A stretch of 64,000 nucleotides of DNA, from NCBI RefSeq assembly GCF_900113015.1, contig NZ_FONV01000001.1, positions 620,001 through 684,000 of the forward strand. Reading direction: 5' to 3'. The notes below the pieces were generated by a model. That model saw only the letters and a list, made by a program, of their open reading frames with translations. It did not search any database and was not told the origin of the DNA. This document shows positions 1 through 64,000 of the stretch, piece after piece. The translations under genes were made by a program, and so were the position numbers. The stretch is from Actinoplanes philippinensis. GTDB lineage: Bacteria > Actinomycetota > Actinomycetes > Mycobacteriales > Micromonosporaceae. Every line of letters begins with the position of its first letter. Position 1 is the stretch's first letter.

Positions 1-829
1 ACCTGTCGATCAGCGGGCGGAAGTAGCCCGCCAGGGAGCCCGCCGCACCGAACCGGTCCGGGTGGCGCAGCGCCAGGTTGACCGCGCAGAAACCGCCCGT
101 CGAGTAGCCCACCAGCGCCCAGCTCTCCCGGCTCCGCGCGGCCCGGAAGTGACGGTGGACGACCTCCGGCAGGTCGGCCGACAGGTAGGTGTCGGCCCGG
201 CTGCCGTGCACCGAGTCGACACACTCGCTGTCCCGGCCGCGGACCGGGTCCTGCTCGGCCATCACGGCGATCACCGGGGGCAGCCGCCCGGCGCCGATCG
301 CCTCGTCCAGCGCGGCGCCGACGCCCACGCTGTCCAGCCAGCTGTAGACGGTGCCGGGGTAGCCGGCCAGGAACATCACCACCGGCAGGTCCCGCCCGTC
401 GCCGCGGTAGCCGGCCGGCAGGTAGATGTGCGACGGCAGCGCGTAACCGGTGGCGGCGCCGGCCAGGGTCGCCGGGATCACCGTGCCGCGGCCCGGCACG
501 GCCGGGTGCTCGGCGAGCCAGCGGTCCAGGTCCTCGGCGCCGCCGCCGTCCGCGGACAGTCTCGGCGAGCCGGCCGGGAGCGTCTGGGCGTACGTGTCGC
601 TGCCCTGCCCGAACAACTCGCCGAACGTGACGTAGAAGTTGGCCTGCTGGTTGATCACCGCGGCCAGGCTCACCAGGAGCAGCAGCTGGACCAGGAGCAG
701 CCCGATCGCGCGGTGCACGACACGGAAGCGGCCCCGGTCCCAGAACGCGGCGGTGGCCACGGCGGCCGCCACGGTCAGCCCGATCAGCAGGCCGACCACC
801 CAGCCGCTGGTGATGACGACGCCGCTCAC
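1..829 (-). CDS. Secreted/membrane-anchored esterase (alpha/beta hydrolase), 3' end outside window
   Basis: Predicted alpha/beta-hydrolase of the esterase D / antigen-85-like group. The gene runs off the left edge, so only about 276 residues are visible. Two hydrophobic stretches (about residues 5-30 and 40-62) suggest an N-terminal membrane anchor with the enzyme outside the cell. The nucleophile elbow GYSTGGF lies near residue 240; the acid and histidine of the triad should lie beyond the edge. The GTG start shares four bases (GTGA) with the stop of the upstream lysyltransferase-like gene, so the two are translationally coupled. The substrate is unknown; the pairing suggests envelope lipid or cell-wall ester chemistry, which is inference. 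Confidence 0.8.
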   Translation of the reverse strand, partial: MSGVVITSGWVVGLLIGLTVAAAVATAAFWDRGRFRVVHRAIGLLLVQLLLLVSLAAVINQQANFYVTFGELFGQGSDTYAQTLPAGSPRLSADGGGAEDLDRWLAEHPAVPGRGTVIPATLAGAATGYALPSHIYLPAGYRGDGRDLPVVMFLAGYPGTVYSWLDSVGVGAALDEAIGAGRLPPVIAVMAEQDPVRGRDSECVDSVHGSRADTYLSADLPEVVHRHFRAARSRESWALVGYSTGGFCAVNLALRHPDRFGAAGSLAGYFRPLIDR

Positions 830-2613
830 CGGGGGCTCCCGATCGGCGCCCGCTCGCTGTCCAGGGTGGTCACCGGCCGGCGCGGCGACGGCGCCGCGGC
901 GCGACGGCGGCCCGGGGTCGTCACGAAGCCCTCGGCCATGGCGGCGGCCACCGCGACCCGGGGGAACGACCGGCCCCGCGGGTAGCAGAGGAAGCGGGGC
1001 TGCCAGGTCGGCTGGTACTTCTGGTTCGCCCGGTACAGCGACTCCAGCTGCCACCAGCGTGACAGCAGCTTGAGCAGGCCGTACCACAGGCGCAACAGCG
1101 GCCCGGCGCCGAGCCGCTCGCCACGGGCGAAGGACGACCGGAACATCGCGAAGTTGAGCGACAGACGCTGCACGCCCATCGGCCCGGCGGCCGCCAGCAG
1201 CTCGACGATCATGAACTCGATCAGGCCGTTCGGGCCGTCCGGGGCACGGCGCATCAGGTCGAGCGAGAGACCGCCGGAGCCCCACGGCACGAACCCGAGG
1301 ACGGCCACCGCCCGGCCCTGCTCGTCGCGGGCCTCGACCACCACGTACTCCAGGTCGTCCGGGTGGGCGAACCGGCCGAGGGCCATCGAGAAGCCCCGCT
1401 CGACAGGCCCGTCGCGCCACCGCTCGGCGTGTTCGGCCAGCTCTTCCATGGTGCTCGGGGCGACGTCGCCGACCCGGTGGATGCGCACCTGGTAGCCGGC
1501 CCGCCGGACACGCTGCACGGCCTGGCGTACGGTCCGCATCGGCCGGCCCTCCAGGGTGAACTCGCCGGTGTTCACGATCGCCTCGTCGCCGATCTCCAGC
1601 ACCCGCAGCCCGGCCCGCGCGTAGGCACGTGCCCCGGCCGGCCCGGCGCCGAGCACCGCCGGGGTGCAGCCGTGCGCGGTCGCCTCCGCCAGCCACGCCG
1701 CGATGGCATCCGGCCACTCCGACTGGGCGCCGATCGGGTCGCCGGTGGCCAGGCTCACCCCGTTGACCAGGCGGTGGCAGACGGCCGCCTTGCCGCTGGG
1801 CGAGAAGACCGCGGCCTTGTCCGGGCGCAGCGCGAAATAGCCGAGCGAGTCCTGCTCGCCGTGGGCCGCGAGGAGCTCGCGGACCCGCGCGGCGCCCTCG
1901 CCGTCGTCGTCGGCGACCCGGCGGCTGGGACGCAGGCTCAGCCACGCGGCGAGCACGACCACGGTCGCGCCGGCCAGCCCCACGGTGAACGGGATCCACG
2001 CCGGCGGGGCCGCGTCGAAGTGCGGCTGCCGGATCCCGACCAGCCAGCGCACCAGGAACCAGGCGCCGCAGAGGGCCCGGCGCAGGCCGCCGGAGGACGT
2101 GCCGGGGCTGAACACGGTCAGCATCAGCCAGCCCGCCAGCGGACCGACCGCCGCCAGCGAGACCAGCAGCACCGTCGTCGACCGGCGGGGCCGCCGCCGC
2201 CCGGCGGTGAACTCCGAGCCGGCCGCCACGGCCACCGCCAGCAGCAGCGCGCCGACCCCGACCCGCAGGGTCGCGCCGTGCCGCAGGGTGTGCGCGGTGT
2301 CGGTGACGATCCCGGCCGCCGCCAGCACGATCTGCAGCGTCAGCAGCGACACCAGCCACAACCAGGCGGTGTGCTCGCGGCGGCTCAGGCCGCGCGCGAC
2401 GATCAGGTAGAGCACGCCGCTCGCGGCCGACGTCATCGCCGGCAGGCCGGTCCACAGTGACGCGTCACCGGCCAGCCGTACCCCCACGGTGCCCACCGCG
2501 GCCAGGATGCCCAGGACGCCGACGACGGCGTAGAGCATGCCGAACGCCATCGGCACCCGGCTGCGCCAGTCCCACGGCTTCCGCCCCTGCTTCTCGGCAC
2601 GCCTGCGCGCCAC
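826..2613 (-). CDS. Lysyl-phosphatidylglycerol synthase-like membrane protein (DUF2156)
   Basis: A 595-residue protein with the MprF/LysX-type plan: several membrane segments in about the first 240 residues, then a cytosolic DUF2156 (GNAT-fold) domain that in characterised relatives transfers an aminoacyl group from tRNA to phosphatidylglycerol, lowering surface negative charge. The C-terminal half shows family-like stretches (AVFSPSGKAAVCH, ATGDPIGA, VLGFVPWGSGGLSLDLMRR). The GTG at 2613 is preferred because GGGGAGG sits five bases upstream; ATG at 2643 is possible but has no such site. The gene is divergent from the epimerase at 2744, so about 130 bases hold both promoters, and it is coupled to the following esterase. 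The amino acid transferred cannot be read from sequence. Confidence 0.85.
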   Translation of the reverse strand: MARRRAEKQGRKPWDWRSRVPMAFGMLYAVVGVLGILAAVGTVGVRLAGDASLWTGLPAMTSAASGVLYLIVARGLSRREHTAWLWLVSLLTLQIVLAAAGIVTDTAHTLRHGATLRVGVGALLLAVAVAAGSEFTAGRRRPRRSTTVLLVSLAAVGPLAGWLMLTVFSPGTSSGGLRRALCGAWFLVRWLVGIRQPHFDAAPPAWIPFTVGLAGATVVVLAAWLSLRPSRRVADDDGEGAARVRELLAAHGEQDSLGYFALRPDKAAVFSPSGKAAVCHRLVNGVSLATGDPIGAQSEWPDAIAAWLAEATAHGCTPAVLGAGPAGARAYARAGLRVLEIGDEAIVNTGEFTLEGRPMRTVRQAVQRVRRAGYQVRIHRVGDVAPSTMEELAEHAERWRDGPVERGFSMALGRFAHPDDLEYVVVEARDEQGRAVAVLGFVPWGSGGLSLDLMRRAPDGPNGLIEFMIVELLAAAGPMGVQRLSLNFAMFRSSFARGERLGAGPLLRLWYGLLKLLSRWWQLESLYRANQKYQPTWQPRFLCYPRGRSFPRVAVAAAMAEGFVTTPGRRRAAAPSPRRPVTTLDSERAPIGSPR

Positions 2614-2743
2614 GTCGCCTCCCCCGTCCGGCCGTGCCCGCATCGCCGGGCCGTTGAGAGACTGCCATCGCCGCGCAACGCCCGGATCCCCCCGCGAGCG
2701 GACGGCGCCTCTACCTTTCGGTATAGGCCGGTACCGTCCATGG

Positions 2744-3709
2744 ATGCGTGTCTTTCTGACCGGGGCCGGCGGCTTCATCGCCCGCGCCACCGCCGCCCGG
2801 CTGCGGGAGCAGGGACATCAGGTCTGCGGTGTGGACCTGCGCGCCGACGGCGCGGCCGGGGTGGTGGCCGGCGACATCACCGCCGACGGCCCCTGGCAGG
2901 ACGCGATCACCGGCGCCGATGTGGTGATCCACACGGCGGCCGTGGTGTCGAACGCGGTCGGCCTGGACGGGCAGTGGCGGGTCAACGTGCTCGGGACCCG
3001 GAAGGTCCTGGATGCGGCGGTACGCAACGGAGCCGCCCGTTTCGTGCAGTTGTCGTCGATCCGCGCCTTCTCCGACCTCGGGTTCCCGGACGGGGTGACC
3101 GAGGACCACCCGGTACGGCCGGACGGCAACCCGTACGTCGACACGAAGATCGCCGGCGAGCAGGTGGCGCTGCAGGCGCACGCCGAGGGCCGGATCGCGG
3201 TGACCGTGGTGCGGCCCGGTGACGTCTACGGGCCCGGGTCACGCCCGTGGACGGTCCTGCCGGTGCAGTTGATCCGTCGCTACCAGTTCCTGCTGCCGGC
3301 CATGGGGCACGGCGTCTTCAGCCCGGTCTACGTCGACGACCTGGTCGGCGGGCTGCTCCTGGCCGCCTCGTCACCGGCCGGCGCGGGACAGGTCTTCACG
3401 CTCAGTGGCGGGGCGGGGGTGCCGTGCCGGGAGTTCTTCGGCCACTACTACCGGATGCTGGGACGGCGCGGCCCGGTCGTCGCGCCCACGGCGGTGGCGG
3501 TCGGGGTGGCCCGCGTGGCCGGGCGGCTGATCCGGCTCACCGGGGCGGAGACCGAGGTCAACGCTGTCTCGATGCGCTACTTCGCGCGTACCGGAACGTA
3601 TTCGATCGCGAAGGCGCGGCGGCTGCTCGGCTACCGGCCGGCGGTGGGCCTGGCGGAGGGGATGACGCGCACCGAGGCGTGGCTGCGTGCCGAGGGCCTG
3701 CTGTCCTGA
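2744..3709 (+). CDS. NAD(P)-dependent sugar epimerase/dehydratase (extended SDR)
   Basis: A 321-residue extended short-chain dehydrogenase/reductase. The Rossmann motif GAGGFIA lies at residues 7-13, and the catalytic pair is Y131/K135 in YVDTK with a serine in LSSIRAF upstream. The family interconverts nucleotide sugars or reduces other bound substrates. The C-terminal half has the VRPGDVYGPGSRPW and FSPVYVDDL segments seen in NAD-dependent epimerases of the galactose-epimerase/3-beta-HSD type. Start ATG 2744 puts the Rossmann fold at the N terminus; an ATG four bases earlier is out of frame. It is followed after 23 bases by the Tat-exported beta-helix gene. Substrate unknown. Confidence 0.8.
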   Translation: MRVFLTGAGGFIARATAARLREQGHQVCGVDLRADGAAGVVAGDITADGPWQDAITGADVVIHTAAVVSNAVGLDGQWRVNVLGTRKVLDAAVRNGAARFVQLSSIRAFSDLGFPDGVTEDHPVRPDGNPYVDTKIAGEQVALQAHAEGRIAVTVVRPGDVYGPGSRPWTVLPVQLIRRYQFLLPAMGHGVFSPVYVDDLVGGLLLAASSPAGAGQVFTLSGGAGVPCREFFGHYYRMLGRRGPVVAPTAVAVGVARVAGRLIRLTGAETEVNAVSMRYFARTGTYSIAKARRLLGYRPAVGLAEGMTRTEAWLRAEGLLS

Positions 3710-3732
3710 GGCGACCTGTTAGCGTCCGGTCC

Positions 3733-4950
3733 ATGCCGGATCGTCGTGCGTTCATCAGGGCCAGTGGGGTCACCGCCGCGGGCGTCGCCGCCGCCACCGT
3801 GGCCTCGCCCACGCCGGTCCTGGCCGCGGCCGCTCCCGTCGAGGGGCATCTCGGGCTCAGCGTCAAGGACTTCGGCGCGCTGGGCGACGCCGTCACCGAC
3901 GACACCGCGGCCGTCCAGGCCGCGCTGGACGCGAGCCCGCCCGGGGGCATCGTCTCCCTGCCGGTCGGTGAGTACCGGACGTCGGCGCCGCTGGTCGTCC
4001 CGCCGGGCGTGACCCTGCAGGGCACGCACGGCAACCACATCGACGAGGGCGACAGCACGTGGGTGCAGACCCGGTCGCGGATCAAGCCGCTCGCCTCGTT
4101 CCAGGGCGAGGCCTGCATCCGGATCGTCGACAAGGACACCGGCGGCTATCCGGCCGACTCGGCCGAGCAGCGGCTCTTCCACCTGACGCTCAACGGGTCG
4201 GACCTGCCCGTCCCCGGCACCGTCGACGGCATCCAGTTCTACGGCAAGATCCACGGCGTGGTGGTACGCGATGTCGCGATCTACCGTTTTCCCAACCACG
4301 CGATCACCACGACCTACCACACACCGTCGACCGGCGGTCCGCAGGCGTTGTACTCGTCACGGTTCGAGCGGATCGCCGCCAAGGGCTGCCGCGGCATCAC
4401 CTACAGCTTCAACAACACCACCGACTCGCTCTTCACCGACCTGGAGTCGATCGAGGGCGGCAGTCACGGGTTCTTCATCTCCGGCTGCGGCAACTCGTGT
4501 TTCACCAACTGCCGGTCCGAGTGGAGCAGGTATCACGGGTACGACCTGCGCGGCGGCTTCGGCATCGTCGAGCTGCTCGGCTGCAGCACCGACCGCAACG
4601 GCTTCAACGGGGTGAACATCGACGCCAACAGCAGCGCCGAGGGCGTCATCGTCCTCAACGGGCTGCGCCTCAACCGGGACGGGCGCAACAGCGGCTCGGG
4701 CGGTGGCGGTTACGCCGGGCTGCGGGTCACCGGCGCGAAGACGGCGGTGCTGATCAGCGCGGCCGCCGTGGAGACCGGCATCGACGACGACGGGACCAGG
4801 GCGGTCAGCCCGCAGTACGGGGTGAGCGTCGACAACGCGGCGTGCGTCGCGCTGGAGAGCGGCATCCTGCGGGGCGCCTCGGCGGGGCTGCGCGACGGCG
4901 GCGGCAACACCCAGTTCAAGATCGGCACGACCGTCATCACCCGGACCTGA
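3733..4950 (+). CDS. Tat-exported right-handed beta-helix protein (pectate lyase superfamily-like)
   Basis: A 405-residue secreted protein. A twin-arginine leader (DRRAFIRASG, residues 3-12) with an Ala/Val-rich core ends near residue 36. The mature start (LSVKDFGALGDAVTDDTAAVQAAL) is the signature of pectate-lyase_3/GH28-type beta helices, followed by repeated short strands with Asn/Gly turns. Such proteins cleave, epimerise or bind uronic-acid polysaccharides; no catalytic triad can be assigned with confidence. A strong hairpin follows the stop. It sits near one end of the EPS locus, and a second beta-helix protein lies at 29074, so a role in polysaccharide processing is plausible but inferred. 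Confidence 0.75.
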   Translation: MPDRRAFIRASGVTAAGVAAATVASPTPVLAAAAPVEGHLGLSVKDFGALGDAVTDDTAAVQAALDASPPGGIVSLPVGEYRTSAPLVVPPGVTLQGTHGNHIDEGDSTWVQTRSRIKPLASFQGEACIRIVDKDTGGYPADSAEQRLFHLTLNGSDLPVPGTVDGIQFYGKIHGVVVRDVAIYRFPNHAITTTYHTPSTGGPQALYSSRFERIAAKGCRGITYSFNNTTDSLFTDLESIEGGSHGFFISGCGNSCFTNCRSEWSRYHGYDLRGGFGIVELLGCSTDRNGFNGVNIDANSSAEGVIVLNGLRLNRDGRNSGSGGGGYAGLRVTGAKTAVLISAAAVETGIDDDGTRAVSPQYGVSVDNAACVALESGILRGASAGLRDGGGNTQFKIGTTVITRT

Positions 4951-4952
4951 GC

Positions 4953-4987
4953 GTGCGCGACGCCGGTCCCGCACCGGCGCCGCGCAC
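4953..4987. terminator. Bidirectional terminator hairpin between convergent genes
   Basis: Arms 4953-4967 and 4973-4987 pair over 15 bases with one mismatch and a 5-base loop (CCCGC). It begins two bases after the beta-helix stop and 14 bases before the stop of the convergent M28 peptidase, so it can serve both. There is no U-tract, as is common in actinobacteria. Confidence 0.7.
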
Positions 4988-5001
4988 CCGGGGTGACGGT
5001 G

Positions 5002-6420
5002 CTACACGGCGCCGGGACGGACCGGGCCGGCCGTGGCGTACGCCGCCGAGCCGATCAGCTCCATCGAGACCTGCAGGCGCTCCAGGCTGATGTTCTCGGC
5101 GATGGTGTCCTCCGGGCTGTGGTAGGGCGGCTCCAGCAGCGCCGGGCCGGCCTCACCCCGCCAGGAGAAGTTGGCCGCGGCGATCCCGGCCTCCTGGAAC
5201 GACTGGTGGTCGCTGGAGCCGCGCAGCGTGACCGGGGAGATCCGGGGCTCGTAGCCGAGCCGGGTCGCGGCCGCCGTCACCTCGTCGGTGGCCCGGTTCG
5301 CCAGGCCGGTGAACGAGAGCAGCCAGTACCGGGTGGCCGGGTCCCAGCTGGTGGCGACCATGTCGTTCTGGTAGACGGCCACGATCCGGTCACGCTCGGC
5401 CTGCGGCAGCTGCGCCACGTAGTGGCGGGAGCCGAGCAGGCCCTGCTCCTCGGAACCCCACAGGCCGAAGCGCACGGTCGCCTCGGTCGGCAGTTTGCGC
5501 AGCACCCGGGCCAGCTCCAGGCACAGGACCGTACCGGATCCGTCGTCGTTGGCGCCGGGCGCGCCGATCACCGTGTCGTAGTGGGCGCTCACCATCACGA
5601 CCGGGCCGCCGGTGCCCGCGCGGGGCCGCTCGGCGAGCACGTTGTACGAGGTCAGGCCCCGGTGCGCGGCGGTGGACACGGTCAGCCGGAGCCGGCCCGC
5701 GGCGAGCCGCTCCCGCAGCCGGTGCTTCTGCGCCTGGGCCACGCCGACCACCGGGATCGGCACCGGCGTGGTCGCCGAGCCGGGCAGGGTCGGGCTGAAC
5801 GCGGTGGCCCGGCGCGGCTCGACCAGGTCGGCGGGCAGGAAGATCACGGCCGCGGCGCCACGCGCGACGGCGGTGGCGACCAGGGCCTCCCGCTCGGCGG
5901 CCAGGTAGTCGATGAGCACGATGCGGCCGGTCACGTCGGCCGGGTAGTCGGCGGGCGCGCCGGCGTGGACGTCCACCACGTCGCCACGGACCCTCGTGTC
6001 CAGGGCGGCGTGCGCCGAGGCGCCGGCCTGCCAGCAGAGGTCCCGCGGCAGCCCGGGACGGGCCTCCAGCTGGGCCAGGAACTTGTCGGCGACGGTGAAC
6101 GGCTGACGGGTCACGGCGTACCCCAGACCGTCGAGCACGCCGGAGAGGTGGTCGGCGGCCTTGTGCTCGGAGCGGGTGCCGCCGATCCGCGGGCCGATGC
6201 GCTGCGAGAGCACCCGCAGGTGATGCAGCGCCCGCTCGGCCGAGACCCGGGCCGCGACCCGTTCGTCGGCTCCGGTCAGCGCCGGTGGGCGCACCGCACC
6301 CGGCCGCTGGTCGCCGACCGCCCAGGCGGGCGCGGGCAGGGCCGCCCCGGCCGCGCCGCCCAGGGCGATCGTCAGCATCCGCCGTCTGCTCAGTGAAGAA
6401 TTCCGGCCTGGTGTGTCCAA
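5002..6420 (-). CDS. Tat-exported M28-family metallopeptidase (aminopeptidase)
   Basis: A 472-residue secreted zinc peptidase. The leader contains SRRRMLTIALGG (Tat) and ends near PAPAWA. A protease-associated-like region occupies the middle. The M28 core has the di-zinc motifs VSAHYDT, GANDDGSG and LWGSEEQGLLGS (about residues 275-345), then a later SSDHQSF motif carrying the last histidine ligand. The family removes N-terminal amino acids from peptides. The TTG start at 6420 is chosen because it gives a normal leader behind a GAGGGGGAG stretch, although the spacing is short; in-frame ATG 6471 and TTG 6510 would add an unlikely N-terminal extension. It lies downstream of the PPOX gene in the same direction. 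Confidence 0.85.
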   Translation of the reverse strand: MDTPGRNSSLSRRRMLTIALGGAAGAALPAPAWAVGDQRPGAVRPPALTGADERVAARVSAERALHHLRVLSQRIGPRIGGTRSEHKAADHLSGVLDGLGYAVTRQPFTVADKFLAQLEARPGLPRDLCWQAGASAHAALDTRVRGDVVDVHAGAPADYPADVTGRIVLIDYLAAEREALVATAVARGAAAVIFLPADLVEPRRATAFSPTLPGSATTPVPIPVVGVAQAQKHRLRERLAAGRLRLTVSTAAHRGLTSYNVLAERPRAGTGGPVVMVSAHYDTVIGAPGANDDGSGTVLCLELARVLRKLPTEATVRFGLWGSEEQGLLGSRHYVAQLPQAERDRIVAVYQNDMVATSWDPATRYWLLSFTGLANRATDEVTAAATRLGYEPRISPVTLRGSSDHQSFQEAGIAAANFSWRGEAGPALLEPPYHSPEDTIAENISLERLQVSMELIGSAAYATAGPVRPGAV

Positions 6421-6510
6421 GACTCCCCCTCGCTGAAGGAGATCGCCCGTCCCGGTCGGGATGACGATCATCGCAAGAGAAAGACTATGGTCAATATTTA
6501 CCGAGGACAA

Positions 6511-6903
6511 TCACCCTTGGAAGCTGACCGCCGTCGGACGGACCACGTAGACGACCCGATGCGCGACGTCGCCGGGCGGCAGCGGGATGTCGAGCCGGTA
6601 GCGGGCGGCGAGCTCGGCGAAGAACACGCCCTCGGTGTCCGGCTCGATCCGCTCGACAGTGCCGCGCACCTCGAGATAGCGGTACGGCTGATCCGGATCA
6701 TTTATCGACAGGCTGACCCGCGGCTCCCCCATCACATTGCGGTACTTACGCCGCGTGGTCGTGTTGGTGAACCGCAGGAACTCACCGTCGAAGGCGAACC
6801 ACATCGGGTTGACCTGCGGCTCCCCGTCGTCGCGCACGGTGCCGAGATGCCCGAAGAGCGGCCGCTCCAGCAGATCGAGGTAACTGTCCGGGATGATGCT
6901 CAT
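6511..6903 (-). CDS. PPOX-class F420-dependent oxidoreductase (Rv1155-like)
   Basis: A 130-residue split-barrel flavin/deazaflavin-binding protein. FGHLGTVRDDGEPQVNP, LRFTNTTTRRKYRN and PYRYLEVRGTVERIE are typical of the pyridoxamine-5'-phosphate-oxidase-like F420-dependent group (Rv1155 type). Actinobacterial members reduce small molecules with F420H2 or bind F420. ATG 6903 is preferred; a longer frame to 6933 would run through the operator. It is divergent from a MarR regulator with only about 64 bases between starts, and the operator palindrome nearly abuts its start codon, so it is probably the regulator's target. The substrate is unknown. Confidence 0.82.
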   Translation of the reverse strand: MSIIPDSYLDLLERPLFGHLGTVRDDGEPQVNPMWFAFDGEFLRFTNTTTRRKYRNVMGEPRVSLSINDPDQPYRYLEVRGTVERIEPDTEGVFFAELAARYRLDIPLPPGDVAHRVVYVVRPTAVSFQG

Positions 6904-6904
6904 G

Positions 6905-6927
6905 TGACAGAACTCTGTCATAGGACA
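6905..6927. promoter_or_regulatory. Palindromic operator between PPOX oxidoreductase and MarR genes
   Basis: Perfect inverted repeat TGACAG-AACT-CTGTCA at 6905-6920, overlapped by a second one, TGTC-ATAG-GACA, at 6916-6927. Length and symmetry fit a MarR-family dimer site. It lies one base upstream of the oxidoreductase start codon and about 40 bases upstream of the MarR start, a position that would block both promoters. Confidence 0.65.
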
Positions 6928-6967
6928 GTGCACGACGACAACCCGCCGCCGTGGCAGAATGCGTCAC

Positions 6968-7393
6968 ATGAGCGCGATCGACGACCGGCTGGGCCTGGTC
7001 ATCAAGCGTGCCGAACAGGCGCTGATCGCCCGCAAGACGGCCGTGCTGCGCGAGTTCGGCCTGACCGTCCCGCAGTACGCGGCGCTCCTGCTGCTCTCCG
7101 GCGGCGACGGCATGTCCGCCGCCCAGCTGGCCCGCGAGTCGCTGGTCACGCCGCAGACGATGGCCACCGTGCTGACCAACCTGGAGACCAAGGGCCTGAT
7201 CGAGCGCGACCAGTCCCCGCTGCACCAGAAAGTCGTGGTCAACCGGGTCACCCCGGCCGGCGCCGCGCTCCTCACCGGCGCCGACGCCGCCGCCGTCCGG
7301 GTCGAGCGGTCACTCGCCGCCGCCTACACCGACACCGAGCGCAAGCAGCTCGCCGAGTTGCTCGAACGCGCGATCACCACCCTCACCACCTGA
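6968..7393 (+). CDS. MarR-family transcriptional regulator
   Basis: A 141-residue winged-helix regulator. The recognition region includes MSAAQLARESLVTPQTM and the wing region IERDQSPLHQKVVVNRVT, followed by a C-terminal dimerisation helix. ATG 6968 is chosen over the in-frame start nine bases upstream because it gives the usual N-terminal dimerisation helix. MarR proteins usually repress themselves and a divergent neighbour until a small ligand or oxidant releases them; the overlapping palindromes at 6905-6927 fit this. The ligand is not predictable. A weak hairpin follows the gene. Confidence 0.9.
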   Translation: MSAIDDRLGLVIKRAEQALIARKTAVLREFGLTVPQYAALLLLSGGDGMSAAQLARESLVTPQTMATVLTNLETKGLIERDQSPLHQKVVVNRVTPAGAALLTGADAAAVRVERSLAAAYTDTERKQLAELLERAITTLTT

Positions 7394-7396
7394 CCA

Positions 7397-7424
7397 CCCG
7401 TTCGTAGTACCTGTTCCGAACGGG
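7397..7424 (+). terminator. Weak hairpin after marR
   Basis: Arms CCCGTTCG (7397-7404) and CGAACGGG (7417-7424) pair perfectly over 8 bp with a 12-base loop, four bases after the MarR stop. No U-tract. It could be a terminator or an element of the conservon promoter region that follows. Confidence 0.4.
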
Positions 7425-7564
7425 CCGGGGCCGAACCTGAGGTGGCGCGCCCGCGGCGATGTTGTCGCTCGTTAGAGGTGTTGACCCGATGTTGGCGTCC
7501 GTCAATCCTGACCCGCGTTGCGAAGAGCCCCGATCGACGGGGCCGCATCGACGGAGGAGGACGG

Positions 7565-9931
7565 ATGGCTCGGAGCGGTCGAACGATCCGGGGTCGCATC
7601 GTCCGGATGCTCGCCCTGCCCCTGGCTGCCATGCTGGTGCTGCTCGCCGTGATCTACGGCAACGAGATCGGGCGCTACCGGACCGCCAGCGGCACCGAGC
7701 AGCGGATCACCGTCATCCTCGCGCTGCAGAACCTGGTCCAGGAGCTGCAGAACGAACGTGGCCTGACCGTCGCGGTGCTCGGCGGCAACTCCGCGTTCCG
7801 CGGGCGCATCGAACCCGCCCGCGCCCGGGTCGACGCCGAACGGACCGCCGCACAGACCGCGCTGGCCGACGGCGACCTCGCCGCCGACGCGGCCCGGTCG
7901 CTGGAGGAGGTCGACGGGCTCGCCGCGGTCCGGGCCGGCGTGGACGTCGGCGACGCCGACCCGGACGAGACGTTCGAGTTCTACACCGGCCTGATCGAGA
8001 AGCTCAGCGACGACACCCGGCACCTGGAGATCATCGACGACCTGGACCTGCGGCGCGGCGCCGAGTCGCTGGAGATGCTCACCGAGGTCAAGGAGGCGAC
8101 CGCGCAGGAGTGGGTGTTCCTGGACGGCGTGATCAACAACGGCAAGTTCGCCGCCGGCGAGTTCTCCGAGCTGCTGAACATCGTCGCGTTCCGGGACCTG
8201 GCGCTCGGCGAGTTCGACGAGTTCGCCGACGAGTCCGCGGCGGCCGCCAAGACCAAGCTGCTGGGCAGCGCCGCCGCGGCCAAGGCCCGCCTCGTGGAGC
8301 GCACCGCCCTGCACGCCGGCGACCGGCAGCCGCTGACCGCCAACGCCGGCGAGTGGTGGGCCGCGGTCGCCACGATGCTCGACGACATGACCGGGCTGGG
8401 CCGGCAGATCGGCGCCGACACGCTGAGCCGGGCGCAAAAGCTGCGCGAGGAGGCCACGCTGCGGCTCGGCCTGCTCTCCGGTGTGGTGCTGCTCTGCCTG
8501 GCCGGCTCCGCCTACCTGGCGACCGCCGCCACCCGCTCGCTCGCCGAGCCCCTGGCCGCGCTGGCCGGGGAGGCTGACCGGCTGGCCGGCGCGCGCCTGC
8601 CCGAGGCGGTGCTGCGGGCCGCGGCCGGCGACGACACCGGCCCACCCGACCCGGTGCCGGTGACCGCCGGCGCCAGCGCCGAGGTGCGCCGGGTCGCCGA
8701 CGCGTTCGACCGGGTGCAGACCACCGCGTACGCCCTCGCCACCGAACAGGCGCAGCTGCGCCGGGCCGGCGCCGAGTCGCTGGCCAACCTGGGCCGCCGC
8801 AACCAGAACCTGCTGCGCCGCCAGCTCGGCTTCATCACCCGCCTGGAACAGGAGGAGTCCAGCCCGACCGGCCTGGCCAACCTGTTCGAGCTCGACCACC
8901 TGGCCACCCGCATGCGGCGCAACGCGGAGAGCCTGCTGGTGCTCGTCGGCGCGGCCAGCCCGCGTCAGTGGTCCCGGCCGCTGCCGCTGACCGACGTGAT
9001 CCGGGCCGCGGTCTCCGAAGTCGAGGAGTACCGGCGGGTGTCGCTACGCCGGCTCGACGAGGCGATGGTGTCCGGCGCGACGGCCAGCGGCCTGGCCCAC
9101 ATGCTCGCCGAGCTGATCGAGAACGGTCTTGCGTTCTCCCCACCGGACCTCGACGTCGAGCTGCACGGCCGGGTCGTCGACGACGGCTACCTGATCGCGG
9201 TCTGCGACCAGGGCGTCGGGATGAGCGAGGACGAGCTGGAGGTCGCCAACCGGCGGCTGCGGGGCGAGGGCGACTTCCTCACCGCGCCGGCCCGGTTCCT
9301 CGGCCACTACGTGGTCGGGCGGCTCGCCGCCGAGATGGGCGTGGGCGTGCAGCTGGCCCGGTCGCCGGTGACCGGGGTGACCGCCCGTGTCACCCTGCCA
9401 CCCGAGATGCTGGCCACGCCGGCCCCGTCCCTGGACCGCCCGGCCGCGCCCGCCGAGGCCGCCCCGGGCCCGGCCGGCGCCGACGGCACGGTCCGGAGCA
9501 CGGCCGTCGTGGCGGGCGTGCCGGCCGTGCCCGGCCCGAAGCCGGTCGAGCTGCCGTCGCTGCAGCCCCCGGCGAACCGGTCCCGGCCGCTGCAGGTCGA
9601 CTACGTGGTCCTGGACGAGCAGCCGGCCGTCCCCGCCCCCCGCCTGCCCGCCGAGGCCATCCCGGCCACCGCCGGGCACACCGTCAACGGGCTGCGCCGG
9701 CGCACACCCCGGTCGCAACGGGCCGACCGGACCGAGCAGTTCCCCCGGATCCCGGCCGAGCCGACCGTCCCGATCGCCGACTCGCCCGAGGCGGTCCGCG
9801 ACCGGCTGACCGCTCTGCGCGCCGGCATCCAGCGCGGCGCCGGCCACGGCCGGCTGTTCCAACCCGAGAGCGAGCCCCCGTCCCGGCCCCGCCACCGGGA
9901 CATGAGCTCAGTCACTGAGGAGATTCTGTGA
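7565..9931 (+). CDS. cvnA: Conservon sensor-kinase-like protein CvnA (nitrate/nitrite-sensing domain)
   Basis: A 788-residue membrane protein, first gene of a conservon. A membrane helix near residues 12-35, an extracytoplasmic NIT-like sensor (NERGLTVAVLGG near residue 65) to about 290, a second helix near 300-325, then a HAMP-like linker and an ATPase domain with the N box ELIENGLAFSPPD (about 515) and G1 box DQGVGMSED (about 547). The dimerisation region (RRNQNLLRRQL, LDHLATRMRR) is the divergent CvnA type, not a classical H box. The last 170 residues are Pro/Ala-rich. ATG 7565 follows GGAGGAG at a good distance. In Streptomyces, conservons act as GPCR-like signalling complexes at the membrane; the signal here is unknown. 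Confidence 0.9.
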   Translation: MARSGRTIRGRIVRMLALPLAAMLVLLAVIYGNEIGRYRTASGTEQRITVILALQNLVQELQNERGLTVAVLGGNSAFRGRIEPARARVDAERTAAQTALADGDLAADAARSLEEVDGLAAVRAGVDVGDADPDETFEFYTGLIEKLSDDTRHLEIIDDLDLRRGAESLEMLTEVKEATAQEWVFLDGVINNGKFAAGEFSELLNIVAFRDLALGEFDEFADESAAAAKTKLLGSAAAAKARLVERTALHAGDRQPLTANAGEWWAAVATMLDDMTGLGRQIGADTLSRAQKLREEATLRLGLLSGVVLLCLAGSAYLATAATRSLAEPLAALAGEADRLAGARLPEAVLRAAAGDDTGPPDPVPVTAGASAEVRRVADAFDRVQTTAYALATEQAQLRRAGAESLANLGRRNQNLLRRQLGFITRLEQEESSPTGLANLFELDHLATRMRRNAESLLVLVGAASPRQWSRPLPLTDVIRAAVSEVEEYRRVSLRRLDEAMVSGATASGLAHMLAELIENGLAFSPPDLDVELHGRVVDDGYLIAVCDQGVGMSEDELEVANRRLRGEGDFLTAPARFLGHYVVGRLAAEMGVGVQLARSPVTGVTARVTLPPEMLATPAPSLDRPAAPAEAAPGPAGADGTVRSTAVVAGVPAVPGPKPVELPSLQPPANRSRPLQVDYVVLDEQPAVPAPRLPAEAIPATAGHTVNGLRRRTPRSQRADRTEQFPRIPAEPTVPIADSPEAVRDRLTALRAGIQRGAGHGRLFQPESEPPSRPRHRDMSSVTEEIL

Positions 9932-10353
9932 GCGTCGAGGCCCCGGCCGATCGGCACCAGTTCAACTGGCTGCTCGGCAACTTCGTCCATCAGACCGACG
10001 GCGTACGCGACGCCGTGGCGGTCTCCTCCGACGGCCTGCTGATCGCCGCGTCCGACGGGCTGGCCCGGGCCGAGGCCGACCAGCTCGGGGCGATCGTCTC
10101 CAGCATGGCCAGCCTGGCCCGCAGCGCCTCCCGCCGGTACGACTTCGACGGCCTCAAACTCATCATGATCGAGATGCTCCGGGGCTTCCTGGTGATCTCG
10201 GTGATCCCCGGCGGCAGCTGCCTGGGGGTGGTGGCCGCCGGCGACAGCGATCTCGGCCTAGTCGGATACGAGATCTCGATGCTCGCCGAACGGTTCGGCG
10301 ACCTGCTGACCCCGGCCCTGATCGCCGAATCGCGGCAGCAGCTCCCCCGATGA
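9928..10353 (+). CDS. cvnB: Roadblock/LC7-domain protein CvnB
   Basis: A 141-residue single-domain Roadblock/LC7 protein (NWLLGNFVHQTDGVRDAVAVSSDGLL near the N terminus, GCLGVVAAGDSDLGLVGYEI-like strand in the second half). In conservons, CvnB associates with the CvnD GTPase and the CvnA sensor and probably acts as a GTPase-modulating subunit. The GTG start shares four bases with the cvnA stop (GTGA), ensuring coupled translation. Confidence 0.92.
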   Translation: MSVEAPADRHQFNWLLGNFVHQTDGVRDAVAVSSDGLLIAASDGLARAEADQLGAIVSSMASLARSASRRYDFDGLKLIMIEMLRGFLVISVIPGGSCLGVVAAGDSDLGLVGYEISMLAERFGDLLTPALIAESRQQLPR

Positions 10354-10703
10354 GTCCTCCTTCGATGAGCCACGAAGCCGAGGAACCCGTGGTGCGCCCG
10401 TTCATGCTGACCGGCGGGCGCACCCAGCCACTGCACGACGATCTGAGGATCGAGACCCAGCTGTACGCCGCCCCGGCCGCCCTGTCCGCGCCACTACGTT
10501 TCGAGGCCCGGCGGATCGTCGAGCTCTGCCAGCGCCCCCAGTCGGTGGCCGACCTGTCGTCGGCGCTGCGGGCCCCGCTCGGCGTGGTCCGGGTGATCGT
10601 CGCGGATCTGATGACGCAGGGCTTGTTGCAGGCCGGTGAGATGCCCGGTGAGCTGACCACCGCGTTGATCGAGAGGATCAGGGATCGTGTTCGGGCGCTC
10701 TAG
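10350..10703 (+). CDS. cvnC: DUF742 protein CvnC
   Basis: A 117-residue DUF742 protein, third gene of the conservon. Motifs VRPFMLTGGRT near the N terminus and ADLSSALRAPLGVVRVIVADL in a winged-helix-like C-terminal half are typical. The ATG shares four bases with the cvnB stop (ATGA); a second ATG five codons in is possible. The gene overlaps the start of cvnD by 17 bases. Function in the complex is not defined; in Streptomyces it co-occurs strictly with CvnA, CvnB and CvnD. Confidence 0.9.
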   Translation: MSPPSMSHEAEEPVVRPFMLTGGRTQPLHDDLRIETQLYAAPAALSAPLRFEARRIVELCQRPQSVADLSSALRAPLGVVRVIVADLMTQGLLQAGEMPGELTTALIERIRDRVRAL

Positions 10704-11271
10704 CACGGTGGCGGCGCCGTCACCGGTCGCCGTCAAGATTGTGATCAGCGGCGGGTTCGGGGTCGGCAAGACCACGTTCGTCGGCGCGATCTCGGAGATC
10801 GAGCCGCTGGTGACCGAGGCCGAGATGACCGAGCGGTCGATCGGTGTCGACGACACGTCGGCGGTCGCCGCGAAGACCACCACGACGGTCGCCCTGGACT
10901 TCGGCCGGATCACCCTGGACGAGTCGCTGCTGCTCTACCTCTTCGGGACGCCCGGCCAGGACCGTTTCGCGTTCCTCTGGGACGACCTGGTCCACGGGGC
11001 CCTCGGCGCGATCGTCCTGGTCGACACCCGCCGCATCGAGGACTGTTTCCCGGCCATCGACTACTTCGAGGAGCACGACATCCCGTTCATCATCGGGATC
11101 AACTCCTTCGAGGGGGCGCGCCGCTTCGAACCGGCCGAGATCCGCGACGCGCTGGGGGTCGCGGAGGGCATGCCGCTACTGGAGTGCGACGCCCGCCGGC
11201 GGGACTCGGTGAAGACCGTCCTGGTGGCCCTCACCGAACGAGTCCTGGCCCGCCGCCTGGCCCGCCAGTGA
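10687..11271 (+). CDS. cvnD: Conservon small GTPase-like protein CvnD
   Basis: A 194-residue Ras-like P-loop NTPase. Walker A GGFGVGKT lies at residues 22-29, the switch region contains TTTTVALDFGRI, the G3-like motif is LFGTPGQDRF and the base-recognition region is GINSFEG instead of the usual NKxD. It is the output GTPase of the conservon and would cycle under control of CvnA/B. GTG start inside the end of cvnC. A strong hairpin just after the stop ends the operon. Confidence 0.92.
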   Translation: MFGRSSTVAAPSPVAVKIVISGGFGVGKTTFVGAISEIEPLVTEAEMTERSIGVDDTSAVAAKTTTTVALDFGRITLDESLLLYLFGTPGQDRFAFLWDDLVHGALGAIVLVDTRRIEDCFPAIDYFEEHDIPFIIGINSFEGARRFEPAEIRDALGVAEGMPLLECDARRRDSVKTVLVALTERVLARRLARQ

Positions 11272-11286
11272 ACCCGGCTGGCTCGC

Positions 11287-11317
11287 GGTGCTGTCCCGCG
11301 GGTCGCGGGACAGCACC
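11287..11317 (+). terminator. Strong terminator hairpin after the conservon
   Basis: Perfect 14-bp stem, GGTGCTGTCCCGCG (11287-11300) with CGCGGGACAGCACC (11304-11317), 3-base loop GGT, 15 bases after the cvnD stop. Flanking bases extend the pairing imperfectly. No U-tract. Confidence 0.8.
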
Positions 11318-11335
11318 GGCGACCAGCCGGGGTTG

Positions 11336-11427
11336 CCGGGCGGCGCAGCCGCCCGGTCCGGCCGCGGGCGGTGAGCCGGCCAGCGACGGCGCGGCCCACC
11401 CGGGTGTCGGGCGGCGCAGCCGTCCGG
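11336..11427. repeat. Two copies of a GC-rich hairpin element
   Basis: A 19-base palindromic unit, GGGCGGCGCAGCCGYCCGG, occurs at 11338-11356 and again at 11409-11427, between the conservon terminator and the convergent acyltransferase. The first copy forms a perfect 9-bp stem (11336-11344 with 11348-11356, loop GCA); the second has one change. They may be backup terminators or a small REP-like element; nothing else is seen in this gap. Confidence 0.5.
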
Positions 11428-11518
11428 CCACCGCATACGCCCGGCGGGCGCGGTGGAGGCCGGGAGTGACGCCGGCGTCGCGGAGGTAGGGGACAGTGCT
11501 CTTTGTAGCCGTACCCCG

Positions 11519-12109
11519 TCAACGCTCGGTGAGGATGCCGTCTTCCTCGACGTATTCGGCGGACGTCTCGGGGCAGACCCAGAGGTTTCCGTCTTTGGCG
11601 ACCAGCGGGCGGCCGGCTCGGCCGACCCAGCCGACGCGGCGGGCCGGGACTCCGACGACCAGGGCGAAGTCCGGAATGTCCTTCGTGACCACCGCGCCGG
11701 CGGCGACCAGCGCCCACCGTCCGACGGTGACCGGCGCGACGCAGACCGCCCGCGCACCGATCGCCGCGCCCTCACCGATGGTGACGCCGACGGCGGTCCA
11801 GTCGTCACCGGTCTTGAGGCGGCCGTCGGGGGTGACGGCGCGCGGGTACTCGTCGTTGGTGAGCACCGCGGCCGGGCCGATGAAGACGCCGTCGCCGAGG
11901 CGGGCCGGCTCGTAGACGAGCGCGTGGTTCTGCAGTTTCACGTTGTCGCCGATGACCACGCCGGGGCCGACGTAGGCGCCGCGGCCGACGTTGCAATCCG
12001 TGCCGAGTGTGGCATTCTCCCGGATCTGGGCGAGATGCCAGATCCGCGTGCCGGCGCCGATCGAGGCCCTCTCGTCCACATCGGCGGTCGGGGCGACATT
12101 GACGGTCAT
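11519..12109 (-). CDS. Hexapeptide-repeat N-acetyltransferase (WbpD/WlbB-like)
   Basis: A 196-residue left-handed beta-helix acyltransferase with repeated hexapeptide turns (IGAGTRIWHLAQI, VGPGVVIGDNVKLQNH, IGEGAAIGARAV) and a C-terminal GVPARRVGWVG like WbpD/WlbB. That family acetylates the 3-amino group of UDP-2-acetamido-3-amino sugars using acetyl-CoA. ATG 12109 is preceded by GGAAGG. It is divergent from the oxidoreductase at 12403; dehydrogenase, DegT aminotransferase and this enzyme would form the WbpB-E-D trio that makes UDP-2,3-diacetamido sugars. The exact sugar is inferred. Confidence 0.82.
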   Translation of the reverse strand: MTVNVAPTADVDERASIGAGTRIWHLAQIRENATLGTDCNVGRGAYVGPGVVIGDNVKLQNHALVYEPARLGDGVFIGPAAVLTNDEYPRAVTPDGRLKTGDDWTAVGVTIGEGAAIGARAVCVAPVTVGRWALVAAGAVVTKDIPDFALVVGVPARRVGWVGRAGRPLVAKDGNLWVCPETSAEYVEEDGILTER

Positions 12110-12402
12110 GGGGAGCCTTCCGGATGATCGGCGAGAATCGGGCACAGGCTAGCTGCTGAGACTCCGATCCGATGTCAGCAAAACGACGATCCGCGACGTT
12201 CTGACCGTTGGGTTGCGTGATCGCTGACCGACAGGCGTACCCCGATTGGCCGAAGGGACGCGATGACCCCGCAGCTCCGTCGGAAATCCACTCACCGACT
12301 GGCGCTCGGTTGCGGCGGATCGATAGCTTTCCCGACGGACTGCGTCGGCACCGTCCGTCCACTCTGCGCGGACGTGTTCCCGCCCAATCTCCGACGAAAC
12401 GG

Positions 12403-13473
12403 ATGCTCGTGACTTCTCCGCTCCCCGCTCCCATCGGTGTGGCCGTCGTCGGCGCCGGTTACTGGGGCCCCAACCTCGTCCGCAACTTCCAGAGCAGCCC
12501 GAACTTCCGGTTGCGCTGGCTCTGTGACCTCGACGTCGAGCGGGCCCAGCGGGTCCTCGGCGGATACTCGACGGTCCAGGTGTCGGCCGATCTCGACGAG
12601 GTCCTCGCCGACCCGTCGGTGGACGCGGTGGCGATCGCCACTCCGGCCGGCACCCACCTGCCGGTCGCGATGGCCGCCCTGCGCGCCGGCAAGCACGTGC
12701 TGGTCGAGAAGCCCCTCGCGGCCACCCACGAGGAGGGTCTGCAGCTGGTCGAGGAGGCCGACAAGCGCGGCCTGACGCTGATGTGCGACCACACCTACTG
12801 CTACACCCCGGCGGTGCTCCGGATCCGCGATCTGCTCGCGGCGGGCGAGCTGGGCGAGCTGCACTTCCTGGATTCGGTACGGATCAACCTGGGCCTGGTC
12901 CAGCGGGACATCGACGTGATCTGGGACCTGGCCCCGCACGACCTGTCGATCCTGGACTTCGTGCTGCCGCCGTCGGTGCGCCCGGTCGCGGTCGCCGCCC
13001 ACGGGGCCGACGGGATCGGCGCGGGCCGGGCCTGCGTGGCCTATCTCACGCTCCAGCTGAACACCGGTGCGATCGCCCACATCCATGTCAACTGGCTCTC
13101 CCCGGTGAAGGTCCGGACCGCTATCTTCGGCGGGTCGAAGCGGACCCTGGTGTGGGACGACCTGAACCCGAGCCAGCGACTGTCGATCTACGACCGTGGG
13201 GTGGACGTGGCCTCCCCGGAGGAGCTCGGCGACGAGCAGCGGCGGGACATCCTGGTGTCGTACCGCTCCGGTGACGTGGTGTCCCCGGCGCTCACCGAGC
13301 GTGAGGCGCTGCGGACCATGGTGGACGAGTACGCGCGGGCCATCACCACGGGCGCTCCGGCCCTGACCGACGGTCGTTCCGGCCTCCGGGTCCTGGAGAT
13401 CCTGCAGGCCGCCTCGCGTAGCCTCGCCGAGGGCGGGACCATGATCAAGCTGAACGAAGGGCACATGGCGTGA
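12403..13473 (+). CDS. Gfo/Idh/MocA-family sugar oxidoreductase (WlbA/WbpB-like)
   Basis: A 356-residue NAD-dependent dehydrogenase. The Rossmann motif GAGYWGPNLVRNF lies near residues 14-26, the family motif EKPLA near 105 and the catalytic region WDLAPHD near 173-179. In amino-sugar pathways such enzymes oxidise C3 of UDP-GlcNAc-type nucleotides before transamination. ATG 12403 is taken, with GTG 12409 an equal alternative; there is no clear ribosome site and translation from a short leader is possible. It begins a tight run of five genes (12403-17336) with 4-base overlaps. The 293-base gap upstream holds the divergent promoters; no distinct operator is visible. Confidence 0.82.
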   Translation: MLVTSPLPAPIGVAVVGAGYWGPNLVRNFQSSPNFRLRWLCDLDVERAQRVLGGYSTVQVSADLDEVLADPSVDAVAIATPAGTHLPVAMAALRAGKHVLVEKPLAATHEEGLQLVEEADKRGLTLMCDHTYCYTPAVLRIRDLLAAGELGELHFLDSVRINLGLVQRDIDVIWDLAPHDLSILDFVLPPSVRPVAVAAHGADGIGAGRACVAYLTLQLNTGAIAHIHVNWLSPVKVRTAIFGGSKRTLVWDDLNPSQRLSIYDRGVDVASPEELGDEQRRDILVSYRSGDVVSPALTEREALRTMVDEYARAITTGAPALTDGRSGLRVLEILQAASRSLAEGGTMIKLNEGHMA

Positions 13474-14438
13474 CTGGCGTATCGATCGAGGGCAGCAAAG
13501 CCCTGGTCACCGGCGGGGCGGGCACGATCGGCTCGCACGTCGTCGACGAGCTGGTCCGTGGCGGGGCCGCGGAGATCGTCGTACTGGACAACTTCGTGCG
13601 CGGCCGGCGCGAGAACCTGGCGTGGGCACTGTCGCAGGGCGACACCGTGCAGCTGGTCGAGGGCGACATCCGCGACCGGGAGCTGGTCCGCTCCGTCACC
13701 GAGGGTAAGGACCTGGTCTTCCACCTGGCGGCGATCCGCATCACCCAGTGCGCGGAGGAGCCCCGGCTCGCCAACGAGGTGCTCGTCGACGGCACCTTCA
13801 ACGTGATCGAGGCGGCCGCCGAGGCCGGTGTGAAGAAGGTCGTCGCGTCGTCGTCGGCGTCGGTCTACGGCCTGGCCGAGGAGTTCCCGACCACCGAGCG
13901 CCACCACCCGTACAACAACGACACGTTCTACGGCGCGGCGAAGGCGTTCAACGAGGCCACCCTGCGCAGCTTCAAGGCGATGAAGGACCTCGACTACGTC
14001 GCGCTGCGCTACTTCAACGTGTACGGCCCGCGGATGGACATCTACGGCCTCTACACCGAGGTGCTGATCCGCTGGATGGAGCGCATCGAGTCGGGCACTC
14101 CCCCGCTGATCCTCGGCGACGGCCTGGCCACCATGGACTTCGTGCACGTGGCCGACATCGCCCGCGCCAACATCCTGGCCGCCCGGGCGGACGTCACCGA
14201 CGAGGTCTTCAACATCGCCGCCGGCGAGGAGACCAGCCTCAAGGACCTGGCCGCCGCGCTCAGCGCCGTGATGAAGTCGGACCTCGTCCCGGAACACGGC
14301 CCGGCCCGCGCGGTCAACGGCGTCACCCGGCGCCTGGCCGACATCACCCAGGCCGAGCAGAAGCTCGGCTGGAAGCCGCAGCTCAGCCTGCACGAGGGCC
14401 TGCAGGGTCTCGTCGACTGGTGGCGGTCGTCCAAGTGA
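13470..14438 (+). CDS. NAD-dependent nucleotide-sugar epimerase/dehydratase
   Basis: A 322-residue extended SDR of the UDP-glucose-4-epimerase group. GGAGTIGSH (about residues 15-23) binds NAD; the catalytic motif is YGAAK near residue 155 with SSSASVYG upstream. YFNVYGPRMDIYGLYTEV and DFVHVADIARAN are typical of GalE/WbpP-like epimerases. The GTG start shares four bases with the preceding oxidoreductase stop. It probably epimerises or dehydrates the UDP-sugar handled by its neighbours; substrate not predictable. Confidence 0.82.
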   Translation: MTGVSIEGSKALVTGGAGTIGSHVVDELVRGGAAEIVVLDNFVRGRRENLAWALSQGDTVQLVEGDIRDRELVRSVTEGKDLVFHLAAIRITQCAEEPRLANEVLVDGTFNVIEAAAEAGVKKVVASSSASVYGLAEEFPTTERHHPYNNDTFYGAAKAFNEATLRSFKAMKDLDYVALRYFNVYGPRMDIYGLYTEVLIRWMERIESGTPPLILGDGLATMDFVHVADIARANILAARADVTDEVFNIAAGEETSLKDLAAALSAVMKSDLVPEHGPARAVNGVTRRLADITQAEQKLGWKPQLSLHEGLQGLVDWWRSSK

Positions 14439-15559
14439 TCCCGGTGATGATCCCCGACCTGGGGGAAGAGGAGGCCCAGGCCGCGGCCGAGGCGATCCGC
14501 TCCGGCTGGGTCGCCCAGGGCCCGCGGGTCGCGCGGTTCGAGCAGGAGTTCGCGGCCGCCGTCGGCGCCGGGCACGGTGTCGCCGTGTCGTCCTGCACGA
14601 CCGGCCTGCACCTGGCGCTGGTGCTGCTCGACATCAAGCCCGGCGACGAGGTCATCGTGCCGTCGCTGTCGTTCATCGCCACCGCGAACGCGGTCCGCTA
14701 CGTGGGCGCCACGCCGGTCTTCGCCGACGTCGAGCTGGCCACCGGCAACGTCACCGTGGAGACGGTGGACGCGGTGCGTACCGAGCGGACCCGGGCGGTC
14801 GTCGCGGTGCACCAGGGCGGTGTGCCGTTCGACACCGCGGCGCTGCGCAAGGCGGCCGACGGCTGGGGCGTCGGCCTGGTCGAGGACGCCGCGTGCGCGG
14901 CCGGGTCGACCGCCTACGGGGCGCCGGCCGGCACCGGGGCCCGGGTCGCCGCGTGGTCGTTCCACCCGCGCAAGCTCATCACCACCGGTGAGGGCGGCAT
15001 GGTGACGGTCGACGACGCCGCCTCGGCCACGCGGCTCAAGCGTCTTCGTGAGCACGGCATGAACGTGTCCGCCGCCGACCGGCACGCGTCGAAGCAGCCG
15101 GTGCTGGAGGCGTACCTGGAGACCGCCTACAACTACCGGATGACCGACATCCAGGCCGCCGTCGGCCTGGTCCAGCTCGGCAAGCTCGCCGGGCTGGTCG
15201 CTCAGCGGCGGCAGCTCGCGGCCCGCTACCAGGAGCTGCTGGCGGACATCGACGGCCTGGTCCCGGTGCGTGACCCGGCCTACGGGCAGACCAACTACCA
15301 GTCGTTCTGGGTGCTGCTCGACGGCTTCCGGGCGAGCCGGGACGAGGTGCTGACCGAGCTGGCCGCCCGCGGGGTGTCGGCGCGGCGCGGCATCATGGCG
15401 GCCCACCTGGAGCCCGCCTACGCCGACGCCACCCCGGGGCCGCTGCCGGTCACCGAGCGGATCACCCGCGAGTCGCTGATCCTGCCGCTGCACCACCGGC
15501 TCACCGAAACGGACCAGGACCACATCATCGGCGTGCTGCGCGAGCTGGCCACCCGGTGA
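14435..15559 (+). CDS. DegT/DnrJ/EryC1-family sugar aminotransferase
   Basis: A 374-residue PLP-dependent nucleotide-sugar aminotransferase. PLP-binding motifs include SSCTTGLHLAL (about 46-56), VEDAACAAGS (about 149) and the Schiff-base lysine in FHPRKLITTGEGG (about 175-187). It transfers an amino group, usually from glutamate, to a keto sugar nucleotide. The GTG start (VIPVMIPDLGEEE) shares four bases with the epimerase stop; an in-frame ATG lies four codons later. Next to a PglD-like acetyltransferase, the pair fits formation of an N-acetylated amino sugar such as a bacillosamine-type residue, which is inference. Confidence 0.87.
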   Translation: MIPVMIPDLGEEEAQAAAEAIRSGWVAQGPRVARFEQEFAAAVGAGHGVAVSSCTTGLHLALVLLDIKPGDEVIVPSLSFIATANAVRYVGATPVFADVELATGNVTVETVDAVRTERTRAVVAVHQGGVPFDTAALRKAADGWGVGLVEDAACAAGSTAYGAPAGTGARVAAWSFHPRKLITTGEGGMVTVDDAASATRLKRLREHGMNVSAADRHASKQPVLEAYLETAYNYRMTDIQAAVGLVQLGKLAGLVAQRRQLAARYQELLADIDGLVPVRDPAYGQTNYQSFWVLLDGFRASRDEVLTELAARGVSARRGIMAAHLEPAYADATPGPLPVTERITRESLILPLHHRLTETDQDHIIGVLRELATR

Positions 15560-16239
15560 AAGACCTGGTCATCGTCGGGGCGGGCGGGTTCGCCCGGGAG
15601 ACGGCCGCGGCCGCTCTCGCGGGCGGCCGGCGGGTCCTCGGGTTCGTCGACGACAACCCGGACCTGCACGGGACCGTCCGCTCCGGCCTGCCCGTCCTCG
15701 GCCCGGTCGACCACGTGACCGGCCTCGACGCCGACGTGGTGGTCTGCGTCGGCAACCCGCGCGACTACACCGTGCGGCAGCGGATCGTGGAACGGCTCGG
15801 TCTGCCCACCGAGCGGTACGCCACGGTCCTGCACCCGTCGGTGTCGGTCGGCGCGGGCAGCACCGTCGGCGCGGGCACCGTGCTGCTGGCCGGCACGGTG
15901 CTGACCGCCGACGTGACGGTGGGCGCGCACGTGGCGGTCATGCCACAGGTCGTGCTCACCCACGACGACCTGGTGGGCTCCTACGCCACGATCGCCTCCG
16001 GGGTCCGGCTCGGCGGCGGGGCGGTCCTCGAGACCGGCGCGTACGCCGGCTCCGGCGCCCTGATCCGCGAGGGCGTGACGGTCGGCGCCTGGGCCCTGGT
16101 CGGGATGGGCTCGGTGGTCCTGCACGACGTCCCGTCCGGTGAGGTCTGGGCGGGCAGCCCGGCCCGCTTCCTGAAGAACGTCCCGACCCTCCCGGCCGCC
16201 CCGCCGGTCCCGTCCGTCCTGGAAAGGCAGACCTCATGA
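15556..16239 (+). CDS. PglD/NeuD-family sugar O/N-acetyltransferase
   Basis: A 227-residue acetyltransferase with an N-terminal Rossmann-like substrate domain (VIVGAGGFARET, residues 5-16) and a C-terminal left-handed beta helix (VGAGSTVGAGTVLLAGTV, VGAHVAVMPQVVLTHDD, and GSPARFLKN at the end). The PglD/NeuD family acetylates UDP-4-amino sugars or sialic acids; the conserved histidine of this type is in VLTHDD. The GTG start shares four bases with the aminotransferase stop, supporting action on that enzyme's product. Confidence 0.85.
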   Translation: MKDLVIVGAGGFARETAAAALAGGRRVLGFVDDNPDLHGTVRSGLPVLGPVDHVTGLDADVVVCVGNPRDYTVRQRIVERLGLPTERYATVLHPSVSVGAGSTVGAGTVLLAGTVLTADVTVGAHVAVMPQVVLTHDDLVGSYATIASGVRLGGGAVLETGAYAGSGALIREGVTVGAWALVGMGSVVLHDVPSGEVWAGSPARFLKNVPTLPAAPPVPSVLERQTS

Positions 16240-17336
16240 CCCGCATCCCGCTCGTCGATCTCGCCGCCGCCCACGCGGAGGTGGCCGAGGAGGTCGAGGC
16301 CGGCTTCAAGCGCATCATCGCCGAGACGGCCTTCATCGGCGGCGCGGAGGTGGCCGCGTTCGAGAGCGAGTACGCCGCGTTCTCCGGGCTGCCGCACGCG
16401 ATCGGCGTGGCGAACGGCACCGACGCCCTGGAGCTGGCGTTCCGGGCCGTCGGCGTGGGGCCGGGCACCGAGGTGATCCTGCCGGCGAACACGTTCATCG
16501 CCACGGCCGAGGCGGTCGCCCGTACCGGCGCGCGGGTCGTGCTGGTGGACTGCGACCCGGCCACGTACCTGATCGACGTGGACGCCGCGCTCGCCGCGAT
16601 CACGCCGCGGACCCGGGCGATCGCGCCGGTCCACCTGTACGGCCAGCTGGCGCCGGTCGACGAGCTGCGCAAGGGCCTCGCCGGCCGGGACATCGTGATC
16701 GTCGAGGACGCCGCGCAGTCGCAGGGCGCCACCCGGCACGGGCTCGGCTCCGGCGTGGACGGCATCGCCGCGACCAGCTTCTACCCCGGCAAGAACCTGG
16801 GCGCCTACGGTGACGCGGGCGCCGTGACCACCGCCGTCGAGGAGTGGGCCACCACGGTCCGGACCCTGGGCAGCCACGGTGGCCTGCGCAAGTACCACCA
16901 CGACCTGGTCGGGGTGAACAGCCGCCTCGACGGCCTGCAGGCGGTCGTGCTGCGCGCCAAGCTGGCCCGTCTGGCCGGGTGGAACGAGCAGCGCCGCGCC
17001 GCCGCGGCCCGCTACCACGAGCTGCTGGCCGGCCTGGAGCAGGTGGTCCGCCCGGTGACGCTGGACGGCAACGTCCACGTGTGGCACATCTACTGCGTCC
17101 GGGTGCCGAACCGCGACGACGTGCTGGCCCGGCTCAACGCCGCCGGCGTCGGCGCCGCCATCCACTACCCGATCCCGGTGCACCGGACCGGCGCGTTCGC
17201 GGACCTGGGCGGCTCGTTCCCGAACGCCGAGGCGGCCGCGCCGCAGATCCTGTCACTGCCGATCTACCCGCAGATCACCGCCGACCAGCAGGCCCGGGTG
17301 GCCGAGGAGCTGGCCAAGGCGCTGAGCGCGGCCTGA
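16236..17336 (+). CDS. Second DegT/DnrJ/EryC1-family sugar aminotransferase
   Basis: A 366-residue PLP enzyme, clearly different from the one at 14435. Motifs VANGTDALELAF (about 62-73), VEDAAQSQGA and the Schiff-base lysine in SFYPGKNLGAYGDAG (about 182-196) resemble the 3-keto-sugar aminotransferases (WbpE, QdtB/FdtB type). With the WlbA-like dehydrogenase (12403) and WbpD-like acetyltransferase (11519) it would complete a 3-amino-sugar route. Its ATG shares four bases with the preceding gene, and GGAAAGG lies upstream. Confidence 0.87.
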   Translation: MTRIPLVDLAAAHAEVAEEVEAGFKRIIAETAFIGGAEVAAFESEYAAFSGLPHAIGVANGTDALELAFRAVGVGPGTEVILPANTFIATAEAVARTGARVVLVDCDPATYLIDVDAALAAITPRTRAIAPVHLYGQLAPVDELRKGLAGRDIVIVEDAAQSQGATRHGLGSGVDGIAATSFYPGKNLGAYGDAGAVTTAVEEWATTVRTLGSHGGLRKYHHDLVGVNSRLDGLQAVVLRAKLARLAGWNEQRRAAAARYHELLAGLEQVVRPVTLDGNVHVWHIYCVRVPNRDDVLARLNAAGVGAAIHYPIPVHRTGAFADLGGSFPNAEAAAPQILSLPIYPQITADQQARVAEELAKALSAA

Positions 17337-17349
17337 GGAGGATCATCAG

Positions 17350-18465
17350 ATGGCAGACGCTGCGGTCGTCGCCCGCGGCGGTGACCGCCGGCTCCCCTCG
17401 CTGACCGGCCTGCGGTTCATCGCGGCGTTCGCCGTCTTCGGTTTCCACGTGTCCGTCGCCGACCTCTTCGCGGAGGACGGCGGCGTGCCGGGGGTGCTGG
17501 ACGAGATCTTCCGGCAGGGCGCGACGGGGGTGTCGTTCTTCTTCGTCCTGAGCGGTTTCGTGCTCTGCTGGTCGGCCCGGCCCGGTGACACCATGCGGCG
17601 CTTCTGGCGCCGCCGCGCGGCGAAGGTGTACCCGAACCACCTGGCGACGGCGTTGTTCGCGCTGCTGGTCGTGGCCGTCGCGGGCACCGCCGTCTCGGTC
17701 TGGCCGGTGGTGGCCAACCTGCTGCTGCTGCAGGCCTGGGTGCCGGACGAGGCGGTCTTCTACGGGCTGAACACCCCGAGCTGGTCGCTCTCCTGCGAGG
17801 CCTTCTTCTACCTGTGCTTCCCGCTGATCCTGCGCGCCGTCGACCGGCTGCCCCGGCGGTGGCTGTGGCCGCTGACCGGCGTCGTGCTGGCCGCGGTCTG
17901 CCTGATGCCGGCCGTGGCGCTGGGCCTGCCGGAGGATCTGCGCTACTGGTTCATCTACGTCAGCCCGCCGGTGCGGATGCTGGAGTTCGTCGTCGGCATC
18001 CTGCTGGCCCGGATCGTGCGCGACGATCTCTGGATCCGGCTCACCGTGGCGCCGGCCGCCGTGCTCGCCGTCGTCGCGTACTTCGCCTCCGGTTTCCTGC
18101 CGCTCGGCTTCGCCTACGTGGCCGGCACCGTCGTGCCGCTCGCGCTGCTGATCCCCGCCGTCGCGGTCAGCGACCTGCGCGGCACCAGCTCGTTCCTGCG
18201 CCGCCGCACGATGGTCTGGCTCGGTGAGGTGTCCTTCGCCTTCTACCTGGTCCATCAGCTCGCGATCCGCCTGGTGGAGCGCGCGCTCGGCGGCCAGGGC
18301 TGGTCGCAACCCGCCGGGATGCTGGTCGCAATCGCCATGCTGGCGCTGTCCATGGTGGGAGCATGGGCGCTGTACCAGATCGTGGAGAAGCCCGCGATGC
18401 GGTGGTTCTCCGGCAGCAGGAGCCACCCGGTGCGGACCCCGGCACCGAGCACCATCACGCACTGA
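17350..18465 (+). CDS. Acyltransferase-3 family membrane O-acyltransferase
   Basis: A 371-residue integral membrane protein with about ten hydrophobic segments. The N terminus RLPSLTGLRFIAAFAVFGFH contains the catalytic histidine of acyltransferase-3 (OafA/WecH-like) enzymes, and ATGVSFFFVLSGFVLCW and YPNHLA are further family motifs. It would add an acetyl or other acyl group to sugars of the surface polysaccharide on the periplasmic side. A strong GAGGAGG ribosome site precedes ATG 17350, 13 bases after the aminotransferase stop. Confidence 0.87.
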   Translation: MADAAVVARGGDRRLPSLTGLRFIAAFAVFGFHVSVADLFAEDGGVPGVLDEIFRQGATGVSFFFVLSGFVLCWSARPGDTMRRFWRRRAAKVYPNHLATALFALLVVAVAGTAVSVWPVVANLLLLQAWVPDEAVFYGLNTPSWSLSCEAFFYLCFPLILRAVDRLPRRWLWPLTGVVLAAVCLMPAVALGLPEDLRYWFIYVSPPVRMLEFVVGILLARIVRDDLWIRLTVAPAAVLAVVAYFASGFLPLGFAYVAGTVVPLALLIPAVAVSDLRGTSSFLRRRTMVWLGEVSFAFYLVHQLAIRLVERALGGQGWSQPAGMLVAIAMLALSMVGAWALYQIVEKPAMRWFSGSRSHPVRTPAPSTITH

Positions 18466-18481
18466 TCAGGAAGAAAGCACC

Positions 18482-19723
18482 ATGTATGTGAGTTTGCGGG
18501 ACCGGCCCGGCGCCGACGACGGAAAGTCCGGGGCGGCCGTCCGGCGGGTCTCGTCGACCGTCGTGCTGCTCGGCGTGGTGAGCCTGCTGACCGACGTGTC
18601 GTCGGAGATGGTGGCGTCGGTCCTCCCGCTGTATCTCACCGCGGCGGTCGGGCTGAGCCCAGTCGCGTACGGCTTCCTGGACGGCATGTATCAGGGCGTC
18701 AGCGCCTTCCTGCGGATCGCGGGCGGCTACGCCGGGGACCGCGGGGGCCAGCCCAAGTGGGTCGCGGTTCTCGGGTACGGCGCGTCCGCCGTCAGCCGCA
18801 TCGCTATGCTCGTGGCGACCGGTTTCGCCGCCATCACCGCCGTGGTGACCGTCGACCGTCTCGGCAAGGGGCTGCGCACCGCGCCGCGTGACGCGCTGAT
18901 CGCCGAGGCGTCCGACCCGAGGATGCTCGGCCGCGCGTTCGGTGTGCACCGCACCCTCGACACGATCGGCGCCGCCCTCGGCCCTCTGGTGGCGTTCGCG
19001 CTGCTCGCCGCAGTGCCCGGCAGCTACGACTCGATCTGGGTGGTGTCGTTCGCGTTCGCCATCGTCGGTGTGGCGGTGCTGGTCCTGTTCGTACCCAATC
19101 TGCGCACCGCCGCCGGCGCCGCGCGGATCGGCCTGCGACGTACGTTCCGGGCGGTGGCCGGCCGCCGGCTGCGCCGCCCGCTGATCGCCGCCGGGCTGCT
19201 CGGCCTGCTGACGGTCGGGGACGGCTTCCTCTACCTGTCCCTGCAGGAGCGCGACGACTTCGCCGCCGTCTACTTCCCGCTGCTCTACGTCGGCACGAAC
19301 ATCGCGTACCTCGCTCTCGCGGTGCCCCTGGGCCGGCTCGCGGACCGGGTGGGCCGGGCCCGGGTGCTCGTCGCCGGGCACGGCGCGCTGCTCGCCTGCT
19401 ACCTGATCGCCGCGGTGCCGGCCGGCGGGCTCGGGCTGACCCTCGTGGTCCTGCTGCTGCTCGGCGTCTTCTACGCGGCCACCGACGGCGTCCTGCCGGC
19501 CCTGATCAGCCGCCTGGTGCCGGGTGAGGCGCGGGGCAGCGGCATCGCCGCGGCGCAGACCGTCGTGGCGCTGGCCCGGTTCGTCTCGTCGCTGACCTTC
19601 GGTCTGCTCTGGAGCCTGCAGGGGCCGGGCTGGTCGCTGATGCTCTTCGCCGGCCTGCTGACCGCGGCGATCCCCGCGGTGGCGTGGCTGCTGCGTGGCG
19701 TCGACGCGGAGGAGACCGCGTGA
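18482..19723 (+). CDS. MFS transporter
   Basis: A 413-residue major-facilitator protein with about twelve hydrophobic segments. The A-like motif region DRLGKGLRTAPRDAL and the equivalent in the second half, GRLADRVGRARVL, are visible. Substrate unknown; homologues are often annotated as drug or metal efflux. Its position inside the polysaccharide operon, 16 bases after the acyltransferase, raises the possibility of exporting a precursor, but nothing in the sequence proves this. A GGAAG element precedes the ATG. Confidence 0.82.
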   Translation: MYVSLRDRPGADDGKSGAAVRRVSSTVVLLGVVSLLTDVSSEMVASVLPLYLTAAVGLSPVAYGFLDGMYQGVSAFLRIAGGYAGDRGGQPKWVAVLGYGASAVSRIAMLVATGFAAITAVVTVDRLGKGLRTAPRDALIAEASDPRMLGRAFGVHRTLDTIGAALGPLVAFALLAAVPGSYDSIWVVSFAFAIVGVAVLVLFVPNLRTAAGAARIGLRRTFRAVAGRRLRRPLIAAGLLGLLTVGDGFLYLSLQERDDFAAVYFPLLYVGTNIAYLALAVPLGRLADRVGRARVLVAGHGALLACYLIAAVPAGGLGLTLVVLLLLGVFYAATDGVLPALISRLVPGEARGSGIAAAQTVVALARFVSSLTFGLLWSLQGPGWSLMLFAGLLTAAIPAVAWLLRGVDAEETA

Positions 19724-20736
19724 GCGCCCGTAATCGGGTCATCATGCTCGTCGCCGTCCTGCTGGCGGCTCTGGCCGGCGCCGGAGGATATGTCTGGAAC
19801 GTCCGCAAGAGCCAGGCCGAGACGCTCGCCGCGGCGCCGGAGGTGGCCCAGGGCGGTGATCTGCAGTCGCTGCGCGCCCAGCCGCACATCGTGTTCCGCA
19901 GCAACGCCCTCGGGGAGAACTACGGCCGGGTGGCGGTGGTCCCGCTGACCGCGCCGAACGGGCCGCGGGCGTTCACCCCGGCCTCCTGCGAGCGGGTGTA
20001 CGCCACCGCCGCCGACACGATCTGCCTCTCCGCCCAGCGTGGACTCGTCACGACATATCAGTCGCGCCTGCTCGATCCGAGCTGGAACGAGTCCCGGGAG
20101 CTGCCTCTGACCGGCCTGCCGAGCCGCGCCCGGCTGTCCCGGGACGGCTCGCTGGTCGCCACCACGACGTTCGTCTACGGCGACTCCTACGCCAACCCGG
20201 GCCAGTTCTCCACGAGGACGCTGGTGACCCGTACCGACGGCGCGGTCGTCGGCGACATCGAGAAGTTCAAGCTGGTCGTGGACGGCCGGGTGATCACCGC
20301 GGCGGACCGGAACCTGTGGGGCGTGACGTTCGCCGACGACGACCGCTTCTTCGTCACCGCCGCGTCCGGCGGGAAGACGTGGCTCGCCGAGGGCAACCTG
20401 AGCACACGGACAGTGACCTCGATCCGGGGCGATGTGGAGTGTCCGTCGCTTTCCCCCGACGGGACGAGGATCGCCTTCAAGAAGCACGGCGACCTGCCCG
20501 CCGGTAAGTGGCGGCTGGCTGTTTACAATCTCCGGACCGGAACGGAGATCGAACTGGCCGAAACGCGCAGCATCGACGACCAGGCCGAGTGGCTGGATGA
20601 TGCGACAGTCCTGTACGGCCTGTCACACACCGCTGACGGCTCGGCATCCAGTGATGTCTGGAAGGTGCCCGCGGACGGGTCCGGAAAGCCGGAAGTGCTG
20701 ATCAGCGACGCGTGGTCACCGGCGGTCGTCCGATGA
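19720..20736 (+). CDS. Membrane-anchored beta-propeller (TolB/PD40-like) protein
   Basis: A 338-residue protein with one N-terminal membrane helix (VIMLVAVLLAALAGAGGYVW, about residues 8-27) and an extracytoplasmic domain of TolB-like blades, seen in RLSRDGSLVATTTFV, CPSLSPDGTRIAFKKHG and DQAEWLDDATVLYGL. Such propellers bind partner proteins or glycans; no catalytic residues are evident. The GTG start shares four bases with the MFS stop (GTGA). It is the last gene of the run before the first giant secreted protein, 241 bases downstream. Confidence 0.7.
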   Translation: MSARNRVIMLVAVLLAALAGAGGYVWNVRKSQAETLAAAPEVAQGGDLQSLRAQPHIVFRSNALGENYGRVAVVPLTAPNGPRAFTPASCERVYATAADTICLSAQRGLVTTYQSRLLDPSWNESRELPLTGLPSRARLSRDGSLVATTTFVYGDSYANPGQFSTRTLVTRTDGAVVGDIEKFKLVVDGRVITAADRNLWGVTFADDDRFFVTAASGGKTWLAEGNLSTRTVTSIRGDVECPSLSPDGTRIAFKKHGDLPAGKWRLAVYNLRTGTEIELAETRSIDDQAEWLDDATVLYGLSHTADGSASSDVWKVPADGSGKPEVLISDAWSPAVVR

Positions 20737-20977
20737 GGTGAGGGGCTCTTCGTGTGATGCGGTACAGCCGAACGGATGATCAACAACGGCCGGGCGGCGT
20801 CCACATCGAAAGCCCTCACCGATGTCTGAGCAGCGCTGGATCTCCTATTTTCACACTGCACATCCGGGCTCTCACCGGCGAATCGTGCGCGTTGATTCCC
20901 TTTGGAAAGGTTGGTGTCCGGCAGAAATGGACAAACAGGGGGCGGAACCGGTGGCACCAGGGGGAGCCGGCGCCCCG

Positions 20978-23900
20978 ATGCCATACAGATTACGCAGAGT
21001 CAGCCGACGGCACCGGCGCCCTCTGCTCGCCGCTCTCGTCGCCGTGACGGTCGTCGCGGCCTCGCTGGTCGGCGGCTCGACACCCGCCGCGGCGAACACC
21101 TGCGGCGAGAACCCGATCGTCTGCGAGAACGCTTTGGACGGCAACCCGTCCGCCGAGTGGGAGATCGACGGCGCCGGCGACCCGACGCTGCAGGGCTTCG
21201 CCACCGACATCAGCGTCAACGCGGGCCAGCGGATCGACTTCAAGATCAAGTCTGAGGGCTCCTCCTACTCGATCAAGGTGTACCGCCTCGGCTGGTACGA
21301 CGGCGACGGCGCCCGGTTCATCACCGAGGTCGACCCGACCACGTTCGCGCCGCAACCGCCGAACTGCATCACCGACGACGACCTCCAGCTGCTCGACTGC
21401 GGCAACTGGCACGTGTCGGCGCACTGGAACGTCCCGACCACGCAGGTGTCCGGTGTCTACATCGCCCGGCTCAAGCGCACCGACATCGCCACCACCGAGG
21501 CCAGCCACATCACCTTCGTGGTACGCAACGACAGCAGCCACTCGGACCTGTACTTCAAGACGTCCGACGCGACCTGGCAGGCGTACAACCTGTACGGCGG
21601 CGCCGACTTCTACCAGGCGCCGGTCAACGGCCGCGCCCTGAAGCTCAGCTACAACCGGCCGTTCGCGACCCGCGGCTCCGACTACGGCCGCGACTTCCTG
21701 TTCAGCAACGAGTACCCGATGCTGCGGTTCCTGGAACGCAACGGGTACGACATGAGCTACACCACCGACGTCGACACCGACCGGCACGGCGAGCTGATCA
21801 AGAACCACAAGACGTTCCTCTCCGTCGGGCACGACGAGTACTGGTCGGGCGCCCAGCGCGCCAACGTCGAGGCCGCCCGTGACGCCGGCGTGAACCTGGC
21901 GTTCTTCAGCGGCAACGAGGTCTACTGGCGGACCCGCTGGGAGACCAGCAAGGACGGCTCGGGCACGCCGTACCGGACGCTGGTCTGCTACAAGGAGACC
22001 TGGGGCAAGGACAAGATCGACGACACCTCCCCGGAGTGGACCGGCACCTGGCGTGACCCGCGGTTCGCCACTCAGGAGCAGGGCGCCGGCCTGCCGGAGA
22101 ACGCGCTGACCGGCACGCTCTACATGGCCAACTACACCGACCTGGCACTGCAGGTCCCGGCCGCCCAGGGCAAGCTGCGGCTGTGGCGCAACACCGGGCT
22201 GGAGGACCTGGCCGGCAACACCACGGCCACCCTGGCGCCGCACACCATCGGTTACGAGTCGGACGAGGACCTGGACAACGGCTTCCGGCCGGCGGGCCTG
22301 ATCCGGCTCTCCACCACGACCGGACCGACCCCGGAGTACCTGCAGGACTTCGGCAACGTCACGCTGGCCGGCACCACCACGCACCACCTGACGATGTACA
22401 AGGCCGCCAGCGGCGCCCTGGTCTTCGGCGCGGGCACCGTGCAGTGGGCCTGGGGCCTGGACCAGAAGCACGACGGCGTGGACCCGCAGCCCGCCGACGA
22501 GCGGATGCAGCAGGCGACCGTCAACCTGCTCGCCGACATGGACGTCCAGCCGGCGACCCGGATGAGCACCCTGGACGCGGCCACCAAGTCCACCGACACG
22601 CAGGCGCCGACCGTGACCGTCACGAGCCCGGCCAACAACACGAAGGTGGCCAACGGCTCGCAGGTCACCCTGCAGGGCACCGCCACCGACGCCGGCGGCG
22701 GCAAGGTCGCGGGCGTCGAGGTCTCCACCGACTCGGGCTCCACCTGGCACCCGGCCGACGGGACCACGTCCTGGTCGTACAGCTTCTACACGAGCGGCGC
22801 CGGGCTGCAGGCGGTCCGGGTGCGCGGCATCGACGACAGCGCCAACATCCAGGAGCCGTCGACGGTCGTGAACCTGAAGCTGACCGGCCCCACCACGATC
22901 TTCGGCAACAAGACGCCGGAGAACGCGGCGGTCGACGACACGGCCGCGATCGAGCCGGGCATCCGGTTCAAGGCCACCGACGACGGCTACATCACCGGCA
23001 TCCGGTTCTACAAGGGCGCCGGCAACACCGGCTCGCACACCGGCAGCCTCTGGTCGGCCGACGGCGACCGGCTCGCCACCGGCACCTTCGCCAACGAGTC
23101 GAGCGCGGGCTGGCAGAAGCTGACCTTCGCGGACCCCGAGCCGATCCAGAAGAACAAGGTGTACGTGGCGTCGTACACCGCCCCCAACGGGCACTACGCG
23201 GCCGACGGCTCGGCGTTCAGCCTGACCGGGGTGGACTCGTCGCCGCTGAACGTGCCGAAGTCGACGCTCACGCAGGGCAACGGCGTGTTCGCGTACAACG
23301 CGGGTTTCCCGACCCACTCGTACAACGACACCAATTACTACGTGGACGTCATGTTCATCTCCAGCGACAAGGGCGCGCCGTCGCCGGTGTCGCTGTCGCC
23401 CGTGGCGAACGCCACCGTCGTCCCGCTCAGCGCGGAGCCGTCGGTGAAGTTCAGCCGGGCGCTCGACCACGACTCGATCGAGTTCGGGCTGAAGACGGCC
23501 GCGGGCGTCGCGGTGCCGGGCGGGTTCTCCTACGACGCCGACGAGCGGCGGGTCACGTTCTCGCCGAGCGTCCCGCTGGAGGCCTCCACCAAGTACACCG
23601 CGACGGTGCTGGCCAGCGACACCGGAGGCACGCCGAGCGACGAGCCGACGGTGTGGTCGTTCACCACGGACGCCACCGCGCAGATCGACACGCTGTTCGC
23701 CGACGACGCCACCCCGCAGGTGGCGGCCGACAGCGACAACAGCGCGATCGAGCTGGGCGTGAAGTTCGTCCCCACCAAGAACGGCAAGGTCGTCGGGGTG
23801 CGCTTCTGGCAGGGACCGGGCAACGGCGGCACGCACACCGGCACCCTGTGGTCACCGACCGGCGGCATCATGGCGCGCGCCACGTTCTCCGGGGAGAGCG

Positions 23901-24676
23901 GGTCCGGGTGGCAGAGCGTCCGGTTCGACTCGGCGGTCACGGTGACCGCCGGGACGACGTACACGGTGTCGTACTTCGCGCCCAACGGCCACTACTCGGC
24001 CACACCGGGGTTCTTCAACTCGCTGTGGACCCGGGGGCCGCTGACCACACCGGCGACGACCGCCAACGGCGTCTACCGGTACGGGACGAACGGCTACCCG
24101 ACCAACTCGTACGGCTCGACCAACTACTGGGTGGACGCGCTGTTCGTGGCGAACGCCGGTGCGGACCCGGACCCCGATCCGGACCCGACCACACCGCCGG
24201 ACGGCAGCACGGTCGGGATCTTCGCGGCCGACGCCACGCCGGACCACGCCAACTGGGACGACAACGACTCCATCACGGTGGGTGTCAAGTTCACCGCGGA
24301 CGTCGCCGGCAAGGTGACCGGGATGCGGTTCTACAAGGGCCCGCAGAACACCGGCATCCACACCGGCACGCTCTACAACAGCGCGGGGTCACCCATCGCC
24401 AGCGCGCCGTTCACCAGCGAGACGGCGTCCGGCTGGCAGAGCGTGACGTTCAGCCCGGCGATCGACGTCACCCCGGGTGAGACGTACACGGTGGCCTACT
24501 GGTCCTCCGCGGGCCGGTACGCGGTGAACCTCAACCAGTTCGCCTCGCAGGGCCTCGACGCGCCGCCGCTGCACGTCGAGACCCGCGGCGGGGTGTACCG
24601 GCCGGGCGACGGGTTCCCGCAGACCGCGACGAACCACAACTTCTGGGTGGACGTGAAGTTCAAGCCGAACAGCTGA
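20978..24676 (+). CDS. Giant secreted protein 1: N,N-dimethylformamidase-like domain, Ig-like domains, three DUF4082 modules
   Basis: About 1232 residues with a signal peptide (to about 38, ending PAAA). Residues 40-540 resemble the large (beta) subunit region of N,N-dimethylformamidase, with SVGHDEYWS and FFSGNEVYWRTRWE as clear landmarks. An Ig-like domain (545-640) follows, then DUF4082 module 1 (642-795), a Big_5-type Ig domain (800-905), DUF4082 module 2 (905-1058), an Asp-Pro linker (DPDPDPDP) and module 3 (1078-1232). Paralogues lie at 41360 and 44555. ATG 20978 gives the best leader; ATG 20927 or GTG 20951 are possible. The activity is unknown; a carbohydrate-directed surface role is inferred from context. 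A strong terminator follows. Confidence 0.8.
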   Translation: MPYRLRRVSRRHRRPLLAALVAVTVVAASLVGGSTPAAANTCGENPIVCENALDGNPSAEWEIDGAGDPTLQGFATDISVNAGQRIDFKIKSEGSSYSIKVYRLGWYDGDGARFITEVDPTTFAPQPPNCITDDDLQLLDCGNWHVSAHWNVPTTQVSGVYIARLKRTDIATTEASHITFVVRNDSSHSDLYFKTSDATWQAYNLYGGADFYQAPVNGRALKLSYNRPFATRGSDYGRDFLFSNEYPMLRFLERNGYDMSYTTDVDTDRHGELIKNHKTFLSVGHDEYWSGAQRANVEAARDAGVNLAFFSGNEVYWRTRWETSKDGSGTPYRTLVCYKETWGKDKIDDTSPEWTGTWRDPRFATQEQGAGLPENALTGTLYMANYTDLALQVPAAQGKLRLWRNTGLEDLAGNTTATLAPHTIGYESDEDLDNGFRPAGLIRLSTTTGPTPEYLQDFGNVTLAGTTTHHLTMYKAASGALVFGAGTVQWAWGLDQKHDGVDPQPADERMQQATVNLLADMDVQPATRMSTLDAATKSTDTQAPTVTVTSPANNTKVANGSQVTLQGTATDAGGGKVAGVEVSTDSGSTWHPADGTTSWSYSFYTSGAGLQAVRVRGIDDSANIQEPSTVVNLKLTGPTTIFGNKTPENAAVDDTAAIEPGIRFKATDDGYITGIRFYKGAGNTGSHTGSLWSADGDRLATGTFANESSAGWQKLTFADPEPIQKNKVYVASYTAPNGHYAADGSAFSLTGVDSSPLNVPKSTLTQGNGVFAYNAGFPTHSYNDTNYYVDVMFISSDKGAPSPVSLSPVANATVVPLSAEPSVKFSRALDHDSIEFGLKTAAGVAVPGGFSYDADERRVTFSPSVPLEASTKYTATVLASDTGGTPSDEPTVWSFTTDATAQIDTLFADDATPQVAADSDNSAIELGVKFVPTKNGKVVGVRFWQGPGNGGTHTGTLWSPTGGIMARATFSGESGSGWQSVRFDSAVTVTAGTTYTVSYFAPNGHYSATPGFFNSLWTRGPLTTPATTANGVYRYGTNGYPTNSYGSTNYWVDALFVANAGADPDPDPDPTTPPDGSTVGIFAADATPDHANWDDNDSITVGVKFTADVAGKVTGMRFYKGPQNTGIHTGTLYNSAGSPIASAPFTSETASGWQSVTFSPAIDVTPGETYTVAYWSSAGRYAVNLNQFASQGLDAPPLHVETRGGVYRPGDGFPQTATNHNFWVDVKFKPNS
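22903..24676 (+). repeat. Three DUF4082 modules in giant protein 1
   Basis: Three related coding repeats of roughly 460 bases at about 22903-23363, 23686-24153 and 24211-24676. Each runs from an (A/E)xGVKF strand through GxRF(Y/W)(K/Q)GPxNxGxHxGTLW and SGWQ to a closing NYWVDxxF-like strand. The first two are separated by an Ig-like domain, the last two by an Asp-Pro linker. Confidence 0.75.
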
Positions 24677-24687
24677 CCGGCTGACAC

Positions 24688-24725
24688 GAGAGAAGGCCCT
24701 CACCTTGCGGTGAGGGCCTTCTCTC
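24688..24725. terminator. Strong bidirectional terminator
   Basis: Perfect 17-bp stem, GAGAGAAGGCCCTCACC (24688-24704) with its complement at 24709-24725, loop TTGC. It lies between the convergent giant-1 gene and the acyl-carrier-protein gene. On the plus strand the 3' arm is T-rich (CCTTCTCTCG). Confidence 0.9.
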
Positions 24726-24737
24726 GTTGCCGGTGGC

Positions 24738-24995
24738 TCAGAGCTTGGAGTCGATCAGCGCCGCGAGGGACTTGAGGGTGTCGAACACGTCGGCGGTCAC
24801 CTCGTCGTCGTCGATCGTCACGCCGAACCGCTCCTCGAGGGCGGCGACCAGCTCCAGCACCGCCATCGAGTCCAGCTCGGGCAGGTTGCCGAGGAGCTGG
24901 GTGCCGGCGTCGATCGTCGCGGCGCGGTCCTCGATGCCGAGGACGGACACCAGCACCGCCTTGACGTCGTCGATCGTGGTACCGGTCGGGGCCAT
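24738..24995 (-). CDS. Acyl carrier protein
   Basis: An 85-residue carrier protein. Ser43 in LPELDSMAVLELV is the expected 4'-phosphopantetheine attachment site, and the acidic helix II/III region (DDDEVTADVFDTLKSLAALID) is typical. It is the last gene of an operon with an AMP ligase and a PLP decarboxylase, so it probably carries the activated acyl or aminoacyl group they make. GGAGG lies seven bases before ATG 24995. Confidence 0.92.
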   Translation of the reverse strand: MAPTGTTIDDVKAVLVSVLGIEDRAATIDAGTQLLGNLPELDSMAVLELVAALEERFGVTIDDDEVTADVFDTLKSLAALIDSKL

Positions 24996-25015
24996 CTACT
25001 TACCTCCGGGGAGTG

Positions 25016-26227
25016 TCACAGGAGCACCTCGGCGGGCGCCGGGTGGCTCAGGAAAGCGGTGGGGCTGGCGGTCAGACCGTACGCCCCGGCCTGGTAAAGG
25101 ACGACCAGGTCCCCCACACCGGCCTCGGGCAGGGTCACGTTGTCGCCCAGCAGGTCGAGCGGGGTGCAGAGACAGCCGACCACGGTGACCTGTTCGGCCG
25201 GCTCCCGGTCGATCCGGTTGGCGACCGCGATCGGGTAGTTGCGGCGGATCACCTGTCCGAAGTTGCCGGACGCGGCGAGCTGGTGGTGCAGGCCGCCGTC
25301 GACGACCAGGTACGTCTTGCCGCGCGACTCCTTGCGGTCGACGACACGGGTCACATACACCCCGGCCTCGCCGACCAGGAACCGGCCCAGCTCGGTCACC
25401 ACCCGCGTCTCCGGCAGACGGGGCCGCACCTCGTCGCGCATCAGCGTGGCGAGGTTCTCGCCGATCACCTCGAGATCAAGAGCAACGTCCTTCTCGGTGT
25501 ACGGGATACCGAACCCGCCACCGAGGTTGAGGTACCGCACGGGCGCCACCGCGTCCTCGGCGAGCCGCAGCAGCAGCTCGACGGTGCGCCGTTGCGCCTC
25601 GGCGATGATGTCCGCCTTCAGGTTCTGCGAGCCGGCGAAGCAGTGGAAGCCGAGCACGTCGAGGTCGGTGCTCGCCAACTCCTTGAGCAGCGCGGGAACC
25701 CGTTCCGCGTCGACCCCGAACTGCTGCGGGCCGCCGCCCATCCGCATGCCCGAGCCCTTGACCGAGAAGTCCGGGTTGACGCGCACCGCGACCCGCGGCC
25801 GGATGCTCAGCTCGGAGCCGATCCGGGCGACCCGGGCCGCCTCGTTCTCCGACTCCAGCTCGATCGTCACCCCGGCCGCGACCGCCTGCCGCAACTCCGC
25901 GTCGGTCTTGCCGGGCCCGGCGAAGCTGATCCGGTTCGACGGCATCGTGGTGTCCAGCGCGACGCCCATCTCGATCGACGAGGCGACGTCGAACGAGTCG
26001 ACCAGGCCGCTCATGTGCTGCACGACGGCCGGCATCGGGTTCGCCTTGATCGCGTAGCTGAGCTGAAGATCCGCCGGCAGGTGGCGGCGCAGCAGGGCGA
26101 CCCGCTCGGTGAGCAGCCGCCGGTCGTAGGCGAAGAACGGGGTGCTGCCGACCCGGGCGGCGAGGCGGGACACCGGCACCCCGCCGACCGCCAGCTCGCC
26201 GTCGATCTCCTCGAAACCCCGGGTCAC
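25016..26227 (-). CDS. PLP-dependent decarboxylase, exosortase-A-associated type (Orn/DAP/Arg decarboxylase family 2)
   Basis: A 403-residue alanine-racemase-fold decarboxylase. Lys61 in SYAIKANPMPAV is the PLP lysine; SFAGPGKTDAEL, GSGMRMGGGPQQFGVD, CFAGSQN and LGGGFGIPY follow the order seen in diaminopimelate-decarboxylase relatives, closest in style to the exosortase-A-system-associated subgroup (TIGR03099). The catalytic cysteine region is GCLCTPLD. The GTG start shares four bases with the ligase stop. It probably decarboxylates an amino acid, perhaps one destined for the adjacent carrier protein; the substrate is inference. The gap to the carrier-protein gene is 20 bases. Confidence 0.85.
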   Translation of the reverse strand: MTRGFEEIDGELAVGGVPVSRLAARVGSTPFFAYDRRLLTERVALLRRHLPADLQLSYAIKANPMPAVVQHMSGLVDSFDVASSIEMGVALDTTMPSNRISFAGPGKTDAELRQAVAAGVTIELESENEAARVARIGSELSIRPRVAVRVNPDFSVKGSGMRMGGGPQQFGVDAERVPALLKELASTDLDVLGFHCFAGSQNLKADIIAEAQRRTVELLLRLAEDAVAPVRYLNLGGGFGIPYTEKDVALDLEVIGENLATLMRDEVRPRLPETRVVTELGRFLVGEAGVYVTRVVDRKESRGKTYLVVDGGLHHQLAASGNFGQVIRRNYPIAVANRIDREPAEQVTVVGCLCTPLDLLGDNVTLPEAGVGDLVVLYQAGAYGLTASPTAFLSHPAPAEVLL

Positions 26228-27777
26228 GCGCCCAACTCCTGACGTAGCAGATTGCGGTCGAACTTGCCGTTGGGCGAGCGGGGCAGCTCCGGGCGGACCA
26301 GCACGTCCTTGGGCAGCATGTAGAGCGGGACCTCCCGCTTGAACGCGGCCCTGACCGCGTCGACGTCGAACTCGCCCTCGCCGGCCGGGCTGACGATCAG
26401 CACGATCCGCTGGCCCAGCTTCGGGTCCGGCACGCCCAGCGCGACAGCGTCCCGGACCAGGCCGGTGGCGTACGCGACCTCCTCGATCTCGGTCGGGCTC
26501 ACCCGGTACCCGGAGGTCTTGATCATCTCGTCGGTGCGGCCCACGAAGTAGAGGAAGCCCTCCTCGTCACGGACCACCGAGTCGCCGGAGAAGACCGCCA
26601 GCTCCGGGTTGAGCGCGCCCTCGGCGCCGGGCAGCGGCTTGAACCGCTCGGCGGTACGGGCCGGGTCGTTCCAGTAGCCCAGAGCCACCAGGGCGCCCCG
26701 GTGCACCAGCTCGCCCTCCTCGCCCGGGTCGCAGACACTGCCGTCCGGCCGGAGCACCAGGATCTCCGCGTTCGGGATGGCCTTGCCGATCGAGTCGGGA
26801 CGCCGGTCCACCTCGGACGGGTCGAGGTAGGTGGAGCGGAAGGCCTCGGTCAACCCGTACATCAGGAAGGGCCTGGCCTCGGGGAAGATCGACCGCAACC
26901 GGTCCAGGGTGGTCTTGGGCATGCGCCCGCCGGTGTTGGCGAAGTAGCGCAGCCGGCGCCCGGTCTCCTCCGGCCACGTCTGGTCGGCGATCTGCAGCCA
27001 CAGCGGCGGCACGCAGGTCAGACCGGTGACGCCGTGCTTCGTGCAGAGCCGGACCACGTCGCGCGGCAGCAGGTAGTTGACCAGCACGACGTGCGCGCCG
27101 ACCGCGAACGACGTGGTGAGCTGGCTGAACCCGGCGTCGAAGCTGAGCGGCAGGGCGGCCAGCACGACGTCGTCCGCGGTCATCTCCAGGTACGAGCTGA
27201 CGCTCTCCGCCCCGGCCAGCATGTTGCGGTGCGAGAGCACCACGCCCTTCGGCTTGCCGGTGCTGCCCGAGGTGTAGAGGATCGCCGCCATGTCGACGTC
27301 GATCGCCGGGCTCTCCGGCAGGTCGCCACCGCCGAGCAGGTCGTCCCAGGCGGTCACCGGGAGCCGGCCGCCGGCCTCTCCGCCGCCGACCAGGATGATC
27401 CGCTCGAGCGACTTGACCTGCTCCAGCTCCTCGCCCAGGGCCTCCAGCCGCTCGGCCGTGGTGACCAGCACACGCACGTCGCAGTCGGCGAGGATGTAGG
27501 CCACCTGCCGGGCCCGCAGCACCGGGTTGACCGGGACGAACACGCCGCCCGCGGCCGACGTGGCGAAGATCGCGGTGACCGTCTCGACCCGCTTGTCGAG
27601 ATAGACCGCGACCCGCTCGCCGCGCGCGAGGCCCAGCTCCCGCAGCCCGGCGCCGGCGGACCGCACGTCGCGCCAGAGGTCGGCGTAGGACAGGGTGTCG
27701 TCGCGGTACGTCACAGCCGGGGCGTCGCCGGACCGGCCGGCGGCGCCGGCCAGCAGGTCGTGCAATCGGATGCGCAT
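26224..27777 (-). CDS. AMP-forming acyl-CoA/acyl-ACP ligase, exosortase-A-associated type
   Basis: A 517-residue ANL-superfamily adenylating enzyme. The P-loop YTSGSTGKPKG lies near residues 165-175, the A5 region is YGLTEAF, the A7 region SGDSVVRDEEGFLYFVGR, and the A10 lysine is in SPNGKFDRNLL. The N terminus (RIRLHDLLAGAA, RGERVAVYLDKRVE, VFVPVNPVLRARQV) resembles the exosortase-A-associated ligase family (TIGR03098). It activates a carboxylic acid as an adenylate and probably loads the downstream carrier protein. ATG 27777 gives the family N terminus; ATG 27795 in frame is possible. It is 47 bases after the GNAT gene and coupled to the decarboxylase. Confidence 0.87.
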   Translation of the reverse strand: MRIRLHDLLAGAAGRSGDAPAVTYRDDTLSYADLWRDVRSAGAGLRELGLARGERVAVYLDKRVETVTAIFATSAAGGVFVPVNPVLRARQVAYILADCDVRVLVTTAERLEALGEELEQVKSLERIILVGGGEAGGRLPVTAWDDLLGGGDLPESPAIDVDMAAILYTSGSTGKPKGVVLSHRNMLAGAESVSSYLEMTADDVVLAALPLSFDAGFSQLTTSFAVGAHVVLVNYLLPRDVVRLCTKHGVTGLTCVPPLWLQIADQTWPEETGRRLRYFANTGGRMPKTTLDRLRSIFPEARPFLMYGLTEAFRSTYLDPSEVDRRPDSIGKAIPNAEILVLRPDGSVCDPGEEGELVHRGALVALGYWNDPARTAERFKPLPGAEGALNPELAVFSGDSVVRDEEGFLYFVGRTDEMIKTSGYRVSPTEIEEVAYATGLVRDAVALGVPDPKLGQRIVLIVSPAGEGEFDVDAVRAAFKREVPLYMLPKDVLVRPELPRSPNGKFDRNLLRQELGA

Positions 27778-27824
27778 CTGTCGGGTTTCCCCCATCGGTG
27801 TGTCGGTGGTACGCCGGGCTGCCG

Positions 27825-28739
27825 TCACCAGCTCAGGCAGGTCAGCTCGCTGTAGAGGTAGTCGATGTCGCGCTCGGTCAGGTCGGCGCTGAGGAACATC
27901 TTCCGGCGCGGGGTCCCGAGCATCCGCGACAGTGCGGGACGGTGACCGACCACCCGCAGCTCGGCCAGCATGGCGAGGATCCCGTGCCGGGTCAGCAGGT
28001 GGCTCTGGAAGCGGCGCCGCATCGCGCGGAACAGCCCGGGGTCGCTGACGTACAGCACCGAGGCGAAGAACGGCAGGTCCTTGCGGCGGTCGGTGCGGAA
28101 GATCACGTAGCAGTACCGGTCGCCGCGGGTGAGCACGACGTGCCGCGCGGCGGCGGTGCCGGCGTGGTCCCGGTAGATCTGCAGGTCCTCGCCGGTCAGC
28201 GTGCGCTCCAGCACCGCCGGGTCGGCGCTGACCCGGCCCCGGCCGGGCACGGCGGGCCACGGCAGGTTGGGGGCGACAGCGGTGGCGGTGTCCAGGAAGG
28301 TGAATCCCAGGCGGGTGTTCATCGGCACCACGTTGCCGCTCGGCGACAGGTCGGTGAACTCGTAACCCTCCTGCTTGAGCAGCGCCTTCAGCAGCTTGAG
28401 GCTGTGGAACCGCTGCTCCGGCAGCACGCACCAGGCGCCGAGGTTGCAGAACCGGCGTGTCTCGCCGCGGATCGTGCGCTCGGAGTAGAACGCCAGGTAC
28501 GCCCCGACGACCGCGCCGTGCTCGTCACGCAGCAGGAAGCCGTGGTTGGGCGCGGGCGCCTTCCAGGGCACCTGCACCGCCCGCTCCCAGGCGTCCGCCG
28601 GGACACGGCTGTTGAGGTTGGTGTGCAGAAACCGGGCCACCGCGGGAACGTCGACGGTGGTGATGGGCTCGACCCGGACTGCCATCAGACGGCCCATCGG
28701 ACAAAGCCGACGCGGTCGGTCACTTGTACTCCCTGACAT
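27825..28739 (-). CDS. GNAT-like acyltransferase, first gene of the acyl module
   Basis: A protein of up to 304 residues with an N-terminal GNAT-like fold (VRVEPITTVDVPAVARFL, GFLLRDEHGAVVGAYLAFYSER, FTDLSPSGNVVPMNTRLGF). The C-terminal third (RHVVLTRGDRYCYVIFRT and beyond) is not recognisable. It may acylate the amine made by the downstream decarboxylase or transfer the carrier-bound group to a sugar; both are inference. ATG 28739 is the longest start; ATG 28697 or 28685 would give a more typical GNAT N terminus. It is the first gene of the ligase-decarboxylase-carrier operon, with a 47-base gap to the ligase. Confidence 0.65.
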   Translation of the reverse strand: MSGSTSDRPRRLCPMGRLMAVRVEPITTVDVPAVARFLHTNLNSRVPADAWERAVQVPWKAPAPNHGFLLRDEHGAVVGAYLAFYSERTIRGETRRFCNLGAWCVLPEQRFHSLKLLKALLKQEGYEFTDLSPSGNVVPMNTRLGFTFLDTATAVAPNLPWPAVPGRGRVSADPAVLERTLTGEDLQIYRDHAGTAAARHVVLTRGDRYCYVIFRTDRRKDLPFFASVLYVSDPGLFRAMRRRFQSHLLTRHGILAMLAELRVVGHRPALSRMLGTPRRKMFLSADLTERDIDYLYSELTCLSW

Positions 28740-29073
28740 TTACCGTGGAACCTGCCGCACGACGATAACGTCCGTGCCCGCGGGACAGGCCGTTGTGGCA
28801 GATATTGTCATAGGGTTTGAACCGATATCCGCTCGGGCCGTCCTGACCGGACGCGCACTCCGACCCGAACAGCCGCTTGACACCGCGTTCGGCGGTCTGC
28901 GCGGAGACGACATGTGTCAGATTCCGGTCATTGCGCCGCAGGTCGGATCCCTATTTGACACGAACTATCCGCGCCCGCATTCCACATTGACTCGAGCAGG
29001 TTGCTCCATCGGCCACCCCGAAACGTATTATCGTCCGAGCCGGTCGGCTGACTGACTCGAGGAGCACCCCGAA
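28740..29073. other. Divergent promoter region, no gene
   Basis: This 334-base gap separates the divergent GNAT and beta-helix genes. It is less GC-rich than its neighbours and has several promoter-like stretches (for example CATAGGG near 28810 and TTGACA near 28955) but no convincing coding frame. It should hold the promoters of the acyl module and of the beta-helix gene. Confidence 0.6.
29001..29031 (+). promoter_or_regulatory. Candidate promoter of the anchored beta-helix gene
   Basis: A good -10 hexamer, TATTAT (29026-29031), with TTGCTC (29001-29006) 19 bases upstream as -35. Transcription would start near 29038, giving a leader of about 36 bases that includes the GAGGAG ribosome site before ATG 29074. 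Confidence 0.55.
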
Positions 29074-30192
29074 ATGAAGCACCGCCGCAGCCTGTTCACC
29101 GGGACCCGATTGCGCCGGGCCGTCACCGTTAGCGCGGCGTTCGGCATGGTAATTCTGATTGCCGTCGGATTCACCTGGTATTCGACCGGACGCGACGACG
29201 CCACGCCGGAGAACGCGGCGCAGGCCGACACCACGCTGCCCGCGCCGGACGGGCAGCTCCCGTCCGTCCGGTCGATCCCGCCCTCCGCGGCCACCGCCTC
29301 CGCGCCGGTCTCGGCGTCCGCGTCTGCCCCTCCGTCGAAGAAGCCGGAGAACGGGGCGACCACGAAGGCCGTGTCGAAGGGCGGCTGCGCCCTCCCGGCG
29401 TACCCCACCGCGTCCTGCACCGGCGTCCCGGCCGGCTGGTTGCCGCAGAAGACGGTCCAGGGCGACCTGACCGTCACCAAGGCCGGCACGGTCGTCTCGG
29501 ACCAGCTCGTCACCGGCAGCATCCTGGTGCGGGCCGCGGACGTGACGATCCGCCGCACCCGGGTCTACGGCACCATCGACAACTTCATCGGCGACAAGAT
29601 CTACGGGCACCTCACCATCGAGGACACCGAGGTCGTGCCGAAACCGGGCGAGGGCATCTCCAGCGTCCAGCAGTACGCGTTCGGCGTCGCCAACTACACG
29701 TGCCGCCGCTGCAAGGTGATGAACCGCATGGAGGGCTGGCGGGTCGGCGCGGGCAGCTTCGCCGGCGCCGGGCAGGTCGTCATCGAGGACTCGTATGCGC
29801 AGCTCGCCGTGCCGGCCGGCATGTGCGCGTCGTCCGACCCGCACGGGGACGGCATCCAGGGCTACGGCGGCCCCACCGCGACGATCCGGCACAACACGAT
29901 CGACCAGCGCGGCGACGACTGCCCGACCTCGCCGATCTTCATCCCGGACCAGGACAACGCGGGCGGCACGGTCACCGACAACGTGCTGGCCGGCGGCGGC
30001 TACGCGCTGCGCCTGTCCGGTGGCTCGTTCCCCACGGTGACCGGCAACAAGATCGTCACCAAGAGCGCGGAGTACGGGCCGATCGACGTCGACTGCTCGA
30101 AGATCGGCACCTGGTCGGGCAACGCGGAGGTCACCTTCGACTTCGACCGCGGTGTGGTCCTCAAGGAGACCAAGAAGCTCAACAATTGCTGA
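29074..30192 (+). CDS. Membrane-anchored right-handed beta-helix protein
   Basis: A 372-residue protein with a basic N terminus and a single hydrophobic helix (AVTVSAAFGMVILIAVGFTW, about residues 15-34) that anchors it or serves as a signal. A Ser/Ala/Pro-rich linker (about 40-100) follows, then a parallel beta-helix domain of short repeats (VRAADVTIRRTRVYGTI, YGHLTIEDTEVVP, PTATIRHNTIDQRG, GGTVTDNVLAGG). Cysteine pairs (CRRCKV, GCALPAYPTASC) suggest an extracellular disulphide-bonded domain. The family includes polysaccharide lyases and epimerases, but no active site is identifiable. Monocistronic: its own promoter lies upstream and a strong terminator downstream. Confidence 0.75.
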   Translation: MKHRRSLFTGTRLRRAVTVSAAFGMVILIAVGFTWYSTGRDDATPENAAQADTTLPAPDGQLPSVRSIPPSAATASAPVSASASAPPSKKPENGATTKAVSKGGCALPAYPTASCTGVPAGWLPQKTVQGDLTVTKAGTVVSDQLVTGSILVRAADVTIRRTRVYGTIDNFIGDKIYGHLTIEDTEVVPKPGEGISSVQQYAFGVANYTCRRCKVMNRMEGWRVGAGSFAGAGQVVIEDSYAQLAVPAGMCASSDPHGDGIQGYGGPTATIRHNTIDQRGDDCPTSPIFIPDQDNAGGTVTDNVLAGGGYALRLSGGSFPTVTGNKIVTKSAEYGPIDVDCSKIGTWSGNAEVTFDFDRGVVLKETKKLNNC

Positions 30193-30205
30193 TCGGCACA
30201 CCACC

Positions 30206-30239
30206 AGAAATGGCCCCGGCATCCGCCGGGGCCATTTCT
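30206..30239. terminator. Strong bidirectional terminator
   Basis: Perfect 15-bp stem, AGAAATGGCCCCGGC (30206-30220) with GCCGGGGCCATTTCT (30225-30239), loop ATCC. The AT-rich stem base gives a U-rich run in both directions. It separates the beta-helix gene from the end of the convergent EPS operon. Confidence 0.9.
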
Positions 30240-30250
30240 TCAGGGATTCC

Positions 30251-31087
30251 TCAAATGCTGAGGATGCCGAGCTTGCGGGCCAGCCTCAGCGACCTGTCGA
30301 AAATGAACAGACCGCCGCCGAGCATCACCGTGCACATGACGGCCAGCACGATGATCGAGAGGCTGACGCTCAGCTCGCCGGCGGGCGGCGCGGGCATCAG
30401 CAGCTGACGTTCGGCGCTGATCACGTAGGTGTGCGGAATCAGATAACTGGCCCACCGGATCCAGTCCGGCAGCGTGCTCACCGGGAACAGCGCGCCACCG
30501 AGCACACTGGCCGCCAGATGGAACAGCATGACCACCGGGTCGCCGCGCTTGAAGAGCACCAGGAAGCTGGCGGCGAGCGTGCCGAGGGCGTTGCAGGCCA
30601 GGATGCCGAGGAAGAGCACGACCACGCCCAGCGGGATGCCGGCCGGGTCGACCGGCATGCCCAGCAGCCAGCCCACGAAGATCATGAAGCAGGCCAGCAG
30701 GCCGCCGGTGAAGCTGCGCCACAGGTTCATGGCGATCGGGATCAGCACCCACGGCACCGGCTCGACCAGATAGGTCTCCAGGGTGCCGCGCTCCATGGCG
30801 AAGTTGAGGCGCGCGGTCAGCTGGGTGAGCGCGTCCTGCAGGCCGGCCGTCACCGCGGTGCCGATCAGCATCACCGCGAAGACCTCGGGCCCGGCGCCCA
30901 GGAACGAGCTCTGGTAGAAGTACAGCAGCACCGGGAAGACCACGGCGATGTAACGCATGATGCTGGTCGCCGGGAACATCCGCTCCTCGACCAGGTCGAG
31001 CCGGATGTAGGCGCCGAGGGTGTCGACCACCTTGCGGCCCCGGCTGCGGTTGCGCACCGCGCTGGGGTAGACGTGCGCCGTCGTCAC
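30251..31087 (-). CDS. ABC-2 type transporter permease
   Basis: A 278-residue ABC-2 membrane protein with six hydrophobic segments. The region IPHTYVISAERQLLMP before the last helix is typical of polysaccharide or drug ABC-2 permeases. The GTG start shares four bases with the stop of the ATPase gene upstream, so the two form one transporter. In this operon it could export a polysaccharide or glycolipid intermediate (Wzm-like) or a small surface molecule; no Wzx flippase is seen in the window. It is the last gene of the minus-strand EPS operon, before the terminator at 30206-30239. Confidence 0.85.
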   Translation of the reverse strand: MTTAHVYPSAVRNRSRGRKVVDTLGAYIRLDLVEERMFPATSIMRYIAVVFPVLLYFYQSSFLGAGPEVFAVMLIGTAVTAGLQDALTQLTARLNFAMERGTLETYLVEPVPWVLIPIAMNLWRSFTGGLLACFMIFVGWLLGMPVDPAGIPLGVVVLFLGILACNALGTLAASFLVLFKRGDPVVMLFHLAASVLGGALFPVSTLPDWIRWASYLIPHTYVISAERQLLMPAPPAGELSVSLSIIVLAVMCTVMLGGGLFIFDRSLRLARKLGILSI

Positions 31088-32103
31088 GCGGCACCCCCGG
31101 CGGCCGGGTTCAGCCGGTAGACGTGGGCGATGAGGTCCCGCAGGGGCATGGGTGTCTCCCGGATGTGCTGGATCGACGCGGCCGCGCCGCCGAGGCGGCC
31201 GAGGACGGCGCCGATGGTCAGGTCGCCGACCAGCTGGCAGGTGAGGGTGAGGCCGTCCACGGTGACCTCCAGGCCCTGCGCGTGCAGGCCGTCGGCGACC
31301 AGGCGGGCGTCCGCCTCGGTGGCCAGGACCAGCTCCAGCTGGGGCCGGTCCCACTGCCGGCGCAGGCTGTCCAGGTCGCCGGAGTACTTGATCCGGCCGC
31401 CGTCCATGAGCAGCGCCTTGGACTGCAGCGCCTCGATCTCCTCCAGGCGGTGCGAGGAGATCAGGACCGCGAGGCGCTCCTGCTTGACCAGATCCATGAT
31501 CAGGTTGAGCAGGCCGTGTGCGGCGATCGGGTCGACGGCGCCGGTCGGCTCGTCCAGGATCAGCGCGCGGGGGCCGGGCAGGAGGGCGCGGGCGAGGCGG
31601 ACCCGCGCCTTCATGCCGGCCGAGAGGCTGGCGATGACCACGTCCGTCTGCGGGGTCAGGTTGACCGTCTCCAGCACGTACGGGATCCGCGCCTCGAGCT
31701 CCTTCGGGGTCATCCCCTGGAGCCGGCCGTGCAACTGCAGGTTCTCCCGGACCGTGGCGCGCATCAGCAGGCTGCGGTCCTCGGCGGGCATCCAGCCCAC
31801 CACCTGGCGGATCTGCTCGGACTCACGGGCCACGTCGAGGCCGAGCACGCTGCCGTGCCCGGAGGTCGCCTCGGTGAGCCCGATGATGATCCGGAAGAGG
31901 GTGGTCTTGCCGGCGCCGTTCGGGCCGACCACGGCGCAGATCTCGCCGGCCCGGACGACCAGGTCGATGCCGTCGAGCGCCTTGATCGGCTGGGTGAGGT
32001 GCGACCGTGCGAAGACGCGCATCCACTTGGGGGTCGGTTCGTACAGTTTCGTCAGACCGGACAGGACGATGACGTCGTCCTCGTCGTGTTCGGGGCCGCT
32101 CAT
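31084..32103 (-). CDS. ABC transporter ATP-binding protein
   Basis: A 339-residue ABC ATPase. Walker A GPNGAGKT is at residues 60-67; the Q-loop region is VVGWMPAEDRSLL, the signature SLSAGMKARV, Walker B ALILDEPTGAVD and the switch histidine SSHRLEE. The N-terminal insert PTPKWMRVFARSHLTQP before the Walker A resembles ATPases of the Wzt/teichoic-acid export group, but there is no large C-terminal glycan-binding domain, only about 90 residues of DUF4162-like type. ATG overlaps the stop of the GT2 gene by four bases. It pairs with the permease at 30251. Confidence 0.9.
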   Translation of the reverse strand: MSGPEHDEDDVIVLSGLTKLYEPTPKWMRVFARSHLTQPIKALDGIDLVVRAGEICAVVGPNGAGKTTLFRIIIGLTEATSGHGSVLGLDVARESEQIRQVVGWMPAEDRSLLMRATVRENLQLHGRLQGMTPKELEARIPYVLETVNLTPQTDVVIASLSAGMKARVRLARALLPGPRALILDEPTGAVDPIAAHGLLNLIMDLVKQERLAVLISSHRLEEIEALQSKALLMDGGRIKYSGDLDSLRRQWDRPQLELVLATEADARLVADGLHAQGLEVTVDGLTLTCQLVGDLTIGAVLGRLGGAAASIQHIRETPMPLRDLIAHVYRLNPAAGGAA

Positions 32104-33197
32104 GGCAGCTTCACCGCGCTCTCTACTCCGTTACGCCGCCAGCGCCGCCACTCGACGTGATCGCGTACCCGCTTATTGAAGGCGCTGACACCGCGCGGGA
32201 CGAGAGGACCCTTGCCCTCCGCGTCGCGCTGGGCCAGTCGCCCGTACCGTTGCCGCAGCCGGCTCGAAGCCGCCGGCGGATAGATCTCCTCGGCCAGCGC
32301 GACCAGGCGCCCGGCCAGTGCCCGATCGTCCTCCGACGGCCCGGCCTCGATGAGGGAGCAGGCGATGGCCAGCGCCTCCCGGGCCACGGCGAGGCTCGCG
32401 GCGCTGCGGAGCCCGTCGACGTCCGGCACCGAGCCGGCGTCCTCGTCGAAGAAGATCTCGAAAGCCTCGTGCCGCTTGCGCAGATCGGTGTCCGCGCCGG
32501 CGAACTGGGACGTGTGCATGTTGTTGCCGTGCACCCGGTAGTACGCCTGGTCCACCCCGTTGACCCGGCCGATGCCGCCGAGCGCCGCGGCACGCAGCCA
32601 CATCAGGAAGTCACCGGCGTGCGGGGCGCGAGTGTCGTACCCGCCGAGCTTGCGCATCGTCTCGTTGCGCAGCATCACCTCGGGTGTGGCCACCGGGTTG
32701 CCACCGGCCCGGCACACCCGGCCGATCCACTCCGCGCCGGGCCACACCGTCCACGACCGGACCTCGGTGCGCGCCGGTGGCGGCACGTCGGTGAACGTAC
32801 GCGCGAAGCCGTGCACCATGACCACCTCGGGGTGCGCCTCCAGCAGCGCCGTCGCCCGCTGGAACGAGCCGGGCGTGACCAGGTCGTCGGCGGAGAGCAG
32901 CACCACGTAGTCGCCGTCGACGGCGGCCAGGCCCTCGTTGTAGGTGGCGATGTGACCCGCGTTGACCTCGTGCACGATCACGCGGACCCGTGGGTCCTCG
33001 GCGGCGAGCCGGCGGGCCACCTCGGCGCTGCCGTCCGGCGAGCAGTCGTCGACGATCAGCACGTCGACGTCCACGCCGTCCTGGCTCAGCACGCCCTGCA
33101 CGCAATCCGGCAGGAAGTGGCCGTAGTTGTAACAGGGAACCACCACGGAGACCCGTGGCCGCCCGCGGAGGGGTTGCGGTCGGGTTCTCGTCACCAT
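32100..33197 (-). CDS. Family 2 glycosyltransferase
   Basis: A 365-residue GT-A glycosyltransferase, cytosolic. The nucleotide-binding start VSVVVPCYNYGHFLPDCV (about 16-33), IVDDCSPDGS (about 48-57) and the DxD-like LLSADDLVTPGSF (about 94-106) are clear. The second half is a poorly conserved acceptor domain of about 150 residues. It adds one sugar to the lipid-linked EPS repeat unit. Coupled to the downstream ABC ATPase (ATGA) and 29 bases after the Wzy-like gene. Confidence 0.9.
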   Translation of the reverse strand: MVTRTRPQPLRGRPRVSVVVPCYNYGHFLPDCVQGVLSQDGVDVDVLIVDDCSPDGSAEVARRLAAEDPRVRVIVHEVNAGHIATYNEGLAAVDGDYVVLLSADDLVTPGSFQRATALLEAHPEVVMVHGFARTFTDVPPPARTEVRSWTVWPGAEWIGRVCRAGGNPVATPEVMLRNETMRKLGGYDTRAPHAGDFLMWLRAAALGGIGRVNGVDQAYYRVHGNNMHTSQFAGADTDLRKRHEAFEIFFDEDAGSVPDVDGLRSAASLAVAREALAIACSLIEAGPSEDDRALAGRLVALAEEIYPPAASSRLRQRYGRLAQRDAEGKGPLVPRGVSAFNKRVRDHVEWRRWRRNGVESAVKLP

Positions 33198-33226
33198 CGA
33201 ACTTCCATCAGCCTTCCAAAGTCGTG

Positions 33227-34618
33227 TTACTCGAGGAGACGTCGCACCGTGGACGTCCGGACTGTTCGAGCCGGATGGGTCAGACGCCAGACCGCTCCGC
33301 TCACCCCGGTGAGCAGGGCGAGGGTGAACGAGAAGGTGGTGAAGCCCAGCGAGTCGAAGGTCAGCGCCACGAGGATCGCGAGGATCTGGGTGGAGATGAG
33401 GGCCGCGCCGAGATGACGGTCCTCCTCCGAGGTGGACCGCCGGAACCCGACCACCGCGAGCCACAGGGACGTCAGATGCAGCGCCGCCAGCGCGACGACG
33501 CCGACGATCCCGCCGGTGACCAGCGTGAGCAGCCACTGGTTGTCCAGGATCATGTAGAGGTCGGGGATCAGGGTGCCGGGGCCGCGGCCCAGCCACGGCC
33601 GCTGGGCGAACCAGGCGGAGACGTGGGCGTAGTCCTCGGTACGGCCGTCGACGCTGGGGTCGGCGTCAGCCCAGAGGAACATCGAGCGCAGCGTGCCGAG
33701 CAGACCGGGGCGGCCCACCACGAGCACACCGGTGAGACCGGCCGCCAGGATCAGGAAGTTGTAGCGGAAGCGCCAGTTCCAGGCCAGCGCGAACATGATG
33801 GCCATCGAGACGCCCAGGGCGAGGATGCCGGTACGCGAGATCGCCATCGGCACGGCCCCGGCGATGACGAAGGTCAGCAGGCCGTAGAAACGGCGGGCCG
33901 CCTTGCTCCGGGCGTAGCGGGCGAAGTGGATGGCGTAGGGCATCACCATCGCCAGCACGGCGCTGAACTCGATGGAGTGCACCGTCGTCGAGGCGACCCG
34001 GAACCGGCCTCCCTCACCACGTGCCTGGAAGTCGGTGAGGGTGCCCTTCAGCTCCAGTCCCGGCACGACCAGCCACTGGGTGACGTCGTACGCGAAGATC
34101 GACTGCAGGATGCCGAGGAACGCCATGAACGCGGCCGCGCAGACCAGGATCTTCAGCACCATGCGCAGCCGGCGCCAGTTGGGGATGCCGTCCGCGACCA
34201 TCAGCATGAGCCCGAGGAACTCGAAGGTCATCAGCACCGTGAAGTCCTGCCGGTTCGCCTCCAGGGTGGGCAGTCCCCGCACCAGGCCGGCGACGTACGA
34301 CAGCAGGATCGACATCAGGTAGATCAGCGCCACCCAGCGCAGCGGCTGCCGTCCGACCATCAGCAGCGACGGGCTCAGCCGGGCGATGAACCACCAGGCG
34401 AACAGGCCGAGCGAGAGCAGCAGCGCCGGCCGCCCGGCAAAGGTCATCTGCGGGACGATCAGCGGCGCCGGGATGCAGTACAGCAGGATGATGACCACGC
34501 TGCAGATCGCGGCGACGTCGACGCGCAGGGACGCCCGGCGCGAGGAGTACAGGTTCGGGGCGATCAGGGACGGTTCGAAGTCGACGGGATGCTCCGCCGG
34601 CATCGTCGATTGGCTCAT
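33227..34618 (-). CDS. O-antigen ligase/Wzy-like polysaccharide polymerase
   Basis: A 463-residue membrane protein with roughly ten to twelve helices and one large extracytoplasmic loop in the second half (DADPSVDGRTEDYAHVSAWF, then RPWLGRGPGT), the hallmark of the Wzy_C/O-antigen ligase family. It would polymerise the repeat units on the outer face of the membrane. RGPGTL and ARGEGGRFRVASTTVHSIEF are consistent with family motifs. Gaps of 13 and 29 bases to its neighbours place it in the wzz-GT-wzy-GT-ABC operon. ATG at 34618. Confidence 0.85.
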   Translation of the reverse strand: MSQSTMPAEHPVDFEPSLIAPNLYSSRRASLRVDVAAICSVVIILLYCIPAPLIVPQMTFAGRPALLLSLGLFAWWFIARLSPSLLMVGRQPLRWVALIYLMSILLSYVAGLVRGLPTLEANRQDFTVLMTFEFLGLMLMVADGIPNWRRLRMVLKILVCAAAFMAFLGILQSIFAYDVTQWLVVPGLELKGTLTDFQARGEGGRFRVASTTVHSIEFSAVLAMVMPYAIHFARYARSKAARRFYGLLTFVIAGAVPMAISRTGILALGVSMAIMFALAWNWRFRYNFLILAAGLTGVLVVGRPGLLGTLRSMFLWADADPSVDGRTEDYAHVSAWFAQRPWLGRGPGTLIPDLYMILDNQWLLTLVTGGIVGVVALAALHLTSLWLAVVGFRRSTSEEDRHLGAALISTQILAILVALTFDSLGFTTFSFTLALLTGVSGAVWRLTHPARTVRTSTVRRLLE

Positions 34619-34631
34619 ATCGGTCGAACTT

Positions 34632-35708
34632 CTAGGCGGCCGGCGTCAGCAGCGCGGAGTAGAAGGTGGACAGGTCACCGGTCAGGCCCTCGACGTCGTA
34701 GCGGCCGAGGACGGCGGCGGACGCCTTGAGGCGTACCGCGTCCATCTCGCCGGGACTCTCCTGGTACCGCCGGATCGCGTCCTCGACGGCCACGCCGTAG
34801 GCGTACAGGTCGCACTCCGGGACCGGTGTGCAGTACGCCGGGTCGAAGAACTCGGCGCCGCCCAGCGAGCTGTAGCCCACCACGTAGCAGCCGCTGGCCA
34901 TCGCCTCGGCCGGTGGCAGGCCGAACCCCTCCCGGAACCCGAAGGAGAGGAAGATCGCGCACTCCCGCATCGCGGCGGCGACCTCCGCCTCCGAGCCGCT
35001 GATCGGGGTCAGCTCCCAGCCGGCCGGCACGCCCCGCGAGCGGAGCATGTGCAGGAGCATCTCGCGCTCCTCCGCCCGGCGCCCGCGGGACAGGTAGCCG
35101 ATCCGGCGCGGGCGCGGCCCGGTGCCCGGGTGGAAGACCGCCCGGTCGACGACCGGGCGCGCCCGGTGGACCGGCAGCGACGGGAAGGTCCAGCGCAGCA
35201 GCCGCTCGCCGTCCTCCGAGACGGTCAGCAGGCCCTCCAGGCCCGCCACCCCGGCGTACGGCGCGCCCGCTCCGCTCTCCTCGTACGGCGTCGCGTCGAA
35301 CGTGCAGTACGGCCCCTGGTTGAACACGATCTTCCGGACCGCGGCGGGCAGCGTGTGCAGCCACGGGCCGTGCCACTCGGTGACGACGAGCACGTCGCTG
35401 GCCCGCAGCCGGACGTCGGCGGCCGCCTCGACGCGGGTGTCGTTGGCGAACCAGGTGCACCGGAACCCGCTGCGCGAGTGCACCACCGCGGCCTCGATGC
35501 CGAGGGAGTCGAGCACGTCGGCGTGGCGGTAGATGGTGCGCACGCCGCCGCTCGGCTTGTCCAGATCGGGCGACAGGTAGTAGACCCGCGGCGGCCCGCC
35601 GGTGTCCTCGGCGGCGCCGAAGCGGGGCGGACGGCGGCCGGCCAGGTCACGACGGTCGCGCGCGGCGCGCAGCATCTGCGATGCCATCGCCATGGGTGCT
35701 GGGGTCAC
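34632..35708 (-). CDS. Family 4-type glycosyltransferase (GT-B)
   Basis: A 358-residue GT-B enzyme. The donor-site motif SFGFREGFGLPPAEAMASG (about residues 255-273) contains the E-x7-E signature of GT4/GT1 retaining transferases. The N-terminal domain has PDLDKPSGGVRTIYRHADVL and VTEWHGPWL. It adds a sugar to the growing lipid-linked unit in the cytosol. GTG 35708 is the first start, with ATG 35693 an alternative. A 203-base gap upstream, free of coding features, may hold an internal promoter. Confidence 0.87.
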   Translation of the reverse strand: MTPAPMAMASQMLRAARDRRDLAGRRPPRFGAAEDTGGPPRVYYLSPDLDKPSGGVRTIYRHADVLDSLGIEAAVVHSRSGFRCTWFANDTRVEAAADVRLRASDVLVVTEWHGPWLHTLPAAVRKIVFNQGPYCTFDATPYEESGAGAPYAGVAGLEGLLTVSEDGERLLRWTFPSLPVHRARPVVDRAVFHPGTGPRPRRIGYLSRGRRAEEREMLLHMLRSRGVPAGWELTPISGSEAEVAAAMRECAIFLSFGFREGFGLPPAEAMASGCYVVGYSSLGGAEFFDPAYCTPVPECDLYAYGVAVEDAIRRYQESPGEMDAVRLKASAAVLGRYDVEGLTGDLSTFYSALLTPAA

Positions 35709-35911
35709 CCGTTACCCCTTTCACGGTGCCGCCATCGGTGGGCACGAATAGCCGAAAGATCAGGACGAACGTAGCGTGTAGCCGGATTTCCACACAGGAG
35801 CCTGTCGGTTACGCGACGTGGTCCGCCAATCCAGACAGGAATGGCCGTAGGAGGCGCCGGACGACCCGAGGATCGGGCCCGCGGTCAGCCGAACGGACGA
35901 GAAGCAGCCGG

Positions 35912-36844
35912 TCAGGCCCGCTTGCCGTGACGGTTCGGATAGGACGGTGACGGAATGACGATGGTGGCGTCCAGGGACTCCTCCTGACGCGCGACCGGTG
36001 GCGCGACCTTCGGCGCCCGCCCGGACGGGCGGGCAGCTCCCTGGGGCTTGGCGCCGGATCCGTTGCGCTCGGCCGGGAAGCCGTTGGTCTGCCGCGGCTG
36101 CGGCCGCAGGACCTGCGTCCGCTCCGTGTCGTCGGGCGGGCTGGTGCGGACCGGCTGCGACTTGGCGGTCGCCACCGGCTCCGCGGGCGGCGCGCCGGAC
36201 GAGTCCTTGTCGTCGCCGTCGTTCCTGGACTTGGACCGCCGGCGCAGCCAGTAGTCCAGGATGATCGTGGAGGCGGTGGTCACCAGCACCCCGAGGCCGG
36301 CGGCGACGATGAGCACCCGCTTGCGCATGCCGGTGTCCTGCAGCGGAGCACTGCCGTCGTTGATCACCAGCGTCGAGATGGTGTCCTCTTCGAGGGCGCC
36401 GTACTGGCTCTGCTTGGCGGCGATGTCGTCCTTGAGCATCTTGATGACCCGCTGGACCGTCGCCGTGGCCTGCTGCTCACTGTCGCCGATGACCTCGATC
36501 TCGAAGAGGGGGGTCCGCTCGCTGAGCACGACGGTGACGCTGTCGGACAGACCCTCCTTGTCGAGCTTCTCGATGTTCGTCGGGTCGGTCACGGTGATGG
36601 CGGCGGCATTGCCCAGCGCGGCATAGCCCAGGTCCAGCCAGGGGTTGGCCGGCTTGGGCTTGGCCTTGGGGTCCGGCTGCTTGCCGGCGCTGGGCGCCGG
36701 GATCAGCTGCATGTAGCCCATGGCCTTGTAATCGGGCGCCACCGATTTGGCGGCAAGCACCACCACGCCGACCGTGACCAGCAGCATCGGCACGGCGAAG
36801 TACCACCGGCGGAGCAGCAGCCTGGTGAGGTCCCAGAGGTCCAC
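35912..36844 (-). CDS. Wzz-type chain-length determinant / capsular polysaccharide co-polymerase
   Basis: A 310-residue polysaccharide co-polymerase with two membrane helices: YFAVPMLLVTVGVVVLAA (about residues 15-33) and VLIVAAGLGVLVTTASTIIL (about 177-197). The loop between them is extracytoplasmic. The cytoplasmic tail of about 110 residues is rich in Pro, Arg and Ser and has no Walker motif, so this is not a fused tyrosine kinase. It would set polymer length with the Wzy-like protein. The GTG start is preceded by GAGAGGG. First gene of the minus-strand EPS operon, divergent from the GT at 37239. Confidence 0.85.
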   Translation of the reverse strand: MDLWDLTRLLLRRWYFAVPMLLVTVGVVVLAAKSVAPDYKAMGYMQLIPAPSAGKQPDPKAKPKPANPWLDLGYAALGNAAAITVTDPTNIEKLDKEGLSDSVTVVLSERTPLFEIEVIGDSEQQATATVQRVIKMLKDDIAAKQSQYGALEEDTISTLVINDGSAPLQDTGMRKRVLIVAAGLGVLVTTASTIILDYWLRRRSKSRNDGDDKDSSGAPPAEPVATAKSQPVRTSPPDDTERTQVLRPQPRQTNGFPAERNGSGAKPQGAARPSGRAPKVAPPVARQEESLDATIVIPSPSYPNRHGKRA

Positions 36845-37238
36845 GGTTTCCCTCTCGTTGAAAACGGGCCTGCACGACCCTGCACGACTCAGCGCGAGCC
36901 GTCCATCCGCCATCGATCTTAGGCACGCCGCCGTCCGTACTGAATCGCGTGCCTTCGCAGAGCCTGTCATAAAACCGACATGCAGTTTCGCTCGGGTGCA
37001 TGTCCGTTCTACGGGCTGAACAAAATGGACTATAACCCCAAGATCATCTCAATTTGAACGGACATACCTCTCGATCCGGGTAAATGCTTCAGAAAATCTT
37101 AACGGTACATTCAACACAATTACCGCCCTGGATATAACGGATGACCCTTAGGTTGCCCTAATGGCCGGTTGCTGTCAGGTCATGTCATCCAGCAGTGTCT
37201 TCACGGTCCGGAGTAACCGAAGGAGACGGACCGCAACG
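36845..37238. other. AT-rich divergent promoter region of the EPS core
   Basis: The 394 bases between the divergent wzz-like and GT genes are much less GC-rich than the rest of the window and hold no convincing gene. Two overlapping inverted repeats lie at 36977-37065 (separate entry). TATAAC near 37031 and GATATAACG near 37132 are candidate -10 sequences. TTAGG-TTGC-CCTAA at 37148-37161 is a further small palindrome. Confidence 0.65.
36977..37065. promoter_or_regulatory. Overlapping inverted repeats in the wzz/GT divergent region
   Basis: GACATGCA (36977-36984) pairs with TGCATGTC (36997-37004). The right arm overlaps ATGTCCGTT (37000-37008), which is itself a perfect inverted repeat of AACGGACAT (37057-37065), centre to centre 57 bases. 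Paired half-sites at this distance are typical of operators bound by a regulator that loops or stacks. The regulator is unknown. Confidence 0.5.
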
Positions 37239-38519
37239 ATGGCCCGTAACACCCATGTCACCATCCTCATCGCCAACCTGCCGGCCGAACGTGACCGCCG
37301 CGTCATCCGCGAATGCCTCACGCTGGAGGAGAAGGGCTTCGAGGTCACGGTCATCGCGCCACGGGGCGACAAGACCCTGAAGACCCTCCCCGGCAGCCGG
37401 AGCACCCGCCTCAAGCCGTACCCGGTCAAGGTCTACGGCAGCGGCCTGCTCACCTTCGCTGTCGAGTTCGGCTGGTCCTTCCTCTGCATCGCGGTCCGCC
37501 TGATCGGCGAGATCCTGGCCGGCCGCGCCCACGCCGTGCAGGTCTGCAACCCGCCGGACGTGTACTGGCCGCTCGCCCTGCTGCTGCGTGCCCTCGGCCG
37601 GCCGTGGGTCTTCGACCACCACGACCTGTGCCCGGAGGTCTACATCTCCCGCGGCGGCGGCGAGCCCAACCGGTGGGTGCTGCGGGTGCTCAACGCCCTG
37701 GAGTGGCTGACCCTGCGCACCGCGACCGAGGTGGTCGCCACCAATCAGTCGTTCAAGGACAACGCGGTCCGCAAGGGTGTGCACCCGGACAAGGTGACCG
37801 TGGTCCGCAACGGGCCGTCGCCGGCGGAGATCGCCGTCGACGGCGACCCGCAGGAGCCGGTCGCGGCCGACGGCCTGCACCGGATCGTCTACCTCGGCGT
37901 CTTCGGCCCGCAGGACAACGTCGAGGGGGTGGTGCGCGCCGCCGACGAGCTGATCAAGCGGCGCGGCCGCGCCGGCTGGAAGGTCGTGCTGGCCGGTGAC
38001 GGCGAGAGCATGCCGTCGGTTCGTGCCCTGGTCGCGGAGAAGAACCTTTCGGACGTGGTGGAGCTCACCGGCTGGCTCAACGGCACGCAGGTCGACGAGG
38101 TGCTGCGCTCGGCCACCATCGCGATCCAGCCCGACCTGCCGACCCGGATGAACCAGCTGTCCACGATGGCGAAGACGGTCGAGTACGTGGGCCGTGGCCT
38201 GCCGGTCGTCGCCGCCGACGGGATCGAGACCCGGCGCACCCTGGACGAGGCCGGCGCGTACGTGCCGACCGGCGCCCCGGAGGAGTTCGCCGCGGTCATC
38301 GACGAGCTGCTCGACGACCCGGCGCGGCGGCAGCAGATGCGCAAGCTGGGCCGCGACCGGTTCCTCAACCTGCTCTCCTGGGAGCACCAGGCCGGGCCGT
38401 ACGCAGCGGTGTTCCAGCGGCTGCTGGCCAAGCGCCTGCCCGCGCCCCCGGCCGAGGCGCCGCGGATCCCCCGCCAGCGCACCGGATCGGACACGCCCTC
38501 CCGGGTGGAGCAGCCGTGA
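37239..38519 (+). CDS. Family 4 glycosyltransferase
   Basis: A 426-residue GT-B transferase. The N-terminal domain (VTILIANLPAERDRRVIREC, VCNPPDVYWPLALLL, FDHHDLCPE) and C-terminal donor domain (VYLGVFGPQDNVEGVV, VVLAGDGESMPSV, VELTGWLNGTQVDEVL) match GT4 enzymes that extend EPS units; the usual second glutamate region is AKTVEYVGRGLPVVA. ATG 37239 is chosen since AGGAG lies 13 bases upstream; an upstream in-frame start at 37161 would add an unlikely basic leader. It heads a plus-strand run with the GT2 at 38516 and the deacetylase at 39389. Confidence 0.87.
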   Translation: MARNTHVTILIANLPAERDRRVIRECLTLEEKGFEVTVIAPRGDKTLKTLPGSRSTRLKPYPVKVYGSGLLTFAVEFGWSFLCIAVRLIGEILAGRAHAVQVCNPPDVYWPLALLLRALGRPWVFDHHDLCPEVYISRGGGEPNRWVLRVLNALEWLTLRTATEVVATNQSFKDNAVRKGVHPDKVTVVRNGPSPAEIAVDGDPQEPVAADGLHRIVYLGVFGPQDNVEGVVRAADELIKRRGRAGWKVVLAGDGESMPSVRALVAEKNLSDVVELTGWLNGTQVDEVLRSATIAIQPDLPTRMNQLSTMAKTVEYVGRGLPVVAADGIETRRTLDEAGAYVPTGAPEEFAAVIDELLDDPARRQQMRKLGRDRFLNLLSWEHQAGPYAAVFQRLLAKRLPAPPAEAPRIPRQRTGSDTPSRVEQP

Positions 38520-39382
38520 CCAGCATCGTCATCGCGGCCCACAACGAGGGCGCCGTCATCGGACGCTGCCTGGACGCGCTGCTCGCCGACGCGAAGCCCG
38601 GTGAGCTCGACGTCACCGTGGTCGCCAACGGATGCACCGACGACACCGTGGCCGTCGCCGGGGCGCGTCCGGGCGTACGCGTGCTGGATCTCCCCACACC
38701 GGGCAAAGCCGGCGCCCTCAACGCCGGCGACGACGCCGCCACCGGTTTCCCGCGGATCTATCTGGACGCCGACATCGTGCTGAGCACCGCCGCGGTCCGG
38801 GCCCTCACCGAGGTGCTGGAGTCCGGGACGCCGTCGGCGACGGTCGGGCGCGAGCTGGACGTCAGCGGGCGGCCGCTGCTGGTGCGGGCCTACTTCGCGG
38901 TGCACGGGCGGCTGCCGGTGATGCGCGACGGGCTGTTCGGGCGCGGCGTGGTGGCGCTGTCCCGGCAGGGGCGGGCGCGGTTCGGCCGGTTCCCCGAGCT
39001 GGTCGCCGACGACCTGTTCCTCGACTCGCAGTTCGCTCCCGAGGAGAAGGCGCACGTGAACGCGTACGCCGCCAAGGTCGCCACCCCACGGCGCACCGGT
39101 GACCTGATCCGCCGCCTGATCCGGGTCCGCGGCGGCAACGCCGCCATGCGGGCGGCCGCCGCCCGCGGCGAGATCACCGTTCCGGTACGCCCGGCCGCGC
39201 GCAGCTCCTGGCTGCGTGACGTGGTCCTGCCCCGGCCCTGGCTGGCCCCCGCGGCGGCCTGCTACGTCGGCATCACCGTGTGGGCCGCGCTGGCCGCGAA
39301 GCGGGCCGGTGACGGCGGGGCCGCCTGGGGACGCGACGAGTCCTCCCGGATCGCCGACGGCGAGTCCGCGGCACAGCGATAG
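38516..39382 (+). CDS. Family 2 glycosyltransferase
   Basis: A 288-residue GT-A transferase. SIVIAAHNEGAVIGRCLDALL at the N terminus, VVANGCTDDTVAVA (about 35-48), LPTPGKAGALNAGDDAA (about 59-75) and the DxD YLDADIVLS (about 82-90) are clear. A short hydrophobic segment near residue 248 (WLAPAAACYVGITVWAAL) could touch the membrane. The GTG start shares four bases with the preceding GT stop. It probably adds a sugar to the same EPS unit. Confidence 0.88.
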   Translation: MTSIVIAAHNEGAVIGRCLDALLADAKPGELDVTVVANGCTDDTVAVAGARPGVRVLDLPTPGKAGALNAGDDAATGFPRIYLDADIVLSTAAVRALTEVLESGTPSATVGRELDVSGRPLLVRAYFAVHGRLPVMRDGLFGRGVVALSRQGRARFGRFPELVADDLFLDSQFAPEEKAHVNAYAAKVATPRRTGDLIRRLIRVRGGNAAMRAAAARGEITVPVRPAARSSWLRDVVLPRPWLAPAAACYVGITVWAALAAKRAGDGGAAWGRDESSRIADGESAAQR

Positions 39383-39388
39383 GAAGTC

Positions 39389-40051
39389 ATGAGCGACGTC
39401 ATCAACATCTGCTTCCACGGCATCGGCACGCCGCAGCGTGAGATGGAGCCGGGCGAGGACCGTTACTGGATCAGCGTCGAGCTGTTCCACGCGGTGCTCG
39501 ACGAGATCCGCACCTGGCCGTCGGTCCGGGTCAGCTTCGACGACGGCAACTCCTCGGACCTGGAGATCGGCCTGCCGGCGCTGCTGGAGCGCGGGCTGAC
39601 CGGCGAGTTCTACGTGCTGGCGTCCCGGTTCGGCAAGCCGGGCAGCCTCAGCGAGGAGGACGTGCGGAAGCTGCACGGCGCGGGCATGACGATCGGCACA
39701 CACGGCATGTGGCACCGGCCCTGGCGCGGCATGGACGCCGCGACCAGCCGGGACGAGCTGGAGACGGCCCGCCGGCAGATCGAGGACGCGGTCGGCGTGC
39801 CGGTCGACCAGGCGGCCTGCCCGCTCGGCCGCTACGACCGGCGGCTGCTCAGCCGGATGCGCGCGCTCGGCTACCGGCGGGTCTTCACCAGCGACCGGCG
39901 CCGGGCCCGCGCGGAGGACTGGCTGCAGCCGCGCTACAGCCTGCGCCGCGAGGACACCGTGGACGGGCTGCGCGCCGAGGCCCTGGTCGGCCCCGGCGCG
40001 CTGACCCGCCTCAAGCTGGAGGCGGTCGGAGTCGTCAAGCGGCTCCGGTAG
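39389..40051 (+). CDS. Polysaccharide deacetylase (NodB homology)
   Basis: A 220-residue carbohydrate esterase 4-type domain without signal peptide. Metal and catalytic residues: D51-D52 in VSFDDGNSSD, and H105 and H109 in THGMWH, the standard D-H-H triad. Later motifs are CPLGRYDRRLL and a weakly conserved C terminus. CE4 enzymes remove N- or O-acetyl groups from sugars. With no export signal, it may act on a cytosolic lipid-linked or nucleotide-linked sugar. It follows the GT2 gene by six bases. It is convergent with the GT2 gene at 40057, five bases away, with no visible terminator. Confidence 0.87.
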   Translation: MSDVINICFHGIGTPQREMEPGEDRYWISVELFHAVLDEIRTWPSVRVSFDDGNSSDLEIGLPALLERGLTGEFYVLASRFGKPGSLSEEDVRKLHGAGMTIGTHGMWHRPWRGMDAATSRDELETARRQIEDAVGVPVDQAACPLGRYDRRLLSRMRALGYRRVFTSDRRRARAEDWLQPRYSLRREDTVDGLRAEALVGPGALTRLKLEAVGVVKRLR

Positions 40052-40056
40052 CTCCC

Positions 40057-41007
40057 CTACCGCCCGGCGGCACGGGCGGCGTCGCGCTGGACGGTGTCCG
40101 GTCCCGGCGTCTCCCGCAGCCGCGCCGGGCTGAGCAGGGCGCGGGCCGCGAGCTTGCTCGGGCCCTTGCCGAGCAGCGCCCGGCTGCCCTCGCGCACCAG
40201 CAGCGCGGCCCAGAACGCGGCCCCGAGCAGCGCGTTGTGCCGCCGCCGGTAGAGCCGCACCTTGTTCAGCGTCAGCAGCGTCCACAGCGCCGGCGACACC
40301 TTCGAGTCGCCCTCCAGGTGCACCGCCCTGGCGGCCGGGGTGAACCGGGTCGCCAGGCCGGCGTCACCGGCCCGCAACGCGAAGTCGGTCTCCTCCGAGT
40401 AGAGGAAGAAGGACTCGTCCCACGGCGCGATCCGGTTCCAGCAGTCGGCGCTGATCAGCACCGTCGAGCCCTCGGCCCAGTCGGCGACCCGCTCGGCGGT
40501 GTAGAGCCGCTCATCGGTCACCATCTCGCCGAACGCCGGGTAGCGGCCGGCCCGGACCGCGCCCATCAGCGCGTCCCCGATCACCCGCCGGACCGACGGC
40601 TCCCGGCGCATCGTGTGGATGAGCTCCCCGTCGCCGTCCTCCAGCAGCGGCACCGCGATGCCGGTGCCCTCGGTGCGCAGCACCCCGAGCAGGGTGCGCA
40701 CGCAGCCCGGTGTGAGCCGCACGTCCGGGTTGAGCACCAGGACCGCGGTGAACGGCCCGGCCTTCGCCACGGCCGCGTTGATGCCCGCGGCGTAACCCGC
40801 GTTGCGTCCCATCTCGACCACGGTGGCGTCCGGCGCGAGCCGCCGCACCGCGCCCACCGAGTCGTCCGCGGACGCGTTGTCCGCCACGATCAACTGCCAG
40901 TCGACGCCCTCCAGGCCCGGCCCGAGCGACGCGATCAGATCCGGGATCAATCGCTCGCTGTTGTACGTCACCGCGACGACCGCCACAGTTTCGGGCGTGC
41001 TGTCCAA
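40057..41007 (-). CDS. Family 2 glycosyltransferase (rhamnosyltransferase-like)
   Basis: A 316-residue GT-A transferase of the type annotated as rhamnosyltransferase: VAVVAVTYNSERLIPDLIASL, VADNASADDSV (about 40-50), GRNAGYAAGINAAV (about 67-80), LNPDVRLTPG for DxD (about 92-101) and DESFFLYSEETDFALRA (about 194-210). dTDP-rhamnose genes lie at 51062-54515 of this window, so a rhamnose donor is plausible. The start is TTG 41007, with GGGGAGG five bases upstream. Confidence 0.87.
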   Translation of the reverse strand: MDSTPETVAVVAVTYNSERLIPDLIASLGPGLEGVDWQLIVADNASADDSVGAVRRLAPDATVVEMGRNAGYAAGINAAVAKAGPFTAVLVLNPDVRLTPGCVRTLLGVLRTEGTGIAVPLLEDGDGELIHTMRREPSVRRVIGDALMGAVRAGRYPAFGEMVTDERLYTAERVADWAEGSTVLISADCWNRIAPWDESFFLYSEETDFALRAGDAGLATRFTPAARAVHLEGDSKVSPALWTLLTLNKVRLYRRRHNALLGAAFWAALLVREGSRALLGKGPSKLAARALLSPARLRETPGPDTVQRDAARAAGR

Positions 41008-41359
41008 CTTGTCCTCCCCAGGTCTTCCGGACGCCGATCATCCTGCCGTCCGCACGGAAGCGCCGGTACCGCCGGTCGGCCATCGGGAGTGTCGGAATCC
41101 GTCATCCCGGTACGGCCCGGACGGACCCGGATACCCGAACGGGCGGGGGCTTCGATCCGTTCGGTGAACAGTCGAAACAGGTCAGTGCGAGACGTCATCC
41201 GCCGACAGGATCGATCAGGCCGAGAGGCCCTTCGGTGTCGGCAAAGCGATAGATATGTTCAGCCCTCTATCTAGATGATCGCCCTAAGCTGCGCCGGCCG
41301 GGGCCGGCTCTTTCTGTCTACGGCCGCAGCGCCGGGCGCGCGGCGGGGAGGCGATTCCC
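41008..41359. other. Divergent promoter region with inverted repeat, no gene
   Basis: 352 bases between the divergent GT2 gene and giant protein 2. An AT-rich stretch at 41245-41280 holds GATAGA (41248-41253) inverted as TCTATC (41266-41271), overlapped by the palindrome ATCTAGAT (41269-41276), a plausible operator or promoter. No coding frame is convincing. Confidence 0.55.
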
Positions 41360-44300
41360 TTGCGAGATCTCAGGCTCTTCCGGCAGCGGTCGCTGCTGGT
41401 TCTCACTCTGGTCGCGGCGGCGCTGTTCCTGCCGTCCGCCGGCCCGGCCAGCGCGGCCGACCCGTGCGCCCCGGTGGTCAATCCGATCGCCTGCGAGAAC
41501 ACCAGGACCGGCACACCGAAGACCACCTGGGACGTCAGCGGGTCGGGCAGCGCGGCGCTGCAGGGCTTCGCCACCGAGATGAGCGTCAACGTCGGCGAGA
41601 CGGTCAACTTCAAGATCGACTCCACGGCCACGTCGTACCGGCTGGACATCTACCGGATGGGCTACTACGGCGGCAACGGGGCGCGGTTCATCACCACGGT
41701 CAACCCGGTCGGGCGGCAGACCCAGCCGGCCTGCATCAGCGCGCCCACCACCGGGCTCGTCGACTGCGGCAACTGGGCGGTCTCCGCCTCGTGGCCGGTG
41801 CCGGCGACAGCGGTGTCCGGCATCTACTTCGCGCGCCTCGTGCGTACCGACGGCACCGCCGGCGCCAGCCACGTGATGTTCGTGGTCCGGGACGACGCGA
41901 GCCGCTCCGACCTGGTGTTCCAGACCTCCGACACGACGTGGCAGGCGTACAACACGTACGGCGGCAACAGCTTCTACGTCGGGTCGCCGGCCGGCCGCGC
42001 GTACAAGATCTCCTACAACCGGCCGATCACCACCCGCGGCACCGGGCCCGAGGACTTCGTCTTCAACGCCGAATACCCGATGGTCCGGTTCCTGGAGGCC
42101 AACGGGTACGACGTCAGCTACATCTCCGGCATCGACACCGACCGGCGCGGGTCCCTGCTGCGCAACCACAAGTCGTTCCTGTCGGTCGGGCACGACGAGT
42201 ACTGGTCCGGGCAGCAGCGCGCCAACATCGAGTCGGCCCGCGACGCCGGCCTGCACCTGGCGTTCTTCAGCGGCAACGAGGTGTTCTGGAAGACCCGCTG
42301 GGAGACCAGCGTGGACGGATCGGGCACCCCGTACCGGACCCTGGTCTGCTACAAGGAGACCCACGCCAACGCGGCCATCGACCCGAGCACCGAATGGACC
42401 GGCACCTGGCGCGACGCGCGGTTCAGCCCGCCGAAGAACGGCGGCCGGCCGGAGAACGGCCTGACCGGCACCTCCTTCGAGGTCAACTCGGGCACCGTCA
42501 ACCTGCAGGTCCCGGCGGCCGACGGCAAGATGCGGCTGTGGCGCGGCACCACCGTCGCGAGCCAGGCGTCCAATGCCACCGCCACCCTCGGCACCGGCAC
42601 ACTGGGGTACGAGTGGGACGAGGACCTGGTCAACGCGGCCCGCCCGCAGGGGCTGATCCGGCTCTCCACCACCACCGCGAGCGGCGTCGAGATCCTCACC
42701 GACAACGGCTCCACCTACGCCTCCGGCACCGCCACCCACAACCTCACCCTGTACCGGACGGCGAGCGGCGCGCTGGTCTTCGGCGCCGGCACCGTGCAGT
42801 GGTCGTGGGGCCTGGACAGCAATCACGACCGGGGCTCCGGCGCCGCCAGCACCCCGATGAAGCAGGCCACCGTCAACCTGTTCGCCGACATGGGCGCCCA
42901 GCCGGCCACCCTCCAGTCCGGCCTGACCGCGGCGACCGCCTCCACCGACACCGTCGCGCCGACCGCGGTGATCACCGCGCCCGCCGCGGGCGCCACCGTC
43001 TCGGCCGGCACCCGGGTCACCGTCTCCGGCACCGCCACCGACACCGGCGGCGTGGTCGGCGGCGTCGAGGTCTCCACCGACGGCGGAGCCACCTGGAAGC
43101 CGGCCGGCGGACGGGGCACGTGGACGTACTCGTTCACCACCCCGAACGCGCCGGGCGCCGTCGACATCCGGGCCCGCGCGATCGACGACAGCGGCCGGAT
43201 CGGCGCGGCCGTCAGCCGGTCGATCACTGTCGGCCAGCAGACCTGCCCGTGCAGCCTGTGGACCGTCGACGACGTGCCCGCCACCCCCAGCGACCCGGAC
43301 AGCACCGGCACCGAGGTCGGCGTGAAGTTCCGCGCCGACGTGGCCGGCAAGGTCACCGCACTGCGCTTCTACAAGGGCTCCGGCAACACCGGCACCCACG
43401 TCGGCAAGCTCTGGAACGCGGCCGGCACCCAGCTGGCCTCGGTCACCTTCACCGGGGAGAGCGGCACCGGCTGGCAGACCGCCACGTTCGCCACCCCGGT
43501 GTCGCTGACCGCCGGCGCCACCTACGTCGCCTCCTACTACGCGCCGAACGGCCACTACGCCGGGGACGTCGGCTACTTCGCGGCGAACGGCGTGGACAGC
43601 GGCCCGCTGCACGCGCTGCGCGACGGGGTCGACGGCGCCAACGGCGTCTACCGGTTCGGCGCCGGTTTCCCGACCACGTCCTGGGAGTCCGCCAACTACT
43701 GGGTCGACGTCGTCTTCACCACCGACGCGACCGGGCCGGACACCACCGCGCCGACCGTCACCACCCGCTCCCCCGCCGCCGGGGCGACCGGGGTGGCCGC
43801 CGCGAGCACCGTGTCGGCGACGTTCAGCGAGGCCGTCTCGGCGGCGGAGGTCAGCGTGAGCGGCCCGTCCGGCGCGGTGGCCGGCAGCACGAGCGCCGGC
43901 ACGAACACCGTCACGTTCACCCCGTCGGCCGCGCTGGCCGCGTCCACCACGTACACGGCCACCGTCAGCGGGGCGCGCGACGCCGCCGGCAACACGATGA
44001 CCAGCACATCCTGGACGTTCACCACCGCCGCCGCGACGACCGGGCCGAACTGCCCGTGCTCGGTGTGGCCCGCTTCGGCGACACCCGCATCCCCCGCCGA
44101 CAGCGAGACCGCCGCCGTGGAGCTCGGCATGAAGTTCCGCTCCGACGTCGCCGGCCGGATCACCGGGATCCGGTTCTACAAGGGCAGCGGCAACAGCGGC
44201 ACCCACGTCGGGCGGCTCTGGTCGTCGGCCGGGACCCTGCTGGGCAGCGTGACCTTCAGCGGCGAGACCGCGACCGGCTGGCAGCAGGCGACGCTGGCCA

Positions 44301-44545
44301 CCCCGGTCACGATCAGCGCCGGCGCCACGTACGTCGTGTCATACCACGCGCCGAACGGCCGCTACGCCTTCAACGGCGGGTTCTTCGCATCCTCCGGCGT
44401 CGACAACGGCCCGCTGCACGCGCTGCGTGACGGCGTGGACGGGGTCAACGGCGTCTACCGATACGGAACCGGCGGCGTCTTCCCCACCGACAGCTGGCAG
44501 TCGAGCAACTACTGGGTGGACGTCGTGTTCACCCCGGCGAGCTAG
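41360..44545 (+). CDS. Giant secreted protein 2: N,N-dimethylformamidase-like domain, Ig-like domains, two DUF4082 modules
   Basis: A 1061-residue paralogue of the protein at 20978. Signal peptide to about residue 33 (PASA-A). Residues 34-525 are dimethylformamidase-like with the same landmarks (SVGHDEYWS, FFSGNEVFWKTRWE, GALVFGAGTVQWSWGLD). An Ig-like domain (530-625), DUF4082 module 1 (631-790), a Big_5-type Ig domain (795-890) and DUF4082 module 2 (897-1060) follow; both modules begin with a CPCS motif that giant 1 lacks. The start is TTG, eight bases after GGGGAGG. It is followed after nine bases by giant 3, so both probably share one transcript. Activity unknown. Confidence 0.8.
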   Translation: MRDLRLFRQRSLLVLTLVAAALFLPSAGPASAADPCAPVVNPIACENTRTGTPKTTWDVSGSGSAALQGFATEMSVNVGETVNFKIDSTATSYRLDIYRMGYYGGNGARFITTVNPVGRQTQPACISAPTTGLVDCGNWAVSASWPVPATAVSGIYFARLVRTDGTAGASHVMFVVRDDASRSDLVFQTSDTTWQAYNTYGGNSFYVGSPAGRAYKISYNRPITTRGTGPEDFVFNAEYPMVRFLEANGYDVSYISGIDTDRRGSLLRNHKSFLSVGHDEYWSGQQRANIESARDAGLHLAFFSGNEVFWKTRWETSVDGSGTPYRTLVCYKETHANAAIDPSTEWTGTWRDARFSPPKNGGRPENGLTGTSFEVNSGTVNLQVPAADGKMRLWRGTTVASQASNATATLGTGTLGYEWDEDLVNAARPQGLIRLSTTTASGVEILTDNGSTYASGTATHNLTLYRTASGALVFGAGTVQWSWGLDSNHDRGSGAASTPMKQATVNLFADMGAQPATLQSGLTAATASTDTVAPTAVITAPAAGATVSAGTRVTVSGTATDTGGVVGGVEVSTDGGATWKPAGGRGTWTYSFTTPNAPGAVDIRARAIDDSGRIGAAVSRSITVGQQTCPCSLWTVDDVPATPSDPDSTGTEVGVKFRADVAGKVTALRFYKGSGNTGTHVGKLWNAAGTQLASVTFTGESGTGWQTATFATPVSLTAGATYVASYYAPNGHYAGDVGYFAANGVDSGPLHALRDGVDGANGVYRFGAGFPTTSWESANYWVDVVFTTDATGPDTTAPTVTTRSPAAGATGVAAASTVSATFSEAVSAAEVSVSGPSGAVAGSTSAGTNTVTFTPSAALAASTTYTATVSGARDAAGNTMTSTSWTFTTAAATTGPNCPCSVWPASATPASPADSETAAVELGMKFRSDVAGRITGIRFYKGSGNSGTHVGRLWSSAGTLLGSVTFSGETATGWQQATLATPVTISAGATYVVSYHAPNGRYAFNGGFFASSGVDNGPLHALRDGVDGVNGVYRYGTGGVFPTDSWQSSNYWVDVVFTPAS

Positions 44546-45935
44546 GAGCGCGTCTTGACCCTACCGAAACTCCGGTCGTTCCTGTTGTGCCTGGTGCTGG
44601 CGGCGACCGTGCTCATCGTCGCGCCCGCGGCTCCGGCCGCGGCCGCGACCTGTCCGTGCACCATCTTCAGCGCGTCGTCGGTGCCGGCCAGCCCGTCCGA
44701 CTCCGACACCAGCGCGGTAGAGGTCGGCGTCAAGTTCCGGTCCGACGTCGCCGGGCAGATCACCGGTGTCCGGTTCTACAAGGGCGCGGCGAACACCGGC
44801 ACCCACGTCGGCAACCTGTGGAACTCGGCCGGCGGCAACCTGGGCACCGTCACGTTCACCAACGAGACCGCGTCCGGCTGGCAGACCGCCACGTTCGCCA
44901 GCCCGATCACGATCAGCGCCGGCACCACGTACGTCGCGTCCTACTACGCGCCGAACGGCCGCTACGCCGGGGACAGCGGCGCGCTGCTGTCGGCCGGCGT
45001 GGACAACGCGCCACTGCACGCGCTGCGCAGCGGTGAGGACGGCGGCAACGGCGTCTACCGGTACGGCACCGGCGGCGGCTTCCCCGACAGCACCTGGCAG
45101 GGCGCCAACTACTGGGTCGACGTGGTGTTCACCTCCGGCGTCACCGACACCACGCCGCCGACCGTGACCAGCACCAGCCCCGCCGCCGGCGCGACCGGGG
45201 TGGCCACCACGGCGGCGGTCAGCGCCGTGTTCAGCGAGGCGGTGCAGACCGGCACCCCGGCCCTCACCGTCGCCGGGGTCACCGGCACGACCGCCTACAA
45301 CGCCGCCACCCGGACGGTGACGTTCACGCCCGGGGCGCTCGCCGCGTCCACGAGCTACACCGCCACCGTCTCCGGCGCCCGCGACACCGCGGGCAACCTG
45401 ATGAGCCCGCTGTCCTGGTCGTTCACCACGGGCGCCGGCGGCGGATCCGGCTGCCCCTGCTCGATCTGGCCGGCCACGGCCACCCCGGCCACCGGCACGG
45501 TCAACGACAACTCGGCGGTCGAGCTGGGCGTCAAGTTCCGCACCACGACGGCCGGCTACATCACCGGGCTCAAGTTCTACAAGGGCAGCCAGAACACCGG
45601 CACGCACACCGGCTCGCTCTGGTCGAGCGCCGGCACCCGGCTGGCGAACGTGACCTTCACCGGCGAGTCCGGCTCCGGCTGGCAGACCGTCACGCTCCCC
45701 GGGCCGGTCCCGGTCACCGCGAACACCACCTACGTTGCGTCGTACCACACCGACACCGGCTTCTACTCGGTGACGGCCGGCGGCTTCTCCTCGGCGGTCA
45801 CCCGTTCTCCGCTGACCGCCCTGGCCAACGGCACGGACGGCGGCAACGGCGTCTACCGGTACGGCGCGAGCGGCTTCCCCACCAGCAGCTACCAGTCCAC
45901 CAACTACTGGGTCGACGTCGTCTTCGACACCACCG
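43240..45935 (+). repeat. Four DUF4082 modules spanning two adjacent genes
   Basis: Four coding repeats of roughly 480 bases at about 43240-43722, 44041-44545, 44640-45135 and 45445-45935. The second (end of giant 2) and third (start of giant 3) are very similar at DNA level even though they lie in different genes; for example a 23-base stretch is identical at 44346-44368 and 44947-44969. Each begins with CPC(S/T) and ends with NYWVDVVF. The pattern suggests duplication and unequal exchange. Confidence 0.8.
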
Positions 45936-48900
45936 CGGCGGACACCCAGGCGCCGTCCCTGGCCGGCCGCGCCCCGGCCGCCGGAGCCTCCGGGGTGGCC
46001 ACCACGACCGCTGTGACAGCGGCGTTCACCGAGCAGGTCACCGCGGCCTCGATCGTGCTGACCGGCCCGTCCGGGACCGTGGCCGGCTCCACCACCTACG
46101 ACGCGACCACCGCCACGGCGGTCCTCACCCCGTCCACGGCGCTCGCCAACTCCACCTCGTACACCGCCACGGTGAGCGGGGCCCGGGACGCCGCGGGCAA
46201 CGTGATGACGCCGGTGACCTGGTCGTTCACCACGTCGGCGCCACCTCCGCCGCCACCGGACCAGGGCCCGGGCGGCCCCGTCCTGGTGATCAAGTCGGCG
46301 GTCTCCGGCGCCAGCGGGTTCACGTCGTTCGCCGCCGAGGTGCTGCGCGCCGAAGGCCTCAACGAGTTCGCCACCGTCGACCTGTCCGCGGTCACCCCGG
46401 CGCTGCTCGCCCAGTACGACGTGGTCCTGCTCGGCTCCACGCCGCTCACCGCGGCCCAGGTCAGCACGTTCACCACCTGGGTCACCGGCGGCGGCAACCT
46501 GATCGCCTTCCGGCCGGACAAGCAGCTCGCGAGCCTGCTCGGCCTGACCGCCACCACCGGCACCCTGGCCGAGGGCTACCTGCGGGTCGACACCACGACC
46601 GCGCCGGGCGCCGGCATCACCGGGCAGACCATCCAGTACCACAGCACCGCCGACCGCTACACGCTCTCCGGCGCCCGTTCGGTGGCCACGCTCTACTCCA
46701 CCGGCACGACGGCCACCGTCAACCCGGCGGTGTCGCTGGCCGACGTCGGCTCATCCGGCGGGCAGGCCGCGGCGTTCACCTTCGACCTGCCGCGGTCGCT
46801 GGTCTACACCCGTCAGGGCAACCCGGCGTGGGAGAAGCAGGACCGGGACGGCCGCGCGCCGATCCGCTCCGACGACCTGTACTTCGGCGGCGCCGCCACC
46901 GACTGGGTCGACCTCACCAAGGTCGCCGTGCCACAGGCCGACGAGCAGCAGCGCCTGCTCGCCAACCTGATCGGGACGATGAACGCCGACCGCAAGCCGC
47001 TGCCCCGGTTCTGGTACTTCCCGCGCAGCCTCAAGGCGGTCGTCGTCGCCACCGGTGACGACCACGCCACCGGCGGCACCGCGGGACGCTTCGACCAGTA
47101 CCTCGCCAACAGCCCGGCCGGGTGTGTGGTCGACGACTGGCAGTGCCCGCGGTTCACCTCGTACATCTTCCCGGACACGCCGCTCACCAACAGCCAGGCC
47201 ACCACGTACCAGAACCGCGGTTTCGAGGTCGGGCTGCACCTCAACACCGGATGCGCCAACTGGACGGCGGCGTCGCTCGCGGCCAACCTCACCGACCAGC
47301 TCGCGGCGTTCCGCGCCAAGTACGGCTCGGTGCGCGCCCCGGACACCAACCGCACCCACTGCATCGTCTGGTCCGACTGGTCCACGCAGGCCAGCCTGCA
47401 GAACGCCAACGGGATCCGGCTCGACACCAACTACTACTACTGGCCGGAGACCTGGGTCGCCGACCGGCCGGGCTTCATGACCGGCTCCGGCATGCCGATG
47501 CGGTTCGCCGACACCAACGGCGGGCTCATCGACATCTACCAGGCCGCCACCCAGATGACCGACGAGTCGGGACAGAGCTACCCGTACACCCCGGACGCTC
47601 TACTCGACGCGGCCCTCGGCACGCCGGGCTACTACGGGGCGTTCACCGCCAACATGCACACCGACTACGCGACCACCTACGACAGCGACCAGGTGCTGGC
47701 GTCGGCGCAGCGCCACAACGTGCCGCTGATCAGCGGCCACCAGCTGCTCACCTGGCTGGACGGGCGCAACGCGTCGTCGTACTCGAACATCGCCTGGACC
47801 GGGAACGACCTGACGTTCGCGGTCAACGTCGGCACCGGCGCCAACGGCCTCACCGGCATGGTGCCCACCGCCGGACCGGGCGGGCGGACACTGTCCACCC
47901 TGACCCGGGCCGGAGTCGCGGTCCCGTTCACCCGGACCACGATCAAGGGCGTCGAGTACGCGTTCTTCACCGCCGCGCCCGGTGCGTACACGGCCGGTTA
48001 CGCCGCCGCGGCCACCGCGACGCTCACCGCTTCGGCCGCGGCCGAGGCCGGCGGGACCAGCGCATCGGTCACGGTCGCGACCAGCACGGCGACGAAAACC
48101 ATCATCGAGTACGGGCTCCGCGCGACCGAACTCACGCAAAAGGCAGTCGACGGCTCGCAGACCGGCAAACGCACCGTCACCCTGTCCGGACTCGAGCCCG
48201 CCACCACCTACTGGTACCGGGCGAAGGTGACCACCCCGGACGGCCGGACCACCACCGGCCCGCTGCAGAAGGTCACCACCGGCGCCCGCGACCGCACCGG
48301 CCCGGCCACGTCCGGGGTCACCGTCACCGCCCGCCCGGACGGCACCGCCCAGGTGCAGTGGAAGTCCAGCGAACCCGCCGACGCCACCCTGCTCGTCGGC
48401 GCCTCGGCGAAGTCGCTGGCCAAGTGGCCCGGAACCCGCGACGCGACCCGGCTCAGCGCCGTGGTGACGGGTCTGGAGCCGCGCACCACGTACCACTACC
48501 GGGTCCGCAGCGTCGACGCGGCAGGCAACGTCTCCACCTGGCCGGCGCTGGACAAGCCGGCGGCGACGTTCGTGTCGTCCGCCACCGGTGTCGCCGACCA
48601 CACCGCCCCGCAGCAGCGGACCGGTGTCGAGTCCGGAGTCACCGTCGGCGACGACGGGGTGCGGCTCGCCGGGTCCGCCCGCAGCGGCACCCTGGTGTCC
48701 CGGGTGATGGACGCCCAGCAGATGGTCCGCTGGGACCGGCTCACCTATCAGGGCAGAGTGCCTGCGGGGGCGACCCTCACGGTGTACGTGCGCACCGGCA
48801 GCACCGCGGTACCGGACGGCACCTGGAGCGGGTGGACCGCCGTCGGCCAGAACGGCAAGGTGCCCGGCGGATCCCGATACATCCAGTACCGGGCCGAACT

Positions 48901-48991
48901 GACCCGCACCGCCGCCGGCGACAGCCCCGTCCTGCGGGGCGTGGGCATCACCTCCGACGGCCGTTCCCTGCACCACCCGACCGAGAAGTAA
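44555..48991 (+). CDS. Giant secreted protein 3: DUF4082 modules, ThuA-like and polysaccharide-deacetylase-like region, FnIII domains
   Basis: A 1478-residue secreted protein. Signal peptide to about 30; DUF4082 module 1 (31-192); Big_5 Ig domain (196-290); module 2 (295-455); a second Big_5 Ig (460-560); a Pro-rich linker; a Rossmann/ThuA-like segment (577-695, VVLLGSTPLTAAQV, WVTGGGNLIAF); a deacetylase-like region (about 800-1130) with VVVATGDDHATGG (834) and VGLHLNTG (892); two fibronectin III domains (1152-1342); and a C-terminal beta-rich domain. Unlike giants 1 and 2 it has no dimethylformamidase region. The second NodB histidine motif is atypical (single HLNTG), so catalysis is uncertain. 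TTG start after GGAG. Confidence 0.78.
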   Translation: MTLPKLRSFLLCLVLAATVLIVAPAAPAAAATCPCTIFSASSVPASPSDSDTSAVEVGVKFRSDVAGQITGVRFYKGAANTGTHVGNLWNSAGGNLGTVTFTNETASGWQTATFASPITISAGTTYVASYYAPNGRYAGDSGALLSAGVDNAPLHALRSGEDGGNGVYRYGTGGGFPDSTWQGANYWVDVVFTSGVTDTTPPTVTSTSPAAGATGVATTAAVSAVFSEAVQTGTPALTVAGVTGTTAYNAATRTVTFTPGALAASTSYTATVSGARDTAGNLMSPLSWSFTTGAGGGSGCPCSIWPATATPATGTVNDNSAVELGVKFRTTTAGYITGLKFYKGSQNTGTHTGSLWSSAGTRLANVTFTGESGSGWQTVTLPGPVPVTANTTYVASYHTDTGFYSVTAGGFSSAVTRSPLTALANGTDGGNGVYRYGASGFPTSSYQSTNYWVDVVFDTTAADTQAPSLAGRAPAAGASGVATTTAVTAAFTEQVTAASIVLTGPSGTVAGSTTYDATTATAVLTPSTALANSTSYTATVSGARDAAGNVMTPVTWSFTTSAPPPPPPDQGPGGPVLVIKSAVSGASGFTSFAAEVLRAEGLNEFATVDLSAVTPALLAQYDVVLLGSTPLTAAQVSTFTTWVTGGGNLIAFRPDKQLASLLGLTATTGTLAEGYLRVDTTTAPGAGITGQTIQYHSTADRYTLSGARSVATLYSTGTTATVNPAVSLADVGSSGGQAAAFTFDLPRSLVYTRQGNPAWEKQDRDGRAPIRSDDLYFGGAATDWVDLTKVAVPQADEQQRLLANLIGTMNADRKPLPRFWYFPRSLKAVVVATGDDHATGGTAGRFDQYLANSPAGCVVDDWQCPRFTSYIFPDTPLTNSQATTYQNRGFEVGLHLNTGCANWTAASLAANLTDQLAAFRAKYGSVRAPDTNRTHCIVWSDWSTQASLQNANGIRLDTNYYYWPETWVADRPGFMTGSGMPMRFADTNGGLIDIYQAATQMTDESGQSYPYTPDALLDAALGTPGYYGAFTANMHTDYATTYDSDQVLASAQRHNVPLISGHQLLTWLDGRNASSYSNIAWTGNDLTFAVNVGTGANGLTGMVPTAGPGGRTLSTLTRAGVAVPFTRTTIKGVEYAFFTAAPGAYTAGYAAAATATLTASAAAEAGGTSASVTVATSTATKTIIEYGLRATELTQKAVDGSQTGKRTVTLSGLEPATTYWYRAKVTTPDGRTTTGPLQKVTTGARDRTGPATSGVTVTARPDGTAQVQWKSSEPADATLLVGASAKSLAKWPGTRDATRLSAVVTGLEPRTTYHYRVRSVDAAGNVSTWPALDKPAATFVSSATGVADHTAPQQRTGVESGVTVGDDGVRLAGSARSGTLVSRVMDAQQMVRWDRLTYQGRVPAGATLTVYVRTGSTAVPDGTWSGWTAVGQNGKVPGGSRYIQYRAELTRTAAGDSPVLRGVGITSDGRSLHHPTEK

Positions 48992-49005
48992 CACCCCTCC
49001 CCCAG

Positions 49006-49041
49006 CCGCCCCGGCGCCCGTCCCCACGGGCGCCGGGGCGG
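49006..49041 (+). terminator. Terminator hairpin after giant protein 3
   Basis: Perfect 16-bp stem, CCGCCCCGGCGCCCGT (49006-49021) with its complement at 49026-49041, loop CCCC, 14 bases after the stop of giant 3. Confidence 0.85.
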
Positions 49042-49291
49042 TCCCCGTTCCCGCCCCGCCCCAGCCGCGCCCCGCCGTGCCCCACCCCGGCCGGAAACCA
49101 GCGCCGCAACAGCACGGGCGGATCGGCCGGCGGTCAGCGCGGTATCAAGAGCCCGGAGACAGCACTGGAGGGTGGGTGAGCGGGGTGGTGCCGGGGGCTG
49201 GTGTGAGAGGTGGGACGGGGCTCTGAGGCCGTGTGGGTGGGGGCGCGTGGCCGTACCCGTGAAAGGAATTGAGCTGGACCGGGAACGCACA

Positions 49292-49320
49292 GTGGCCCAG
49301 GGAGAGACTCCCTGGGCCAC
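49292..49320 (-). terminator. Terminator hairpin after the priming transferase
   Basis: Perfect 13-bp stem, GTGGCCCAGGGAG (49292-49304) with CTCCCTGGGCCAC (49308-49320), loop AGA, 13 bases beyond the stop of the sugar-phosphate transferase at 49334. Confidence 0.85.
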
Positions 49321-49333
49321 CGGTACAGGTGGG

Positions 49334-50830
49334 TCAGTAGGCGCCTGAGCTGCGGACCACCGCGCTGACCGTGCGGAAGAGGATGGCCAGGTCCATGGCG
49401 AGTGACCAGTTCTCGACGTAGGTGAGGTCGAGGCGGATCGACTCCTCCCAGGACAGGTCGGAGCGGCCGGAGACCTGCCACAGGCCGGTCAGGCCGGGCT
49501 TGACGACCAGGCGGCGCAGCATGTCGGCCGGGTAGTCGGCGACCTCCTTGGCCAGCGGCGGGCGCGGGCCGACCAGCGACATGTCCCCTTTGACCACGTT
49601 GATCAGCTGGGGCAACTCGTCGATGCTCAGGCGGCGCAGCCACTTGCCGACGGGGGTGATCCGCGGGTCCTCGCGCATCTTGAACAGCGCGCCGTCGGTG
49701 TCGTTGAGGTTGCCGAGCTCGAAGAGGCGGGCCTCGGCGTCGACCGTCATGGTCCGGAACTTGTAGAGCGTGAACGGCTTGCCGTCGCGGCCGACGCGCT
49801 CCTGGGTGAAGATCGCCGGGCCGCGGCCGCCCTTGCCGTACCGGACGAGCAGCGCCACCACCGCGAGCACCGGTGACAGCAGCATGATCAGCAGGATCGC
49901 GCCGACCCGGTCGAAGATCTCCTTGACCACGCGGGCGCTGCCCTTGAGGCGTGGGTGCTCGACGTGCAGCATCGGCAGGCCGTCGACGGGGCGGATGGTG
50001 GTGCGGTCGCCGGCCACGTCGACCAGGGTGCTGGCCACGATGAGGTCGATGTCGTCGCGTTCCAGCTGCCAGGCGAGGCGGCGGACGGCGGGGCCGTCGA
50101 TCTCCGGGCAGGAGAGCACGATCACGGTGTCGGCATCGGACCTCGCGACCGCGGTGGCCACGTCGTCGAAGGTGCCGTAGATCGGTGGCATGCCGGTGAC
50201 CGCGTGGCTGCGGACCATGCCGGGCGGCAGGCACGCGCCGATGACGCCGAGACCGTGGAAGCGCTCCCGGCTGAGCCGGCGGGTCATGTCGAGGACGGCC
50301 CGCTCGTGACCGACCAGGACCACCCGGTGCAGCCGCCGGCCGCGGGCCCAGGCCCGGTGCAGGCGCTGCCGGAAGAAGAATCGTGCGCCGAGGTCGACGA
50401 GGATCGCCAGCGGCATCACGATGCTCACATAACCGCGGGCCAAACGGAGGTCGAAAGCGAAGGACACAATGGCGAGACCGGCGGTCAGGGCCAATCCGGC
50501 ACGGAATACCCGCGCATACTCCTCGGTGCCGACGAAGAGGTGACGGGGCTCATATGCGCGGTTGAACGCCAGGCAGGCGATCCACGCGACCGGCAACAGC
50601 AGGGTGAGGAGCAGGTAGTCACGCTGATAGGGCGCGATGCCCTCGCTGCCGAAGCGGATCAGCAGCGCCCACGAGGCGGCGCTCAGGCCGACCACGAAGT
50701 CTAGGAGATAGAGCGTCAGCGCATAGCGGCTCTGCCAGCCCGCTCGCGCCTTCGTCGCCCGGGAGCGCGCCTTGAGCTGCGCGGCCGTCGCCGCCAGGTC
50801 AACGGTCTCCACGGATTCAATTGTCTGCAC
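49334..50830 (-). CDS. Polyprenyl-phosphate sugar phosphotransferase (EPS priming enzyme)
   Basis: A 498-residue WbaP/CpsE-type priming transferase. Four N-terminal membrane helices (to about 170), a Rossmann-like central domain (RRLHRVVLVGHERAVLDM near 183), one re-entrant helix (EIFDRVGAILLIMLLSPVLA near 311) and the catalytic cytosolic domain with FTLYKFRTM (about 355), SIDELPQLINVVKGDMSLVGPRP (about 400) and GLTGLWQVSGRSDLSWEE. It transfers a sugar-1-phosphate, usually hexose or an amino sugar, from a nucleotide sugar to undecaprenyl phosphate, starting EPS assembly. ATG 50830; the 231-base gap upstream probably holds its promoter. Confidence 0.92.
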   Translation of the reverse strand: MQTIESVETVDLAATAAQLKARSRATKARAGWQSRYALTLYLLDFVVGLSAASWALLIRFGSEGIAPYQRDYLLLTLLLPVAWIACLAFNRAYEPRHLFVGTEEYARVFRAGLALTAGLAIVSFAFDLRLARGYVSIVMPLAILVDLGARFFFRQRLHRAWARGRRLHRVVLVGHERAVLDMTRRLSRERFHGLGVIGACLPPGMVRSHAVTGMPPIYGTFDDVATAVARSDADTVIVLSCPEIDGPAVRRLAWQLERDDIDLIVASTLVDVAGDRTTIRPVDGLPMLHVEHPRLKGSARVVKEIFDRVGAILLIMLLSPVLAVVALLVRYGKGGRGPAIFTQERVGRDGKPFTLYKFRTMTVDAEARLFELGNLNDTDGALFKMREDPRITPVGKWLRRLSIDELPQLINVVKGDMSLVGPRPPLAKEVADYPADMLRRLVVKPGLTGLWQVSGRSDLSWEESIRLDLTYVENWSLAMDLAILFRTVSAVVRSSGAY

Positions 50831-51061
50831 GCCAGGCCCCCAACATCGGCTGCGACCGACTCATGATGATCCAGATCTGTGGTGTGCTCGGACACACCCG
50901 ACCACGAACGCCCCATGCCGGAAACCACCGAGACACAACAGACAGACTGTCAATGCGACCCCGATCGCGCTACATCTTTCCGTTCGACAGCCATGGCGAT
51001 TCGGATGATGCCGGATCCAGGATTGCGAGAGTGTCCAAGTAGGACCGCCGGAGCAACAGCT

Positions 51062-51673
51062 CTATCGACTGTCGTCAATCTGACGCAATGATTCGACAAA
51101 GCTGTGAACAGCGTCGTAACGCGGCAGCAAACCTTTCGCGCCGGCGTCGGCGAGACTCGGGGCCTCGGCATCCTTGCCGGACAGTACGGGGTCTGATACC
51201 GGCCATGCAATCCCGAGTTCGCGGTCGAGCGGATGCACTCCGTGTTCATGACCGGGGCGATAGGTCGAGGAGCAGAGGTACGCCACGGTCGCGCCCTCGG
51301 TCAGAGCGCAGAACCCGTGCCCCAGCCCCTCGCCCAGGTAGACGGCCCGGCGGTCCTCGTCGTCCAGACGCACCGCCTCCCACGTGCCGAACGTGGGCGA
51401 CCCGACCCGGATGTCCACGATGACGTCGAGCACCGCGCCCGAGACACATGTCACGTACTTGGCCTGCCCCGGCGGGACATCGGCGAAATGAATGCCGCGC
51501 ACCACGCCCTTCGCCGACGTCGACAGGTTGGCCTGCGCCAGATCGAGCCGGTGCCCGACCGCCTCGGCCAGGGCGTCGAACCGATACCACTCGAGGAACC
51601 GGCCGCGGCTGTCACCGTGCTGCACCGGGGTCACCTCGAAGGCGCCCTTGATGCCCAGCGGGCGGATCTTCAC
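51062..51673 (-). CDS. rmlC: dTDP-4-dehydrorhamnose 3,5-epimerase
   Basis: A 203-residue cupin-fold epimerase converting dTDP-4-keto-6-deoxyglucose to dTDP-4-keto-rhamnose. The catalytic His62 in VVRGIHF and Tyr138 in [12 protein letters not shown] match RmlC. The substrate strand [11 protein letters not shown] is present. Its GTG shares four bases with the rmlA stop, so the order is rmlA then rmlC. A role in dTDP-rhamnose supply is well supported by rmlA, rmlB and rmlD beside it. Confidence 0.92.
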
Positions 51674-52542
51674 CGGAGACCACCGTCCAGCAGGCGCACC
51701 AGATACTGCCCGTAACCGCTCTTCAGCAACGGCTGCGCCAGCTCGCGCAGCTCGTCGTCGGAGATGAAGCCGAGCCGCCAGGCCGCTTCCTCCACACAAC
51801 CGATCTTCAAACCCTGCCGCTCCTCGATCACCCGGACGTACTCCGAGGCCTGGACCATGGACTGGAAGGTCCCGGTGTCCAGCCAGACGGTTCCCCGGTC
51901 GAGAACCGTCACCTCGAGCCGTCCCTGGCGTCGATACTCCTCGTTCACCGCGGTGATCTCCAGCTCGCCCCGGGCGCTGGGCTCGAGATTCTCGGCGATC
52001 TTCACCACGTCGGCATCATAGAAGTACAGGCCGGGGACCACGTACGTCGACTTGGGATGCTCCGGCTTCTCCTCGATCGAGAGCACTTTGCCCGATTCGT
52101 CGAACTCGACGACGCCGTACCGCTCCGGGTCGGCCACCGGGTACGCGAAGACCCGCCCGCCGTCCACGTCGCCGAACCGCGCGAGCTGCCGGCCCAGGCC
52201 CACCCCGTGGAAGATGTTGTCGCCGAGAATCAGGGCAACCGGCTCATCGCCGATGAAGTCGGCACCGATCCGGAATGCCTGGGCGATCCCGTCGGGCTTG
52301 GGCTGCACCGCGTACTGAAGGTCGAGCCCGAACCGGCTTCCGTCGCCGAGCAGCCGCTCGAAGTGCGGCTGATCCTCCGGCGTGGTGATCACCAGGATCT
52401 CCCTGATCCCGGCGGACACCAGCGTGGTCAACGGGTAGTACACCATCGGCTTGTCGAAGATGGGCATGAGCTGTTTGGACATGGCCATGGTGATCGGCCA
52501 GAGCCGGGAACCGGTACCACCGGCGAGAAGAATTCCGCGCAC
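51670..52542 (-). CDS. rmlA: Glucose-1-phosphate thymidylyltransferase
   Basis: A 290-residue RmlA enzyme that makes dTDP-glucose from dTTP and glucose-1-phosphate, first step of dTDP-rhamnose synthesis. Signature [14 protein letters not shown] (about 5-18), [17 protein letters not shown] (about 22-38), [10 protein letters not shown] (about 105-114) and a C-terminal WLDTGT motif. GTG start. It is divergent from rmlB with only 45 bases between starts, so expression of all four rml genes is likely to be coordinated. Confidence 0.94.
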
Positions 52543-52573
52543 CGGCTGACCCTAAACAGTCGCCGCCTACGTC

Positions 52574-52588
52574 TACACTCGCCACCCG
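52574..52588 (+). promoter_or_regulatory. Candidate leaderless promoter of rmlB-rmlD
   Basis: TACACT (52574-52579) fits the actinobacterial TANNNT -10. The rmlB GTG at 52588 lies eight bases beyond it, where transcription would begin, and there is no ribosome site, so a leaderless transcript is likely. No clear -35 at the usual distance. Confidence 0.5.
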
Positions 52589-53565
52589 TGCAGATTTTCG
52601 TAACCGGTGGTGCCGGGTTCATCGGATCGGCCTACGTCAGGGCCCTCTTGCAGGACGAGTACGCAGGTGCGGCGGGTGCCTCGGTGACCGTTCTGGATCT
52701 GTTGTCCTATTCGGGGAATCGTGACAACCTCCCACTGTCCGATCCCCGACTGCGATTCGTGCAGGGCGACATTTCCGATTCCGACCTGTTGCGGGAACTA
52801 CTTCCGGGACACGACGCCGTGGTGCATTTCGCGGCCGAATCACACGTGGACCGGTCCATTTCGGGCGCTATGCCGTTCGTCACCACGAATGTGCTGGGCA
52901 CCCAGGCCCTTCTCGACGCGGCCCGATTCGCGGGAGTCGGGCGATTCGTGCACGTCTCCACCGACGAGGTGTACGGCTCCATCGACTCCGGCTCGTGGAC
53001 CGAGACGTGGCCGCTCGCGCCGAACTCGCCGTACGCCGCCTCCAAGGCCGGCTCCGACCTGATGGCACTGGCCGCGCACCGCACCCACGGCATGGACGTC
53101 GTCGTCACCCGGTGCTCCAACAACTACGGTCCGCACCAGTTCCCGGAGAAGGTGATCCCCCTCTTCGTGACGAACCTGATGGACGGCAAGCAGATCCCGC
53201 TCTACGGCGACGGCGGCAACATCCGTGACTGGCTGCACGTGTCCGATCACTGCCGCGGCATCCAGGCGGTCCTCGAGAAGGGCCGGGCCGGCGAGGTCTA
53301 CAACATCGGCGGCGGGACCGAGCTCACCAACCGGGAACTCACCGAGCGCCTCCTCGAGGCATGCGGGGCCGGCTGGGACATGGTGCGGCCGGTCACCGAC
53401 CGCAAAGGCCACGATCGCCGCTATTCGCTCGACATAACCAAAATCAGCGAGGAGCTGGGGTACGCGCCACAGGTCACCCTCGACCAGGGACTCGCGTCGA
53501 CCGTCGCGTGGTACCGCGACAACCGCGCCTGGTGGGAGCCGCTGAAGTCCCGGGCCGGCCTTTGA
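52588..53565 (+). CDS. rmlB: dTDP-glucose 4,6-dehydratase
   Basis: A 325-residue extended SDR that dehydrates dTDP-glucose to dTDP-4-keto-6-deoxyglucose. FVTGGAGFIGS near the N terminus binds NAD, STDEVYG carries the catalytic Asp-Glu pair, and Y149/K153 in YAASK complete the site; HFAAESHVDRSI is an RmlB hallmark. The GTG start is very near a -10 element and has no ribosome site, suggesting leaderless translation. It overlaps rmlD by one base (TGATG). Confidence 0.93.
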   Translation: MQIFVTGGAGFIGSAYVRALLQDEYAGAAGASVTVLDLLSYSGNRDNLPLSDPRLRFVQGDISDSDLLRELLPGHDAVVHFAAESHVDRSISGAMPFVTTNVLGTQALLDAARFAGVGRFVHVSTDEVYGSIDSGSWTETWPLAPNSPYAASKAGSDLMALAAHRTHGMDVVVTRCSNNYGPHQFPEKVIPLFVTNLMDGKQIPLYGDGGNIRDWLHVSDHCRGIQAVLEKGRAGEVYNIGGGTELTNRELTERLLEACGAGWDMVRPVTDRKGHDRRYSLDITKISEELGYAPQVTLDQGLASTVAWYRDNRAWWEPLKSRAGL

Positions 53566-54515
53566 TGACCTCCCCGTCCTCCGCTTCCGCTCCATCGCCG
53601 TCCTCGTCGCCTTCCGTCCTCCTCTCGCCCGCCTCCTCGGCGGCGCCCGCCTCGGCGGCTTCCGGGCGGCTGCGCTGGCTCATCACCGGGGCCGGGGGAA
53701 TGCTGGGGCGGGATCTGCAGCGCGTTCTCGCTGAGAACGGTGAGACCGACGTGGTCGCCGCCACCCGGGGCGACCTCGACATCACCTCACCGGCACAGGT
53801 TCGTGAGGCGGTCGCCGGCGCCGACATCGTCCTGAACGCGGCCGCCTGGACGAACGTGGACGGCGCGGAGAGCGACGAGGAGGCGGCCACCGCCATCAAC
53901 GGTCACGGTGTGAGCGTGCTCGCCGCCGAGGCCGGACGCCGTCTCATCCACGTCTCCACCGACTACGTCTTCGACGGCGCCGCTACCACGCCGTACCCCG
54001 AGGACACCCCGCACGCCCCGCTCAACGCCTACGGCCGGGGCAAGGCGATCGGCGAGCGGGCGGTGCTGGCCACCGGCGGCTACATCGTCCGGACCGCGTG
54101 GCTCTACGGCGAACACGGACCCAACTTCGTCCGCACCATGCTGCGCCTGGCCGCCGATCGCGACACCCTCGACGTCGTCGACGACCAGATCGGCCCACCC
54201 ACCTGGTCGTACGCCCTCGCCCAACTCCTGGTCGACCTGTCCCACGCATCGATCGCGGGACGGGCGGCTCCGGGCGCCTACCACGGCACCGCGGCCGGGT
54301 CGACGAGCTGGTTCGGTCTGGCGCGGGCCGTGTTCATCGAGGCCGGCCTCGATCCCGACCGGGTCCGGCCCACGACGAGCGACCGTTTCCCGCGACCTGC
54401 CCGGCGGCCGGCCTACAGTGTGCTCGGCCATGACCGCTGGGCCGGCACGGGTGTGGCGCCGCTTCCGGAATGGCGCGGCATGCTCACCAAGGCGATGCCG
54501 CTCTTCCTCCCTTGA
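53565..54515 (+). CDS. rmlD: dTDP-4-dehydrorhamnose reductase
   Basis: A 316-residue SDR that reduces dTDP-4-keto-rhamnose to dTDP-L-rhamnose. NADPH motif GAGGMLG (about residues 41-47), STDYVFDG (about 127-134) and Y156/K160 in YGRGK are clear. The first 33 residues are an unusual Ser/Ala/Pro-rich low-complexity extension before the Rossmann fold; no later ATG or GTG would remove it, so it seems genuine. Start ATG overlaps the rmlB stop by one base. A large hairpin follows the stop. Confidence 0.9.
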   Translation: MTSPSSASAPSPSSSPSVLLSPASSAAPASAASGRLRWLITGAGGMLGRDLQRVLAENGETDVVAATRGDLDITSPAQVREAVAGADIVLNAAAWTNVDGAESDEEAATAINGHGVSVLAAEAGRRLIHVSTDYVFDGAATTPYPEDTPHAPLNAYGRGKAIGERAVLATGGYIVRTAWLYGEHGPNFVRTMLRLAADRDTLDVVDDQIGPPTWSYALAQLLVDLSHASIAGRAAPGAYHGTAAGSTSWFGLARAVFIEAGLDPDRVRPTTSDRFPRPARRPAYSVLGHDRWAGTGVAPLPEWRGMLTKAMPLFLP

Positions 54516-54937
54516 GTTCGGGTCTCCTGCCGCGCCCGGAATCTCCCGCCATCGCCGGGTGGGCGCCTGGCGCGGCAGGAAGCGGTTGCGCCGCCGGTCC
54601 GCACAGCCCTGCATTCGGATCGGCCCACTGCGAACCGTGCCGAATCGGGCCCACGAACCGAGTTACACCTTCACCCCCGCAAACAGGCCACACCCGACTC
54701 CCGAAGCCCGCCCACGCTTCGGCCTTTTGCCTCGAGTTCAAATCCGCGTCGCCCCGTCGAAGCCAGCCGGCTTCACGTCGACTTTCGGCTGGCCTCTTCA
54801 ACTCCCCCGGGCGCCCGCTTCGGCGAAGTCGGGACATCCGCCTGCGTGACAGTGATGGGGATTGCTTCCAGCCGTACCGAATGAACTGTCCTCTCCGCCG
54901 GGAGGCCGGGGTTGTCCGTTCTTCATCGGCCGATTCG
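54516..54937. other. Convergent intergenic region between EPS and hexarate loci, no gene
   Basis: 422 bases between rmlD and the convergent universal stress gene. It holds the rmlD terminator (54525-54580) and a second hairpin, GCCAGCCG (54762-54769) with CGGCTGGC (54786-54793) and a 16-base loop, possibly for the stress-protein operon. Otherwise nothing identifiable; base composition is less GC-rich than in the genes on either side. Confidence 0.55.
54525..54580 (+). terminator. Large terminator hairpin after rmlD
   Basis: TCCTGCCGCGCC (54525-54536) pairs perfectly with GGCGCGGCAGGA (54569-54580); the 32-base interior contains a smaller CCCG/CGGG hairpin. It starts nine bases after the rmlD stop. 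Confidence 0.75.
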
Positions 54938-55336
54938 TCAGCGATGTGGTGGCTTGACCGCCAGGACCGGGCGGCCGGCGTTGAGCAGGATCTGCTGTGC
55001 GGTGCTGCCGAGGAACAGCTTGCCCACCGGACTCCGGCGGCGGAGACCGATGACGATCACCGAGGCCCCGGCTTCGTCCGCGGCGGCCAGCAGGGTGTCC
55101 GAGAACTCCCCGCTGTGTGAGATCTGGCGGATCTCCAGCGGCACGCCCGCTTCGACCGCCTTGGCGCTGAGGTGGGCGAGGTCGTCGGGCGCGGCGACGT
55201 CCGCGCTGATCGGCGCGCCGCCGCGTGGTGAGTTGATCAGCAGTAGCGACTCGGATCGGCGAACCGCCTCATCGAGAGCGGCAGCGAAGGCCGCGTCGCC
55301 TTCCGGGGTAGGGAGATATCCGACCAGGACGGTCAT
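54938..55336 (-). CDS. Universal stress protein
   Basis: A 132-residue single UspA domain. MTVLVGYLPTPEGDAAFAAAL forms the first strand and helix, and the ATP-binding motif G-2x-G-9x-G(S/T) is matched loosely by VIGLRRRSPVGKLFLGSTAQQ (about residues 95-115). The ATG overlaps the tctA stop (ATGA), so it is the last gene of the transporter operon. Its role with a hexarate transporter is unknown; Usp proteins in transporter operons are thought to modulate flux under energy stress, which is inference. Confidence 0.85.
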   Translation of the reverse strand: MTVLVGYLPTPEGDAAFAAALDEAVRRSESLLLINSPRGGAPISADVAAPDDLAHLSAKAVEAGVPLEIRQISHSGEFSDTLLAAADEAGASVIVIGLRRRSPVGKLFLGSTAQQILLNAGRPVLAVKPPHR

Positions 55337-57207
55337 TCCGGCTCCTCAGTATGGCGGTCACGGTGGACGGGCTGGGTGACGGGAGCACCGGACTGCCCCG
55401 GCTCGTCATGAGGACGACCGGCCGCCTCCGTGCTCGTGGTGGCGGTCTTGTCGCGAACGGCGTGTTCCCCGGCCGCCTCGCCCGACGACTCAGCTGAGGC
55501 TGTTCCAGGCGACTCAGCTGAGGCTGTTCCAGGCCCCTGCCGCTCGCCTGACGTCGCAGCCGAAGGACCGGGGGCGACTGCGGCTCCCGTGTCACCGGCC
55601 TCAGGCGACGCTGGACCGAACGGGTCTGCGGCGGCTCCTGAGCCGACGATCTCGGCCGAGGCCGACGGGCGGGAAGCAACTGCCGTGACTGCAGGGTCAC
55701 CTGGCTCGGTCACGGCAGAACCGGCTGGGTCGGGGTGACGTCGGCGTAGCAGGGTTCGAGCCAGGGGAAGCAGGATCACGGCGAGGAAGGCGGCGGCGAG
55801 GACGCCGGAGATCGGGCGGCTCAGGAAGCCGGTGAGGTCGCCGTCGAACAGGAGCAGTGAGCGTCGCAGGGACGTCTCCAGCAGGCTGCCCAGGACGAAC
55901 GCCAGCACCATCGGACCCGGGTCGAAGCCGGCTTTCTTCATCAGGTAGCCGAGCACGCCGAATCCGATCACCAGGCCGATGTCGAAGACGCTGTTGTTGA
56001 CCGTGTACGCGCCGACCAGGGTGATCAGCACGGTGATCGGCGCCAGGACGGCGGCGCGAACCCGCAGGATTCGCACGAAGACGCCGAGCAGCGGGATGCT
56101 CATGATCAGCAGCAGGACGTTGCCGAGGTACATCGAGTTGACCACGCCCCAGAAGAGCTCCGGGTGCTCGGTGACCAGTTGCGGCCCGGGGGTGACGCCC
56201 TGGATGAGCAGCGCCCCGAAGATCACCGCCATGGTCGCGTTGGCCGGGATGCCGAGCGACAGCAGGGGGATGAACGACGAGGTGGCGGCCGCGTTGTTGG
56301 CGGTCTCCGGTGCGGCGACGCCCTCGATGGCGCCCTGGCCGAAGCGTTCCGGGTGCTTGGAACGGCGTTTCTCCAGGGCGTAGGCGGCCAGGGAGGAGAG
56401 GACCGCGCCGCCGCCGGGCAGGATGCCGAGAACGAAGCCGATGACCGAGCCCCGCCCGATCGCGCCGGACGACTGCCTGAGGTCGGCGCGGCTGGGCCAG
56501 ACGTTGGTGACCTTGGTCGGCGCCTGAACGGCGCGATGGCGCTCCTCCAGGTTGTAAAGGATCTCACCGAGACCGAAAAGGCCCATCGCGATGGGTACGA
56601 AGTCGATGCCGTCGGCCAGGGAGAGGTTGCCGAAGGTGAAGCGTTCGGCGCTGGTGAAGTCGTCGCGGCCGACGGTGGCGAGCAGCAGGCCGATCGCGGC
56701 GGCGGTGAGCGCGCGGATCCGGCCGCCGCTGCTGATCGTGCTGACCAGCATGATGCCGAGCAGGGCGAGCACGGTGTACTCGGGTGGGCCGAAGTCGAGG
56801 GCGAACCCGGCGACGACCGGAGCGACGAGGGTGAGCGCGATGATCGAAAGGGTGCCGCCGACGAAGGAGCCGATGGCGGCGATGCCGAGGGCGGCGCCGG
56901 CTCTGCCCTGGCGGGCGAGGGCGTGGCCGTCGAAGACGGTGACGACGGAGGAGGCCTCGCCGGGCAGTCGCAGCAGGACCGAGGTGATGGTGCCGCCGTA
57001 CTGGGCACCGTAGAAGATGCCGGCCAGCATGATCACGGCGGTGACCGGTTCGAGGCCGAAGGTGACGGGGAGCAGGATCGCGATGGTGGCGGCCGGGCCG
57101 AGGCCGGGCAGGACGCCGATGAGCATGCCGATGACGACGCCGACGAGGCAGTAGAGCAGGTTCGTCGGTTCGAGGACGACCGCGAAGCCGTCGATGACCG
57201 AGGACAA
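55333..57207 (-). CDS. tctA: Tripartite tricarboxylate transporter, large membrane subunit (TctA)
   Basis: A 624-residue protein. The first 500 residues are the TctA membrane domain with about twelve helices and family motifs GVLPGLGPAATIAILLP (about 32-48), GIFYGAQYGGTITSVLLRLPGE (about 66-87) and GILPGGGAVLSSLAAY. The last 110 residues form an unusual cytoplasmic Ser/Ala/Glu/Gly-rich tail, absent from typical 500-residue TctA proteins; it includes a tandem duplication (55487-55534). TTG start behind GGAGG. It is the third gene of tctC-tctB-tctA-usp. The hexarate neighbours suggest the substrate. Confidence 0.9.
   Translation of the reverse strand: MSSVIDGFAVVLEPTNLLYCLVGVVIGMLIGVLPGLGPAATIAILLPVTFGLEPVTAVIMLAGIFYGAQYGGTITSVLLRLPGEASSVVTVFDGHALARQGRAGAALGIAAIGSFVGGTLSIIALTLVAPVVAGFALDFGPPEYTVLALLGIMLVSTISSGGRIRALTAAAIGLLLATVGRDDFTSAERFTFGNLSLADGIDFVPIAMGLFGLGEILYNLEERHRAVQAPTKVTNVWPSRADLRQSSGAIGRGSVIGFVLGILPGGGAVLSSLAAYALEKRRSKHPERFGQGAIEGVAAPETANNAAATSSFIPLLSLGIPANATMAVIFGALLIQGVTPGPQLVTEHPELFWGVVNSMYLGNVLLLIMSIPLLGVFVRILRVRAAVLAPITVLITLVGAYTVNNSVFDIGLVIGFGVLGYLMKKAGFDPGPMVLAFVLGSLLETSLRRSLLLFDGDLTGFLSRPISGVLAAAFLAVILLPLARTLLRRRHPDPAGSAVTEPGDPAVTAVASRPSASAEIVGSGAAADPFGPASPEAGDTGAAVAPGPSAATSGERQGPGTASAESPGTASAESSGEAAGEHAVRDKTATTSTEAAGRPHDEPGQSGAPVTQPVHRDRHTEEPE
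55487..55534 (-). repeat. Tandem 24-bp duplication in the tctA tail
   Basis: Two identical in-frame copies, 55487-55510 and 55511-55534, encode a doubled PGTASAES-like octapeptide in the low-complexity C-terminal tail of TctA. Perfect identity suggests recent slippage or selection for repeat number. Confidence 0.85.
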
Positions 57208-57222
57208 CGGTCCTCCAGAGGA

Positions 57223-57675
57223 TCAGAACAGGTGGGGGATGGTGACGTCGAGCGCGCCGACGAACAGCGCGTAGAAGACGACGACGATGCCGGCGCTGAC
57301 GGCGATGGACGTACGCCAGCTCTCCCGGCCGAGGAAACGCAGCCAGACGAAGGCGAGCAGCAGGGTGGGGATCTCGAAGCCGATGGTGGCGATCACCGCG
57401 ACGTAGGCGATCATGCTGGCGACGGCGGCGACGACCAGGAGGCTGCTGCGGGTGAACCGCTCGGGGGGCTCGGCGCGACGGGACTGCACGGCGAGGATCA
57501 GGCCGAGGATCACGAGGGCGACACCGATGACCATCGGCCAGGTGCCGGGGCCGGACCCGAGGCCGGCGGCGCCGGTGACCGCCACGGCGCCGAGGGCGAT
57601 CACGACGCCGGCGGCGATCAGGTTCGCGGACGGACCGGCCGCGGGCGGCCGGTCGTCGGCGGGCTCGGTGGTCAC
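57223..57675 (-). CDS. tctB: Tripartite tricarboxylate transporter, small membrane subunit (TctB)
   Basis: A 150-residue protein with four predicted helices (LIAAGVVIALGAVAVTG; PMVIGVALVILGLILAV; LLVVAAVASMIAYVAV; IAVSAGIVVVFYALFV). It is the small membrane partner of TctA. The GTG start shares four bases with the tctC stop; the gap to tctA is 15 bases. Confidence 0.88.
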   Translation of the reverse strand: MTTEPADDRPPAAGPSANLIAAGVVIALGAVAVTGAAGLGSGPGTWPMVIGVALVILGLILAVQSRRAEPPERFTRSSLLVVAAVASMIAYVAVIATIGFEIPTLLLAFVWLRFLGRESWRTSIAVSAGIVVVFYALFVGALDVTIPHLF

Positions 57676-58661
57676 TTGGCGCTCAGATCGATCTTGTGCT
57701 GGGCGACGAGGCCACGGTATGTCTGGAGCGAGCCGTTCCACTGCTGGAGCAGCGCGGCTCCGTCCACCTCGTTGGCGGTGAGCAGCCGCTTGGCGTTGAA
57801 GTCTTTGTAGGCCTGATCCGCGAACCCCTTCTGGAAGGCCGTCCGCAGCCGGTCCACCACCTCCTTGGGGGTGCCCTTCGGCGCGACGACGGCTCGGGAC
57901 TGCTGGACCGGCACGTTGAACCCGGCCTCGGTGGCGGTCGGGATGTCCGGCATGTAGCTGGGCCGCTGGGTCGCGAAGGTGACCAGCGGGACCGCCTTGC
58001 CGGCCTCGATCTGCTCCTTGGCCTCGCCGAGTTGCACCGCCGCCACGTCGACCTGCCCGCCGAGGACGGCGGTCAGGGCTGGGGCGCCGCCGTTGAACGG
58101 CACGGCGGTGGCCTGCACACCGGCCTGAGCGAACAGCAGGGTCTGGGTGAGCTGGCTGCCGGTGCCGACGCCGGTGGTGGCGAAGGTGATCGGCCGTTTC
58201 GCGGCGACGATGCCCTGAACGGTCTTGAACCCGGTCCGGGGGTTGGCGACGAGGACGAAGTCGTCCTGGGAGATCCCGGTGACGACCTCGTAGTTGTTGA
58301 CGTCGACGGCCTGGTCGGCGGGCACCGCCAGGGGCGTGATGTAGGCGAGCGACCCGACGAAGACCATGATCGTGTACCCGTCGGGTTTGGCGGCGGCGAG
58401 CTCCTTGGCGGCGACCGCCCCGTTGGCGCCGGGCCGGTTCTGCACGGTGATCGGCTTGCCGAGGTCCTTGCTCGCGGGATCGGCGAGGGCGCGGCCGATG
58501 AGGTCGGTGCTGCCGCCGGCGTCCTGGCCGATCAGCAGGGTGACGGCACGTTCCGGGTAGGCGGCGGTGGAGCCGCTGTCGCCGTCGGAGCCGAGGTTGC
58601 CGCCGCAGCCGGCGAGCACGAGCAGGCCGGCCAGGCCGAGTGCGGGGAGCGTTATTTTCAT
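57672..58661 (-). CDS. tctC: Tripartite tricarboxylate transporter substrate-binding lipoprotein (TctC)
   Basis: A 329-residue extracytoplasmic solute-binding protein. The leader ends in the lipobox LAGC (cysteine near residue 19), so it is a membrane-tethered lipoprotein. IGQDAGGSTDLIGRALA, VQNRPGANGAVAAKELA and TGVGTGSQLTQTLLF follow the TctC/BugD fold, which binds carboxylate groups. The neighbouring catabolic genes point to a hexarate such as glucarate or galactarate. ATG 58661 follows GGGAG. It is the first gene of the operon, driven by the promoter at 58702-58732. Confidence 0.88.
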   Translation of the reverse strand: MKITLPALGLAGLLVLAGCGGNLGSDGDSGSTAAYPERAVTLLIGQDAGGSTDLIGRALADPASKDLGKPITVQNRPGANGAVAAKELAAAKPDGYTIMVFVGSLAYITPLAVPADQAVDVNNYEVVTGISQDDFVLVANPRTGFKTVQGIVAAKRPITFATTGVGTGSQLTQTLLFAQAGVQATAVPFNGGAPALTAVLGGQVDVAAVQLGEAKEQIEAGKAVPLVTFATQRPSYMPDIPTATEAGFNVPVQQSRAVVAPKGTPKEVVDRLRTAFQKGFADQAYKDFNAKRLLTANEVDGAALLQQWNGSLQTYRGLVAQHKIDLSAK

Positions 58662-58701
58662 CGGGAATCTCCCGCTTGTGAGGGGGGTCACTGGTGCCGC
58701 G

Positions 58702-58756
58702 AGCCTATGACCCTGCAGTAATGCATGTCCAAGCCAATTAGTGCATCGATTGATAC
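58702..58756 (-). promoter_or_regulatory. tctC promoter with LysR-type operator
   Basis: On the minus strand: operator GTATCAATCGATGC (58756-58743), -35 TTGGAC (58732-58727), 19-base spacer, -10 TAGGCT (58707-58702). Operator and -35 occur with the same spacing upstream of the dehydratase gene at 59656-59710. The operator ends ten bases before the divergent LysR start, so it can also autoregulate that gene. Confidence 0.75.
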
Positions 58757-58765
58757 CTTGGCGGC

Positions 58766-59653
58766 ATGACGTACTCCCTCGAACAGCTTCGGGGTTTCAT
58801 CGCGGTCGCGGAGGAACTGCACTTCGGCCGGGCAGCCGTCCGGCTGCGGATGACGCAGCCCCCGCTGAGCAGGCAGATCCAGAAACTGGAGGCGGCCGTC
58901 GGGGTGCAGTTGCTGGAGCGGGACAACCGGCGGGTCCGCCTCACGCCGGCCGGCCACGCGTTCCTCAACGAGGCCCGCCGGATCCTGGCGATCGCCGAGG
59001 CCGCTCCCGCCCTGGCCCAGCGGGTCTCGTCGGGCATGCGCGGCGTGCTCAAACTGGGCTTCACCTCGGCCTCGACGTTCGGTCACCTGGGCCGGATCCT
59101 CGACTATCTCAATCTGGAGCTGCCGGAGGTGCACATCGAGCTGTTCGAGATGGTCACCCGGGAGCAGATCGACGCGCTGACCGCCGGGGACATCGATCTG
59201 GGCCTGGCCCGGCCGCCGTTCGACCCCGAGCTCTTCGAGTCCCGGCTGCTGCACCGGGAGGCGCTGCTCCTGGCGGTGCACGAGGATCATCCGCTGGCCG
59301 ATCTGCGCCGTGCCGTGGTGCCCGCCGACCTGGTGCGTGAGCCGCTGATCTTCCACTCCCAGCAGAAGGCGCGGTACTTCTACGACCTGGTCGTCAGCAT
59401 GGTGCCGCTGGCGCAGGAGCGGATCATCCACACCGTCAGCCAGGTGATGACCATGCTCTGGCTGGTGTCCCGCGGCCGGGGGGTGGCCTTCGTGCCCGAG
59501 TCCGCGGGCATGATCGCGGTGCCGCACGTCGAGTACCTGCGGATCGACACACCCATCCCCGAGCCGGTCGAGCTGCACGTGCTCTGGCCGCGGAAGTCCG
59601 ACAACCCGGCGCTACCGCGAGCGATCTCCGCCCTCAGCTTCATGATGCACTGA
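58766..59653 (+). CDS. LysR-family regulator of the hexarate locus
   Basis: A 295-residue LysR-type regulator: N-terminal winged helix (LEQLRGFIAVAEELHFGRAA, MTQPPLSRQIQKLEAAVGVQLL), linker helix, then a periplasmic-binding-like effector domain (LKLGFTSASTFGHLG, then VSRGRGVAFVPESAG). It lies between the divergent tctCBA operon and the downstream catabolic genes and is flanked on both sides by copies of the same operator, so it almost certainly controls both, probably with a hexarate or a pathway intermediate as co-inducer. ATG 58766 lies six bases after a TACCTT -10-like hexamer, so its mRNA may be leaderless. Confidence 0.92.
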   Translation: MTYSLEQLRGFIAVAEELHFGRAAVRLRMTQPPLSRQIQKLEAAVGVQLLERDNRRVRLTPAGHAFLNEARRILAIAEAAPALAQRVSSGMRGVLKLGFTSASTFGHLGRILDYLNLELPEVHIELFEMVTREQIDALTAGDIDLGLARPPFDPELFESRLLHREALLLAVHEDHPLADLRRAVVPADLVREPLIFHSQQKARYFYDLVVSMVPLAQERIIHTVSQVMTMLWLVSRGRGVAFVPESAGMIAVPHVEYLRIDTPIPEPVELHVLWPRKSDNPALPRAISALSFMMH

Positions 59654-59655
59654 CA

Positions 59656-59717
59656 GTATCAATCGATGCCGAAACAATCTTGGACAGGCATCGTCGTCGC
59701 TTCCTACGGTTGCTTCG
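59656..59717 (+). promoter_or_regulatory. Promoter of the hexarate catabolic operon with LysR-type operator
   Basis: Operator GTATCAATCGATGC (59656-59669), -35 TTGGAC (59680-59685), 19-base spacer, -10 TACGGT (59705-59710), then the GTG start at 59717. The layout is the same as in the tctC promoter. With only six bases between -10 and GTG the transcript should be leaderless. Confidence 0.75.
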
Positions 59718-60634
59718 TGAACGCGATTCCCCCTCTCGACCTGGCCGCCCGCCTGGCCTCGGGCCTGCTGTCGTTCCCCGTCACCCACTTCGACGACCGC
59801 CTCGCCTTCGACGAGAGCCGCTACCGCGAGCATCTGGCGTGGCAGGCGAGTTTCGGCGTCGCCGGCCTGTTCGCCGCCGGCGGCACCGGCGAGGGCTTCT
59901 CGCTCACCAGCTCCGAGATCGACACCGTGGTCCGGGCTGCGGTGGACGAGGTCGGGGCACGTGTTCCGGTCATCGCCCCGGCCACCGGCAGCACCGCGCA
60001 GGCGGTCGCGCAGGCGCAGGCCGCCGAGGCCGCGGGCGCCGCCGGTCTGCTGCTCTTCCCGCCCTACCTGACCGAGGCCAGCCAATCGGGCCTGATCGCG
60101 CACGTCGACGCGGTGTGCCGCGCCACCGGCCTGGGCGTGATCGTCTACAGCCGGGCCAACGCCGTCCTGGAGGACGTGACGGTCGCCGAGCTCGCCGACC
60201 GCAACCCGACACTCATCGGCCTCAAGGACGGCGTCGGCGACATCGAGCGGATGACCCGCACCTACGCCAAGGTGGGTGACCGGCTGATCTACGTGGGCGG
60301 GCTGCCCACGGCGGAGACGTTCGCGCTGCCGCTGCTGCAGCTCGGGGTCAGCACCTACTCGTCGGCGCTCTACAACTTCCTGCCCGAGTTCGCGCTGCGC
60401 TTCTATGCGGCGGTGCGCGCCCAGGACCGGGCCGCCGTCTACGGGATGCTCAACGACTTCGTGATCCCCTACCTCGACATCCGCGACCGGGCCCGCGGTT
60501 ACGCCGTGTCGATCATCAAGGCCGGGCTGACAGCGGTCGGGCGTGACGGCGGGCGGGTCCGGCCACCGCTCACCGACCTCACCGCGGACGAGCGCTCCGA
60601 TCTCGGGCGGCTGATCGACAAGGTGCGGCCATGA
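59717..60634 (+). CDS. 5-dehydro-4-deoxyglucarate dehydratase (decarboxylating)
   Basis: A 305-residue class I aldolase-fold (DapA superfamily) enzyme converting 5-keto-4-deoxyglucarate to 2-oxoglutarate semialdehyde with loss of CO2 and water. Lys170 in IGLKDGVGD is the Schiff-base lysine; [12 protein letters not shown] near residue 55 and [10 protein letters not shown] near 144 are the KDGDH-type motifs (YxRxN rather than DapA residues). GTG 59717 is preferred because the -10 lies six bases upstream and the family N terminus starts there. First gene of the catabolic operon; its stop overlaps the next ATG. Confidence 0.88.
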
Positions 60635-61953
60635 AGCCCACCGTCGAGCGCGTCGAGGTGGTGCCGGTCGCCGGCCACGACAGCATGCTGCTCAACCTCA
60701 GTGGTGCTCATGGGCCGTTCTTCACCCGTACCGTCGTGGTCCTCACTGACAGCGAGGGCCGCACCGGCCTCGGCGAGGCGCCCGGGAGCGCAGCGATCCG
60801 CCAGACTCTCGAGAGCGCCGGTGAGCTGCTGCTCGGCAGGCCGGTCGCGGAGTTCGCCTCGCTGCTGCGCAGCTTCGCCGAGATCCATGCCGGCCAGGAT
60901 TCCGGGGGCCGGGGCCTTCAGACGTACGATCTGCGCGTCACGGTCCACGCGGTGACCGCTCTGGAGTCGGCGCTGCTCGACCTGCTCGGCCAGCAGCTCG
61001 GGGTGCCGGTCGCCGAGTTGCTCGGCGAGGGGAAGCAGCGGGACAGCGTGCCCGTGCTCGGATACCTCTTCTACGTCGGTGACACCGCCCGCACCGAGCT
61101 GCCCTACCGGCACGAGGCCGCCCCGGCCGACGACTGGGAGCGGTTGCGCCGCGCGCCCGCTCTGACTCCGTCGTCGATCGTCGCGCTCGCCGAGGCGGCC
61201 CAGGCCCGTTACGGTTTCCGCGACTTCAAGCTCAAGGGTGGTGTGTTCGCCGGCGAGCGGGAGATCGAGGCGGTGCATGCGCTGGCCGGGCGATTCCCCG
61301 ACGCCCGGATCACCCTCGATCCGAACGGTGGCTGGCTTCTCGACGACGCCATCGCGCTCTGCCGTGACCTGCAGGGGGTGCTCGCCTACGCCGAGGACCC
61401 GGTCGGCGCCGAGGGCGACCTGTCCGGGCGGGAGACGATGGCCGAGTTCCGGCGCGCCACCGGGTTGCGGACAGCGACGAACATGATCGCGACCGACTGG
61501 CGGCAGATGGCCCACGCGGTGCGCGCCCACGCCGTCGACATCCCGCTCGCCGACCCGCATTTCTGGACGATGCGGGGTTCGGTCCGGGTCGCGCAGCTGT
61601 GCCACGACTTCGGCCTCACCTGGGGCTCGCACTCCAACAACCACTTCGACATCTCGCTGGCGATGTTCACGCACGTCGGTGCGGCCGCGCCCGGCGAGAT
61701 CACCGCCCTCGACACGCACTGGATCTGGCAGGACGGTCAGCGGCTCACCCGCGAGCCGTTCCCGATCCGGGACGGCGCCATCACCGTGCCGTCCGCGCCC
61801 GGCCTCGGTGTCGAGCTCGACCGTGACGCCCTCGCCGCCGCCCATGAGCTCTTCCGCGAGCACGGGCTCGGCGGGCGTGACGACGCGACGGCCATGCAGT
61901 ATCTCCTTCCCGGTTGGCGCTTCGACCCCAAGCGCCCCTGTCTGGTGCGGTGA
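60631..61953 (+). CDS. gudD: Glucarate dehydratase (enolase superfamily)
   Basis: A 440-residue enolase-superfamily dehydratase converting D-glucarate (and L-idarate) to 5-keto-4-deoxyglucarate. K200 and K202 in KLKGG are the KxK base motif, ITLDPNGGW and AYAEDPVG carry metal ligands, and H334 in [14 protein letters not shown] is the second base; GudD proteins share this last motif. Length matches the family. The ATG overlaps the preceding stop (ATGA). Confidence 0.9.
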
Positions 61954-61956
61954 CCC

Positions 61957-63084
61957 ATGACTGACCGAATCACCGGTCTCACGCTCTCCTCCGTCACGCT
62001 GCCGCTGAAGCACGCGATCAGTGACGCCAAGGTGTTCACCGGGCGGCAACGACCGATGACCGAGGTCGCCTTCCTGTTCGCCGAGGTCCGTACCGAGTCC
62101 GGTCTGGAGGGTGTCGGGTTCGGCTACAGCAAGCGCGCCGGCGGGCCGGCCCAGTTCGCGCACGCCCGCGAGGTCGCACCCGACCTGATCGGCGAGGACC
62201 CGAACGACATCCAGCGTCTCTGGACCAAACTCGTCTGGGCAGGCGCCTCGGTCGGCCGGAGCGGCGCGTCCACCCAGGCCATCGCGGCGATCGACGTGGC
62301 CCTGTGGGACCTCAAGGCGAAACGGGCCGGGCTTTCCCTGGCCAAGCTGCTCGGCGCCCATCGCGACTCGGTGCGGTGCTACGACACGTCGGGCGGGTTC
62401 CTGCACGAGCCGATCGAGCAGGTGCTGGCCAACGCCACCGCGTCCCTGGCGTCCGGCATCGGCGGCATCAAGATCAAGGTGGGTCATCCCTCGGCGGCCG
62501 TCGACCTGGCCCGGGTACGAGCGGTCCGCGAGCACATCGGCGCCGAGACACCGCTCATGGTCGACGCCAATCAGCAGTGGGACCGGCCGACGGCCCAGCG
62601 GATCGGGCGGGCGCTGGAGGAGTTCGGGCTGGTCTGGATCGAGGAGCCGCTGGACGCGTATGACGCGGAGGGCCACGCGGCACTGGCCCGCAGCCTGGAC
62701 ACCGCGATCGCGTCCGGTGAGATGCTGACCAGCGTGGCCGAGCATCACGAGCTGATCCGGCACGGCGCCGTCGACATCATCCAGCCCGACGCGCCGCGGA
62801 TCGGTGGGATCACCCAGTTCCTGCGGCTGGCCGGCCTGGCCGAGCACGCCAACCTCATCATGGCGCCACACTTCGCCATGGAGATCCACGCCCATCTGGC
62901 CGCCGCCTACCCACACGAGCCGTGGATCGAGCACTTCGACTGGCTGCACCCGCTCTTCGACGAGCGTCTGGAGATCCGCGACGGCCGTATTCACCTCTCC
63001 GACCGTCCCGGCCTCGGCGTGACCATCAGCGACCAGGCCCGCAAGTGGACCGTCGACCGGGCCGACCTCGGCGCCCCGGTATGA
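61957..63084 (+). CDS. L-talarate/galactarate dehydratase-like enolase-superfamily enzyme
   Basis: A 375-residue mandelate-racemase-subgroup enzyme. K172 and K174 in KIKVG, VDANQQWD, WIEEPLDAYD and H305 in APHFAMEIHAHLAAAYPHEPW are very like Salmonella talarate/galactarate dehydratase (TalrD/GalrD). It would dehydrate galactarate or talarate to the same 5-keto-4-deoxy product, so one pathway serves several hexarates. Starts three bases after the gudD stop. Specificity between talarate, galactarate and related acids cannot be read from sequence. Confidence 0.85.
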   Translation: MTDRITGLTLSSVTLPLKHAISDAKVFTGRQRPMTEVAFLFAEVRTESGLEGVGFGYSKRAGGPAQFAHAREVAPDLIGEDPNDIQRLWTKLVWAGASVGRSGASTQAIAAIDVALWDLKAKRAGLSLAKLLGAHRDSVRCYDTSGGFLHEPIEQVLANATASLASGIGGIKIKVGHPSAAVDLARVRAVREHIGAETPLMVDANQQWDRPTAQRIGRALEEFGLVWIEEPLDAYDAEGHAALARSLDTAIASGEMLTSVAEHHELIRHGAVDIIQPDAPRIGGITQFLRLAGLAEHANLIMAPHFAMEIHAHLAAAYPHEPWIEHFDWLHPLFDERLEIRDGRIHLSDRPGLGVTISDQARKWTVDRADLGAPV

Positions 63085-63326
63085 CCGCCGGGCCGTCACC
63101 CATCACCGCACCTCGCGGGGCTGTCCTCGATGCTGTGGTGACAACCGATCCGTGCACCGAAGCCACCCGCAAGCCCACCGATCGCGGACCCTGCTGCCCG
63201 GTGGCCAGGTGCTCGCGTGGCGCATGGCACCGTCTTCGGACGAGACTGGTGCGAGCAACGGCAACTCCGACGTGTCGGGGCACCGGGCCCGGCCTCGAAC
63301 CCCAGTTAATGGAGGGCACAGAATGA
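63081..63326 (+). CDS. Possible small coupled ORF of 81 codons, doubtful
   Basis: An open frame of 81 codons starts with ATGA overlap to the dehydratase stop and ends with ATGA overlap to the start of the next gene. That geometry is what an intervening gene would show. However, the predicted peptide (rich in Cys, Arg and Thr) matches no family I recognise, its codon use is less GC3-biased than its neighbours, and a good ribosome site for the next gene lies inside it. It may be a real small protein, a gene remnant or chance. Confidence 0.25.
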   Translation: MTAGPSPITAPRGAVLDAVVTTDPCTEATRKPTDRGPCCPVARCSRGAWHRLRTRLVRATATPTCRGTGPGLEPQLMEGTE

Positions 63327-64000
63327 CCGGTGTTCCCAGCATCGATCCGCGCAGCGGCGCGACCGTGGAGATCGTCACCGAGGAGACGACGGCCGAACAG
63401 GTCGACGCGATCTGCTCGGCCGCTCTGACCGCCGCCGGGCCACTCGAGGATCTGGGCCGCGACGGGCGGGCGGCCCTGCTCGACGACCTGGCGGCAGCGC
63501 TGGAGTCGCACCGGGACCGCATCGTCGAGATCGCCGACCGGGAGACCGCGCTCGGGACCGCCCGGCTCAACGGGGAACTGAGCCGGACCTGCTATCAGCT
63601 GCGACTCTTCGGCGACGTGCTGCGCGACGGCGGTTACCTGGAAGCGACGATCGACCGTCCCGGGGACACTCCGATGGGGCCGCGCCCTGACCTGCGGCGG
63701 ATGCTCGTGCCGATCGGGCCGGTCGCGGTCTTCGGCGCCAGCAACTTCCCGCTCGCCTTCTCGGTTCCCGGCGGTGACACCGCGTCGGCCATCGCCGCGG
63801 GCAGCCCGGTCGTCCTCAAGGCCCACCACTCACATCCGGCGACGTCGCAGCTCTGCTACGAGATCCTCGCCGAGGCCGCCCGGAAAGCGGGCGCCCCCGA
63901 CGGCACGTTCGGCATCGTGCACGGTCTCCAGGCAGGCGCCGACCTGGTCGCCCACCCGGCGATCCGTGCGGTCGGCTTCACCGGCTCGGTCACCGGTGGC
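63323..64000 (+). CDS. 2-oxoglutarate semialdehyde dehydrogenase (NAD(P)), 3' end outside window
   Basis: The first 226 residues of an aldehyde dehydrogenase of the KGSADH group, which oxidises 2-oxoglutarate semialdehyde to 2-oxoglutarate, last step of the hexarate route. FGASNFPLAFSVPGGDTASA carries the conserved catalytic-site asparagine, LKAHHSHPATS is the cofactor-binding region, and VGFTGSVTGG at the edge is the start of the NAD motif. The catalytic Glu and Cys lie beyond the edge. ATG 63323 follows GGAGGG. Confidence 0.88.
   Translation, partial: MTGVPSIDPRSGATVEIVTEETTAEQVDAICSAALTAAGPLEDLGRDGRAALLDDLAAALESHRDRIVEIADRETALGTARLNGELSRTCYQLRLFGDVLRDGGYLEATIDRPGDTPMGPRPDLRRMLVPIGPVAVFGASNFPLAFSVPGGDTASAIAAGSPVVLKAHHSHPATSQLCYEILAEAARKAGAPDGTFGIVHGLQAGADLVAHPAIRAVGFTGSVTGG

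Follow-up and report, generated by a model that had tools for sequence, protein, structure and literature searches.

The stretch of DNA analysed here, called the window in the following, comprises 64,000 nucleotides from Actinoplanes philippinensis (contig NZ_FONV01000001.1, positions 620,001 to 684,000). It contains three very large genes on the plus strand, whose products all start with a signal-peptide-like N-terminus. Giant 1 (G1, 20978..24676) consists of 1232 amino acids, or of 1284 if an alternative upstream ATG at 20822 is used. It combines a dimethylformamidase-like domain (DMFA2_C, PF20254; 21272..22471) with Ig-like domains of the Big_7 and Big_5 families and three DUF4082 copies (22910..23344, 23708..24133 and 24233..24649). 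Giant 2 (G2, 41360..44545, 1061 amino acids) is built in the same way, with DMFA2_C (41642..42826), Big_7, Big_5 and two DUF4082 copies (43271..43705 and 44078..44518). Giant 3 (G3, 44555..48991, 1478 amino acids) starts only 9 bases past the end of G2 on the same strand. It carries two DUF4082 copies (44678..45118 and 45479..45913), two Big_5 domains and two fibronectin III (fn3)-like domains, and its middle part (46235..47884) is predicted to fold into a ThuA/GATase-like domain followed by a deacetylase-like barrel. No anchor was recognised in any of the three proteins. Open frames, N-termini, Pfam matches and, for the middle of G3, fold matches agree with the initial annotation, which had described three secreted giants of these sizes and domain compositions in an EPS locus. 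The 10.4 Mb genome contains a total of seven DUF4082 and two DMFA2_C copies, all of them within G1 to G3. The giants thus belong to one particular EPS locus, although several further Wzy_C matches exist elsewhere in the genome.

The locus encodes a Wzy-type polymerase (33227..34618, minus strand; Wzy_C, PF04932, E = 3.9e-13) and an EPS priming glycosylphosphotransferase (49334..50830, minus; above the TIGR03025 cut-off), two components of a Wzx/Wzy-type EPS locus. A Wzz-like protein, conserved beside Wzy, was recognised by reading the sequence and has no Pfam match (35912..36970, minus). Further genes specify an ABC-2 permease and its ATPase (30251..32103, minus), GT2 glycosyltransferases (32100..33185 and 40057..41007, both minus), a GT4-like glycosyltransferase below the Pfam cut-off (34632..35708, minus), a GT4 and a GT2 glycosyltransferase (37161..39382, plus), a polysaccharide deacetylase in which no signal peptide was seen (PF01522; 39389..40051, plus) and a secreted beta-helix protein that is a recurrent neighbour of the giants (29074..30192, plus). 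The EPS context also includes rml genes. A Wzx flippase was not recognised among the locus genes. G1 is adjoined by a GNAT-like gene and by genes for a PLP-dependent decarboxylase (25016..26227, minus) and an acyl-CoA ligase (26224..27780, minus), which score above the cut-offs of the exosortase-A-system models TIGR03099 and TIGR03098, respectively. An exosortase-A EPS system is nevertheless rejected, as the whole genome lacks a match to exosortase (PF09721).

Upstream of G1 lies an amino-sugar nucleotide cassette (12208..17336, plus) for a Gfo/Idh dehydrogenase, an epimerase/dehydratase, a 4-aminotransferase-like DegT protein, a NeuD/PglD N-acetyltransferase and a 3-aminotransferase-like DegT protein. 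The first DegT protein resembles the 4-aminotransferases ArnB and perosamine synthetase; the second resembles the 3-aminotransferases WbpE, QdtB and the DesV-type transaminase 2oga. The dehydrogenase resembles UDP-GlcNAc 3-dehydrogenase, with a score below the cut-off of that model. Given the aminotransferase and acetyltransferase genes of this cassette, N-acylated amino sugars are expected in the polymer, which would offer N-acyl hydrolases a natural substrate. N-formyl sugars are not favoured as substrates, because the locus contains no formyltransferase.

The dimethylformamidase-like domains of G1 and G2 each cover positions 2 to 372 of the 374 positions of PF20254 (E = 4e-102 and 1.1e-107, respectively). 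Single-sequence phmmer searches of the giants against the PDB returned only Ig-like and chance matches, so that a profile from 19 domains was needed to find solved relatives. These are N-acetyl-(R)-beta-phenylalanine acylase (8huy, E = 7.5e-19) and dimethylformamidase (6lvb, E = 1.1e-14). The latter holds a ferric iron by means of Tyr399, Tyr440 and Glu521 and requires His519; Asn547 is located in its active site (PMC7686228). In the alignment with 6lvb, Tyr399 corresponds to the tyrosine of an AYN motif, Tyr440 to the tyrosine of a later SLY/SFY motif, and His519 and Glu521 to the histidine and glutamate of GHDEYW. The equivalent of Asn547 follows 28 residues past the catalytic histidine, a spacing identical to that in dimethylformamidase. 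The predicted iron site of G2 thus comprises Y197 (Y399), Y206 (Y440), E280 (E521), H278 (H519) and N306 (N547). In the 83 domains from named genomes and the window, including those of G1 and G2, the counterparts of Y399, Y440, H519 and E521 are identical without exception, and that of N547 in 82. All five columns are also invariant in the 19-sequence alignment with its identities down to about 32%; if five prescribed residues were distributed at random over the 379 columns, they would all fall among the 47 invariant ones with a probability of about 2e-5. With the five residues conserved so far beyond chance, the iron-amidohydrolase site of G1 and G2 is very likely intact, and the comparison with dimethylformamidase suggested in the initial annotation turned out in favour of the match, with every catalytic residue kept. 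Stand-alone dimethylformamidase-type proteins carry the same active-site residues. Pentraxin domain II is missing in G1 and G2, where the Ig-like part adjoins the catalytic domain and leaves no space for a 264-residue insertion. No dimethylformamidase small subunit was recognised among the locus genes, which were inspected without a dedicated model of that subunit. Note that the known dimethylformamidase is inactive without its small subunit, favours formamides and does not hydrolyse acetamide (PMC7686228).

For the middle part of G3, no Pfam model matches. Profiles of this region and of DUF4082 found nothing convincing in the PDB by sequence, and structure prediction was therefore used for both. 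The AlphaFold model of the G3 middle, calculated from a 28-sequence alignment, reached a pLDDT of 87 and a pTM of 0.91. Its best Foldseek match in the PDB is the human heparan sulfate N-deacetylase NDST1 (E = 2.4e-8, 580 columns across both domains, overall TM 0.31), followed by GATase-like domains of glycoside hydrolases and several polysaccharide and chitin deacetylases. Five residues, D835, D836, H895, R983 and H1035, are invariant in the 28 sequences. D835 and D836 represent the Asp-Asp pair of motif CM1 in family CE18, and R983 and H1035 occur in the right order for the arginine of CM3 and the catalytic histidine of CM4, an assignment by position alone. In the HxxxH motif of CM2, H895 is kept in 28 of 28 sequences, but the position four residues later is occupied by G, N, S, R, E or Q, i.e., the second metal-binding histidine is gone. 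Judging from the model, the middle of G3 may work in a manner resembling NDST1/Agd3-type deacetylases, and we do not file it in CE18 because the second histidine of HxxxH is not conserved.

The DUF4082 model, based on 58 aligned sequences, is a confident beta-sandwich (pLDDT 96), the fold predicted for the second copy in G2. Fold matches are weak (best PDB TM about 0.5) and include PHR domains, phage baseplate modules, a lectin-like domain of Cwp84 and CBM35; DUF4082 is a putative glycan-binding module. DUF4082 tracks DMFA2_C across genomes (52/55 versus 43/146, p = 4e-18), and it resides in the same frame as the dimethylformamidase-type domain in 76 of 80 named loci. In the literature searched, DUF4082 appears solely as a table entry.

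The association of the giants with EPS genes was assessed in 20 giant-centred regions of 20 kb from the window's own family, two of which are adjacent stretches of one genome. Homologues of wzy/wzz are present in 16 of these regions, and in none of 20 regions around stand-alone DMFA2_C genes and none of 20 random regions (p = 1.5e-7), with search models grown from the window's own genes, such that very divergent polymerases in the controls could escape. At least three of the five amino-sugar cassette families occur beside the giants in 33 of the 80 named loci, in several phyla, and in 0 of 40 controls, the latter drawn from the window's own family and the giants from several phyla. None of the tested EPS families lies within 10 kb in 23 of the 80 relatives, some of these loci being cut by contig ends; giants from Nocardioides (L056) and Arthrobacter (L126) sit among housekeeping genes. 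Genes for DUF4082 giants are specifically associated with Wzy-type EPS loci, with a minority residing elsewhere. Co-occurrence with EPS genes, which the initial annotation had put forward as a check, was thus found: the homologues are not scattered, even though not every relative belongs to an EPS locus. Clustering of unclassified neighbouring ORFs yielded mostly antisense artefacts of high-GC DNA.

The 80 named loci stem from a scan of species genomes and share 61-90% identity over the dimethylformamidase-type domain. They are distributed over Actinomycetota, Pseudomonadota, Acidobacteriota, Cyanobacteriota, Chloroflexota and other phyla; the nearest named relatives of the giant genes are found in Actinoplanes/Paractinoplanes. 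A G3-type middle is fused with the dimethylformamidase-type domain in a single protein in 17 of the 80 loci and is encoded by a separate nearby gene in 12 more, which makes a joint action of the two enzymatic halves probable. In the phylogenetic tree, G1 falls into a fully supported clade of giants from Micromonosporaceae and other actinobacteria, homologues that are linked to the EPS cassette, and G2 is placed beside proteins from Nocardioides, mostly of the fused form. G2 and G3 in A. philippinensis correspond to one fused protein elsewhere; the candidate machine occurs fused in many bacteria and is split here. A recent duplication of G1 giving rise to G2 was rejected, as the two are old paralogues from separate, well-supported clades.

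We propose, and consider the chances even, that G1 to G3 are secreted enzymes that tailor the EPS by de-N-acylating its amino sugars and are anchored to it via DUF4082. After polymerisation by Wzy, the giants would bind the polymer through their DUF4082 repeats, and the ferric site of G1 and G2 as well as the metal site of G3 would hydrolyse N-acyl groups on its amino sugars. The amines thus freed would lend positive charge and adhesiveness to the matrix, an effect known from the deacetylation of PNAG, Pel and galactosaminogalactan. The iron-type and the deacetylase-type enzymes may differ in the acyl groups or positions that they target, which would match the upstream genes for 3-amino- and 4-aminotransferases and acetyltransferase. 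We infer iron binding, EPS de-N-acylation, polymer binding by DUF4082 and the effects on charge and adhesion from the features described above. A putative N-acyl-directed activity on surface glycans, already considered in the initial annotation, is the best-supported reading, since the catalytic residues are kept and the giants lie beside wzy/wzz; the DUF4082 and Ig-like part may have a purely structural role. The accompanying view of dimethylformamidase as an enzyme for a small amide is too narrow, because another relative, 8huy, is named for removing N-acetyl groups. In mechanistic terms, a ferric amidohydrolase fold of the 2-Tyr-1-Glu type may have been recruited as a polysaccharide de-N-acylase that forms one machine with an NDST/Agd3-like deacetylase and glycan-binding DUF4082 repeats, an idea that we advance tentatively and with somewhat less than even confidence.

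In principle, the giants could also be a matrix scaffold, in which the DUF4082 and Ig-like repeats serve as EPS-binding structural or adhesive elements and the enzyme-like domains act mainly as glycan-binding folds. The proteins are indeed secreted, long, rich in repeats and without a recognised anchor, the DUF4082 beta-sandwich weakly resembles lectin-like and CBM modules, and the ThuA-like module of Agd3 binds polymer (PMC7229062). Binding alone, however, does not need catalytic residues that are invariant across phyla and equally retained in the stand-alone dimethylformamidase-type proteins, and we regard a pure scaffold as unlikely. Hydrolysis itself might be directed at something other than glycans. 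In that case, the giants would scavenge or detoxify N-acyl amino acids, peptide caps or other small amides by cleaving them, and the role of the EPS would be limited to keeping the enzyme close to the cell. This would fit the small amides used by both characterised relatives, 6lvb and 8huy, and the location of some giants outside EPS loci; on the other hand, the tie to wzy/wzz is limited to the DUF4082-bearing form and absent for stand-alone forms, and the fusion to an NDST/CE-like domain points to a polysaccharide, which renders a non-glycan amidase rather improbable. A role in cross-linking or release appears more doubtful still. Here, the iron domain would transfer or cleave an acyl or aminoacyl substituent that the PLP decarboxylase, the acyl-CoA ligase and the product of the GNAT-like gene had attached to the sugar, and so set the attachment of the polymer rather than its charge. 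These three gene types adjoin G1 and are found in 4-5 of the 20 giant regions, but most giant loci of other phyla lack them while keeping the sugar cassette.

In several known biofilms, charge, adhesion and virulence are determined by the de-N-acetylation of matrix polysaccharides. The enzymes known to carry it out fall into a small number of metal-dependent carbohydrate esterase families (CE4, CE18 and CE21). If the giants indeed de-N-acylate EPS, an iron-tyrosinate amidase would add a chemically new class to the EPS-modifying enzymes, one that occurs in several bacterial phyla. It would explain a widespread, undescribed group of giant secreted proteins, give DUF4082 a likely role and provide a natural function for a fold known only from the breakdown of a solvent and of an N-acyl beta-amino acid. 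In Actinoplanes, EPS loci matter for spore-bearing sporangia (PMC13390465, PMC12691653). By title and abstract excerpt, none of the dimethylformamidase literature searched deals with EPS, and passages on the imp, wps and gsf clusters of Actinoplanes missouriensis in two papers mention no such giants. In agreement with the initial annotation, the literature searched holds no earlier description of the domain combination or of a giant EPS de-N-acylation system, nor of an action on sugars for this type of iron enzyme.

Several known systems share individual features with the giants. The large subunit of dimethylformamidase (DmfA2, 6LVB, PF20254) is homologous to G1 and G2 in domains I and III and has Y399, Y440, E521, H519 and N547 in common with them; unlike DmfA2, G1 and G2 are secreted, fused to DUF4082 and Ig-like domains, devoid of pentraxin domain II, without a recognised small subunit and encoded in an EPS context. 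The best-scoring solved relative of the domain, N-acetyl-(R)-beta-phenylalanine acylase (8HUY, 8I5A), by its name removes an N-acetyl group, but the substrate in that name is an N-acyl beta-amino acid, and its chain of 772-776 amino acids, which has an N-terminal part of its own, leaves no space for DUF4082 repeats. NDST1 resembles the middle of G3 in the succession of a Rossmann-like N-terminal domain and a deacetylase barrel; G3 differs by the absence of a sulfotransferase domain (Pfam), the non-conserved second metal histidine and the overall TM of 0.31. Agd3, the EPS deacetylase of Aspergillus (CE18 plus CBM87), likewise unites a ThuA-like module with a deacetylase and belongs to an EPS cluster, and its Asp-Asp pair has a counterpart in G3, as its catalytic-acid histidine and late arginine may have, judging by position. 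It is not among the 50 Foldseek matches listed for the G3 middle, shows no sequence match and, as a three-domain protein, has neither a dimethylformamidase-type nor a DUF4082 partner, and HxxxH is down to one histidine in G3. The catalytic domain of the CE4 and CE21 EPS deacetylases PgaB, IcaB and PelA differs from that of G1 and G2, and we know of no iron-tyrosinate amidase among these enzymes, but the reaction they carry out outside the cell, de-N-acetylation of a biofilm polymer, corresponds to the function proposed here for the giants.

Directly beside G1, one of the giant secreted DUF4082 proteins encoded in the EPS locus, the genes for a PLP decarboxylase and an acyl-CoA ligase (25016-27780, minus strand) belong to exosortase-A-associated families (TIGR03099 and TIGR03098, each above cut-off). 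A search of the genome carrying these two genes revealed no exosortase. Both again adjoin giants in related genomes. Another recurrent neighbour, a secreted beta-helix protein (29074-30192, plus strand), is encoded near giants in five of 20 giant-centred regions and might be a polymer-cleaving or polymer-modifying enzyme. One Nocardioides giant of 2600 aa, a fusion of a dimethylformamidase-like half with a G3-type half (L056, 9620-17416), is solitary, with housekeeping genes on both sides and no EPS locus around it.

Upstream of the EPS locus lies the gene for a pectate-lyase-like protein (3247-4950, plus strand, PF12708). The upstream side also encodes a NIT-domain (nitrate/nitrite-sensing) histidine kinase at 7442-9931 on the plus strand and, close to it, a small GTP-binding protein (10687-11271). 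Downstream, genes for a tripartite tricarboxylate transporter, a LysR regulator, a DHDPS-like aldolase and two enolase-superfamily enzymes (55333-63084) probably form a cluster for sugar-acid catabolism, unrelated to the EPS genes.

Stand-alone DMFA2_C genes (L148-L154, L167) encode proteins of about 510-575 aa without DUF4082. Since an acyl-CoA-ligase-like gene is often close by (8/20 control regions, most from one genus), a small-molecule role different from that of the giants is suggested for these proteins.

Follow-up and report, generated by a model that had tools for sequence, protein, structure and literature searches.

A predicted NodB-fold, deacetylase-like core with a single motif-2 histidine in a secreted multidomain protein of Actinoplanes philippinensis

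Deacetylation determines whether several biofilm polysaccharides turn into sticky, charged matrix. The deacetylase families CE18, CE21 and CE26 are recent and, in the excerpts that describe them, have one founding protein each. PelA (CE21), as presented in part of PMC12022489, combines a ThuA/IFT52-like mixed alpha/beta domain, a CE barrel and a beta domain, all of which it has in common with the core described here, and its motif 1 is DxD, with the metal Asp two residues past the base, a spacing alike in the core. PelA has both motif-2 His (H600, H604) and a frontal hydrolase domain and is without a motif-3 Arg, whereas motif 2 of the core contains a single His, its motif 3 reads RxH and, in the branch of the A. 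philippinensis protein, its motif 1 reads DxH. Agd3 (CE18 with CBM87; excerpt of PMC7229062) resembles the core in its three-domain order, its secretion and the kind of enzyme proposed below, an exopolysaccharide deacetylase, but its site consists of D377/D378 and the HxxxH residues H510 and H514, and its base is coordinated by a distant Arg, unlike in the core. PelADA of Bacillus cereus (CE26/CBM114; excerpt of PMC13254593) is likewise built from an alpha/beta/alpha domain, a CE barrel and a beta domain; unlike the core, it has an adjacent Asp pair and HxxxH, and its motif-5 His can also contact Zn.

In ChbG, the ligands are D11, H61 and H125, the base is D10 and the acid is H206, a layout like that of the putative site of the core; H125, though unaligned with CE4 in sequence, overlaps spatially with a metal His of CE4, and base and ligand Asp are adjacent, in contrast to the DxH/DxD of the core family (excerpt of PMC9402603). 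HP0310 (HpPgdA) places Asp 12 at the water and Asp 14 at the metal (excerpt of PMC3084791), a DxD like that in the core family; it differs from the core in that its motif 2 retains both His 86 and His 90 and the chain has a single domain. The CE4 proteins BoPDA and CtAxeA have lost the second His of HxxxH, as has the core, and hold their metal by a His-Asp dyad and water, whereas the core family has an invariant motif-3 His; BoPDA was inactive on the substrates tried (excerpt of PMC11713874).

Domain layout and predicted fold

The window is the whole stretch of DNA analysed, 64,000 nt of the soil actinobacterium Actinoplanes philippinensis (NZ_FONV01000001.1, positions 620,001-684,000), and its features are listed in Table 1. 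The start codon of the 1478-aa frame is preceded by AGGAG, and the stop codon of the upstream frame lies 9 bases earlier; a promoter and terminator scan yielded about as much as shuffled sequence did. An initial annotation had placed a joined ThuA-like and deacetylase-like core at 46260-48300. The joined core is real, and its limits were refined to 46268-48007, about 580 aa made up of domains A, B and C. The fibronectin III domains that were said to follow it are borne out by Pfam (fn3, two stretches, E 1.6e-6). In the literature searched, the term DUF4082 occurs in a single paper.

Table 1. Features of the window; positions count from its first nucleotide.
Feature	Position	Strand	Basis or content
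Ordinary CE4-type polysaccharide deacetylase	39389..40051	+	Pfam Polysacc_deac_1 E 1.2e-16; contains SFDDG, HGMWH
Partner gene: DMFA2_C (N,N-dimethylformamidase beta-like) + Big_7 + Big_5 + two DUF4082	41360..44545	+	Pfam
Whole secreted protein, 1478 aa	44555..48991	+	ORF; TTG start
Signal peptide-like segment	44558..44647	+	read from sequence
DUF4082 domain 1	44675..45139	+	Pfam PF13313 E 4.4e-105, residues 42-188; edges by sequence
Big_5 Ig-like domain 1	45146..45439	+	Pfam PF13205, residues 198-292; edges by sequence
DUF4082 domain 2	45452..45937	+	second of two Pfam stretches; edges by sequence
Big_5 Ig-like domain 2	45941..46243	+	second of two Pfam stretches; edges by sequence
Core domain A, ThuA/GATase-like alpha/beta, Cys-free	46268..46996	+	fold matches
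Core domain B, NodB-fold deacetylase-like	46997..47788	+	fold matches; Pfam match of relative L053; profile match to window CE4 protein
Motif 1, GDDHATGG	47054..47077	+	D835 putative base, codon 47057-47059; H837 putative ligand, codon 47063-47065
Motif 2, GLHLNTG	47231..47251	+	H895 putative metal ligand, codon 47237-47239
Motif 3, RTHC	47351..47362	+	R933; H935 putative replacement metal ligand, codon 47357-47359
Motif 4-like, TDESG	47558..47572	+	acidic pair D1003/E1004
Motif 5, NMHTD	47651..47665	+	H1035 putative catalytic acid, codon 47657-47659
Core domain C, small beta-rich	47789..48007	+	strands in predicted model; edges by sequence
fn3-like domain 1	48014..48283	+	fn3-type Pfam families, two stretches; edges by sequence
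fn3-like domain 2	48302..48571	+	Pfam best stretch, residues 1253-1325; edges by sequence
Bacterial sugar transferase, exopolysaccharide context	49334..50830	-	Pfam Bac_transf E 2.8e-68

The ThuA/glutamine-amidotransferase-like segment named in the initial annotation is right in the predicted fold (1t0b, Z 16.5; 4jqs, Z 16.6) and weak by sequence: domain A matched ThuA (PF06283) at E 0.012 and 16.3 bits, and the best score among the relatives scanned was 25.3 bits (L039), both under the cut-off of 33.4. Domain A also matches the fold of N-acetyl-(R)-beta-phenylalanine acylase (8i59, Z 15.4, 19% identity). No Cys is present in core residues 1-245 (core cut at 46253). A domain A without any Cys therefore has no GATase Cys nucleophile, and glutaminase or amidotransferase activity of this domain was rejected.

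The deacetylase-like region is also right in the predicted fold, with 3rxz, a NodB protein, matching the whole-core model at Z 16.2 and domain B folded alone at Z 14.9. Further NodB proteins (3s6o, 1z7a) and HP0310 (3qbu, Z 13.5) were among the closest folds of domain B, followed by SpPgdA (2c1g, Z 12.4) and PelA (Z 12.2), and most of the best 50 structure matches listed for this domain alone were polysaccharide deacetylases, with Z up to 14.9; in Foldseek it had two matches at E of 0.001 or less, the best at 3.3e-4. ChbG (7vi8) was also among its fold matches, at Z 10.8. To our knowledge, ChbG is without the ThuA-like and beta domains. For the whole core, the alignment with PelA (9cgy) spans 444 residues at Z 15.6 and rmsd 6.4, whereas the other 49 matches listed covered at most 268 residues, and PelA ranked first in Foldseek (E 6.8e-10, rmsd 9.4), although the superposition on the predicted core is modest. 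The initial annotation had proposed superposition on CE4 enzymes; the best whole-core structural match is PelA, with a plan common to Agd3, and not a plain CE4 enzyme. Agd3 itself was not among the best 50 structure matches listed, which is no evidence against a shared fold. Mean pLDDT was moderate (70.4 and 70.2), with values below 50 at 392-433 and 435-444, where motif 4 lies, and an average of 64 around motif 5. In core numbering, H369 and H469 end predicted strands, D269 stands one before a strand end and H329 lies within a strand.

By sequence, the relative L053 matched Polysacc_deac_1 (CE4, PF01522) at E 1e-4 and came closest to its cut-off among the relatives scanned (22.7 bits vs 23.1). 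Profile comparison of the core family with the CE4 protein of the window set motif 1 on FDD and motif 2 on the first His of HGMWH, at E 1.9e-4 for one pair and a probability of 47.6%. The window core itself had no Pfam match at E up to 10 to Polysacc_deac_1, to Agd3_CE or CBM87 (PF25115, PF25116; CE18) or to YdjC (PF04794). The Agd3_CE/CBM87 models do detect the Agd3-like protein L075, and comparing profiles with the Agd3-like proteins of related genomes gave no match; a YdjC protein sought in the same genome for side-by-side comparison was absent. Sequence searches of the PDB yielded nothing beyond flavodoxin and hydroxynitrile lyase (E 0.3-0.9). With two family profiles (A1, A4), no PelA or Agd3 chain was among the PDB matches at E up to 10, in a copy dating from 2026 (9cgy was released in 2025), and with the family profiles no PelADA (CE26) chain was either, a chain that the copy may not contain.

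With CE4 the core shares the predicted NodB (beta/alpha) barrel and the motif-5 His, but H(S/T)xxH is replaced by GLHLNTG in the window protein and motif-1 DD is not kept family-wide. The domain order of CE18 (alpha/beta/alpha, CE, beta-sandwich) is found in the predicted model and its HxxxH is not; the structural match to CE21 extends over three domains, and the triad of DxD and HxxxH is absent. Membership in CE4, CE18, CE21 or YdjC was rejected on these comparisons. On the best reading the core would represent a NodB-superfamily family not yet classified. Its predicted fold and domain order agree with PelA (CE21) and Agd3 (CE18), but by sequence it belongs to neither.

Motifs of the putative metal site

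Requiring a core to cover 400 or more profile positions and its frame to be 400 aa or longer left 106 cores, many of them the same locus represented twice. Partial and split copies were dropped and one core was kept per 90% identity group, giving 51 non-redundant cores, the window's included, from Chloroflexota, Actinomycetota, alphaproteobacteria and Gillisia; a 40-core set omits 10 loci (repeats or near relatives) and L046, which is in two pieces, each scoring below the cut-off.

The motifs GDDHATGG and GLHLNTG with one His, on which the initial annotation had relied, were located as described (Table 1). The motif-2 His (H895) is kept in 49/51 cores and the canonical second His, four residues further on, occurs in 2/51. 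The single motif-2 His is a family trait, not chance. Two motifs had escaped that annotation: RTHC, whose His (H935) is present in 51/51 cores and whose Arg (R933) in 44, and NMHTD, whose His (H1035) is present in 50. Loss of HxxxH accompanies the invariant motif-3 His, and one motif-2 His plus a later His would be a ChbG-like pattern; by analogy with ChbG H125, H935 may take over the ligand role of the lost second His. The putative base D835 is invariant (51/51). Twenty columns are kept in at least 49 of the 51 cores, and four of them are the D/H/H/H positions.

The comparison with CE4 needs correction at motif 1, which is DxH/DxD as in PelA and HP0310 and not the DD of CE4. The residue directly after the base Asp is Asp in 24/51 cores, and the window protein has DD; this residue, which adjoins the H837 column, varies (D/S/A/G/E/N/T). 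The H837 column itself holds H in 35 cores, D in 13, C in 2 and E in 1, so that deviations from DxH are only to Asp, Cys or Glu. In the tree every DxH row lies on one side of one branch, a distribution consistent with a single Asp-to-His switch, in a tree with long rows of unsure placement, among them L133, L053, L033 and L041. The relatives L127 and L128, with Cys at DxH, Glu at the motif-2 His and Cys at the Arg position, may be inactive.

Gene neighbourhood and distribution

Neighbours were examined in 32 loci, a subset of the genomes with a match. In 8/8 loci examined from Actinoplanes and its close kin, and also in Gillisia, the frame immediately upstream of the core, in the same orientation, carries DMFA2_C, and DMFA2_C is fused to the core in L054 and L069; in all, it is present in only 11 of the 32 loci. 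Outside Actinoplanes, DMFA2 occurred in 3/29 loci against 0/40 control stretches, which was not significant (p 0.07). Derivation of the ThuA-like domain from the neighbouring DMFA2_C was rejected (profile comparison probability 0.7%).

Exopolysaccharide genes lie near the core in the window and in Sinorhizobium (L032). We claim no link between the core and the sporangium-matrix gene clusters of Actinoplanes missouriensis, which are described in an excerpt of PMC13390465. Glycosyltransferases were found in 10/29 non-Actinoplanes loci versus 2/40 controls (p 0.0019, with non-independent loci and several classes tested). Enrichment was not significant for sugar transferases (4/29 vs 2/40) or, in the same 29 loci and 40 controls, for the Rml, Wzy, acyltransferase, CE4, beta-helix and ABC classes, and 9 of the 29 loci had no match in the glycosyltransferase, GFO, DegT and PglD classes.

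Core matches were present in 23/201 sampled Chloroflexota genomes and in 17/67 Actinoplanes genomes, the present one included, while Sinorhizobium megaplasmids made up 27 of the 29 plasmid records with a match. Weak, short matches to the ThuA part were left uncounted (Bacteroidota, 27 of the 28 genomes with a match; Pseudomonadota, 2/3; Actinomycetota, 2/5), and the sole full-length match in the Bacteroidota and Pseudomonadota searches was the centre genome itself. A phage origin was rejected, with no relative in viral contigs. The core is thus common in Chloroflexota, yet in the window protein it has no significant Pfam or NCBIfam match.

Possible functions of the core

We consider it probable, at roughly 0.6, that the core is a secreted, active, metal-dependent de-N-acetylase of exopolysaccharide, or a close acyl-amide or ester hydrolase, of a new NodB family. 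We infer its metal binding, catalysis, substrate and accessory-domain roles as follows. A divalent metal, probably Zn, would be held by H837 (a position that appears as Asp in most other family branches), H895 and H935, the last in the place that the second His of HxxxH would otherwise fill. D835 would activate the water with the assistance of R933, and H1035 would serve as acid, possibly tuned by D1003/E1004. The ThuA-like domain, which has no Cys, and the beta domain may form the borders of the substrate cleft, an arrangement known from PelA and Agd3, and the DUF4082, Big_5 and fn3 modules may display or anchor the enzyme. The substrate would be the exopolysaccharide made by the surrounding gene cluster, and the DMFA2_C protein would work beside the core enzyme.

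A deacetylase-like domain that has lost activity and is kept for carbohydrate binding or structure in a surface protein would suit the modules surrounding the core, the missing CE4 HxxxH and the ThuA-like domain without Cys, and CE4 pseudoenzymes such as BA3943 do exist and are among the fold matches. A binder, however, would not need base, acid and putative ligand positions that stay the same in 49 or more of the 51 cores, many of which are distant, or that change only to Asp, Cys or Glu, and Chloroflexota frames of about 600 aa, such as the 597-aa frame of L060, barely exceed the core. We regard such a domain as unlikely. Both options raised by the initial annotation are touched by this conservation: its "inactive binding version" is disfavoured and less likely than an active enzyme, and its "new carbohydrate esterase subtype" is the better supported. 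A hydrolase of amides or cyclic amides whose substrate is a peptide or small molecule, resembling PuuE/allantoinase or, together with the neighbour, DMFase, could account for the fold matches to PuuE allantoinase (3cl6, Z 14.2) and, in the ThuA-like domain, to the acylase 8i59, and for a DMFA2_C partner whose family name comes from N,N-dimethylformamidase. Against it, the core is secreted, multimodular and set amid exopolysaccharide genes in the window and part of the relatives, its base Asp is invariant whereas PuuE is without both motif-1 Asp and is not metal-dependent in the excerpt of PMC10967932, and no similarity emerged when profiles of the ThuA-like domain and DMFA2_C were compared; we think it rather improbable. 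That the core is an ordinary divergent CE4, CE18 or CE21 enzyme missed by present profiles is very improbable, since, for all its likeness to PelA and Agd3 in fold and three-domain order, the defining HxxxH is absent, the window core has no Agd3_CE, CBM87_Agd3 or Polysacc_deac_1 match at E up to 10, two family profiles matched no PelA or Agd3 chain in the PDB at that limit, and the comparison with Agd3-like profiles came back empty.

Returning to the active deacetylase, a more specific scenario is tentative, one that may hold but on which we would not rely. The metal site would have been rebuilt in two steps, the second His of HxxxH giving way to the motif-3 RxH His and then, once, the DxD Asp to His, which would leave a three-His site in a new carbohydrate-esterase family. 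In Actinoplanes and relatives the core would form, with a DMFase-like second head, a secreted amide hydrolase whose two heads both deacylate amino sugars of the same exopolysaccharide. We know of no NodB deacetylase with a three-histidine metal site. If active, the core would add to the metal chemistry known for the NodB fold and supply a natural Asp-to-His ligand switch that is testable by mutants, and its DMFA2_C partner would hint at the function of the DMFA2_C/DUF4082 giants.

Domain plan and predicted fold of the core

The secreted protein begins with a signal-peptide-like segment and continues with DUF4082, Big_5, DUF4082, Big_5, the core and fn3-like domains; the motifs of the initial annotation fall inside the core, and the fn3-like domains come after it, as had been claimed. 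Against Pfam and NCBIfam, the core gave sub-threshold matches only, the best of them to ThuA. It occurs once in its own 10.4-Mb genome, its nearest named carriers are Actinoplanes (76-87% identity), and a non-exhaustive literature search found no title or abstract start describing the family.

Coordinates of the features discussed (window positions unless a locus is named)
Feature	Position	Remarks
Secreted protein, 1478 aa	44555-48991 (+)	open frame
Core	46268-48007	
DMFA2_C frame	41360-44545 (+)	ends 9 bases ahead of the core-gene start
L054 fused frame	L054:5897-17008	3704 aa; DMFA2_C 126-515, core 1098-1676
L069 fused frame	L069:4543-13584	3014 aa; DMFA2_C 106-500, core 926-1502
Second DMFA2_C protein	20822-24676	three DUF4082 domains, no core domain
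Decarboxylase gene	25016-26227	
AMP-binding enzyme gene	26224-28431	
Catabolic stretch	55333-63084	

An AlphaFold2 model of the whole core, built from ten sequences, was of moderate confidence (mean pLDDT 70.4, pTM 0.65). The first part of this model resembled ThuA/glutamine-amidotransferase-like structures (1t0b, Z 16.5; 4jqs, Z 16.6) as well as GH42 domains and IFT52, and its second part resembled NodB deacetylases (3rxz, Z 16.2; PuuE, 15.5; ArnD, 15.2). Modeled by itself (pLDDT 70.2, pTM 0.77), the deacetylase-like domain again matched 3rxz (Z 14.9), confirming the NodB match; Foldseek returned just two matches at E <= 0.001 for it. Both segments proposed from the sequence are thus borne out as predicted folds. 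The top Foldseek match of the whole core was PelA of Pseudomonas thermotolerans (E 6.8e-10, rmsd 9.4), and among the 50 VIA matches listed PelA alone aligned over more than 268 residues (444 residues, Z 15.6, rmsd 6.4). For the mixed alpha/beta domain of PelA, the nearest structural matches described are ThuA-like proteins, PhzE and IFT52 (PMC12022489), a set overlapping that of the core's first part, and Agd3 has the same domain order as the core (PMC7229062). The odd-looking combination is therefore a known plan of some exopolysaccharide deacetylases; the core shares its layout with PelA and Agd3 and, we infer, its chemistry too.

A putative metal site and the placement of the family

Conservation was counted over 51 non-redundant cores, including the window's own. 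The base Asp (D835) is kept in all 51, and the residue after it varies (D24, S9, A8, G6, E2, N1, T1). The H837 column is limited to His (35), Asp (13), Cys (2) and Glu (1), which makes it ligand-like next to so free a neighbor. Since motif 1 of PelA and of HP0310 is DxD, with the ligand two residues past the base (PMC12022489, PMC3084791), H837 is a putative ligand that most likely occupies the place of their metal Asp. All 35 DxH rows fall to one side of a single branch (support 96/94; recovered in 97% of bootstrap trees), a distribution consistent with one Asp-to-His switch on a tree that is unrooted and has several long rows.

Motif 2 has its His (H895) in 49 of 51 cores, and the canonical second His of HxxxH appears in just 2, so the single His pointed out in the initial annotation is a family trait. 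Its place is probably taken by another putative ligand, H935 of motif 3, present in 51/51 (the motif's Arg in 44/51); the precedent is H125 of ChbG, which is unaligned with CE4 in sequence and spatially overlaps a CE4 metal His (PMC9402603). The motif-5 His (H1035) is found in 50 cores, and the D1003 column reads D42/N5/E4. In core numbering, D269 is the penultimate residue of a predicted strand in the model, H329 sits within one, and H369 and H469 each close one.

The best reading, to which we give a probability of roughly 0.6, is that the core belongs to a new family of metal-dependent exopolysaccharide de-N-acetylases. The main rival, an inactive binding domain, could draw on the missing second His and has to account for the conserved columns; we regard it as unlikely. 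In two Chloroflexota relatives (L127, L128) the DxH position is Cys, the motif-2 His is replaced by Glu and the motif-3 Arg by Cys; from their sequences, these two are possibly inactive or dependent on another metal.

The features tested place the core outside CE4, CE18, CE21 and YdjC. Distant Chloroflexota relatives form a sequence bridge to Polysacc_deac_1 (L053, E 1e-4; L048, E 0.024) and ThuA (L039, E 2.1e-5), all under the curated cut-offs. Aligned against a two-sequence profile of the window's CE4 protein, the 51-core profile matched motif 1 to FDD and motif 2 to the leading His of HGMWH (E 1.9e-4 for a single pair, probability 47.6%). Profile comparison with Agd3-like proteins of related genomes gave no link. 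Agd3_CE (CE18) was matched in 4 of 20 sampled related genomes, by frames of 732-758 aa in which HxxxH is intact, and had no match in the window's genome. An outer branch (L125, L126, L129, L134) has HDSD/HDTD and NKNH motifs; the His preceding its base recalls PelA H526, making this branch a possible link between the core family and PelA.

Gene neighborhood and distribution

Of the 32 core loci surveyed, all 8 from Actinoplanes and its close kin, and that from Gillisia, have a DMFA2_C frame immediately upstream of the core and in the same orientation; in one Chloroflexota and one other actinobacterial genome the two are fused into a single open frame, and in the remaining 21 loci no DMFA2_C frame was found. 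Gene fusions of this kind usually signal joint function, which would apply to DMFA2_C and the core in one branch of the family. A second DMFA2_C gene in the window stands near decarboxylase and AMP-binding enzyme genes.

The window's exopolysaccharide cluster encodes a Wzy-like ligase, glycosyltransferases, a CE4 protein, a sugar transferase, Rml-type proteins, DegT aminotransferases, a PglD-like acetyltransferase and a GFO/IDH/MocA oxidoreductase. We compared 29 non-Actinoplanes core loci, some shorter than 20 kb, with a control set of 40 stretches, each 20 kb long, drawn from nine genomes; eight of these genomes also carry test loci. Enrichment near the core was seen for glycosyltransferases (10/29 vs 2/40, p 0.0019), DegT (7/29 vs 2/40, p 0.025), GFO (9/29 vs 4/40, p 0.03) and PglD (5/29 vs 1/40, p 0.044), p-values that are optimistic because the loci are mutually related and fifteen classes were tested. 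Sugar transferases (4/29 vs 2/40, p 0.2) and ABC transporters (5/29 vs 11/40) were not enriched, and 9 of the 29 loci have none of the four enriched classes. Jointly, GFO, PglD and DegT suggest that the polymer contains N-acetylated amino sugars.

The core was found in 17 of 67 genomes of the genus and, at full length, in 3/396 of the Actinomycetota sample (own genome counted in both), and, again full-length, in 1/398 sampled Pseudomonadota and 1/296 sampled Bacteroidota, each the centre genome. In the Chloroflexota sample, profile A1 found 23/201 genomes (G616 with a short stretch only), several of them having multiple copies, and profile A5 25/201 (G526, G545 and G571 with weak short matches). 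Of 72,556 plasmid records 29 carry it, 27 being Sinorhizobium. Deep Chloroflexota diversity with scattered close relatives elsewhere suggests horizontal spread.

On two Sinorhizobium meliloti megaplasmids (L031, L032), a core homologue lies in an rfb/sugar transferase/CpsD region. That of L032, annotated 'Ig-like domain-containing protein', is flanked on one side by rfb genes, aminotransferases and an N-acetyltransferase and on the other by a sugar transferase and the CpsD kinase. S. meliloti is a tractable host for testing core function. In another relative (L046), one in-frame TGA separates its two halves. The window also holds an ordinary catabolic stretch with a TctA/TctC transporter, a LysR regulator, and DHDPS-like and enolase-superfamily enzymes.
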